Positions 1-36,191 of a DNA stretch of 36,191 nt are shown in pieces. Source of the DNA: Planctomycetota bacterium (GTDB lineage: Bacteria > Planctomycetota > Planctomycetia > Planctomycetales > Planctomycetaceae); NCBI GenBank assembly GCA_022600195.1, contig JAHZKX010000073.1:1-36191 (forward strand). The letters run 5' to 3'. The position numbers and the translations under genes are program-made. Below the pieces are notes generated by a model that was not told the origin of the DNA, did no database searches, and worked only from the letters and a program-made list of their open reading frames with translations. The stretch's first letter is position 1, and every line of letters starts with the position of its first letter.

Positions 1-36
1 ACCGACCCGCAAATCGTCCTTTTTCGCGTCACCCAT
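1..36 (-). CDS. 5' end of a gene running off the left edge (possibly IS1380-like transposase)
   Basis: On the minus strand an ATG at 36 opens a frame that stays open to the window edge and reads MGDAKKDDLRVG. A good Shine-Dalgarno-like AGGGGA lies a few bases upstream of this ATG (about 41-46). A second in-frame ATG at 60 is possible but has no comparable site. The DDLRVG start resembles, from memory, the N-terminus of some IS1380-family transposases, but twelve residues cannot establish that. The nearby gene fragments would fit a mobile-element border. Confidence 0.35.
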   Translation of the reverse strand, partial: MGDAKKDDLRVG

Positions 37-123
37 TGGGTTCCCCTGTCTCCGTGGCATGATTTGGCAGAATATCCTTGTTTTAAAGGGTCTGGCGCAA
101 ATCGCATGCCAAAGCGAAGGAAG

Positions 124-318
124 TCATCTGGGAAATGCGGGATAACACTGGTTGTATCCCCGCGGCGAACGATAACTGGGATAATAGCGATGGCCAGCAT
201 CGGCGGTTGTCGGCTCGAACAGCTGTGCTCCTAAAACCAGACCGCCAATGAGTGTCAAACAACCCAATAGTCGTTTGCGACGCGATAGATTTTTACTTTG
301 TAATAAGTTGGTTTTCAT
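124..318 (-). CDS. Small secreted protein, unknown function
   Basis: This 64-residue frame begins with a basic stretch (about residues 1-18, rich in K and R), then a hydrophobic core (LLGCLTLIGGLVLGAQLF) and a TTADA-like signal peptidase site near residue 41. That leaves a mature peptide of only about 23 residues, rich in Tyr, Pro and Arg. A weak purine-rich ribosome site (AGAGAAG) precedes the ATG. I do not recognise a family. Short secreted Tyr/Pro/Arg peptides are common in planctomycetes, but the function is unknown. It could be a spurious frame; the well-formed signal peptide is the main argument for it. Confidence 0.5.
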   Translation of the reverse strand: MKTNLLQSKNLSRRKRLLGCLTLIGGLVLGAQLFEPTTADAGHRYYPSYRSPRGYNQCYPAFPR

Positions 319-573
319 AACAGCTTCTCTTTCTGAAAAGATTCAAAAAACACGTTCTGAAGACAGAGAAACATCTGCCTGCAACGTTAGAAATTCGATG
401 GCCATCACAGAATTCCCTCTCCTGCTGGGAGAACGAACGCGCCGTCAAAATCTTCCACTCTTTTTTAAAGAAAATAATTATTTTCGAAAATGAGCTGGTG
501 GAAAAGCACCATACAGTGGCTCTATACGAAAACAAGACGAATGAAAGGCTCCCGAAAGAATAAAGGAACCAGA

Positions 574-588
574 TGGGAATCGAACCCA
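574..588 (-). other. tRNA T-arm-like sequence without a complete tRNA
   Basis: Read on the minus strand, this 15-base stretch is TGGG-TTCGATT-CCCA, a perfect four-pair stem around a canonical TTCGA-type T-loop. Upstream on the same strand (about 592-625) there is a degenerate anticodon-arm-like segment, but its stem pairs poorly, and I find no matching 5' acceptor strand or D-arm. It is best read as a tRNA 3'-end remnant, such as the attachment site of an integrated element, or as chance resemblance. Confidence 0.25.
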
Positions 589-592
589 ATAG

Positions 593-949
593 ACCAACTT
601 TGCAAAAGGCAGTCGTCCCGAGGAACATGCCAGCCTCAAAATAGCAGTGTCCGGTATCGATTCGGGTGGTACGTATTGGAAACTCTACGACAAGGGTAAT
701 GTTTGGATCTACCGCGAATACAACGGTCTAGTCGGTAAGCTAATCAAAAAAGATTGGGGTTATGTTCAATCCAGGACTATAATAGGAATCGGGTACTATA
801 AGATTCCATGTCATCAATTAGGAAAATCAGTCTGGAATCGATATGGAACAAAATCAAAACAATTCGCAACGATGCAGGCGACGCTTCCGACCTTCACGTC
901 GGCATTTTTTCCTGATCTGCCTGGCGGGTACTCTATTCTGGGTCTATAG
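593..949 (+). pseudogene. Possible remnant of a protein-coding gene lacking its start
   Basis: From the stop at 590-592 to about 840 one plus-strand frame reads like real protein: Gly, Trp, Tyr and Lys rich, with a segment such as KGNVWIYREYNGLVGKLI. It has no ATG start; the first credible initiator is a GTG at 647. After about 840 the frame overlaps the next gene and looks random, ending at 949. I recognise no family. It may be the 3' part of a disrupted gene or a small unknown gene starting at 647. Confidence 0.25.
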
Positions 950-1637
950 CGTGCTGTCATTCTCAGACTTGACCTATTTTTTTTGCGGGACTGTATTGCG
1001 TAGGCCATTTGAATCAAAAGCAGAATATCTTATCCGCTCGCTACTGTTCCTCAGCCATGAGCATATGCACAATCCAAAGATGTATCAGTCCTACCGGGAT
1101 GATCTGGAGAAAATGGAATGGGAAGATGTTAAAGGGGAGTTAATTCGCAAGTATGTGGAGCTTGGATTCGGAGTCCGTTCTAATTATGGTCCGCGACAGA
1201 TGGTCTGGCTCTGGCCTGATGAGGTGAAGGCTGAGTGTGAGAAGATCATGGAAGATCCAAAATTACAACAGCAGTTCACCCCACGCGAATACGTCAAGCT
1301 GCTCTTCCTGCATCTGACGATGTGTAATGAAGACCCGCCAGGAGAGAAGTCGATTCAGACATGCCGAAAAATTAAAGAGGTCTTCAAGACTACCGGTCTG
1401 ACCTATGATTCATGGGATCAGGATCTATGGATCATCGAGTACACTGCCAACGAAATCTGCCCAGACCCGGAAGACAAACAGCACATATTATTGAACAAAA
1501 GATTCAGTCCGTTCGGTACAAATAGACTGTCACACTTTAAGTCCCGCGGCCAATTGATCTTTAAAACAAAACCGGGATTAGTAGAAAACCTGGTCCTCAG
1601 AACAATTTTTCGATCCGCCGCTCCATTTTTGGAGTAG
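843..1637 (+). CDS. Hypothetical membrane-anchored protein, C-terminus probably frameshifted
   Basis: The 264-residue product has a very basic N-terminus (residues 10-20, several Arg), one hydrophobic segment at about 21-48, and a hydrophilic mixed-charge remainder with Trp, Glu and Lys and no motif I can assign. It is probably a single-span inner-membrane protein with a soluble domain. The reading frame ends with an unremarkable tail at 1637. A different frame across the same place encodes a clear hydrophobic helix with a basic flank (see the next entry), so the gene may be frameshifted near 1565-1630. I see no strong ribosome site at 843. Its function is unknown. Confidence 0.5.
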   Translation: MEQNQNNSQRCRRRFRPSRRHFFLICLAGTLFWVYSVLSFSDLTYFFCGTVLRRPFESKAEYLIRSLLFLSHEHMHNPKMYQSYRDDLEKMEWEDVKGELIRKYVELGFGVRSNYGPRQMVWLWPDEVKAECEKIMEDPKLQQQFTPREYVKLLFLHLTMCNEDPPGEKSIQTCRKIKEVFKTTGLTYDSWDQDLWIIEYTANEICPDPEDKQHILLNKRFSPFGTNRLSHFKSRGQLIFKTKPGLVENLVLRTIFRSAAPFLE

Positions 1638-1735
1638 CGGTATGCGTCATTTTGCTGATACTGATGATTGCCGGACTATTGAATCGACAACATCGAATGA
1701 AGTTCCAGTCTCAACCTGAAAGAACGTTCCGATGA
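1565..1735 (+). pseudogene. Out-of-frame C-terminal transmembrane segment
   Basis: After a stop at 1562-1564, the frame shifted by two from the preceding gene is open to TGA at 1733-1735. It encodes a basic run, a strongly hydrophobic helix (FGVAVCVILLILMIAGLL) and a basic tail. It has no ATG or GTG start and overlaps the end of the upstream gene. That is what one expects if a single indel separated the last membrane helix from its gene. A sequencing error would produce the same picture. Confidence 0.35.
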
Positions 1736-1827
1736 CGAGAATATTTACGGGAGCAATTGCTACTTCGATACATCTCGGTGGATCGTCGGTTTCGACATAA
1801 TTCGCACGCAGGACCAACAGCACCTCA

Positions 1828-2871
1828 TCACTTCTCCTGCTTTGGATAAGGTCTCAAACCGAGCAGCATCTCAGCTCTTTCGGTGAGCGGCTTGTCAGCG
1901 AACTCTTGATCGGTGTACTCTGCGAGGTTGCTGGCGACGAGAGAATAAACGCTCTGACGATCTTGACTGGTATCAATTTCAATGCACTTGTTTTTACTCT
2001 TGAAGTACTCGACGGTGGGCAGTGTTTCTGCCTTGAAGGTGTCGAATCTCAGCTTGATACTTTCTACATTGTCATCACTTCTGCCGGAGTATTTGGCACG
2101 GCCCAGGATACGCTTCTCGAGAATCGGATACGGGCACTCGAAGTACAGAAATTTCGGTAGTTCCGCTTCCTTGCCGAAGATCTCGTTCCACACGTCCAAA
2201 TTGGAAAGAGAACGCGGGAATCCATCAAGCAGGAAGTTGTTCTTGCCTGTCGTTCTGATAACCGTCTCCATTTTGTTCTTCAGCAGGGTCACAACAATAT
2301 CATTGGATACCAACTTTCCCGCTGCCAGGGATTCTTCAATTGAGGCAGCATTCGGGCCTCCCGCCTGAAGCGCGGCACGGCATAATTCACCCGTGGATAA
2401 GTGAGTCCAGCCAAGTTGAGACTCAGCAAGCTCACACATCGTTCCTTTTCCAGCACCGGGACCTCCGAGTACAAAAACGACGTTGGGCTTGGGACAGGGT
2501 TGTCTCGGGTCGTAGTAGTGGATTGTGACATCAGGCGCAGGTGCGACTCCTTTTTTGTAAACGTGCCATTCTCTGTCGGTTGGTGGCAGCGCATCTTCGC
2601 AGGTGATGTCGTATGCGAGATGACCATCGAGACGGCAGATTCTCCAGGACGTGTAGCTATTGGAGTAGGAGAGTGCTGGGCTTCTGGCAGATTTGCCATC
2701 TGCACGATCCCACGCCATCTTGCCGTTCCAGTAGCCGAGACTCGATGTGGTTCCCGATTCAGATTTGGCTGGCGGCGCCGTCGATGGAACGAAGAGACCA
2801 TCTACTTCAGGAAGTCCGGATCCGGACACTTCGATAAAAAAGGTGTTGGGTGTTTGCTCGTTTGTTTCCAC
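1828..2871 (-). CDS. UMP-CMP/adenylate-kinase-type nucleoside monophosphate kinase with extra N-terminal domain
   Basis: The C-terminal part (about residues 129-325) is a nucleoside-monophosphate kinase, which transfers phosphate from ATP to an NMP. It shows a P-loop GGPGAGKGT (136-144), an NMP-binding STGELCRAAL segment, the DGFPRS signature and a short-lid region with GRAKYSGRSDDN. The short lid and the FVLGGPGAGKGT wording are closer to the eukaryotic UMP-CMP kinase type than to bacterial Adk or Cmk. Residues 1-125 are an additional domain rich in Gly, Ser and Trp (around WNGKMAWDRADGK and SYTSWRICRLDGHLAYDI), reminiscent of small beta-rich repeats in protist proteins. No signal peptide is present, so it is probably cytosolic. 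It lies downstream of the SGNH hydrolase gene on the same strand. The kinase fold is secure; the substrate is not. Confidence 0.85.
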   Translation of the reverse strand: METNEQTPNTFFIEVSGSGLPEVDGLFVPSTAPPAKSESGTTSSLGYWNGKMAWDRADGKSARSPALSYSNSYTSWRICRLDGHLAYDITCEDALPPTDREWHVYKKGVAPAPDVTIHYYDPRQPCPKPNVVFVLGGPGAGKGTMCELAESQLGWTHLSTGELCRAALQAGGPNAASIEESLAAGKLVSNDIVVTLLKNKMETVIRTTGKNNFLLDGFPRSLSNLDVWNEIFGKEAELPKFLYFECPYPILEKRILGRAKYSGRSDDNVESIKLRFDTFKAETLPTVEYFKSKNKCIEIDTSQDRQSVYSLVASNLAEYTDQEFADKPLTERAEMLLGLRPYPKQEK

Positions 2872-2941
2872 AATAATATTTTTTCCTAATAGAAGTCAGA
2901 CTTCAGACTGTGATGTATCGTCAACGCCTGCGATCAACCAT

Positions 2942-2981
2942 CGAGTCCAGACTCGCCCTTGAGTTCAGATTGGTTCTGAAC
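2942..2981 (-). other. Two small perfect hairpins after the SGNH hydrolase gene
   Basis: Positions 2942-2955 form a 5-bp perfect stem (CGAGT/ACTCG, 4-base loop). Positions 2963-2981 form a 7-bp perfect stem (GTTCAGA/TCTGAAC, 5-base loop). They sit between the stop of the SGNH gene and the start of the kinase gene. No T-tract follows on the minus strand, so an intrinsic terminator is not supported. They could act in mRNA processing or be incidental. Confidence 0.25.
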
Positions 2982-3002
2982 CGCCTGTGCCGTGGTTCCT
3001 TC

Positions 3003-4130
3003 TCACTCTTCCAATCGATACTTCAACCACGAATAAATACTGTCCCCGATTTGCTCGTAACCTGCTGTGTTGGGGTGGACGCCGTTGTTGACGGGGTAGC
3101 CGTCAACGATGTCGAGGTTTAACTCGGTAGGAATGATGAACAGATTTTGCTTTTCACGGCCTGCGAATTTTTCGATTTGGCGTTGCACCAGCCGATGTTG
3201 AATTTTCTTCCAACCCCAGCGGCTATAACGGTCTTTGTAGTTGGCGAAAAATGCTTCCTGGCGTGAATTCCCGGGCGTGGTCAAACAAATTCCGATCTCT
3301 GCCTCTGGTGCGGCAGCTTGCAGGGCTTTGATTAAGATATCAGCCTGAGTGAACATGCCATCGATTTTTTCATCGATGGCATCCTGTTTCGCTGAGAAAC
3401 AATCGTTGATGCCCAGTTTAATGATCACAACATCTGGCGTGTGGTCGTTGCATTCTTCCTTGAAGTAGCGTTTGACGTCGAGGCCCGGCTTGCCGTCCTT
3501 GCCGAGGTACACAAAGGGGCTGCTGCGTTTACGGTGAGTACCATCGGGGTTTGGTTCGTACTTTGAAACAAACCGTTGCCAGGTCCAACCGCCATAACCT
3601 TCATGGGCGACACCCGCAGCAGCGGATTTCGGTTTGTGTGTTCCCAGCATTTGCCATTTCGGATTGCAGGGTTTTGAGAGGAGTTCGGCGATTTTGTTTG
3701 AGTAGATCGTATTGTGCGTTAAGCTGTCGCCGATAATTAACAACCGATACGTGTCGCGATGGAAGCCCGAATAGGCCGCTGAAACATGCAGGATTGTTTT
3801 CGCTGTCCCCAGGACCGTTCCGTCAGCGTCAATCACTTTGACCGACAACGGATGCTGACCCACATCGCATGGTGTAGGCGTAATGGTCCAGCGATCGTGC
3901 TCGACAGTGCCGATGTTACAATAGACTTCAAAACAGTATTTTTCGGGTGTTTCGGTCAGCACGATGTTGTCGTAGTAGATATTCATCTCTACGCCGGGCA
4001 CTGCGTAAAACGTGGGCGGTAACGTCAGTTGCAGAGATTTCGTTTTCTCTGCAGCGCCTGCGGGGATCGACGACAGGAGTAAGAGGAGACATAAATGGAT
4101 CAGCAATCGGGGGGAGTTCATTTTTTGCAC
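3003..4130 (-). CDS. Secreted SGNH/GDSL-family hydrolase
   Basis: The product has a signal peptide (hydrophobic core about residues 9-26, ending PAGAA), so it is exported. Residues about 30-120 form a beta-rich N-terminal region. The SGNH catalytic domain follows: block I GDSLTHN (Ser near 136), block III GIND (Gly/Asn oxyanion residues) and block V GVHPNTAGY with the catalytic His near 352. This family hydrolyses esters, often acetyl groups on polysaccharides. The actual substrate cannot be read from the sequence, but planctomycetes commonly use such enzymes on sulfated or acetylated algal glycans. The 375-residue length fits a two-domain member. The start could be Met1 or Met4. Confidence 0.85.
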   Translation of the reverse strand: MQKMNSPRLLIHLCLLLLLSSIPAGAAEKTKSLQLTLPPTFYAVPGVEMNIYYDNIVLTETPEKYCFEVYCNIGTVEHDRWTITPTPCDVGQHPLSVKVIDADGTVLGTAKTILHVSAAYSGFHRDTYRLLIIGDSLTHNTIYSNKIAELLSKPCNPKWQMLGTHKPKSAAAGVAHEGYGGWTWQRFVSKYEPNPDGTHRKRSSPFVYLGKDGKPGLDVKRYFKEECNDHTPDVVIIKLGINDCFSAKQDAIDEKIDGMFTQADILIKALQAAAPEAEIGICLTTPGNSRQEAFFANYKDRYSRWGWKKIQHRLVQRQIEKFAGREKQNLFIIPTELNLDIVDGYPVNNGVHPNTAGYEQIGDSIYSWLKYRLEE

Positions 4131-4497
4131 GGGTCACTCAATCTGGTATAAGCCGGGATTTCCCATTTGGGTTGAGCCTGAAACCGCTCCAGGCATAATC
4201 CGAAGCCTATCTTAACATCGCCCCCCCCCTCCGAGTCCAGCGCCTGGCGATTTTTCTGACAAATTCTTACCGCTGCGGAAATTCGTGACTCTACTTTGGT
4301 CCGTCGAACTGCCACGTCGGCTTTCATCCCGCTGATTAGCAAAAATGTGATACCGCAGCTAATACGGGTTCACCCAGATATTCGAACCGATTGAATCGAT
4401 CAGCGGTGTCGCTGTTATCTGCTCATTTCCCAGACAGATTAAAGTGCCCGAAAAACAAAAGTAGTAAAAACCAAAGAGTGAATCTTAACTCTTATTG
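4131..4497. other. Intergenic region, no gene seen
   Basis: These 367 bases lie between the 5' end of the SGNH hydrolase gene and the 3' end of the P-type ATPase gene, both leftward. They must hold the promoter of the hydrolase, but no convincing -35/-10 pair is visible. A run of nine C residues at 4221-4229 is the most striking element. The short frames in this stretch have no protein-like composition. Confidence 0.6.
4474..4493 (-). terminator. Candidate rho-independent terminator of the P-type ATPase gene
   Basis: Immediately after the ATPase stop codon, the minus strand has a 6-bp perfect stem (AAGAGT/ACTCTT) with an 8-base loop, followed within a few bases by TGGTTTTTA. The stem is short and AT-rich, so termination strength is uncertain, but position and the T-run are right. 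Confidence 0.45.
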
Positions 4498-7323
4498 TCA
4501 TCTGGGTTGGTCACTAGCTCTCAGCCGCCAGCGTAACAGCAGCTTTTCTGCCTCAACGGCCCAGAACACAACGCTGCTTAATGCAATGCACAATAGAAGT
4601 TCTCCGCCAGTTAAAGCTGTTGTCTTGAGAATACTCTGCAGCGGTGGCCAATAGATCACGGCCAATTGCAAGCCGAAAGTCAACGCCACGGAACCGATCA
4701 GCGCCCGATTTGAGAAGATACCGATTTGAAATAGCGAGTCGTGGGACGAGCGGATGGCCATGGCATTACCCATCTGGGCCAGCGTCAACACCGTGAAAAT
4801 AATTGTCCGCCAATGGGCTTCGGTCTCTGAACCCGAGGCCCAGTACCAGTAACCCATCGACAAAGAGATGATGCCCATCAACAGGCCGATCCAGGCGATG
4901 TCACGTCCCATGCCTCGACCAAAGACGTGTTCCTTCGGCAGATGAGGCGGATGTCGCATCGTATCGAGTTCCGCCTTTTCAAGGGCTAAGGCCAGACCAG
5001 GCAATCCGTCGGTTACCAGATTGATCCACAAAATCTGAAGCGGCAACAAAGGCAGAGGCATACCCATGAGCGGGCCAAGCACCATGACCCAGATTTCTCC
5101 CGCGTTGCTGGTCATCGTGTATTTGATGAACTTACGAATATTGTCATAGGCAATGCGACCTTCCTCAACGGCGTTTACGATCGTAGCAAAGTTGTCGTCA
5201 AGCAGCACCATCTGCGACGCTTCCTTGGCAACGTCGGTGCCAGTGATTCCCATTGCCACACCGATGTGAGCCTGCTTGAGTGCCGGTGCGTCGTTTACGC
5301 CGTCACCGGTCATTGCAACCACTTGACCATTTTCCTGGAGAGCCTGAACCAGTTGCAGTTTATGCTGGGGAGCCACTCGCGCGTATACCGAAGTTGTCTC
5401 GACAGCAACTCGCAACTCATCACCGCTGAGGCATCCCAACTCTTGCGCTGTGAGCGTCTGGCCGTTGTCAGCGATATTCAACTGTTGGGCAATGTGACTG
5501 GCGGTAAGTGGATGGTCGCCGGTAATCATCACCGGACGAATACCTGCTGAACGACAGCGTGTGATGGCCTCGGCAACTTCCGGCCGCGGCGGGTCGATCA
5601 TGCCGAGCATGCCAATGAAGATCAGATCCTGCTCGACCTCTTCCGTGAGACAGATTTTCAACTTATCTGGTTGGCTGTTGGCTGCTGCATCGTTTGACAC
5701 ATTATGCGCGCGAAACGCCACGCCCAACACCCGCATGCCACGGGCGGCCAGATTTTCGTTGGCAGCAGCGATGCGGCGTTGCCAGCCATCATCCATAGGT
5801 TTCAATTCGTCTTTGTCCCAGACATACTGACAGGCATCAAGGAGCGCATCAACGGCGCCTTTGGTAAAAGCAATGTGGTCGCCGACCAGTTGAGCAATGG
5901 CATCGAGTGCTACCCTGACTGGCTCATCGCTGGCGTCATGAGCCGAAGGTGTGACCTGATGAACCGTAGTCATAAGTTTGCGGTCGGAATCGAAAGGTAT
6001 TTCGGCGACGCGAGGGAATAGTGCCAACAAGCGGTCTTTGCGAAGCCCCAAGCGTGCTGCGGCGACGATCAACGCACCTTCGGTGGGATCCCCCACAGCT
6101 CGAAACCTGTGGTGTGCCTCATCCAATTCGAGTTCAGCGTCGTTACACAAACCAGCTCCCAACAGCAGCAACGAAAGCGATGAGTTATCAGCCGCCGTGT
6201 CCCACATCGTAACCTGTTTGTTGGAAACATCGGATTCAGTAAATGGCTGGCCCTTTTGTAATATCTCCGTTAGATCCATCCGGTTACCAGCAACGTCGAG
6301 CACTGTGACCGTCATTCGGTTCTCGGTCAGTGTGCCAGTCTTGTCCGAGCAGATCACAGTGACTGAGCCGAGCGTTTCAACGGCAGGTAGCTTGCGAATC
6401 AAAGCCTTCCGCTTGAACATCCGCCTCGCCCCAAGCGCCAGCGCAACCGTTGCCACGGCTGGTAAGCCTTCGGGCACGACAGCGACAGCCAGGCTGAGTG
6501 CCGTTGTCAACATCAACCGCAGGTCTTCGCCCCGTAGCAGGCCCATCACAAACACCAACGCCACGATCCCGATCGCGGCCAGAGCAAGTGTACGACCAAC
6601 CTGGGCAAGCCGTTTCTGTAGCGGGGTCATTTCGGTTTTGACGGTTTGCAGTGAGCGAGCGATATGACCCAGCTCGGTGTTCATACCAGTTTCCGTCACG
6701 ATAGACTGTCCGTGGCCATATGTCACAATAGTTCCCATGTAGGCCATGTTAGTTCGGTCACCCAACGGCAAGCCATCGCCTTTGAGTGGCTCGTTCTGCT
6801 TTTCGACCGGCTCCGATTCACCGGTCAGTGCCGCCTCTTGAATCTTGAGATTGACAGACTCCAACAAGCGGCAATCGGCCGGCACATAGTTGCCGACTTC
6901 CAAATGCACAATATCACCAGGCACAAGTTCGCAAGCGGACATCTCCCGCACGACACCACTTCGCCAAACTCGCACAACGGGCACCGCCAGCTTCTTGAGT
7001 GCCGCTAACGCCTTTTCGGCCCGATAGTCTTGGATAAATCCCAGTGCTGCATTCAGGACTACGATGGCCAGAATAACAGCGGAGTCGGTGTATTCATGCA
7101 AGAAAGCTGACACTCCTGCTGCCACAATCAATAGGAAGACCATTGCCCCACTGAGTTGCTCCCAAAGAATTCGCCAGGGATCGCGTCCGCCCATTTCCAC
7201 TAATTCATTGAGACCGTATTGAGCGCGACGTACCTCGACCTGGTCGTCAGACAGCCCATTTGTCGCGTGAGAATCAAGCTGGCCTAAGGCGTCTGAACCC
7301 GTCCTTTGATGCCAATTCGTCAC
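4498..7323 (-). CDS. Type IIA (Ca2+-transporting-like) P-type ATPase
   Basis: This is a full-length 941-residue cation pump. It has an N-terminal cation-ATPase domain, an actuator domain with [11 protein letters not shown], the phosphorylation motif [11 protein letters not shown] (Asp near 327), and the hinge [16 protein letters not shown]. Ion-site helices read [10 protein letters not shown] in M4, SNAGEIWV in M5 and [13 protein letters not shown] in M6. The PEGLP, Asn/Glu and Asn/Asp residues are the pattern of SERCA/PMR1-like Ca2+ pumps and of mycobacterial CtpF. It acts in the cytoplasmic membrane and exports a cation at the cost of ATP; Ca2+ is the best guess, with Mn2+ or Na+ possible. 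It is divergent from the hydrogenase operon, with 600 bases between them. Confidence 0.92.
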
Positions 7324-7923
7324 TGGTGTCCCTTCTTCAGACTAGCAGTTGCTGCGAACAAACCAATTGCCTGACCTGCCTCCATTGGTAACACCAGTCA
7401 CATGACATAGTGTCCGGTGATAACAACGGCTATTCTGTGCGTCTGCTGGAGTGAAAAGAAGCATACAAACAGAACAGTTTTCCCTTGGTAACCGTGGCAC
7501 GGTATCCCGGGGAATTGTGTAATCGAATCATATTATAATTCTTCCGTCAATGCTCTCTCAGAATTTTTGTTTCCAATAAAGTATCGTAGTGCTCTCCTTT
7601 GAGCAATTCACCCCACAACATTCCATTGGATGATTCAATGTACTTTTTAGCATTAGTTTAGAGAGGCAACGGTATTTTTCTATCAAATTATCAAACAGAC
7701 TTCATATAAGATGATGTTCTCCCACTCGCATGGGGGAATCCCCTATGCAATATGGTTATTGCCATTTATCGTTTAAATGAAATAAAGAAAAGTACGCGAA
7801 ATTGTTATTAATATTTTCAACAACATACCCGTGATCTCCCAGTCTATAGACGGTATGATTAGTGAAAGATAGAATCAAACAAAGGCAGCAAATCGGTTAC
7901 TTGTACCGGAAAGAGAAACCGTT
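7324..7923. promoter_or_regulatory. 600-base divergent control region between P-type ATPase and hydrogenase operon
   Basis: This is one of the longest gene-free stretches and must carry promoters for both directions. It holds an imperfect palindrome at 7487-7507 (GGTAACCGT / ACGGTATCC around GGC) directly followed by GGGGAAT at 7509-7515. A TATAAT hexamer lies at 7534-7539, a strong palindrome at 7728-7748, and GTCTATAGAC at 7842-7851. Another inverted repeat, CACCAGTCAC / GTGTCCGGTG (8 of 10 paired), sits at 7392-7419 near the ATPase start. No well-spaced -35/-10 pair is evident, which suggests activator-dependent transcription. Confidence 0.5.
7728..7748. promoter_or_regulatory. 21-bp near-perfect palindrome, candidate operator
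   Basis: Arms GCATGGGGGA and TCCCCTATGC around a central A pair at 9 of 10 positions. The site contains GGGGAAT, which recurs in other intergenic regions of this window. It lies about 176 bases upstream of the first gene of the hydrogenase operon. No T-tract follows, so an operator is more likely than a terminator. Confidence 0.45.
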
Positions 7924-8421
7924 ATGGATGTTCAACAGATTCAACAAATCCTGATGAAACTTCGTTTCACATCAGGGTTGTCGGATGAGGATCAACGGAA
8001 CCTGGCGCGTATTTCACATGCTCAAAACTTTCCCAAAGGTGCTACTGTTTTTACAGTGGGAAGCGACCACAAGGATATTTATGTCATCCGAAGCGGGCGG
8101 GTCGAAATTTGTATGAGTATACCCGCTCGTGGTTGCTTACCGGTTCTGACACTTGAAGCAGGTGATCTGGTTGGTTGGTCTTCTATCCTAAAACAGGGGG
8201 AAATGACAGCAACCGTTATAGCTGTGGAAGACACACAAACGATTGCCATTGATGCCGCGAATTTGAGCGAGCTATGCGAACAGGATCATGATATCGGATA
8301 TCAAATCATGCGACGGGTTGCCACCGCACTTTCACAACGGCTCGTAGCCAGCCGATTGCAGGTGCTCGACATGTTTGGCGATGTCAATTCGAATAACAGC
8401 CAGATCGGGGCATCGGAATGA
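7924..8421 (+). CDS. Cyclic-nucleotide-binding-domain protein without DNA-binding domain
   Basis: The 165-residue protein is a single CAP-family effector domain: beta-roll from about residue 15 with FPKGATVFTVGS and IYVIRSGRVEI, and a phosphate-binding-cassette region GDLVGWSSILKQGEMTATV at about 80-98. It ends with a dimer-helix-like segment and has no helix-turn-helix. Typical cassettes have a Glu after the first Gly-Glu turn and an Arg before Thr-Ala-Thr-Val; here those places carry Val-Gly-Trp and Met, so cAMP binding is doubtful. Its stop overlaps the next start (ATGA at 8418-8421), making it the first gene of the hydrogenase operon. It may regulate the enzyme allosterically or sense another ligand; this is inference. 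Confidence 0.85.
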   Translation: MDVQQIQQILMKLRFTSGLSDEDQRNLARISHAQNFPKGATVFTVGSDHKDIYVIRSGRVEICMSIPARGCLPVLTLEAGDLVGWSSILKQGEMTATVIAVEDTQTIAIDAANLSELCEQDHDIGYQIMRRVATALSQRLVASRLQVLDMFGDVNSNNSQIGASE

Positions 8422-9542
8422 GCGAAGGACTTCAGGCTGCAAATGCCCCTCCTTGTTTTCTTTCAAAAGAGCAGTTTGCGAAACTATTCAAAGTCTTACG
8501 CGCTTTGGAGTACGATGTCATTGGCCCTACGATTGATCAGGAAGCCATTGTCTATGATCGTATTTCCTCGATTGATGATTTACCCCGCGGTTGGACTGAC
8601 ATTCAGGAACCTGGAAAATATCGCTTAGAGAAACGCAACGATGATGCATTATTCGGGTATGTCGTCGGGCCACATTCCTGGAAGCAAAATCTCTTTCCCC
8701 CGGTAACCACACTCTCGGTTGCTGATCGGACTGACGAAGGCTGGCAGTTTTCCGAACCGGAACAGGATGCACCAAAGTTCGCATTTTTGGGCGTACGCGC
8801 ATGTGAACTGGCGGCGCTCAAAATTCAGGATCGCGTATTTCTGGAAGGCCCTTATATTGATCCCCAATATCAGGGACGCCGAAATCAGGCACTGGTCATC
8901 GCAGTGAATTGCACGCAGGCCGCATCGACCTGTTTCTGCACTTCGATGAAAACAGGCCCGCGTTGCAAGGCGGGTTATGATCTGGCACTTACGGAGCTAC
9001 CAGAGGGCTTTGTTGTTGAGGTGGTCACCCCACAAGGCGAAGCGGTCATCAATGCTCTGGAAACTCAGATCGCAACAGAGGAAAATCAAAACCAGGCAGA
9101 AGCCGCGCGGCAACAGGCGGTCGACCAGATTACACGCACGATGGATACGACGGATATTCGTGACTTATTAATGTCGAATCTGGAACATCCGCAGTGGGAT
9201 GATGTCGCGGAGAGGTGTTTGTCCTGTACCAACTGCACGATGGTTTGTCCGACCTGCTTTTGCAGTTCTGTTGAGGAAGTAAGCGACCTCACCGGAGATC
9301 ATGTTGAAAGAGAGCGTCAGTGGGATTCGTGCTTTAATGTTGATTTCAGTTATATGAACGGCGGTCTCGTGCGAAATAGTATTCGCAATCGTTATCGTCA
9401 ATGGATGACTCATAAGTTGGCCACATGGATTGACCAATTCGGGACGTCCGGTTGTGTCGGATGCGGTCGTTGCATCACATGGTGTCCCGTCGGGATTGAT
9501 CTGACGCAGGAAGTCGCCGCCATTCGGGAAAAACAGACATGA
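8418..9542 (+). CDS. hydB: Group 3b [NiFe] hydrogenase beta subunit, iron-sulfur protein
   Basis: This subunit passes electrons between the hydrogenase core and the flavin subunit in the cytoplasm. Two C-terminal ferredoxin-type [4Fe-4S] motifs are visible: [12 protein letters not shown] followed by CFC, and [15 protein letters not shown] further cysteine group, [19 protein letters not shown], lies in the middle near residues 160-180, as in the sulfhydrogenase beta family. At 374 residues it is of normal length. The start ATG overlaps the stop of the upstream gene by four bases, and its own stop overlaps the gamma start in the same way, so translation is coupled. Family HydB/HyhB; the sulfur-reducing activity known in archaeal relatives is not implied here. 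Confidence 0.92.
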
Positions 9543-10411
9543 ATTCGTCATGCGCAACGGGAGAAACCAGCAATGCACAACCCAATCCCTGGGTGCCGCA
9601 GACCGCACGCATTCGTGAGATCACTCCCGAAGTGGATAACGTAGCGACCTATCATCTGACGCTGGTTGATCCTGCTGCAGCGAATGCGTACCACTTTCAA
9701 CCCGGACAGTTCAATATGTTGTATGTACCGGGCGCAGGCGAGTCGGCAATCTCAATGAGCGGCGATCCGGACTCACCGGAAACTCTGGCTCATACGATTC
9801 GGCTTGCTGGAAATGTAACGAAAAGTATCTCCGAGATGAAAGTCGGGGATACACTGGGATTGAGGGGCCCCTTTGGTACCAGTTGGCCATTGGAAGCCTG
9901 TAAGGGACGCGATGTCATTTTGGTCGCAGGAGGCATTGGATTACCACCACTGCGACCACTCATTTATCGTCTACTTGCAGAACGGCAGCAATATGGTCGA
10001 CTGCATTTGCTCTATGGTGCACGCTCACCCGATATGAGATTATACACAGCAGAGCGTTCGCTCTGGTCCGAAAGAGGTCTGGAATTAAAAGAAACCGTGG
10101 ATCGCTCAAACCCTGGCTGGCTCGGTAATGTGGGAGTGGTTCCCTTGTTGCTGGAACGTTTGGAATCGTTCGAACCCAAACAGACAACGATGATGATTTG
10201 CGGGCCAGAACTCATGATGCGATTCACCGCCAGAACGGCAATGCAGCGCGGAATGACTGCCGAACAAATTTGGGTCTCCACAGAACGAAATATGCAATGT
10301 GCTGTCGGTTTGTGTGGACATTGTCAGTTGGGGCCAGAATTTATTTGCAAGGACGGACCAATTTTTCGCTACGATCAGATTTCACCTTATTTTAAAGTGG
10401 AAGGACTGTAA
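9539..10411 (+). CDS. hydG: Group 3b [NiFe] hydrogenase gamma subunit, FAD/NAD(P)-binding
   Basis: This is the diaphorase subunit, which exchanges electrons with NAD(P)H. The FAD domain has [13 protein letters not shown] and a SMSGDP segment. The nucleotide domain has [20 protein letters not shown], and the C-terminus carries the [2Fe-2S] ligands [12 protein letters not shown] plus a distal Cys before KDGPIF. At 290 residues it matches the ferredoxin-reductase-like gamma subunits of group 3b enzymes (relatives of dihydroorotate dehydrogenase PyrK). It overlaps hydB by ATGA, and the delta gene follows after two bases. NADP versus NAD preference cannot be decided by eye. Confidence 0.92.
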
Positions 10412-10413
10412 TC

Positions 10414-11202
10414 GTGGAAAAACCAAAACTCGGTGTGTTCAAATTTGCTTCCTGTGATGGCTGTCAGTTATCATTGCTTGATGCGGAAGATCAGCTGTTG
10501 GCGGTTGCCGGAGCAGTTGATATTGTACATTTTCCCGAAGCCAGCAGCCGAATCGAATCAGGGCCCTACGACATAGCCCTCATCGAAGGTTCGATAACAA
10601 CGCCACACGATGCAGAGCGAATTCAGCAGATCCGCCGTGACTCGAAGTTTTTGATGACAATAGGCGCCTGTGCGACCGCAGGTGGCATCCAGGCACTACG
10701 CAACGGAGCCGATACCGACGAATTCATGCGCGCCGTCTATGCGACTCCTGAATACATTCAGGTGTTAAACAAATCAACGCCCATTGCAGAACATGTGAAA
10801 GTGGATTTCGAATTACGTGGTTGTCCGATCAATCAGTATCAGTTAATCGAAGTTATCCAGTCATTATTGGCAGGCCGAAATCCGCGAACACCCAAACATA
10901 GCGTCTGCCTGGATTGTAAACGCCGTGGAACCGTCTGCGTGACCGTGGCTCAGGGAACCGCCTGCCTGGGGCCTGTCACACAGTCTGGCTGTGAAGCAAT
11001 TTGCCCGAGCTATAATCGGGGATGTTATGGCTGTTATGGTCCTGCACCGCAGCCCAATCTGGTGAGTCTGAGCACACATTCGCTCAAAGAAGGAACTTCC
11101 CCGGCAGAGATGGCACACAGTCTGCAAAACTTTAACGTGCATGCACCTGCCTTTCACAATGAAAGCCAGCGGTTGACAGATCAGATCGAGGAGCAAAACT
11201 GA
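10414..11202 (+). CDS. hydD: Group 3b [NiFe] hydrogenase delta (small) subunit
   Basis: This electron-transfer small subunit holds the proximal and further [4Fe-4S] clusters. It starts with GTG at 10414, two bases after the gamma stop. Seen motifs are [11 protein letters not shown] (Cys14, Cys17), GACATAGG with its Cys, RGCP, and a Cys-rich C-terminus with [20 protein letters not shown] and GCYGCYGP. There is no twin-arginine signal, so the enzyme is cytoplasmic, as in all group 3 hydrogenases. The length of 262 residues is typical. Its stop codon shares one base with the large-subunit start (TGATG). Confidence 0.93.
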
Positions 11203-12494
11203 TGGGCAACCGTACGATCAAAGTCGAAACATTAACGCGCGTGGAAGGAGAAGGAGGTCTTTATATTCGTTTGAGTGGGGATGCTGTTACTGAAGTCCGC
11301 TTGGAAATTTATGAACCGCCGCGCCTGTTCGAAGCCTTGCTCCGAGGACGACCTCTGGAAGATACTCCAGATATCACCGCGCGCATCTGTGGAATTTGCC
11401 CCGTTGCTTACCAGATGAGTAGTGTGCATGCACTGGAAGCAGCTCTGGGAGTGACCGTTTCACCAGAGATTCGTCGTCTGCGGCGGTTACTCTATTGCGG
11501 TGAATGGATTGAAAGTCACGGTTTACATATGCACTTGTTGCATGCACCCGATTTCCTGGGCTTCGATAGTGGACTGGAAATGGCGAAACAGTTTCCGGAC
11601 GAAGTGAATCGGGGACTGCGATTGAAGAAACATGGCAATCAGTTGGTTGATATGCTGGGAGGCCGGGCCATTCATCCTGTCAATGTTTGCGTTGGTGGGT
11701 TTTATCGGTTCCCAAAAAGGAAAGAACTCCAAAAATTGATTCCCGACTTTGAGTGGGGACTGGAAGCAGCAGTTGAGACCACACGTTGGATTGCCCGTTT
11801 TGAATTTCCTGATTTCAAAACCGATTGTGAATACATCGCACTTTCACATCCCGATGAATATCCGATGAATGAAGGAGTCATGAAAACCAGCAGTGGTGAT
11901 TTGGTCGATGTAAGCAATTATGAGTCAGAATTTGAAGAACGACAGGTTCCGCATTCGACGGCACTGCATGCGATTCGAAAGTCAACGGGACGTCCCTATT
12001 TGCTGGGCCCCCTGGCGCGAGTGAATCTCAATCGGGAAAAACTTTCTCCCACCGCACAAAAAATCGCTGACGAAATAGGGCTGGAGTCTTTGTGTCGCAA
12101 TCCACACAAGGCGATTATTGCGCGAGGACTGGAGTTGATTCATGCTTTTGAAGAAGCCTTAATGATCCTGCGAGATGAACCACCAAAAGGCAAATCGCGT
12201 GAGTCATACGAGTACCAAGCTGGTACGGGGATGTCTGCCACCGAAGCACCCCGTGGAACGCTCTTTCATCGATATGTTGTGGATGAAAATGGCAAGATCA
12301 TTGAAGCGTGTATCATTCCTCCGACTTCACAGAATCAAGCTCAGATTGAAGCGGATCTGAAACGATGGATCAAACATGTCATCAGCGACAACGAACAGGA
12401 AACGGCTCGAAAATGTGAAAACCTGGTACGTGCATATGATCCTTGTATCAGTTGTTCAACTCATTTCCTGAAAGTAAAAATTGAACGCACTTAA
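11202..12494 (+). CDS. hydA: Group 3b [NiFe] hydrogenase alpha (large, catalytic) subunit
   Basis: This subunit carries the NiFe(CN)2CO site that oxidises or evolves H2. The N-terminal ligand motif RICGICPVAYQMSSVHA gives Cys63 and Cys66; the C-terminal motif DPCISCSTH gives Cys415 and Cys418. The nine residues after His421 (FLKVKIERT) are the expected C-terminal extension removed by the maturation protease encoded next. At 430 residues it is in the group 3b range. It lacks the longer sequences of group 1 or 4 enzymes, and no membrane-subunit or proton-pump genes are nearby. All active-site residues appear intact, so the enzyme should be functional. Confidence 0.95.
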   Translation: MGNRTIKVETLTRVEGEGGLYIRLSGDAVTEVRLEIYEPPRLFEALLRGRPLEDTPDITARICGICPVAYQMSSVHALEAALGVTVSPEIRRLRRLLYCGEWIESHGLHMHLLHAPDFLGFDSGLEMAKQFPDEVNRGLRLKKHGNQLVDMLGGRAIHPVNVCVGGFYRFPKRKELQKLIPDFEWGLEAAVETTRWIARFEFPDFKTDCEYIALSHPDEYPMNEGVMKTSSGDLVDVSNYESEFEERQVPHSTALHAIRKSTGRPYLLGPLARVNLNREKLSPTAQKIADEIGLESLCRNPHKAIIARGLELIHAFEEALMILRDEPPKGKSRESYEYQAGTGMSATEAPRGTLFHRYVVDENGKIIEACIIPPTSQNQAQIEADLKRWIKHVISDNEQETARKCENLVRAYDPCISCSTHFLKVKIERT

Positions 12495-12519
12495 TTCAAG
12501 CTACGAAAGCATCATTGAC

Positions 12520-13002
12520 ATGACGCATCCCTCTCAGGTCTTAATTGCTGGCATCGGCAGTCCTCACGGAGATGATCAGGTCGGATGGGAGACGGTGAAA
12601 CAGATTCAAAACATGGGCAGTGACCTGGTTTCTACCCATCTGGCTCGGACCCCCGATGATTTACTGGATTGCATGGAAGGGTTTAGACTGTTGGTGATTT
12701 GTGATGCCTGTCAAGGTGCAGGAGATGTGGGTAGTTCTCATCACTGGGAATGGCCTTGCAACCAACTTGAATCCATCAACTGGTCGGGAACCCATAATGT
12801 TTCGTTACCTGCAGTACTTGCATTGGCCGAGCAACTGGGCAGACTTCCTGCAGCGGTTCACATCTGGGGGGTCGAAGTGGAACAGGTCCTTCCCGGACAT
12901 CCCATGTCCGAACGAGTTTTGGCAGGAGCAGCTTCAGTAGCGCAGGCGATTTGTAAGGAATTGTCGATTCCCATGAAAACAGCGGGGACACAACATGCAT
13001 GA
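12520..13002 (+). CDS. Hydrogenase maturation endopeptidase (HycI/HyaD/HoxW family)
   Basis: This protease removes the C-terminal extension of the large subunit after nickel insertion. The family signature is present: GIGSPHGDDQVGWE near the N-terminus with the nickel-sensing acidic residue, CDAC in the middle, and SGTHNVSLPAVLALAEQLG with the conserved His. I place the start at the ATG at 12520, just before THPSQVLIAGIG; an upstream in-frame TTG at 12481 would overlap hydA but adds a non-conserved tail. The gene sits directly after its presumed substrate and overlaps hypA by eight bases. Confidence 0.88.
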   Translation: MTHPSQVLIAGIGSPHGDDQVGWETVKQIQNMGSDLVSTHLARTPDDLLDCMEGFRLLVICDACQGAGDVGSSHHWEWPCNQLESINWSGTHNVSLPAVLALAEQLGRLPAAVHIWGVEVEQVLPGHPMSERVLAGAASVAQAICKELSIPMKTAGTQHA

Positions 13003-13366
13003 ACGGTCTCTGGTCCAGAACTTATTACGGCAGGTAGAACAAATTGTCGCTGCAGAGGGTGGCGGAGTTGTTTCCGAAATTCGTGTGCAGGCCGGAGACT
13101 TGTCCGGAGTGGAACCACTCTTATTTCAGATGGCATTTGATGACATGGTTCCTGCTGTATTCTCTGCAGACTGTCAATTGACGCTCGAGGTAGTACCCGT
13201 CACCGCGGTTTGCAGCGAATGTGATCACAAGTTTGAAATTATTGATTTTCAGTTTCGTTGTCCTGCCTGCCAGGCAGGATCGGTGCAGGTCATACAGGGA
13301 GATGAAGTGAAGTTGATCAGCGTCACTCTCAATTCAAATCATACACGGGAAGGAGTCACATCATGA
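12995..13366 (+). CDS. hypA: Hydrogenase nickel-insertion accessory protein HypA
   Basis: HypA delivers Ni2+ to the hydrogenase large subunit together with HypB. The N-terminal MHE with the nickel ligand His2 is present, and the structural zinc site is formed by CSEC (Cys73, Cys76) and CPAC (Cys89, Cys92). At 123 residues it is near the family's usual 113-120. Overlaps with both neighbours (8 bases upstream, ATGA downstream) indicate translational coupling. Confidence 0.95.
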   Translation: MHERSLVQNLLRQVEQIVAAEGGGVVSEIRVQAGDLSGVEPLLFQMAFDDMVPAVFSADCQLTLEVVPVTAVCSECDHKFEIIDFQFRCPACQAGSVQVIQGDEVKLISVTLNSNHTREGVTS

Positions 13367-14052
13367 ATCAGCGTACAATTATCGTTCAGCGCGATGTGCA
13401 GGCCGATCAGAAAGCAGATGCAGCTGTAGAACGCCAGCGGTTGGGAAATCGGGGAACTTTGGTAGTCAATCTCCTCTCATCGCCGGGGGCAGGAAAAACA
13501 ACCTTGCTGGAAGCAACGGCCCGCCATTTTGCCGGTCGTCGCAGTATGGCCGTTCTGGTGGGTGATCTTGAAACCGATCGCGATGCACGGCGATTGGCGC
13601 CTCTGGTTCCGACGGCTCAGTTAACGACAGGAGGCGCCTGTCATTTGGAATTACCACTGGTGCAGCGCGGACTGAAAGCCATTGGCGATCCGGCTGTGGA
13701 CTTTTTGTTTATTGAAAATGTAGGCAATCTGGTTTGCCCGGCGTCACACGATCTGGCAGAACACTTACGTGTGGTACTTCTTAGTACGACCGAAGGGGAC
13801 GATAAACCCGGTAAGTATCCGAAAATGTTTCGTACCAGTCAGGCGATGCTGATTACCAAGCTGGATTTATTGCCGCATGTTCCTTTTTCAGTCGAAGCAG
13901 TGACAGAGGATGCGCTTCGAATTCAACCAGAACTGGAAGTGCTGACGAATAGTGCCCTGGACGGTTCCGGAATTGCGAACTGGTGCGAATTTCTGGAACA
14001 GCAACATCAACAACGATTGGCCATGTATTATGAACCGACAGGCAATCGCTAA
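13363..14052 (+). CDS. hypB: Hydrogenase nickel-insertion GTPase HypB
   Basis: This GTPase drives nickel insertion. It shows the P-loop SSPGAGKTT (about 39-47), a switch region GDLETDRDA, the metal-binding GACHLE (Cys93, His94), IENVGNLVCPA, and the guanine-specificity segment TKLDLLPHV. It lacks both the His-rich nickel-storage N-terminus and the CxxCGC high-affinity site found in some homologues, so it is a minimal form. It overlaps hypA by four bases and runs 23 bases into hypF. Confidence 0.94.
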   Translation: MNQRTIIVQRDVQADQKADAAVERQRLGNRGTLVVNLLSSPGAGKTTLLEATARHFAGRRSMAVLVGDLETDRDARRLAPLVPTAQLTTGGACHLELPLVQRGLKAIGDPAVDFLFIENVGNLVCPASHDLAEHLRVVLLSTTEGDDKPGKYPKMFRTSQAMLITKLDLLPHVPFSVEAVTEDALRIQPELEVLTNSALDGSGIANWCEFLEQQHQQRLAMYYEPTGNR

Positions 14053-16342
14053 TCACCAAAAATCAGTGGTAGCCGTGCAGTTGACATTGTGTGGTCGCGT
14101 ACAGGGAATCGGTCTGCGCCCCGCGGTAGCACGTTGGGCTGCACAATTGGATTTAGCGGGTCAAATCAGTAATACAACGCAGGGAGTGGAACTGATTATC
14201 GAGGGGCCCGTGAATAGGGTACAACGTTTTGAAAAGGAATTAGACGAACATTTACCAGACGAGGCCTCTATCAGTCAAAGGCAACGCACAATCATTGAGT
14301 CAAGTGAGCGAACCAGCTTTGAAATGATTGAGAGTGAAACGAGCGGTCCCCTGGCCACACAAGTGCCACCCGATATCGCTGTTTGCCAGCAGTGCCTGGC
14401 TGAAATGACAAAGCCGGAAGACCCTCGCTTTCAATACCCCATAACAAGTTGTACAAACTGTGGCCCCCGTTATTCAATTATCAAATCGATGCCCTATGAG
14501 CGGGCACAAACCAGTATGTTGGAGTTTCAATTATGCCCCGGCTGTCAAAAGGAATACCAGTCTCCCGGTGATAGACGCTTTCATGCACAAACCAACGCCT
14601 GTCCGAAATGCGGTCCCCACATATGGTGTAACGATACAAGGGGACAACGACTCAACTCGCAGGGTGACGCCATCAAAGCAGCATCAACCGCTCTGCAGCA
14701 GGGAAAGATTATCGCACTGCGTGGATTAGGCGGTTATCAGTTGCTCGTCGATGCGACGTCAGAAATCGCAGTTGAAAAGCTACGACAGCGAAAACATCGC
14801 TATGGGAAACCGCTGGCGGTGATGGTGAGTTCATCAGCAGCTGCCGAGAAACTGGTTTACATGAATGAATCCGAAAGCTGTGAACTCAACAGCCCCATTG
14901 CCCCCATTGTCCTGTTGCAATCGCGAAGCAATTCCGGATTGGCAAACAGCCTGAATGCAGGCTTGAACACTCTGGGCTTAATGCTCCCGACAACACCCCT
15001 GCACTGGTTGTTACTGCAGCATTGTCCTTTTCCATTAGTCGTGACAAGTGCAAATGGAGAGGGGGAACCTTTAGCCTGGCAACGGGAAAATATCAGTGCA
15101 CAACTAAAATCGGTAGCCGATCTTTGGCTGGAACACGACCGACCAGTGGAACGCCCCATTGATGATAGCGTCGTACGCCAGATAGCGGGACGAAGAGTGA
15201 CAATCCGTCTGGCACGTGGCTTGGCCCCCCTGCCCCTCAAATTGGAAAGTGACATTCCCCAAATCGCATCAGGCGGACATCAGAAAGCAGCGTTTGCGCT
15301 AGGCAACGGTCGTCAAACGGTTCTGGGGCCTCATATCGGAGATCTCGATAGTCTGGCAACATGCGAACGTTATCAGGAACAATTACAATCACTCAAACAG
15401 CTTTATGGTATCTCAAATTTTTCACTGGTCTGTGATACTCATCCGGATTATTTCACTTCACAATGGGCGGCTCGAGAATCGGTTCCTCTGGAAACAGTCC
15501 AGCATCATCATGCGCATGTTGTTGCAGGCATGCTGGAACAGGGATGGATGGATCGTCAGGTCTTAGGAGTGGCCTTTGATGGCACGGGTTGGGGTGACGA
15601 CAGAACCATCTGGGGTGGAGAATTTTTATTATCGACCGCCACCAGTTATACCAGAGCAGCACACTTGAGACCCTTCTGCCTGCCTGGGGGAGAACGTGCC
15701 ATTCGAGAACCATGGCGTGTTGCTGTTTCATTAGTAACACAGGCCGTTAGCAAAGATGCGACCTCCCGCTTAAAATGGGACACAGAACAAATGGAACCGA
15801 TTCTAAAAATCATGGATTCCAAACGCCTTGCACCTCAAACTTCCAGTGCCGGGCGTCTGTTCGATGGCGTGGCAGCGTTGGTCATGGGAATCACACATAC
15901 TGATTACGAAGGCCAGGCGGCAATGTTCTTGGAAGCGATCTGTGATCTATCTGAATCTGGAAGCTATGATATTTCACTCAAGGATTGTAAACCCGTTCAA
16001 CTTGACTGGCGACCGTTGATCTCCCAGATTTTAAAAGACCGTACTCTGGGTGTATTACCGGCAGTGATGGCGATGCGGTTTCATCGTGGATTAGCACGCG
16101 CGATCGCCAGACTTTGTAGTCGATATGCCCCCCTGCCTGTTGTGCTGGGGGGAGGCGTCTTTCAGAATCGATGTCTGGTTGAACTGTTAGTGGAAGAATT
16201 TGAACAAAACGAACAACCGCTCGGCTTGCCCGGCATGATTCCCCCCAACGATGGCGGCCTGGCGGCAGGTCAACTTGCCATCGCGATTAGCAGACAGAAA
16301 CAGACCGGAAGAAAAAAGAAAGAGGCAAACCAATGTGCTTAG
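14030..16342 (+). CDS. hypF: Carbamoyltransferase HypF
   Basis: HypF uses carbamoyl phosphate and ATP to carbamoylate the C-terminal Cys of HypE, the first step in making the CN ligands. Domains in order are an acylphosphatase-like domain (CGRVQGIGLRPAVARWA), two zinc fingers (CQQC...CTNCGPRYS and CPGC...CPKCGP), a YrdC-like nucleotide-binding domain (around RKHRYGKPLAVMV) and a Kae1-like carbamoyltransferase domain with VQHHHAHVVAGM, FDGTGWGDD and LGGGVFQNRC. I chose the ATG at 14030 because it directly precedes the acylphosphatase domain; an upstream frame extension would lie wholly inside hypB. At 770 residues it is full length. Confidence 0.94.
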   Translation: MNRQAIANHQKSVVAVQLTLCGRVQGIGLRPAVARWAAQLDLAGQISNTTQGVELIIEGPVNRVQRFEKELDEHLPDEASISQRQRTIIESSERTSFEMIESETSGPLATQVPPDIAVCQQCLAEMTKPEDPRFQYPITSCTNCGPRYSIIKSMPYERAQTSMLEFQLCPGCQKEYQSPGDRRFHAQTNACPKCGPHIWCNDTRGQRLNSQGDAIKAASTALQQGKIIALRGLGGYQLLVDATSEIAVEKLRQRKHRYGKPLAVMVSSSAAAEKLVYMNESESCELNSPIAPIVLLQSRSNSGLANSLNAGLNTLGLMLPTTPLHWLLLQHCPFPLVVTSANGEGEPLAWQRENISAQLKSVADLWLEHDRPVERPIDDSVVRQIAGRRVTIRLARGLAPLPLKLESDIPQIASGGHQKAAFALGNGRQTVLGPHIGDLDSLATCERYQEQLQSLKQLYGISNFSLVCDTHPDYFTSQWAARESVPLETVQHHHAHVVAGMLEQGWMDRQVLGVAFDGTGWGDDRTIWGGEFLLSTATSYTRAAHLRPFCLPGGERAIREPWRVAVSLVTQAVSKDATSRLKWDTEQMEPILKIMDSKRLAPQTSSAGRLFDGVAALVMGITHTDYEGQAAMFLEAICDLSESGSYDISLKDCKPVQLDWRPLISQILKDRTLGVLPAVMAMRFHRGLARAIARLCSRYAPLPVVLGGGVFQNRCLVELLVEEFEQNEQPLGLPGMIPPNDGGLAAGQLAIAISRQKQTGRKKKEANQCA

Positions 16343-16608
16343 GAATTCCCGGTAAGATAGTTCGCTGGCTCGAACGGGAGGGAGCGTTTGCACAAGCAGA
16401 GGTAGAATTCGATGGAATCCGCCGCAAGGTGCATATGGCATGCGTTACCGAAGCCGAAACAGGGGATTATGTCGTGGTTCACGCGGGAATTGCCATCAGT
16501 CGGATCAATCCAATGGAAGCAAAACGTATTTTTGAAACACTGGCCGAATGGGGTGAAGATGAGGGTTGGCGCTCGGATCTGCCCGAAGACCCAGAGGCGT
16601 CCCCATGA
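16333..16608 (+). CDS. hypC: Hydrogenase assembly chaperone HypC
   Basis: HypC carries the Fe(CN)2CO moiety between HypD and the large subunit through its N-terminal Cys2, seen here in MCLGIPGKIV. The beta-barrel pattern with VEFDGIRRKVHMACV and GDYVVVHAGIAISRI follows. At 91 residues it is of normal size. It overlaps the end of hypF by 10 bases and the hypD start by four (ATGA). Confidence 0.94.
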   Translation: MCLGIPGKIVRWLEREGAFAQAEVEFDGIRRKVHMACVTEAETGDYVVVHAGIAISRINPMEAKRIFETLAEWGEDEGWRSDLPEDPEASP

Positions 16609-17696
16609 AATATCTTGACGAATATCGCGATCCCGGGGCGGCACAATTATTACTGGATGAAATTCGCAGAATCTCAAGTCGCTGTTGGACTCTAATGGAA
16701 GTCTGCGGCGGACAGACACATAGCCTGCTAAGGCACGGCATTGCAGCAGAGCTACAGGGAACCGTTGAGTTAATCCATGGCCCCGGTTGTCCGGTTTGTG
16801 TTACGGATCAGGCAGCGATCGATTTTGCCTGTCAACTGGCACAGAAAGAGGATGTCGTTTTAACCAGCTTTGGTGACATGCTGCGCGTTCCCGGCAGTCG
16901 TGGATCTTTGTTAGATGCTCAAACCGCGGGTGCTAATATTCGGATTGTCTATTCTCCCCTGGATGCTGTGGAACTCGCACGAACGCACCCTGAAAAACAG
17001 TTTGTCTTTTTTGCGGTGGGATTTGAAACAACAGCCCCCGCAACAGCACTGGCCATCAAACAGGCGGGACGATATCAATTAGAAAATTTCAGTTTCATTG
17101 TTTCACACGTACGCGTGCAACCTGCGATGGAATCACTGGTGCAGGCACCCGATCATCGCGTACAGGCATTTCTGGCAGCCGGGCATGTCTGTACTGTCAT
17201 GGGTTTTGAGTCGTACGAACCATTTGTAAAACGATATCAATTGCCCGTCGTTGTGACCGGTTTTGAACCACTGGATTTGTTAGAAGGAATTCTGGCCTGT
17301 GTCAAACAGCTTGAAGCGAATGAAGCACGATTAGAAAATCGATATGCACGTACGGTAAGGTCAACAGGAAATCTGGCAGCGCAGGATCTGGTGCAGGAAA
17401 TCTATCAAGTCTGTGACAGCGAGTGGCGCGGTTTTGGCATGATTCCTGAAGGAGGTTTGGAACTGCGACCGGAGTGGCAGAACTTCGATGCCCGAATGCG
17501 ATTTACAGAGCCGGCTTTACGAGTAATCGATCTGGATGAATGCCGCAGCTTTGAAGTGATGACGGGACACATCAAACCTCCCGAGTGTCCTCATTTTGGT
17601 AAGTCATGTAATCCGGAATCTCCGCTGGGAGCCCCAATGGTCTCTTCTGAAGGAGCGTGCGCAGCCTATTATCGCTATGACGTGACAGCCAGTTGA
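16605..17696 (+). CDS. hypD: Hydrogenase iron-ligand assembly protein HypD
   Basis: HypD is the iron-sulfur scaffold on which Fe receives its CN and CO ligands. It shows MEVCGGQTHS (Cys34), HGPGCPVCVT (Cys62, Cys65), FFAVGFETTAPATA, SHVRVQPAM, and the C-terminal cysteines in CRSFEVMTGHI, CPHFGKSC and EGACAAYYRY that bind the [4Fe-4S] cluster. The ATG at 16605 overlaps the hypC stop; an upstream TTG frame extension is not conserved. The 363-residue length is normal. Confidence 0.95.
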   Translation: MKYLDEYRDPGAAQLLLDEIRRISSRCWTLMEVCGGQTHSLLRHGIAAELQGTVELIHGPGCPVCVTDQAAIDFACQLAQKEDVVLTSFGDMLRVPGSRGSLLDAQTAGANIRIVYSPLDAVELARTHPEKQFVFFAVGFETTAPATALAIKQAGRYQLENFSFIVSHVRVQPAMESLVQAPDHRVQAFLAAGHVCTVMGFESYEPFVKRYQLPVVVTGFEPLDLLEGILACVKQLEANEARLENRYARTVRSTGNLAAQDLVQEIYQVCDSEWRGFGMIPEGGLELRPEWQNFDARMRFTEPALRVIDLDECRSFEVMTGHIKPPECPHFGKSCNPESPLGAPMVSSEGACAAYYRYDVTAS

Positions 17697-18823
17697 TGAC
17701 CGATGCACGAACGAAACCTAAAAACTCAGGAAAGTCGCTGAAAATGATGCCAGACAAAGAGAAAAATGAATTTGCATCCTGGCAAGTCAACTGTCCCGTT
17801 TCAGTCACAGCAAATGCTGACTGTGTGACACTGGCGCACGGTGAAGGAGGCCGACTTTCTCGAAAACTGATTCAGGATAGGATCATACATTCTCTGAAGA
17901 ACGAATTTCTGATTGCCATGAATGATGCGGCACACCTCCCCGAAATACAGGGACCTCTGGCTCTGACGACCGATAGTTTTGTGGTCTCGCCATTGTTCTT
18001 TCCAGGGGGTGACATTGGTTCGCTCTCAGTTTTTGGTACGGTCAATGATCTGGCGGTCAGTGGAGCGAAACCACTTTGGATTACACTATCGTTGATCATA
18101 GAAGAAGGTTTGCCTCTGGTGGTTCTGGACCGTATTCTGGAAAGTATAGCTTGCGCTGCACAGGAAACGGGCGTCAAGATTGTTGCCGGGGATACAAAAG
18201 TGGTTCCCCGGGGAGCCGCTGATGGACTGTTTATCAATACCACAGGAGTGGGTGAACTCATCAAGCCGATTCCTCCAGGTCCGCAAACGTTACAGGAAAA
18301 GGACGAACTGATCGTCAGCGGTCCCATCGGCCGTCATGGGATTGCAATATTGACAGTACGTGAAGAACTGGCAATGGAACCGGTGCCTCAAAGCGACTGT
18401 GGTTCATTAATCCGCCCTGTCAAAAGATTACGTGAGGAACTGGGGGATCAGATTCGATGCCTGCGTGATGCAACCCGCGGAGGCGTTGCCGCTGTAATGC
18501 ATGAATGGGCGGAAGCCTGTGGATTGACTCTCAGCTTAGACGAACGCAGTATCCCCGTTTCACCGGAAGTACGGGGGGTTTGTGAGTTATTAGGCCTCGA
18601 TCCTCTACATGTTGCCAACGAAGGGACAATGCTCATCGCCGTGAAACAAGGGGCGGGTGCTGCCGCCGTCGAAGTGCTACAGTCACTCGCCGAAACTGCT
18701 GAGCCACGGTTGATTGGTACTGTGAATCCCAGAGGCATCGCTCCGGTCACGGTTCGTAGAACACTGGGTCCCGAACAACCCCTGGATGACCCTTTGGGAA
18801 GCCCACTACCACGAATCTGTTAA
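17696..18823 (+). CDS. hypE: Carbamoyl dehydratase HypE
   Basis: HypE dehydrates its own thiocarboxamide to thiocyanate, the CN donor. It belongs to the AIR-synthase/PurM fold: AHGEGGRLSRKLI near the N-terminus, DSFVVSPLFFPGGDIG, and RDATRGGVAAVMHEWA. It ends exactly in PRIC, the C-terminal cysteine that is carbamoylated. The ATG at 17696 shares one base with the hypD stop. A hydrophilic stretch of about 30 residues precedes the conserved core, longer than in many homologues. It is the last gene of the hydrogenase operon; no strong terminator follows before the convergent CBS gene. Confidence 0.95.
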   Translation: MTDARTKPKNSGKSLKMMPDKEKNEFASWQVNCPVSVTANADCVTLAHGEGGRLSRKLIQDRIIHSLKNEFLIAMNDAAHLPEIQGPLALTTDSFVVSPLFFPGGDIGSLSVFGTVNDLAVSGAKPLWITLSLIIEEGLPLVVLDRILESIACAAQETGVKIVAGDTKVVPRGAADGLFINTTGVGELIKPIPPGPQTLQEKDELIVSGPIGRHGIAILTVREELAMEPVPQSDCGSLIRPVKRLREELGDQIRCLRDATRGGVAAVMHEWAEACGLTLSLDERSIPVSPEVRGVCELLGLDPLHVANEGTMLIAVKQGAGAAAVEVLQSLAETAEPRLIGTVNPRGIAPVTVRRTLGPEQPLDDPLGSPLPRIC

Positions 18824-18887
18824 TACCGATGGACTTTTTTTGCTGGTATTTGAAGTGGTTGAAACCGAGTAATAAATATTTGCGTCG

Positions 18888-19394
18888 TCAACTTCGGTCT
18901 ATCGTAAATCTGAGGTTCATAATCTGAGACGTATCACGCAATGAACGTTCATGATCACTGTTGTGGACAAGTTGCTTGTAATAGGTTTCCATCGCTTCCA
19001 GGATGTCCCGTCGACTGACAATACCAAGCAGGACGCCCTTCTCTACTACAGGAAGGTGGCGAAGATTATGGCACGTAAAAATGGAAACGATCGCAAACAG
19101 CTCCGTATCCGGGGAAATACAAATCGGGTGCGAAGTCATAATGGTTTTAGCGCACTGTGCCGGACTGGGATTGCCGAAAAATAATTCATTTGAAACAGCA
19201 GACAAACAGTCTTTTTCGGAAACGAATCCCACCAGAAAATGTTTTCCGTTTCGTGTTTCCACGACTGGCGCATTTGAAACATGGTGTTTGAGTAAGAATC
19301 GAATAACTTCCGAGAGAGGCATCTCCGGCGTGACTACTTCCACATGGCTCGTCATAAAATTCCTGGCATGCGGTGATTCTTTTGGTTCATTCAT
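18888..19394 (-). CDS. Two-CBS-domain protein
   Basis: The protein consists of two CBS modules (about residues 11-66 and 82-140), with MTSHVEVVTPEMPLSEV, VGFVSEKDCLSAV, MTSHPICISPDTEL and LGIVSRRDILEAM as hallmarks. CBS pairs bind adenine nucleotides and report energy state. The gene lies 83 bases downstream of atpG in the same direction and has a GGAG ribosome site about ten bases before the ATG, so it may be the last member of the N-ATPase transcript. Stand-alone two-CBS proteins of this size include mycobacterial Hrp1, a hypoxia-induced protein; orthology is not claimed. The ligand is unknown. Confidence 0.88.
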   Translation of the reverse strand: MNEPKESPHARNFMTSHVEVVTPEMPLSEVIRFLLKHHVSNAPVVETRNGKHFLVGFVSEKDCLSAVSNELFFGNPSPAQCAKTIMTSHPICISPDTELFAIVSIFTCHNLRHLPVVEKGVLLGIVSRRDILEAMETYYKQLVHNSDHERSLRDTSQIMNLRFTIDRS

Positions 19395-19477
19395 AGGTTT
19401 TGTCTCCAGTTACAATCGTACTTTAATACTATCATTTTTGATGACACAAATGGTGCCCTTGACATGGATAAGATCAA

Positions 19478-20362
19478 TCACAAATCTTTAAGGGCTTCGA
19501 AGCCGGTGACTACGTCGAGTAATTCTTCCGTGATGGAAGTCTGCCTTTGCTGGTTATATTCTGACTGCAGGTTCACAAGCCGTTCCTTAATATTGCGTTC
19601 AGCAGCCTGCATGGAAGCAATACGACTGGCGTTCTCACCCGCCAGTGATTCGGCACAGGCGCGAAATAATGAAACAAATAAATACTGACGAATCAGACGC
19701 GATAACAAGATACTTCGATCCATCGTAAATGTGGGAAGTGTTCGCGAAGGCCAATTCCTCTTTTGGTAACGAAAGAAACGCCCGTCATCGATAGGAAGCA
19801 ATTGCAGGGCATGCGGTTTGTATGTCGACGCTGAAATTCGCTGATTATAGGAAATATAGATTCTCCCTAATCGTTTCTCGCTTCGCCATTGATCAATCCG
19901 AGCTAAAATATCGATCACCAGCGGCGCGATGCCTGTGGCTGATCCCGGTAGTGAAAAATCAAAATCGACATGGGCTCCCGCGTCCAGTAATTTTCCCAAA
20001 AGGCGTGAGCCAACGACCATCCAGGATAATTGCTTCTTTTCAGATGCTTTGTTTGAAAAATGCTCCCATGCATACGTCCCTATTTGCTCATTGAACTGGC
20101 CACACATTCCCTGATCGGATCCAAAAATAATGATGCCCGTTGCACCGTCAGCCTGCAGTTCCTGCAGACTCGATACCGGTTGACTCTCCCAAAGCACCAT
20201 TTTGAGACCCAGCTCGACGGTTTCGGAAAAGTCTGCCAGTGAGTCCACAGCCTGTTCATACTGTCGGATACTGACCGCGGCAAGTGTTTTCATAGTGCGG
20301 ACGACTGATTCAAGATCTTTGGTACTATCGATACTTCGTTTTAAGGATTCAAAATCTTGCAT
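19478..20362 (-). CDS. atpG: N-type ATPase gamma subunit
   Basis: This is the central rotor shaft of F1. The N-terminal helix (SLKRSIDSTKDLESVVRTMK) and the C-terminal helix (RIASMQAAERNIKERLVNL through ITEELLDVVTGFEAL) match the coiled-coil ends of gamma subunits. A middle segment with IIFGSDQGMCGQFNEQIG corresponds to the conserved beta strand and GDRGLCG-like turn. At 294 residues it is normal. It is the last gene of the ATPase operon and lies five bases after atpA. Confidence 0.9.
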   Translation of the reverse strand: MQDFESLKRSIDSTKDLESVVRTMKTLAAVSIRQYEQAVDSLADFSETVELGLKMVLWESQPVSSLQELQADGATGIIIFGSDQGMCGQFNEQIGTYAWEHFSNKASEKKQLSWMVVGSRLLGKLLDAGAHVDFDFSLPGSATGIAPLVIDILARIDQWRSEKRLGRIYISYNQRISASTYKPHALQLLPIDDGRFFRYQKRNWPSRTLPTFTMDRSILLSRLIRQYLFVSLFRACAESLAGENASRIASMQAAERNIKERLVNLQSEYNQQRQTSITEELLDVVTGFEALKDL

Positions 20363-20367
20363 CTGAT

Positions 20368-21900
20368 TTATTTCGTGAGATTGTGAGATTGAATAAGATC
20401 ACGTGCTGTATTAATAATTGCTCGTTGATCCTCTTCAGAAAGGATATGTCCTTCGAGTAATAGTTCACTCAGATCAGGGAATTCGTCGATCAGGATCTTC
20501 CTGGTTATTTGTTCTGCTTTTCGAATCTGAGACATCTCTGTTTTGTCAAACACGCCTGCTGCCATTGTCAGCAATATGGCAATTTGCTCGGGAACGGAAA
20601 GTGGCTCAAATTGGGACTGTTTGAAAATTTCTCGAACGCGTCGACCCCGTTCGAGTGTGGCAAGTGTTTCTTCATCCAAACGGCTGCTGAAACGGGAAAA
20701 TGCTTCCAATTCTTCAAACTGCGAATAGGACAACCGTAAGTCTCCTGCTACTGAACGGTAGACAGGTAATTGTGTTTTACCTCCGACACGAGAAACGGAT
20801 CGACCAACGTCAACTGCCGGGAGAATTCCTTTCTGAAACAACTGTGGAGAAAGGTAGATCTGACCGTCAGTAATCGAAATCAGATTTGTGGGAATATAGG
20901 CTGACAGATTTTGTGCTTCGGTTTCAGCAATGGGCAATGCCGTCAAAGAACCTCCGCCCAGGGAATCATTCAAATGAGTTGATCGTTCCAGCAATCGGGA
21001 ATGCAAATAGAAGATGTCACCAGGAAAAGCCTCGCGACCAGGCGGACGTCTCAAGAGAAGAGACAACTCTCGATAAGCGCGCGCATGTGATGTCAGGTCA
21101 TCGTAAATCACCAATACATCCCGACCCTGATCCATAAAGTACTCACCAAGCGTCGTAGCCGCATAAGGTGCCACGTAATGCAGCCCCGGTGGGGCATCAC
21201 TCTCTGCTACCACAACAGCCGTATATTCGAGTGCATCATGTTTTCGTAAATCATCTATCACTTTGGCAACCGAAGTATTGCGCTGGCCGATCGCACAATA
21301 AATACAAACCACATTCTTATTTCGCTGGTTTATAATGGTATCGATGGCAATTGCCGTTTTTCCCGTTTGTCGATCGCCAAGTATTAACTCTCGCTGTCCT
21401 CGACCAATGGGAATTAAAGCATCGATGACTTTGAGGCCCGTTTGCAATGGGACGGTAACCGGTGAACGATTAATAATAGACGCGGGTTCCCGTTCGTAAG
21501 GTCTGCGCTCAGCTGCCGATATGGAACCACGTCCATCGAGGGGACGCCCCACAGGATCAATCACTCTTCCAATTAATGATTCTCCAACGGGAATGTCAAG
21601 CAGGCGATGAGTTCGCCTGACTTCGTCCCCGGCGGCGATCTGATCACTATGATCAAGTAACACCACACCTATCTCATCGGCATCCAGGTTTAACGCCAAC
21701 CCCAGTACATGATTGGGAAACTGCAGGAGTTCTTCCACTTGCACATTCGGTAAACCATTGACACGTGCGTTACCACGGCCCACAGACGTAACCTCGCCAA
21801 CCTCAATCAGTCGTGCCTTGAACTCATGTTGAGCGAGTACCTCATCAAACAGATGAAATGTGTCATCGATTAATGAATTGACACTCAAATTCGTGACCAT
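20368..21900 (-). CDS. atpA: N-type ATPase alpha subunit
   Basis: This is the non-catalytic nucleotide-binding F1 subunit. The Walker A motif is GDRQTGKTA, followed by the conserved [23 protein letters not shown], the [28 protein letters not shown] segment and the SRVGGKTQ arginine-finger region. At 510 residues it is typical. N-terminal residues 1-25 diverge from standard alpha subunits, as expected for the N-type family and its altered peripheral stalk. It follows atpF by 51 bases and is followed closely by atpG. Confidence 0.94.
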
Positions 21901-21951
21901 ACTTTCACTCTCAATCGTATTTCATCAATCTGATTTGATGAATTCAAATTT

Positions 21952-22749
21952 CTATGACGTCGATGGTACGTCAGTTTCTGATTCCACTGTGATTGCTTCA
22001 TTCAACGAGCGAACAAATTCTTCTTCGAGTTCCTCAAGTGCTTCCTGAACATTCCACGCGATTTTGTATCCAGCGACATGCAATTCGATTCCACAGATTA
22101 ATTCGTGTTTCTCACGAAAATCAATCTCAACTTCAGAACCCAGAAAGTCGTGCAGGAACACACGAACTTTTTCCAGATCTTTTTGATTTAGTGGAAATGC
22201 GCTTTCGACCAATACACGATGCTGTGTTGAATCGAGCAGTGAAACTATTCTACTTTTTTGCTGTTCGTCAATCTGGCCTATCTCATTCAGAAACACATTA
22301 ATGGTTAATTCCTGTAAATCGGCATTAGATAGTTCTGTCAGAACACGGCGACTCATATGCTGAATATGATCTGCCATTCGGAGACGAGCCTCACGGATGA
22401 AAGATTGCCTTTCCCTGGTAAGTGTCCGATACCATTCTGCCTTCGCTACATCGACTTCTGTCCGTGCACGCTCCAGATGCTCCTCACGCCAGCTCTGAAT
22501 CTCTTTCCCTGCCACAGCCAGTAGCTCCTCTTTGGCATGCACCAGCTCCTCCGTTTTCTGTTTAAAATTCGCTGATTCAGATTCAGCCTGTTGTTGAAAC
22601 GTAATGGCTTTTTCATGCTCTTGTGCAATTTGCTTTTCCCGTTCATTCATCACGTTAATGATCGGGTTATACAGGAAGTGTGTTAACAACCATACGAGCA
22701 CCAGAAAATTCAGAATCTGTGCAGTAAAAGTAAACCAGTCAATGGACAT
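21952..22749 (-). CDS. atpF: N-type ATPase b subunit with delta-like C-terminal extension
   Basis: This is the peripheral stalk. An N-terminal membrane helix (FTAQILNFLVLVWLLTHFLY, residues 7-26) is followed by a long charged coiled coil (about 30-150). A C-terminal domain (about 165-250) reads VLVESAFPLNQKDLEKVRVFL and ELICGIELHVAGYKIAWNVQEAL, resembling the C-terminal part of delta/OSCP. At 265 residues it is about 100 longer than a standard b subunit. No separate atpH gene occurs in the operon, so this protein probably supplies the delta function as well. That arrangement is known for N-type ATPases. Confidence 0.9.
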   Translation of the reverse strand: MSIDWFTFTAQILNFLVLVWLLTHFLYNPIINVMNEREKQIAQEHEKAITFQQQAESESANFKQKTEELVHAKEELLAVAGKEIQSWREEHLERARTEVDVAKAEWYRTLTRERQSFIREARLRMADHIQHMSRRVLTELSNADLQELTINVFLNEIGQIDEQQKSRIVSLLDSTQHRVLVESAFPLNQKDLEKVRVFLHDFLGSEVEIDFREKHELICGIELHVAGYKIAWNVQEALEELEEEFVRSLNEAITVESETDVPSTS

Positions 22750-22779
22750 TAATCGATCCTATGTTCTCGTTCGAGTTGG

Positions 22780-23058
22780 TTAACCACCAGATGACTGAAG
22801 AAAGTGATTCCAGAACGGATTCGCAAAGATGAGAATCATGGAAATCACAAAACAGTAAATTGCCGTTGATTCCACCATAGCCAGACCGACAAACAGGGTA
22901 CGCGTGATTGTGCTGGCTTCATCCGGCTGTTGAGCAATCGCACTTAATGCCTGTGCCAGTGCTCGCCCTTCCCCTAATGCAGGTCCAATAGAACCGATGG
23001 CGATGGTGAGACCCGCCGTGAAAATTGAAATTGCTGCGATAATCGTATCTGAATCCAT
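22780..23058 (-). CDS. atpE: N-type ATPase c subunit (proteolipid)
   Basis: This ion-carrying rotor ring subunit is a two-helix hairpin of 92 residues. Helix 1 has GPALGEGRALAQAL, with a carboxylate at Glu30. Helix 2 has VESTAIY, with the canonical ion-binding Glu63 followed by Ser64, Thr65 and Tyr68. The EST..Y pattern is the one used for Na+ coordination in Na+-driven F-ATPases, but the second Glu in helix 1 is the N-type feature and at least one N-type ring is thought to be proton-specific. The ion is therefore open. The loop ARQP-like segment reads AQQPDE. Confidence 0.93.
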   Translation of the reverse strand: MDSDTIIAAISIFTAGLTIAIGSIGPALGEGRALAQALSAIAQQPDEASTITRTLFVGLAMVESTAIYCFVISMILIFANPFWNHFLQSSGG

Positions 23059-23074
23059 AGAGAACTTCCTCTTT

Positions 23075-23803
23075 TTAGTTTTTCTCTGTTTGAGGTGGTC
23101 GCGAGTCTTCTTCTAAATCGTTTTCTTTCACACCCGGACCGTGATTAACTTGTGTGGCCGACGCAATATATACCATAGCCAGAACTGAAAAGATGTAAGC
23201 CTGAATCATACCTGTCAGTAACCCAAATGCCTGCATCAGAATGGGGACGAATAGTGGAACAAAGCCCAAAAGAATAGCACCGATGACAGAACCGCTCATC
23301 ATATTTCCGTAAAGTCGAACTGCCAGCGCCAAAGTTCGAGAAAGTTCACCGATAATATTAAAAGGCAACATTAATGGGGATGGACTGATATATTGTCTCA
23401 AGTAACTGGCAATCCCTCGCTGCGCGATTCCATAAATGGGAACAGCAACAAAGACGCACATTGCCAGAGCGGCTGTTGTGGAAAGTGAACTGGTGGGGGC
23501 CTGATATCCCGGAACAATTGATAGTGCGTTTGAAACGACAATAAAGATAAAAAGTGTCCCTACGAAAGGTAAATAAGAGCCCGGATCTTGCTGGCTGACC
23601 TCTCGGATCTGGTTTTGAAGTCCGAGTACAAGTACTTCCAGCAGATTTTGACCACGAGACATCTTCGTACTGGAAGTCAGTCGGCGTGTAATCAGCCATG
23701 ACCCGAAAACCAAAAACCCCATCACAAGCCACGTAAACAGAATGGTCCGGTTGAGAATGATGAATTCCCATTGCCAGAGCGGTTCATCAGGTAAATAGTT
23801 CAT
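23075..23803 (-). CDS. atpB: N-type ATPase a subunit
   Basis: This integral membrane stator subunit forms the ion half-channels. Several hydrophobic helices are visible. The key region reads ELSRTLALAVRLYGNMMSG, with the essential stator Arg near residue 163 and the conserved Asn. I set the start at the ATG at 23803, which shares a base with the atpR stop (TGATG). The open frame extends upstream to 23857, but that stretch lies inside atpR and is not hydrophobic. The length is 242 residues. The c-subunit gene follows after 16 bases. Confidence 0.92.
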   Translation of the reverse strand: MNYLPDEPLWQWEFIILNRTILFTWLVMGFLVFGSWLITRRLTSSTKMSRGQNLLEVLVLGLQNQIREVSQQDPGSYLPFVGTLFIFIVVSNALSIVPGYQAPTSSLSTTAALAMCVFVAVPIYGIAQRGIASYLRQYISPSPLMLPFNIIGELSRTLALAVRLYGNMMSGSVIGAILLGFVPLFVPILMQAFGLLTGMIQAYIFSVLAMVYIASATQVNHGPGVKENDLEEDSRPPQTEKN

Positions 23804-24120
23804 CAAACCGATTCCCTGTGTACAGATCTGTTTTCCGTTCCCACTAGACGTGTGCAAATATGTCTGGCAATCACAAATCCGATAAGACAGAGCGTCATAC
23901 GTTGCCAGCGTCCGGCCTCAGACAGCCAGATTCCGACAAACCAGAACCCGGTGAGTGTAATCAGGGTCCTGCTCAAAGAACTCACCAGAAACAACAGCCA
24001 GGGCTGACGTACTTTGTCTATTTTTTTGACGGTCATCCAGAGTCCGCCGAAGAAGATTGCTCCCAGCAGCATGCCGGTTCCCAGACTAACGATAAGCTCG
24101 ATCATGAAATTGAGGTTCAT
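23803..24120 (-). CDS. atpR: N-type ATPase accessory membrane protein AtpR
   Basis: This 105-residue membrane protein has about three hydrophobic segments (residues 6-31, 41-65 and 73-90) and a basic C-terminus. Small proteins of this type occur only in N-type ATPase operons, between atpQ and atpB, exactly as here. A proposed role is to bring a positive charge to the c-ring during assembly or ion selection; this is not proven. It overlaps atpQ by four bases and atpB by one. Confidence 0.85.
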   Translation of the reverse strand: MNLNFMIELIVSLGTGMLLGAIFFGGLWMTVKKIDKVRQPWLLFLVSSLSRTLITLTGFWFVGIWLSEAGRWQRMTLCLIGFVIARHICTRLVGTENRSVHRESV

Positions 24121-24476
24121 TTATCAATTTTCCCTTCTTTATGTAACCATTTCCAGGCATTGAAACAGCCCAAAGCAAGTCCACCGATCAATAACATCAG
24201 ACTCCATGAGTATTGTGTAGGCCAGCGTGTGTCGATCCATACTCCGACGATGGCACCGAGAACAGCGGGAATAGCGACAGACCAGCCAATCAATCCAAAC
24301 ATACCCAACCCAAACCAGATGGTGTGATGTTTCTCGTTTTTTGCCTTTAGCTTTCGAATTTCCTGGGCGGCAATGCGTTGTTGAATCTCTGTCTGATTCC
24401 GTAGTAGTTCGTTTGGTTCATTTTCGCCGCTGGAAGAATGGTTACCCTCCTCATGTGTCTGATCAAACATCGGCAC
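24117..24476 (-). CDS. atpQ: N-type ATPase accessory protein AtpQ (AtpI-like)
   Basis: The first half (about residues 1-50) is hydrophilic and helical with many Glu and Lys. Two membrane helices follow (about 52-78 and 90-108) with GAIVGVWIDTRWPT between them, the pattern of AtpI-type proteins that help assemble the c ring. Position, directly after atpC and before atpR, identifies it as AtpQ. Met1 (24476) or Met3 (24470) could be the start; either overlaps the end of atpC slightly. The 119-residue length fits. Confidence 0.85.
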   Translation of the reverse strand: MPMFDQTHEEGNHSSSGENEPNELLRNQTEIQQRIAAQEIRKLKAKNEKHHTIWFGLGMFGLIGWSVAIPAVLGAIVGVWIDTRWPTQYSWSLMLLIGGLALGCFNAWKWLHKEGKIDK

Positions 24477-24857
24477 TCACTCCCTGTTTAACAAAATGCC
24501 TGAGAATGTCTGCCTCCAGTTTCGCAATCGCAGAACGGACAAGTCGTTCTCGTTCATTTATAGCTGCAAATTCTTCAACCACTTTTTGACGAAGTGTTCC
24601 CAGATCATCGCCTTGAACCGCATAGATCGTTGAGATACGCACTTCCGATCCCGTTTTTGTTAATATTCCTCCACCCACTCCCAGATAATATTCGCAGTGC
24701 TCTTCATCCGTAAAAGTTAAAATGCCAGGTAACAGCGCAGAAATAAAGTCAACGTGTTTTGGTAAGAGGCAGAAAGAGCCATTTTCACCTTCAGCGATGA
24801 TTTTGGTCACCGGCTGATCTAGAAATATTTCAGTAGGCAATAGAATTTTCAAGTTCA

Positions 24858-24858
<1 letters not shown>
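24463..24858 (-). CDS. atpC: N-type ATPase epsilon subunit
   Basis: This small rotor subunit of F1 can inhibit ATP hydrolysis. The N-terminal beta-sandwich shows the hallmark GENGSFCLLPKHVDFISALLPGIL (given here only as a pattern around residues 25-48: GxxGxFxxLPxHxxFxxxLxPG), followed by a C-terminal helical pair. I use the ATG at 24858, which shares a base with the atpD stop; the codon before it is a TTG that could also be read. The 131-residue length is normal. Confidence 0.9.
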
Positions 24859-26381
<1,523 letters not shown>

Positions 26382-26463
26382 CATGAGTATGAAATTTCAA
26401 AATCGTTTCTTTTTCGATACCGGACAGCAACCATGCATGGGACCAGTCACCCGGCTAATGGTT

Positions 26464-26486
26464 TTCCCCATACAGACACAGGGGTT
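26464..26486. promoter_or_regulatory. Candidate operator TTCCCC-N11-GGGGTT
   Basis: CCCC and GGGG are separated by exactly 11 bases, the same arrangement as in the site before the histidine kinase gene (31383-31405). The site lies 206 bases from atpD and 228 from ppsA. See the finding on the shared motif. Confidence 0.4.
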
Positions 26487-26713
26487 TATCTCCATAGGAT
26501 TTCTGTAGCTCCCCGGTACTAAATAGATTGGAGGATTGTCTAAAATATTTAAGAGGCAGGGATTTGTACATCGTCGCCAAAAATTAATATATATAATGGA
26601 CACTGGTGATACCAGCATTGTTGATGGAATTCATCACAGGTTGGAGCCAGGAGTATTACGGGCGAGTCTAATCCGCGATGCATATTAAAATTTAGAAGAG
26701 AAGGAACGGGTCA

Positions 26714-29137
26714 ATGACGACGGAGAAACCTCTGATTCTTTGGTTCGATCAAATTGGAATCAGAGATGTTGCCTTAGTGGGAGGGAAGAATGCATCCCTG
26801 GGAGAAATGTATTGCAATCTGAACTCAAAAGGGATTTCCGTTCCCAACGGGTTTGCGACGACAGCCGCCGCTTATCGCTTTTTTCTGTCGGAAACAGGCC
26901 TTGATCAACAAATCCGGGAGATTCTCCAGGACTTGGATACTTCCGATCTCTCCAATCTTCAACAACATGGTCTTAAAGTCAGGCATGCAATTCTCGCTGC
27001 CGTGATCCCCCAATCCTTTCAAGATCTTATTCAAAAAGCTTATGAGAAACTGAGCGATAATCTGCCAGGAGGCATCGATGTGGCAGTCCGTAGCAGTGCG
27101 ACAGCAGAAGACTTACCCGACGCCAGTTTTGCCGGGCAGCAGGAGTCGTATTTGAATGTGCGGGGCGTCGCTACGTTGCTGGATACCTGTCGGCGTTGCT
27201 TTGCCTCTTTGTTTACGGATCGCGCGATCTCCTACAGGACTGAAAAAGGATTTGACCACTTTGAAATTGCCCTATCTATCGGCGTTCAGCGCATGGTGCG
27301 CTCAGATCTCTCCTCTTCGGGAGTCATGTTTACCATCGATACCGAATCAGGATTCAAAGATGCCATATTAATTAACGCCGCATATGGATTGGGAGAAAAC
27401 ATCGTTCAGGGAAGCGTGAATCCAGATGAATATTATGTCTTCAAGCCCACTCTTAAAACCGGACATGAACCCATACTGAAAAAATCTTTGGGATCGAAAG
27501 AATTTAAGCTCATCTATGATATCGGCGGGGAAAAAATGACCCGAAATGTTCCGGTTGACGTGAAAGAACGAACACGGTTCGCCATAAACAATGATGATAT
27601 TCTTACGTTGGCACGCTGGGGCTGTCTGATAGAAGATCATTATTCCCAGGTCCAAGGGCGTTTCTGCCCGATGGATATTGAATGGGCGAAGGATGGAAAC
27701 ACACAGGAACTTTTTATCGTACAAGCCCGACCGGAAACCATTCATTCGCAGAAACAGGGAACACTGTTAAAGACCTATCAATTGAATCAGCGGGGAAGAA
27801 TTCTTGCTTCCGGGCATAGCGTGGGGGAACGAATCGGTCACGGTATCGCACGTGTCATTCAAAACGCCGAAAATCTGGATGAAGTTCAACCGGGGGATGT
27901 GCTGATTACAGACAAGACCGATCCGGACTGGGAACCCATCATGAAAAAAGCTTCTGCGATTGTAACCAATCGAGGAGGACGAACCTGTCATGCCGCAATT
28001 GTGAGTCGTGAACTGGGATTACCGGCAATTGTGGGAGCAGAAAATGCGACCAGCTCAATTCTTCCTGGATCATTGGTGACGGTTTCTTGTGCAGAAGGTG
28101 ACACCGGCCATGTTTTTGAAGGTCAACTCGACTATGAGGTCAAAGAAGTTGACCTGTCACAATTACCGAGTACCAAAACCAAAGTCATGATGATTGTTGG
28201 AAATCCAACCGAAGCTTTTCGTCTTTCGATCCTGCCAAGTGATGGGGTCGGACTGGCGCGGATGGAATTCATAATCAACTCGTTTATTCGAATCCATCCG
28301 ATGGCACTTTTAGAGTATGACAATCTGAATGATCCGATATTGAAGGCTGAAATAAATCGTCTGACTCCTGCTTATGACGATAAACCCTCATTTTTCGTGG
28401 ATACTCTGGCGCAGGGAGTGGCGATGATTGCCGCGGCCTTTTATCCGCGTGATGTCATTGTCCGGATGAGTGACTTCAAAACAAATGAATATGCCAACTT
28501 GCTTGGCGGAAATCTCTATGAGCCCAAAGAAGAAAATCCCATGATCGGCTTCCGAGGCGCCTCCCGATATTATCACCCGCATTATCGCGATGCCTTTGGC
28601 CTGGAATGTCAGGCGATGCGAAAAGTCCGTGAGACGATGGGGCTGAAGAATATGAAACTGATGATTCCGTTTTGCCGTACGGTAGATGAAGGGAAAAAAG
28701 TGCTGGCAGAAATGGCAAAACATGGACTGCATCGAGGAGAAGAGGGTCTCGAGATTTATATCATGTGTGAATTACCCAGTAACGTCATTCAGGCAGACGC
28801 GTTTGCAAAAATCTTTGACGGCTTTTCGATTGGCTCCAATGACCTGACTCAGTTAACGCTGGGAGTCGATCGGGATTCTGAAATTATCGCGCACCTCTTT
28901 GATGAACGTGATCCCGCTGTCATGGATTCATTGGCGGCTGCTATCAGAAAGGTCAATGCAGCCGGAAAAAAAATCGGTATCTGTGGTCAAGCACCCAGTG
29001 ATTATCCCGAAGTTGCTGAATTTCTTGTAAAACAGGGAATTGATAGCATCTCTCTGAATCCCGATTCCGTATTAAAAACAGTGACACGCATCGCAGAGGT
29101 CGAGGCAGAAATGGAATCCCATTTTTTCCGTTTATGA
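26714..29137 (+). CDS. ppsA: Phosphoenolpyruvate synthase
   Basis: PpsA converts pyruvate and ATP to PEP, AMP and phosphate, allowing gluconeogenesis from C3 compounds. The N-terminal ATP-binding domain (about 15-345) has GGKNASLGEM and AVRSSATAEDLPDASFAGQQ. The mobile phospho-carrier domain has GGRTCHAAIVSRELGLPA with the catalytic His near 426. The C-terminal PEP/pyruvate barrel has GSNDLTQLTLGVDRD and GICGQAPSDYPE with the catalytic Cys near 757. At 807 residues it is full length. The ATG is preceded by a purine-rich AGAGAAGGAACGG. The hemerythrin gene follows after 60 bases on the same strand. Confidence 0.95.
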   Translation: MTTEKPLILWFDQIGIRDVALVGGKNASLGEMYCNLNSKGISVPNGFATTAAAYRFFLSETGLDQQIREILQDLDTSDLSNLQQHGLKVRHAILAAVIPQSFQDLIQKAYEKLSDNLPGGIDVAVRSSATAEDLPDASFAGQQESYLNVRGVATLLDTCRRCFASLFTDRAISYRTEKGFDHFEIALSIGVQRMVRSDLSSSGVMFTIDTESGFKDAILINAAYGLGENIVQGSVNPDEYYVFKPTLKTGHEPILKKSLGSKEFKLIYDIGGEKMTRNVPVDVKERTRFAINNDDILTLARWGCLIEDHYSQVQGRFCPMDIEWAKDGNTQELFIVQARPETIHSQKQGTLLKTYQLNQRGRILASGHSVGERIGHGIARVIQNAENLDEVQPGDVLITDKTDPDWEPIMKKASAIVTNRGGRTCHAAIVSRELGLPAIVGAENATSSILPGSLVTVSCAEGDTGHVFEGQLDYEVKEVDLSQLPSTKTKVMMIVGNPTEAFRLSILPSDGVGLARMEFIINSFIRIHPMALLEYDNLNDPILKAEINRLTPAYDDKPSFFVDTLAQGVAMIAAAFYPRDVIVRMSDFKTNEYANLLGGNLYEPKEENPMIGFRGASRYYHPHYRDAFGLECQAMRKVRETMGLKNMKLMIPFCRTVDEGKKVLAEMAKHGLHRGEEGLEIYIMCELPSNVIQADAFAKIFDGFSIGSNDLTQLTLGVDRDSEIIAHLFDERDPAVMDSLAAAIRKVNAAGKKIGICGQAPSDYPEVAEFLVKQGIDSISLNPDSVLKTVTRIAEVEAEMESHFFRL

Positions 29138-29197
29138 ATTAAAAGCGAATTGACCTAATGACCGATGTCCTAAACTTGAACATCAAAGGAGTTAGCG

Positions 29198-29671
29198 ATG
29201 AACAACAATGTGAATCCTCATAAACATTTACAGTTTTTGTTAGATGAGCACGAAAAAATCATTTCGCATATAAGGGAACTGAAGGATTGGTGGGACCAAC
29301 TCAATGAAAAAGGATTACCTAAATTTGAGGAGATGGGAACACGGGTGAAGGGCTTTCGTGATCTGTTAGCGAAGCACTTTGTCGATGAAGAACAGGAAGG
29401 ATACTTTAAGCCAGTATTTGATGAGGCTCCTGGATTTTGTATCATGGTGCCCGACTTCAAAAAAACGCATGCTGAGATTTTATGTCGTATGGATGATTTC
29501 ATTACACAATTGAAAGAAACAGAGCATCCTTTCCAGAGCTGGGGTGAAGCATTACAGAAACTTGAAGAGATACTGGCTGATCTTCGAAAACACGAAGATC
29601 AGGAAATTAAAATGGTTCAGCAAGCATTCAACCAGTCTGTCTCAAAAAAGGCAGACATCCAAAATCAGTGA
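29198..29671 (+). CDS. Hemerythrin-like (HHE) protein
   Basis: This 157-residue four-helix-bundle protein has the di-iron ligand pattern His18 (DEHEKI), His60 and Glu64 (KHFVDEEQ), His91 (KTHAEI) and His132/Glu136 (KHEDQE). Such domains bind O2, NO or act in iron and redox sensing. It is a stand-alone domain with no fused signalling module. The gene has an AAAGGAG ribosome site upstream and probably shares the ppsA transcript. Its role in low-oxygen physiology is inferred from context. Confidence 0.85.
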   Translation: MNNNVNPHKHLQFLLDEHEKIISHIRELKDWWDQLNEKGLPKFEEMGTRVKGFRDLLAKHFVDEEQEGYFKPVFDEAPGFCIMVPDFKKTHAEILCRMDDFITQLKETEHPFQSWGEALQKLEEILADLRKHEDQEIKMVQQAFNQSVSKKADIQNQ

Positions 29672-29819
29672 TTTTCTTTGAAACTGTCATGGCTGATAAC
29701 CGCACCAGGTATTTCCTTTCAGTCGGTGTTTTGAAGAGATATCCTGTCCTCTCATCTTCAGGTACAGCAGGTTCCGAATTCAGAAAAATTAGGACCTCAG
29801 TCGAATCAGTGATATCGCT

Positions 29820-31346
29820 TCATACCTTATCATCGAGAGCTTTAGATTCTTCTGAATCGGTAGGTGCAATCATCCGTGCAATTGTTCCATTACCATTAGA
29901 AGATTCCAACCAAAATTTGCCTTTGATAAGTGATAAGCGAAACTCGATGTTACTGAGACCGATTCCACTGGCTTCTGAGAGCTGTTTATCAAGCTGCCGG
30001 GGATCAAAGCCGATTCCTTCATCGGAGACGACGATTTCAATTTTCTGCTCGGAAACGAGACTCATTCGGACCTCTGCCTGAGCTGTTTGAGAATGCTTGA
30101 CGACATTAAATAATAACTCGCGGATACATTCATATAACACAATATTTGTCAGCTCATTGGAAGAGTTAGCACGACGATCAAGATCCAGCGTGACGGTTAA
30201 GTTATATCGTTCTTTCATATTGTGGGAGAGCCACTCCAGAGCGGTTGCCAATCCTTCTTCGTGTAGTACCACCGGATTTAACTCTGCCGTTAATGACCGT
30301 GTCAGTTCGATGCCTTGATTCAGCAGTTCATCCGCACGTTCCAGAGTCTGTTTGATAGCTTCTTCGGGAGTATCTTTTTTTGCAATTTCCAAATGGATGC
30401 GAACGCCAACCAGTAACTGTTGCAGATGATCATGCAGAAGATTCGCCAGTTGACGACGTTCCTGTTGTCCTGCAATTGCAATGGCTCTGGTCAATTCTTT
30501 CTGTTTTTGTTCTGCCTGTTTGCGTTCACTAATGTCGGCTATAATTCCAGCAAAGACACCAAATTGAGGCAGATCGGTGACTGAGAGTTCAATCGGGAAG
30601 ATGGTTCCGTCACGACGGCAACCATTCAGTTCACGCCGGGCTCCCACAGTATCTGAGATACCCGTTTCCAGATAGTGGGAGATGTACTGATCATGTTGTT
30701 CTCGAGTGGGAGAACGGGTAAGTAAACTGACGTTTTTATTGATGATTTCACTCGCAGAATAGCCAAACATTTTCTCGGCCGCCCGATTGAAAGATTGGAC
30801 CAATCCTCTTCGGTCGATTGTGATTACTCCCTCAATAGCCGTTTCTACGATCGCTTTGAGTTGTGCCTGTGTTTGACGTAATTCACTTGAGATGGTCTGA
30901 TTTTGAAGAATGCGCTTTAATGAGGATCGAAATAATTCCGGATCGATGGGTTTCACAAAATAGTCAGCAATCTCATTGCGAAAAGCAATGACCATATTCT
31001 CAATTCTGGATTGTGAAGTGATAATCAACAACTCTGCATCGGGCGCCAGTTTTTGTAGCCTGGGGAGAAGCTCATCTGTTCTTCCGTCGGGCAGTTCGTG
31101 TTCGAGAATGATTAGAAAATAATCAGACCAGTTATCACGGTCCATCATCTGAGTAATCGTTTCCGCTGTATCAATGCGATAATTTTCACTCGAGAGGATC
31201 TGTATGATCTGTGAACGTGATTCCGGATCTGCTTCTACCAGTAAAACGGGTAAGCCCTGTACATCGCGCATGACGCTCATCTCATTTCTGAATGTGGTTT
31301 CCAGTAGGGTATCCTTGATCCCAAAAGCATCCTTGAACATAACCAT
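29820..31346 (-). CDS. PAS-domain histidine kinase (HisKA_3 type) with degenerate receiver domain
   Basis: Domains in order are a receiver-like domain (about 31-150), a PAS domain (about 160-285, with AIVETAIEGVITIDRRG and MFGYSASEIINKN), a HisKA_3 dimerisation helix with the phosphorylatable His near 305 in RRQLANLLHDHLQQLL, and a HATPase_c domain with ELLFNVVKHS, SDEGIGFDP and GIGLSNIEFRL. This kinase class pairs with NarL/FixJ-type regulators such as the one at 34203. In the receiver the usual phospho-accepting Asp is Glu82 and the acidic pair reads Glu-Ala, so it is probably not phosphorylated. No membrane helix is seen, so it is cytosolic. Starts at 31346, 31340 or 31280 are possible; none has a strong ribosome site. 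Confidence 0.92.
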   Translation of the reverse strand: MVMFKDAFGIKDTLLETTFRNEMSVMRDVQGLPVLLVEADPESRSQIIQILSSENYRIDTAETITQMMDRDNWSDYFLIILEHELPDGRTDELLPRLQKLAPDAELLIITSQSRIENMVIAFRNEIADYFVKPIDPELFRSSLKRILQNQTISSELRQTQAQLKAIVETAIEGVITIDRRGLVQSFNRAAEKMFGYSASEIINKNVSLLTRSPTREQHDQYISHYLETGISDTVGARRELNGCRRDGTIFPIELSVTDLPQFGVFAGIIADISERKQAEQKQKELTRAIAIAGQQERRQLANLLHDHLQQLLVGVRIHLEIAKKDTPEEAIKQTLERADELLNQGIELTRSLTAELNPVVLHEEGLATALEWLSHNMKERYNLTVTLDLDRRANSSNELTNIVLYECIRELLFNVVKHSQTAQAEVRMSLVSEQKIEIVVSDEGIGFDPRQLDKQLSEASGIGLSNIEFRLSLIKGKFWLESSNGNGTIARMIAPTDSEESKALDDKV

Positions 31347-31697
31347 TGGCTGTGACTAAGTAAATGCCGGAGGGAGTGTCGTTTCCCCAGATAGTACCTG
31401 GGGAATTTCCCTATCAAAGATTGGTCAGATTTCCGATTTTCGAAGCAGTATGCGTTTAGTAATATAGTACACAACGAAACATTCATTATTCCAAAGCGCC
31501 GTGATGATTTTGGTTGAGAACTAATATATGCGTTTTAACACAAAATAACGGCAAATTTCACAATGAGAGTCGGATTATGGAGATGGCACATTGAGGGGAA
31601 TATCAGTGTGAATGAGTCTTGTGACCATCAATTGACAGGGATGTTTTTTGAGATGGTTTGGTTCAGATAAAAACTCTCTTTTCAGGAAGTCAAGCTG
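31347..31697. promoter_or_regulatory. 351-base divergent control region (kinase / csrA group)
   Basis: No gene is seen. It contains the perfect inverted repeat at 31383-31405 close to the kinase start and a GGGGAAT at 31595-31601. A TTGACA at 31632-31637 could be a -35 for the rightward genes, but no good -10 stands 16-18 bases after it. Confidence 0.5.
31383..31405. promoter_or_regulatory. Perfect inverted repeat TTCCCCAG-N7-CTGGGGAA
   Basis: Both 8-base arms are perfectly complementary, and the right arm is followed by T, giving GGGGAAT. It lies 37-59 bases before the kinase ATG on its upstream side, a likely place for a repressor or autoregulator. The same CCCC-N11-GGGG layout occurs at 26464-26486. 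Confidence 0.5.
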
Positions 31698-32000
31698 ATG
31701 AAAACCACAGAAAAATGGCCTGTTTCAAAGAATAGGCAGGCTTCTGCCCGAATTCAGAATAAAGTGGCGCGGGCAGAGCAGGAAGATGCGTTAGATCAAA
31801 CGCTGATCGCTGATTTGTCGAATGAACAAATCCATCAGATGACACATGAGGAATTAGCACGAGTAATTCGGGCTGCCAAACTGGATTTTTTGGATCTGGA
31901 TGGCCGACTCAGGGTCAACCATTTTGAACGGAACACATTGGAACGACTGGCATATTTAGCACGTTTTTGTTGTCAGAATCAGATGTCGCGTACATTCTAA
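31698..32000 (+). CDS. Small hypothetical protein upstream of csrA
   Basis: The product is 100 residues, soluble and highly charged, with a basic N-terminus (SKNRQASARIQNKVARAEQ) and a helical acidic middle containing LSNEQIHQMTHEELARVIRAAKLDFL. It ends near a Cys pair in RFCCQNQ. I recognise no domain. It lies 16 bases before csrA and is very probably co-transcribed with it. A role connected with CsrA is only a guess from position. Confidence 0.7.
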   Translation: MKTTEKWPVSKNRQASARIQNKVARAEQEDALDQTLIADLSNEQIHQMTHEELARVIRAAKLDFLDLDGRLRVNHFERNTLERLAYLARFCCQNQMSRTF

Positions 32001-32016
32001 TCACGGAAAGGCTGCC

Positions 32017-32229
32017 ATGCTCGTTCTCACACGAAAGAAAAATGAACAGATTCGGATTGCTGAAGACATTGTATTGACCGTGGTCAGTATCCGGGGAGGA
32101 AAAGTGAAACTGGGAATTGAATGCCCCCGCAAAATACCGATTCGTCGAAGCGAGATCCCACTGAAACCAGTTACCAAAGAACAGTATTTGATAGAGCTAC
32201 ATCGGAAATTTGATCGAGTTACATTATAG
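32017..32229 (+). CDS. csrA: Carbon storage regulator CsrA
   Basis: CsrA is a dimeric RNA-binding protein that blocks or stabilises mRNAs at GGA-containing hairpins. The N-terminal MLVLTRKKNEQIRI, the strand TVVSIRGGKVKLGIECP and the IPIRRSEI segment, with the RNA-contacting Arg, are all present. The 70-residue length is typical. The ribosome site is GGAAAGG about eight bases upstream. It may tie the expression of this locus to energy status after transcription; targets cannot be read here. Confidence 0.95.
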   Translation: MLVLTRKKNEQIRIAEDIVLTVVSIRGGKVKLGIECPRKIPIRRSEIPLKPVTKEQYLIELHRKFDRVTL

Positions 32230-32270
32230 ATGGCACTTTACTGGTCGATTTCGTTGTTCTTATCAGGAGT

Positions 32271-32294
32271 TTCCCGAGATGGATGCAAGGGGAA
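32271..32294. promoter_or_regulatory. Imperfect version of the shared motif upstream of hsp20
   Basis: TTCCCG and GGGGAA are separated by 12 bases, one more than at the two clean sites. The GGGGAATCC here is identical to the one before the hydrogenase operon (7733-7741). It lies about 220 bases upstream of hsp20. Confidence 0.3.
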
Positions 32295-32393
32295 TCCTGC
32301 ATCATTTTAAAGTGGATTCTCTGATTTATACCTTGCTTGGGTTCTCTACGATGTATCTGAGTTGAGTCTTCTTTCAGGATTGAAAAAAACGAA

Positions 32394-32422
32394 GCATGCC
32401 AGAGTCGATTTGAAAGGCATGC
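32394..32422. promoter_or_regulatory. Inverted repeat in the hsp20 upstream region
   Basis: GCATGCC and GGCATGC form a perfect 7-bp stem around 15 bases, 90-118 bases before the hsp20 ATG. It could be a heat-shock-type operator or an RNA hairpin. It is not a CIRCE element (no TTAGCACTC arms). The rest of the 282-base gap between csrA and hsp20 shows no gene. Confidence 0.35.
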
Positions 32423-32511
32423 GAAAAAGAAGAATTGTTGTGTGTTGTTGCCGTTGATGGAACCGCCTGTTGTATTTTGATGGTTTAATCTAATTAAGGA
32501 GAAACGTTGCG

Positions 32512-33000
32512 ATGACCGTTGCACAAGCCGTTAAAGGAACAGTTGCTAGACCAGATCAATCATTAGTCAAGTCTGGTCCATTTGGGAGCCGGGCACCATT
32601 TTGGGTGCTTCGTAATGAGATGGACAATTTGCTGAGCCATTTTTCCGGCGACGGGGGGCTAACGCATGCTTTTGATGCGGTGCTCGACATGTCGGAAACC
32701 GACCATGAGATCGAAGTGCGGATGGATGTTCCCGGTATTCAACCTGAAGAGATCGAAGTCGAGGTGACCGGAAATACCTTGATCATCACGGGAGAACGAA
32801 AAGAAGAGAAAGAGGAAAAAGGCAGAACCTACCATAGGATTGAACGAACGAGTGGCAGTTTTTCCCGATCGATGACACTTCCCTGTGAAGTGGATCGTGA
32901 TCAGGTTCAGGCTCTATGTGACAATGGTGTTTTAACGATTACCTTACCCAAATCGAATTTAAGTAAGGCACATAAAATTACTGTCAAACCTAAATTCTAA
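32512..33000 (+). CDS. Hsp20 family small heat-shock protein
   Basis: The 162-residue protein has a short N-terminal arm (with FWVLRNEMDNLLSHF), an alpha-crystallin domain from about residue 52 (MSETDHEIEVRMDVPGIQPEEIEVEV, described only in part: DVPG and TGERKEE blocks) to 155, and the hallmark GVLTITLPK. It is an ATP-independent holdase that binds unfolding proteins. The ribosome site is AAGGAG eight bases before the ATG. A strong terminator follows the gene. Similar proteins are the main hypoxia-induced chaperones of mycobacteria (HspX). Confidence 0.94.
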   Translation: MTVAQAVKGTVARPDQSLVKSGPFGSRAPFWVLRNEMDNLLSHFSGDGGLTHAFDAVLDMSETDHEIEVRMDVPGIQPEEIEVEVTGNTLIITGERKEEKEEKGRTYHRIERTSGSFSRSMTLPCEVDRDQVQALCDNGVLTITLPKSNLSKAHKITVKPKF

Positions 33001-33030
33001 TGAACACATCCAGATGACAGTTATTAAGCT

Positions 33031-33067
33031 GGTGTGCCATAGAGGTTCGTCTGTGGCACACCTTTTT
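33031..33067 (+). terminator. Rho-independent terminator after hsp20
   Basis: GGTGTGCCATAG and CTGTGGCACACC form a 12-bp stem with one G-T pair and an 8-base loop, followed directly by TTTTT. It lies 31 bases after the hsp20 stop. This is the best intrinsic terminator in the window. Confidence 0.85.
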
Positions 33068-33107
33068 ATCTCTATTGTTGCACAAAAAATGAAAGAAGGA
33101 GGAGAGC

Positions 33108-33380
33108 ATGGTGGACCTGCAAAAAGAGCCGAGAATCGTTTTGCCTCCCAATCCAGACAATCAACTCATCGCAAGGATCAGGCGGGTTCTACGATCATCG
33201 GGGTATGCTGCCTTGTCTCAAATCCGGGTTTCAGTAGAACAAGGAAACGTGCGCCTTGAAGGGCAGATTCCTACTTATTTCTTAAAGCAGGTTGCCCAGA
33301 CTCAGGTCCTGGCCTTGGAAGAAGTCCGATTCGTGAGTAATCATTTGATTGTTGAAGACCATTGCAATAACCATTTGTAA
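33108..33380 (+). CDS. BON-domain protein
   Basis: The 90-residue protein has a BON-like pattern: an initial helix (NQLIARIRRVLRSSGY), the strand IRVSVEQGNVRLEGQIP, a helix YFLKQVAQTQVLAL and the closing strand EVRFVSNHLIVED. BON domains are usually periplasmic or membrane-associated and often linked to stress survival. No signal peptide is seen, so this one is probably cytosolic. A very strong ribosome site (AAGGAGGAGA) precedes the ATG. It lies after the hsp20 terminator, so it needs read-through or its own promoter. Confidence 0.8.
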   Translation: MVDLQKEPRIVLPPNPDNQLIARIRRVLRSSGYAALSQIRVSVEQGNVRLEGQIPTYFLKQVAQTQVLALEEVRFVSNHLIVEDHCNNHL

Positions 33381-33572
33381 TTTTGGTGATGTTTTTTAAT
33401 CCGGATTGCAGGTCTCTCAGTTAAGTAAGTCGGATGCTGTCACATACCAACTTTCGCCTTCAACCGTAACATGAGGGGTGTGCCAGCATACTTTTAATGA
33501 GCCGAAATAAAAACGCACATGCAGTGACCAGAGCCATCAAATCGATTATTCAAAGAAAGAGAGAAACCCTTG

Positions 33573-33929
33573 TTATTTCTCTGGTGAATTCAATTCGGAG
33601 GGACCATGCGCGATGGGGAGTCGTGCAGCGTTCCAATCGATTTTTCCTGGTTCATAATCGTAGACACTTTGGTATCCCAGTTTCAGGAGCCACTGGACTG
33701 CCTGCTCTGAAATCTTACATTCAAAATTCAAACTGTAGACAATGATGGTTTGATTTTTATCGGGGATTTCTTTCTGGATTTGTTCTTCAAACCGATCGCC
33801 CAGCGGAACATTGATGGCTCCTCGTAAATGAAACTCGCGATAAGCGATTTCAGGTAGAACTTCGACAAGTTTCAGATTAGGGCACGACGCCAGGAGCCCT
33901 TGTAACTCATTCCTGCTGATGGTCACCAT
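33573..33929 (-). CDS. Rhodanese-like protein with altered active site
   Basis: The 118-residue single rhodanese domain shows LVEVLPEIAYREFHLRGAINVP, then IIVYSLNFECKISEQA, and LGYQSVYDYEPGKIDW. The usual active-site Cys after VY is Ser66 here; a second Cys (Cys71) lies five residues on, a spacing seen in a rhodanese subgroup that has both cysteines. It may therefore use Cys71, or be a non-catalytic binding protein. The gene is leftward and isolated between the BON and response-regulator genes. Confidence 0.8.
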   Translation of the reverse strand: MVTISRNELQGLLASCPNLKLVEVLPEIAYREFHLRGAINVPLGDRFEEQIQKEIPDKNQTIIVYSLNFECKISEQAVQWLLKLGYQSVYDYEPGKIDWNAARLPIAHGPSELNSPEK

Positions 33930-34202
33930 CGCCTCAACCTTGTGCTAATATGGCAGTCTGCTTTGGCTTCAATTCATTTTTTACACCGATTAAGAAATTA
34001 CAGAATGCCGAGAAAACTAAAGCTATTTTAATTCAATCAACAAATAGAGCACTATCAGGTCATAACTTAAAAGTTCTGGGGCAAAATTCTCAAGCTGCCA
34101 TCGGGGATTTTCCTAGTGGCAAAGTGATTCTGAATTGATATTTTGGTTGAGACAGGGTTTGCTGAAACTTTCTTTCATGCGAAGTCAGGCAGAGTAGCGT
34201 GT
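33930..34202. other. Intergenic region, no gene seen
   Basis: These 273 bases separate two leftward genes, the rhodanese-like gene and the response regulator. The sequence is AT-rich in part. Neither a recognisable promoter nor a strong terminator is visible. Confidence 0.5.
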
Positions 34203-34868
34203 TCAGCTTTTTTCCAGAACCCATTGGATCGCATGTCGAGTCAATGCGGTCGCATTTTCCAGATTCAGCTTGTGTTTGATATTTTCCCGATAGGTTTCCA
34301 CAGTTTTGGGGCTCAGGTTCAATTTATCAGCAATTTGGCGTGTGGTTTCGCCTTCACCAATTTGCTCGAAGACTTCCAGCTCGCGGTCTGAGAGACTTTC
34401 GATGGGCGATTGGTCTGTGTAATTGTCTGAACCGATAGAGCGGCAGATCATGCGCTCTGTAACCGCAGAACTAAGAAACACTTTTCCTTCCAGAACCCGG
34501 TAAATAGCTTTAATCAATTGCTCTGGGGCCTGCTGTTTGTTGACATATCCCAAAGCCCCCGCACGAATCGATCGCTCGGCAAACAGAACTTCATCATGCA
34601 TTGAGACCGTCAACATTTTAATCTGCTTGAATTGGGATTTAATATCCTTGATCAGCTCCAGGCCACTGCCATCTTTCAGGGATATGTCAACAATAATGAG
34701 ATCAGGAGGATCATTCATGATTTGCTTGATAGCATCGACTTTACTGTCTGCTTCAGAGCAGACTTCCAGGTCTTCTTGCCGCTCAATCAATCGCGAATAT
34801 CCTTCCCTGACGATGGGGTGATCATCCACAATCATGACACGCGTCTTTTGCTGATTTGATTGACTCAT
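34203..34868 (-). CDS. NarL/FixJ-family response regulator
   Basis: The receiver domain has acidic residues Asp15/Asp16 in VMIVDDHPIVREG, the phospho-accepting Asp61 in IIVDISLKDGSG, and a conserved Lys in YVNKQQAP. The LuxR-type helix-turn-helix reads LSDRELEVFEQIGEGETTRQIADKL (in part: GETTRQIADKL) and SPKTVETYRENIKHKL. It should bind DNA as a phosphorylated dimer. I prefer ATG 34868 or 34871, since AAAGG sits 6-9 bases before them but directly abuts the longer start at 34877. The HisKA_3 kinase at 29820-31346 is its likely partner. Confidence 0.93.
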   Translation of the reverse strand: MSQSNQQKTRVMIVDDHPIVREGYSRLIERQEDLEVCSEADSKVDAIKQIMNDPPDLIIVDISLKDGSGLELIKDIKSQFKQIKMLTVSMHDEVLFAERSIRAGALGYVNKQQAPEQLIKAIYRVLEGKVFLSSAVTERMICRSIGSDNYTDQSPIESLSDRELEVFEQIGEGETTRQIADKLNLSPKTVETYRENIKHKLNLENATALTRHAIQWVLEKS

Positions 34869-34877
34869 CATTATCAT

Positions 34878-35637
34878 CCTTTAATCCATCTTACTTACAT
34901 CATGGCTATCTACCTGACGGATACGTAATCCAGAGATTAGGTCGCATGTCGCGTCTTTTGCACTGCGCCAGCTCTCAATTATACAATCAGACATCGTTGT
35001 CTGATAGGAGTACGCTGAGTTTGGAGCCCTGCTCTGGTAAATCAAGCTTGGGGGTTGGGCCACAGAGAATCTGAGTCCAGTTTTTATTGCTCAACATATT
35101 GGTGTCGGTATTCTATCTAGTTGTCGTGGAAGGGATGCTATCAGAGACTCAAGCCGTGCGATTCAAAAAGTGTTTTGACAAAAAATCCGTTTCAGGATTA
35201 CACATCGCAGCTAATCTCAAGCACTTAAAACTGTCTCACACCATTATTCGTATCTTCCAACCAGAACAGAATGATTACGAATCAGTCACAGAAACCTCGG
35301 ATCATACCTGATACCACGAAAAGCTATAAATTCTTCGTGTACGCACGACGTCCGTTTTATGGGTCGTATACTGCACTCTGTCGAAACTCGTACGGAAAAT
35401 GACAACTGACTCCATAGCTACTTATCTATCTATTTCTCGAAAAACAGGACTTAAAGGTCCGGTTTGATTGACCTTTGTGGTCGCAATATCCAATATGAAT
35501 ATAGGTGATCTTGGAACCAAAAGTGCCTCTGGAAATTCAATCCGTGGCGTGGCCGATCGGCAAGTTTCAGTGCCAGGGTCATCATAAGAGGTACACAGCT
35601 GCCGGGGTCACGTTCAGCTCGAGAAGGAGAGAGAACT
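34878..35637. other. 760-base region without a convincing gene
   Basis: It contains the perfect hairpin at 34986-35005 and presumably the promoters of the response regulator (leftward) and the globin gene (rightward). A weak rightward frame, 35135-35311 (58 codons from ATG), has no ribosome site or recognisable feature and I do not call it a gene. The region may hide a small RNA. Confidence 0.5.
34986..35005. promoter_or_regulatory. Perfect inverted repeat upstream of the response regulator
   Basis: ATCAGACA and TGTCTGAT are perfectly complementary around TCGT, 118-137 bases upstream of the response-regulator start. The compact symmetry suits an operator; no T-tract is present. Confidence 0.4.
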
Positions 35638-36006
35638 ATGGCAGAAAATTTATTTGAGCGAATCGGTGGCACAGACACTATCAATGCAGCAGTGGATGCT
35701 CACTATGTAGCGATACTTGCTGATGATCGAGTGAAAGAGTATTTCGATGGTGTAGACATGGCTAAGTTGGCGACGAACCAAAAGGCATTCCTGGCCAGGG
35801 AATTTGGTGGTCCCGATAATTATGCAGGGCAGGAAATGCGACCATCCCATCTGCAATTCGTGTCACGCGGATTGAGCGATTCCCATGTGGATGCATTCAT
35901 CGAAATTATACTTGGAGCATTTCGGGCACAGGGAGTTGACGATTCACTGCTCAATGAAATTAAGGAAATCTTGGAAGGCCATCGTAAGGACGTATTAGAG
36001 AGGTAA
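35638..36006 (+). CDS. glbN: Truncated hemoglobin, group I
   Basis: The 122-residue two-on-two globin begins with NLFERIGGTDTINAAVDAHY. Tyr23 is at the B10 position, which stabilises bound O2. FGGPDNYAG and MRPSHLQF supply the Gly-Gly turn and the proximal heme ligand His71. Group I globins bind O2 tightly and oxidise NO to nitrate. The ribosome site GAAGGAGAGAG lies just upstream of the ATG. A perfect hairpin follows the gene. It closes the low-oxygen gene set of the window. Confidence 0.92.
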   Translation: MAENLFERIGGTDTINAAVDAHYVAILADDRVKEYFDGVDMAKLATNQKAFLAREFGGPDNYAGQEMRPSHLQFVSRGLSDSHVDAFIEIILGAFRAQGVDDSLLNEIKEILEGHRKDVLER

Positions 36007-36020
36007 ATTTCAAAAGCAAA

Positions 36021-36052
36021 ATCCTTGATCAGCACATTTTCTGATCAAGGAT
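36021..36052. terminator. Perfect 12-bp hairpin after the globin gene
   Basis: ATCCTTGATCAG and CTGATCAAGGAT pair perfectly around an 8-base loop, 15 bases after the stop. On the plus strand no T-run follows; on the minus strand a moderately T-rich stretch (TTTGCTTTTG) follows, so it might terminate a leftward transcript better. Beyond it, 36053-36191 shows no gene, only a short direct repeat CGTAGCGCC at 36072 and 36110. Confidence 0.5.
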
Positions 36053-36191
36053 GTAAACACCGGCCAGAAAACGTAGCGCCTGCCGGGAAGTGGTAAATTG
36101 TATTAAAAGCGTAGCGCCCAGATGATCACCTACTGATTTATGAGTCAAACTCTTGGTAGTCGAGAGTTCTGATTTCTGAAGCAGCGGGGGA

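Follow-up and report, generated by a model that had tools for sequence, protein, structure and literature searches.

A low-oxygen regulon predicted in Gimesia

We propose that positions ~7700–34900 of a Gimesia contig probably constitute a low-oxygen regulon. The window analyzed here is a single draft contig of 36,191 bp, ending at position 36191, of which 14% is intergenic. Co-regulation of this block by a heme sensor, probably of O2, is well supported in silico, because its genes share palindromic sites and its sensor kinase carries a FixL-like PAS domain with the expected His and Arg. The shared palindrome in Gimesia and the FixL-like PAS of the kinase are new here.

A preliminary description had presented this DNA as one contiguous counterpart of the mycobacterial DosR regulon and as a portable survival island. 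The gene set that it named is present on the contig (Table 1), including the HisKA_3 kinase and the NarL-type regulator. Pfam scans of the window recovered every named part except CsrA, which was identified from its ORF and from its best NCBIfam models, with scores of 60–61 bits (cut-offs, 70–73).

Table 1. Features of the window, with predicted operators (positions are those of the window)
Feature	Position	Strand	Basis or remark
P-type ATPase (CtpF-like)	4498..7323	-	Pfam
Operator 1 (TGGGGGAATCCCCTA)	7731..7745		179 bp 5' of the cNMP/hydrogenase start codon
Conserved promoter-like element CTATAGACGG	7844..7853	+	3' of operator 1
cNMP-binding-domain protein, hydrogenase operon gene 1	7924..8421	+	PF00027 only; no Pfam HTH
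NiFe hydrogenase subunits beta, gamma, delta, alpha (group 3b-like)	8418..12494	+	Pfam
Maturation genes hycI, hypA, hypB, hypF, hypC, hypD, hypE	12481..18823	+	Pfam
Two-CBS protein	18888..19394	-	PF00571 x2; syntenic in Gimesia
N-ATPase operon atpD-C-Q-R-B-E-F-A-G	19478..26312	-	Pfam, including AtpR (PF12966)
Operator 5 (TAATGGTTTTCCCCA)	26456..26470		Between divergent N-ATPase and ppsA; two mismatches to TNGGG-N5-CCCNA
PpsA, phosphoenolpyruvate synthase-like	26714..29137	+	Pfam
Hemerythrin-domain protein	29198..29671	+	PF01814
REC-PAS-HisKA_3-HATPase sensor kinase	29820..31346	-	Pfam
Operator 2 (TGGGGAATTTCCCTA)	31399..31413		53 bp 5' of kinase; between kinase and divergent 100-aa gene/csrA
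100-aa protein, upstream of csrA	31698..32000	+	ORF; no Pfam match
CsrA-like RNA-binding regulator, 70 aa	32017..32229	+	ORF; CsrA best NCBIfam models
Operator 3 (TCAGGAGTTTCCCGA)	32263..32277		5' of hsp20; fourth-ranked window match
Hsp20	32512..33000	+	PF00011
BON-domain protein	33108..33380	+	PF04972
Rhodanese-domain protein	33573..33929	-	PF00581
Operator 4 (TCGGGGATTTTCCTA)	34101..34115		172 bp 5' of rhodanese gene; third-ranked window match
NarL/FixJ-type (NarL/GerE) response regulator	34203..34877	-	Pfam
Truncated globin	35638..36006	+	Pfam

The assignment of the hydrogenase to group 3b is consistent with the best NCBIfam models of alpha, beta and delta (NAD(P)-dependent sulfhydrogenase subunits), all four subunits scoring below the cut-off; the best model for gamma is the cytochrome-c3 hydrogenase gamma subunit. 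HycI reached 21.7 bits in Pfam, just short of the cut-off of 23. What had been called an alternative ATPase is an N-ATPase. Hallmarks of this class are AtpR, the lack of a separate F1 delta gene and a long b subunit, with the gene order beta-epsilon-I-R-a-c-b-alpha-gamma (PMC4154653). The operon of the window agrees with this description, with AtpR, the same order and a long b subunit (265 aa, with a weak OSCP match), and its c subunit exceeds the cut-off of the 'alternate F1F0 ATPase' model TIGR03322. To our knowledge, the role of N-ATPases is poorly known. The two-CBS gene follows the N-ATPase genes on their strand after a gap of 83 bp and was negative for a box of its own in the matrix test, and the hemerythrin gene follows ppsA in the window and in nine other Gimesia genomes.

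A shared palindrome precedes most of the block

A 15-bp palindrome, TNGGGRNWNYCCCNA, is found 5' of the hydrogenase operon in 10/10 Gimesia genomes and 5' of the kinase gene at 11/11 loci, five of which belong to a hold-out set of four genomes (G358, G373, G377 and G417). Over the 300 bp upstream of the hydrogenase operon, mean pairwise identity was 81% in the box columns vs 51% elsewhere. The box lies ~100 bp upstream of the CTATAGACGG element, which we infer may act as a promoter; CTATAGACG is present in nine of the ten aligned upstream regions and is altered in G373.

We scanned the whole contig using a matrix trained only on the 21 sites upstream of the hydrogenase and kinase genes (the window contributed two). 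The top five matches, at 7731, 31399, 34101, 32263 and 26456 (scores of 26.9, 25.0, 14.5, 13.6 and 13.0), are all intergenic, lying upstream of the hydrogenase and rhodanese genes and in the kinase/csrA, csrA/hsp20 and N-ATPase/ppsA intervals, while the sixth (8.3) falls within a gene. Two promoters yield a matrix that picks three further sites in the block, each with a local p of ~0.003 or less (p = 0.003 for operator 5). As background, 363,672 bp of DNA from other Gimesia gave two matches scoring at least 12.9, one of these two being in the 54,208 intergenic bp. Operators 3 and 5 are weak, their scores alone (12.2 and 9.5) being about as high as the top score in a shuffled window (mean 10.5).

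The additional sites recur in relatives. The rhodanese/regulator interval has a box with p <= 0.0034 at 10/10 loci having this interval, and the csrA/hsp20 interval at six of nine, the other values being 0.053, 0.10 and, in G417, 0.47. Between atpD and ppsA, TAATGGTTTYCCCYA occurs in 9/10 Gimesia genomes, with a variant in G373. Orthologous box sites are non-independent draws.

The common regulation expected for all of these genes is thus predicted for most of the block, but not for ctpF and the globin gene. No box was detected by the matrix test in the gdsl/ctpF and regulator/globin intergenic regions (p = 0.27 and 0.78). Nor did either gene turn up next to the block in the remaining Gimesia stretches examined; some of these break off near the regulator. 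These two genes are best read as neighbours rather than members. Even so, operator 1 could act on ctpF from 408 bp upstream.

Outside Gimesia, the genome of another genus (G257) encodes two regulators whose recognition-helix residues match those of the Gimesia regulator. Three of its 12 strict boxes lie within 5 kb around one regulator copy, two of them inside called ORFs; a third regulator copy has no box in 10 kb. Likewise, no box occurs in the 14 kb examined around a regulator relative (52%) in G283.

The kinase carries a FixL-like PAS domain and a degenerate receiver

A distal Arg has a role in FixL-type heme-PAS domains. The kinase PAS is FixL-like (E = 5e-25), with His218 and Arg238 aligned to the heme-ligand His and the distal Arg; the proximal His is described as the heme ligand of FixL (PMC10765370). 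Both residues are retained, in a PAS homologous to that of FixL, in 10 of the 11 Gimesia kinases. The exception is a second copy in G377, whose adjoining regulator is truncated and has an in-frame stop. The kinase is therefore a probable low-oxygen sensor, as judged from its sequence. In its receiver domain, the phosphoacceptor Asp is replaced by Glu (Glu82) in 11/11 kinases, and so this degenerate domain is probably not a phosphoacceptor.

A close relative of the regulator lies within ~3 kb of the kinase in 10/10 Gimesia genomes searched, and the 100-aa gene adjoins the kinase at 10/11 loci, being absent there in G373. We propose that the NarL-type regulator binds the operators. Only their proximity connects the regulator with the box.

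The two halves of the block are separate in other Gimesia genomes

The block is contiguous on the draft contig of the window, as the preliminary description held, but its two halves are separate in the other nine Gimesia genomes. The hydrogenase/N-ATPase/ppsA half and the kinase/csrA/hsp20/regulator half are each syntenic within the genus, lying at least 0.9 Mb apart in seven single-contig genomes and on separate contigs in G358 and G417. Loci that are separate in relatives may thus have fused in the window genome. The stretch across the join (29560–29960) has no second strong match in the genome, the next best being 22 bases long (E = 0.03), so that no repeat would account for a misassembly there.

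Moreover, we surveyed the best 80 of 578 confirmed hydrogenase loci (mixed phyla, part of them Planctomycetota; 3.5–21 kb each) with single-sequence tblastn searches spanning at most 10 kb. The cNMP protein was found at 60 of these 80 loci, ppsA at 4, Hsp20 at 2, ctpF, the N-ATPase and the regulator at 1 each, and the kinase at none. Synteny is seen within Gimesia, half by half, but the idea of a portable island did not survive this comparison. In another family of the class, a comparable set was present at 2/13 hydrogenase loci examined (of 21 in 60 genomes).

Comparison with known oxygen-responsive systems

The DosR operator has the consensus TTSGGGACTWWAGTCCCSAA, and DosS and DosT are HisKA_3 kinases with a GAF heme sensor. 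OsdR is a NarL-type regulator. The kinase core of FixL is HisKA, unlike the HisKA_3 of Gimesia, and FixL/FixJ targets are nitrogen-fixation or respiration genes.

The parallel with M. smegmatis is stronger than first stated: msmeg_3926-3955, beside DevR/DevS and induced at low O2, is reported to contain a NiFe hydrogenase, a cation P-type ATPase and a PEP synthase, together with Dos-regulon homologues (PMC2799521). Gimesia differs in its FixL-type PAS sensor, degenerate receiver and GGG-N5-CCC operator, in the absence of USPs from the block, in its additional N-ATPase, hemerythrin, CsrA and BON genes, and in a P-type ATPase that is not conserved in the block. OsdR/OsdK of Streptomyces coelicolor has a palindromic box 5' of its own gene, as in Gimesia, but this box, AGGGCCGATCGGCCCT, is of the form GGG-N8-CCC and USPs are among the OsdR targets; the word hydrogenase is absent from that paper's text (PMC5069765). 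FixL/FixJ shares with Gimesia a heme-PAS with the same ligand His (PMC10765370) and a NarL/FixJ-type output regulator. In Burkholderia cenocepacia, the lxa locus is likewise a large cluster linked to low oxygen that encodes a heat-shock protein and a BON protein next to regulatory genes, but it comprises 50 genes with six USPs (PMC6127331). NreB/NreC of Staphylococcus is also an O2-responsive two-component system whose regulator binds a GC-rich palindrome, but with an Fe-S sensor and nitrate respiration targets (PMC8139620).

Alternative explanations

Given these likenesses, the block could be the DosR/OsdR system proper, horizontally transferred between Actinobacteria and Planctomycetota. The functional set is that of msmeg_3926-3955, alcohol dehydrogenase and pyruvate phosphate dikinase are among the targets predicted for OsdR (PMC5069765), and DevR (3c3w, 5.5e-27) is the best solved relative of the regulator. 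We consider this quite improbable, since NarL (1a04, 8.5e-27) is an equally good relative, the sensor is a FixL-like PAS and not the GAF of DosS, and no such island appeared near the best 80 of 578 hydrogenases of mixed phyla. Judged by the consensus given above, the window contains no DosR box within three mismatches, and the core GGGACT-N2-AGTCCC occurs no more often than chance predicts (8 seen, 10.7 expected). All seven USP matches of the genome, at five places, are on other contigs; in the five stretches around them the best box score was 9.6, inside a gene, and otherwise at most 6.4. DosR membership is thus not borne out. The genes might instead have accumulated side by side without forming a regulon, the palindrome being a chance or compositional motif. 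Its genome-wide counts against reversed-pattern controls (64 vs 23 in six Gimesia genomes; 97 vs 44 in eleven genomes from elsewhere in the family) are not clearly enriched in Gimesia relative to other genera, 38 of 52 newly examined sites lie inside ORFs as delimited by a simple caller prone to extending 5' ends too far, and the halves are linked in the window genome only. This reading is improbable in view of the box form kept at every hydrogenase and kinase locus, the identity contrast at the hydrogenase promoter and the three sites picked by the matrix.

Heme-PAS domains can answer to other gases, such as CO and NO. A regulon that is real but responds to redox, NO, CO or general stress, or whose box is bound by another regulator, would suit Hsp20, CsrA and rhodanese, which are general stress genes, and the positional tie of the NarL-type regulator to the box. 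It is nonetheless unlikely: the FixL pocket residues suit O2 binding, the hydrogenase, hemerythrin and ppsA suit low-oxygen physiology, a CRP/FNR-like box occurs at chance level (2 seen vs 2.9 expected), and the cNMP protein lacks a Pfam HTH. An action of the palindrome in RNA, for example as a hairpin recognized by the block-encoded CsrA, is very improbable, even though the box might fold into a short stem, as position 2 and its partner are often unpaired (TAGGG...CCCGA, TGGGG...CCCGA) and the hydrogenase box lies upstream of the promoter-like element.

Proposed function

In the O2-responsive regulon that we favour, the PAS heme would bind O2, and loss of O2 would free the HisKA_3 kinase to phosphorylate the adjoining NarL-type regulator. 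A dimer of the phosphorylated regulator would bind TNGGGRNWNYCCCNA and activate the kinase gene itself, csrA, hsp20-BON and rhodanese, and would also switch on the hydrogenase and maturation genes, the N-ATPase (perhaps with the CBS gene) and ppsA-hemerythrin. During oxygen shortage, the products would discard reductant as H2, manage the ion gradient with the second ATPase, rebuild PEP and protect proteins.

In the open literature, we found no paper joining Planctomycete, DosR and hydrogenase, nor, among the matches listed, a title on an oxygen-sensing regulon in Planctomycetes. A DosR-like logic may have been built separately in Gimesia. We give an even chance to the fuller proposition that Gimesia arrived independently of DosR at an O2 regulon delivering the same products, namely an NAD(P)-linked hydrogenase, PEP synthase, Hsp20 and CBS. 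On this proposition, its components would be a FixL-type heme kinase whose receiver is dead, a NarL-type regulator and a novel operator, and the N-ATPase, being among its targets, would work chiefly when oxygen runs out.

If true, this would put names to the sensor, regulator, operator and targets of such a regulon in bacteria that can be cultured, and would tie the N-ATPase to a physiological signal. It would also mean that the same low-oxygen output set has been placed under different sensors in different phyla.

Two conserved Gimesia loci are joined in the window

The window spans the complete contig C17 (36,191 bp) and belongs to a Gimesia draft genome 6.58 Mb in size. Using Pfam scans, we found every part named in the preliminary description, CsrA being encoded by a 70-aa ORF, together with additional rhodanese, adenylate kinase and GDSL-lipase genes. 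Neither an Rfam family (gathering threshold) nor a tRNA was detected in scans of the window. In the adenylate kinase ORF, ~130 residues ahead of the domain have no Pfam match and the start codon may be misplaced.

A relative of the hydrogenase alpha subunit (E 1e-30) was present in 78 of the 294 sampled genomes of the phylum. The other five Gimesia genomes of this sample share the gene order cNMP, hydrogenase, hyp, CBS, N-ATPase, ppsA, hemerythrin, as do four further Gimesia genomes, where the simple ORF caller overlooked a few small genes. A search of 148 genomes of the class gave clear relatives of the kinase (E 1e-60) in 10, every one a Gimesia. All members of the kinase locus (kinase, 100-aa gene, csrA, hsp20, BON, rhodanese, regulator) are present in 8/11 loci. 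Of the other three, genome G227 has no hsp20, G373 has neither the 100-aa gene nor csrA and carries hsp20 on the opposite side, and the first-listed copy of G377 has no rhodanese, its regulator starting late and containing an in-frame stop. The kinase locus lies apart from the hydrogenase in nine other Gimesia genomes, and the window is the only case of their fusion seen so far. No repeat was found at the join between the two halves.

The P-type ATPase and the globin were not found in 545 kb of Gimesia DNA around the two loci, with one exception, an ATPase in G417, the globin test being partial because several kinase loci were covered only as far as the regulator or a few kb past it. The G417 ATPase, 41% identical to the window ctpF, adjoins a different FixL-like heme-PAS HisKA_3 kinase with its own NarL-type regulator (L123). 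In G291, the second regulator copy and the hydrogenase operon are separated by a baeRF-family release-factor-like gene, and several Gimesia genomes have an equivalent.

Coordinates of the genes, candidate operators and loci discussed (G, genome, G000 being that of the window; C, contig; L, DNA stretch)
Feature	Location	Strand	Remark
Adenylate kinase ORF	window 1828-2871	-	347 aa; domain forms the C-terminal part
P-type ATPase (ctpF)	window 4498-7323	-	
Candidate operator, hydrogenase	window 7731		score 26.9 (21-site matrix)
Candidate operator, N-ATPase/ppsA	window 26456		score 13.0
Sensor kinase	window 29820-31346	-	REC-PAS-HisKA_3-HATPase (Pfam)
Candidate operator, kinase	window 31399		score 25.0
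Candidate operator, csrA/hsp20	window 32263		score 13.6
Candidate operator, rhodanese	window 34101		score 14.5
Palindrome, second csrA	G000:C6:117871-117885 (L053:3001-3015)		TTGGGACTGTCCCAA, 65 bp 5' of the gene
83-aa family gene	L067:3123-3374		
83-aa family gene	L078:3122-3373		
baeRF-family gene	L007:4948-6153 (G291)		
Second kinase locus of G377 (L108)	G377:C1:464000-474000		
Kinase/regulator pair beside ATPase (L123)	G417:C18:20000-30000		
N-ATPase genes near hydrogenase (L169)	JASBUK010000136.1		Trueperaceae

A conserved palindrome precedes the hydrogenase and kinase genes

Reading the intergenic DNA of the window revealed TGGGGGAATCCCCTAT 5' of the hydrogenase and TGGGGAATTTCCCTAT 5' of the kinase. 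The exact form TGGGG-N5-CCCTAT occurs four times in the whole genome, twice in the window. At the hydrogenase, it is the palindrome rather than a fixed sequence that is retained in relatives (6/6 genomes), and mean pairwise identity in this promoter is 81% in the box columns and 51% elsewhere. With the strict form TNGGGRNWNYCCCNA, six Gimesia genomes yielded 64 sites, 52 of them outside the stretches already examined; 14 of these new sites are intergenic, and five of the 14 lie 5' of the kinase in the unlinked locus. In four further Gimesia genomes, used as a hold-out, the strict form was found 5' of the kinase in 5/5 loci and 5' of the hydrogenase in 4/4. An additional ORF without Pfam match separates box and kinase in one G377 copy. 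Mismatch-tolerant first patterns were discarded, their window counts being at chance (9 seen, 5.6 expected; 26 seen, 23.5 expected); compared with these, the exact form of the box and its conservation are the only informative signal.

When a matrix was trained on 31 sites outside the window, the five best window positions were 7731, 31399, 34101, 32263 and 26456, all within the intergenic share of 5,036 of 36,191 bp; the sixth-best lies within ppsA. The same five lead again with a matrix from 21 hydrogenase and kinase sites, for which two training sites came from the window and 34101, 32263 and 26456 were outside training; the next position scores 8.3. Across 363,672 bp of further Gimesia DNA, from which the central sites had been removed, two positions, one of them intergenic, reach 12.9, and the weakest two window sites are, by score alone, at about the level of shuffled windows. 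As for conservation, a site with p<=0.0034 (at most 1/300 shuffles) is present in the rhodanese/regulator interval in 10/10 loci and in the csrA/hsp20 interval in 6/9, where two are weak and one is missing. The N-ATPase/ppsA interval carries a conserved element, TAATGGTTTYCCCYA, in 9/10 genomes, with the variant TGGTGGTTTCCCCTA in G373. No site was found in the window for gdsl/ctpF, regulator/globin, BON, hemerythrin or CBS.

The kinase PAS domain resembles that of the heme sensor FixL

The PAS domain of the kinase matches FixL heme-PAS structures (E 5e-25). His218 aligns with the FixL proximal histidine and Arg238 with the distal arginine, at FixL chain positions 199 and 219, one off from H200 and R220 of B. 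japonicum FixL. The FixL heme ligand is given as His194/His200 in PMC10765370. Both aligned residues are retained in 10/11 Gimesia kinases, and the kinases encoded close to the hydrogenase in G205 and G121, two genomes of another family (f2) of the class, share them as well. The exception is L108, where Tyr replaces the heme-ligand His and the adjoining regulator is truncated, beginning at residue 56 of its relative and containing one in-frame stop; judged from these changes, this second kinase locus of G377 is apparently a decaying duplicate. The receiver domain is a constant pseudo-receiver, the phospho-Asp being replaced by Glu (residue 82) in 11/11 Gimesia kinase loci. The solved structures nearest to the regulator are DevR and NarL, with almost equal strength.

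Extent of the candidate regulon

The strict pattern exceeds its reversed control in the six Gimesia genomes (64 vs 23), and also in eleven non-Gimesia genomes of the family (97 vs 44). We rejected this enrichment as proof of a large regulon, since the ratio is similar outside the genus and counts over whole genomes show no clear specificity. A dispersed regulon of DosR size is likewise unsupported, as only one of the eight strict sites off the window contig is intergenic by the ORF caller. One more of these eight, the strict palindrome 5' of a second csrA in the window genome, was concealed within an over-long ORF call, its upstream position being visible after trimming. DosR and FNR/CRP boxes were not found above chance.

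Other palindromes were observed elsewhere. The sequence TTGGGGTATCCCCGA (TCGGGGAATCCCCAA in G181) lies 5' of the S15/PNPase genes (rpsO; L070, L082, L099) in three Gimesia genomes and may be the site of another regulator or an RNA element, and possible boxes occur at an aminotransferase gene (L064, L075). An 83-aa protein family, named ferritin-like in its source and with 259 relatives, has strict boxes just 5' in G048, G069, G291, G181 and G377, lying upstream of the hydrogenase in the last three; the boxed genes adjoin hsp20, second regulator copy, PCMT, CBS or alcohol dehydrogenase genes. This family was not found in the genome of the window, and its relative in G257, a genome from another genus of the same taxonomic family as Gimesia, has no box within its 3.2 kb.

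G257 has 12 strict boxes in all, and three of these cluster in a 5-kb region at one copy of the regulator, close to a Na/Ca exchanger gene and uncharacterized genes; two of the three boxes lie within called ORFs. A looser box stands alongside the second regulator copy of this genome, and none was found in 10 kb at the third.

Related gene sets beyond the genus

In f2, a hydrogenase was detected at E 1e-100 in 21/60 genomes, and 13 of these 21 loci were examined over 24-40 kb each. G205 and G121 have ppsA, hydrogenase, P-type ATPase, alcohol dehydrogenase, regulator, kinase and Hsp20 in an order different from that of the window (the G121 Hsp20 lies just outside the compared stretch); G205 has csrA and N-ATPase genes in addition. 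Five of the remaining eleven loci have none of the compared genes; the others carry Hsp20 and ppsA (G472), a P-type ATPase (G438), Hsp20 and a distant kinase (G415), a distant kinase (G433), a reductase (G440) or a distant dehydrogenase (G442). Control stretches (n = 20, 20 kb each) had no ctpF, Hsp20, kinase, regulator or ppsA; csrA occurred in two and a distant sulfatase in four. No strict box was found in the 60 kb examined of either G205 or G121, whose regulators differ in the recognition helix, and scanning their intergenic regions by eye for another motif gave no firm result.

The proposal of a portable low-oxygen island was rejected, the neighbourhood being absent from the best 80 of at least 578 confirmed hydrogenase loci, which are named and span many phyla (3.5-21 kb each; single-sequence tblastn, by which distant relatives can be missed). 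The only N-ATPase case among these 80 is the Trueperaceae stretch L169, from another phylum, where N-ATPase genes (atpD 74% identical) lie <10 kb from a related hydrogenase.

In M. smegmatis, the low-oxygen cluster that adjoins DevR/DevS includes genes for a NiFe hydrogenase, a cation P-type ATPase and a PEP synthase (PMC2799521); the mycobacterial parallel drawn in the preliminary description is therefore real, and its core set has already been published for mycobacteria. For Streptomyces, PMC5069765 gives the OsdR box as AGGGCCGATCGGCCCT, and the Gimesia candidate operator differs from that form in both half-site and spacing. In contrast to DosR-type systems, the Gimesia sensor is a different one, and none of the USP genes in the window genome was found to have a box nearby. 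The block is best filed as a probable low-oxygen two-component regulon whose mode of action resembles that of DosR, its membership in DosR itself being unsupported.
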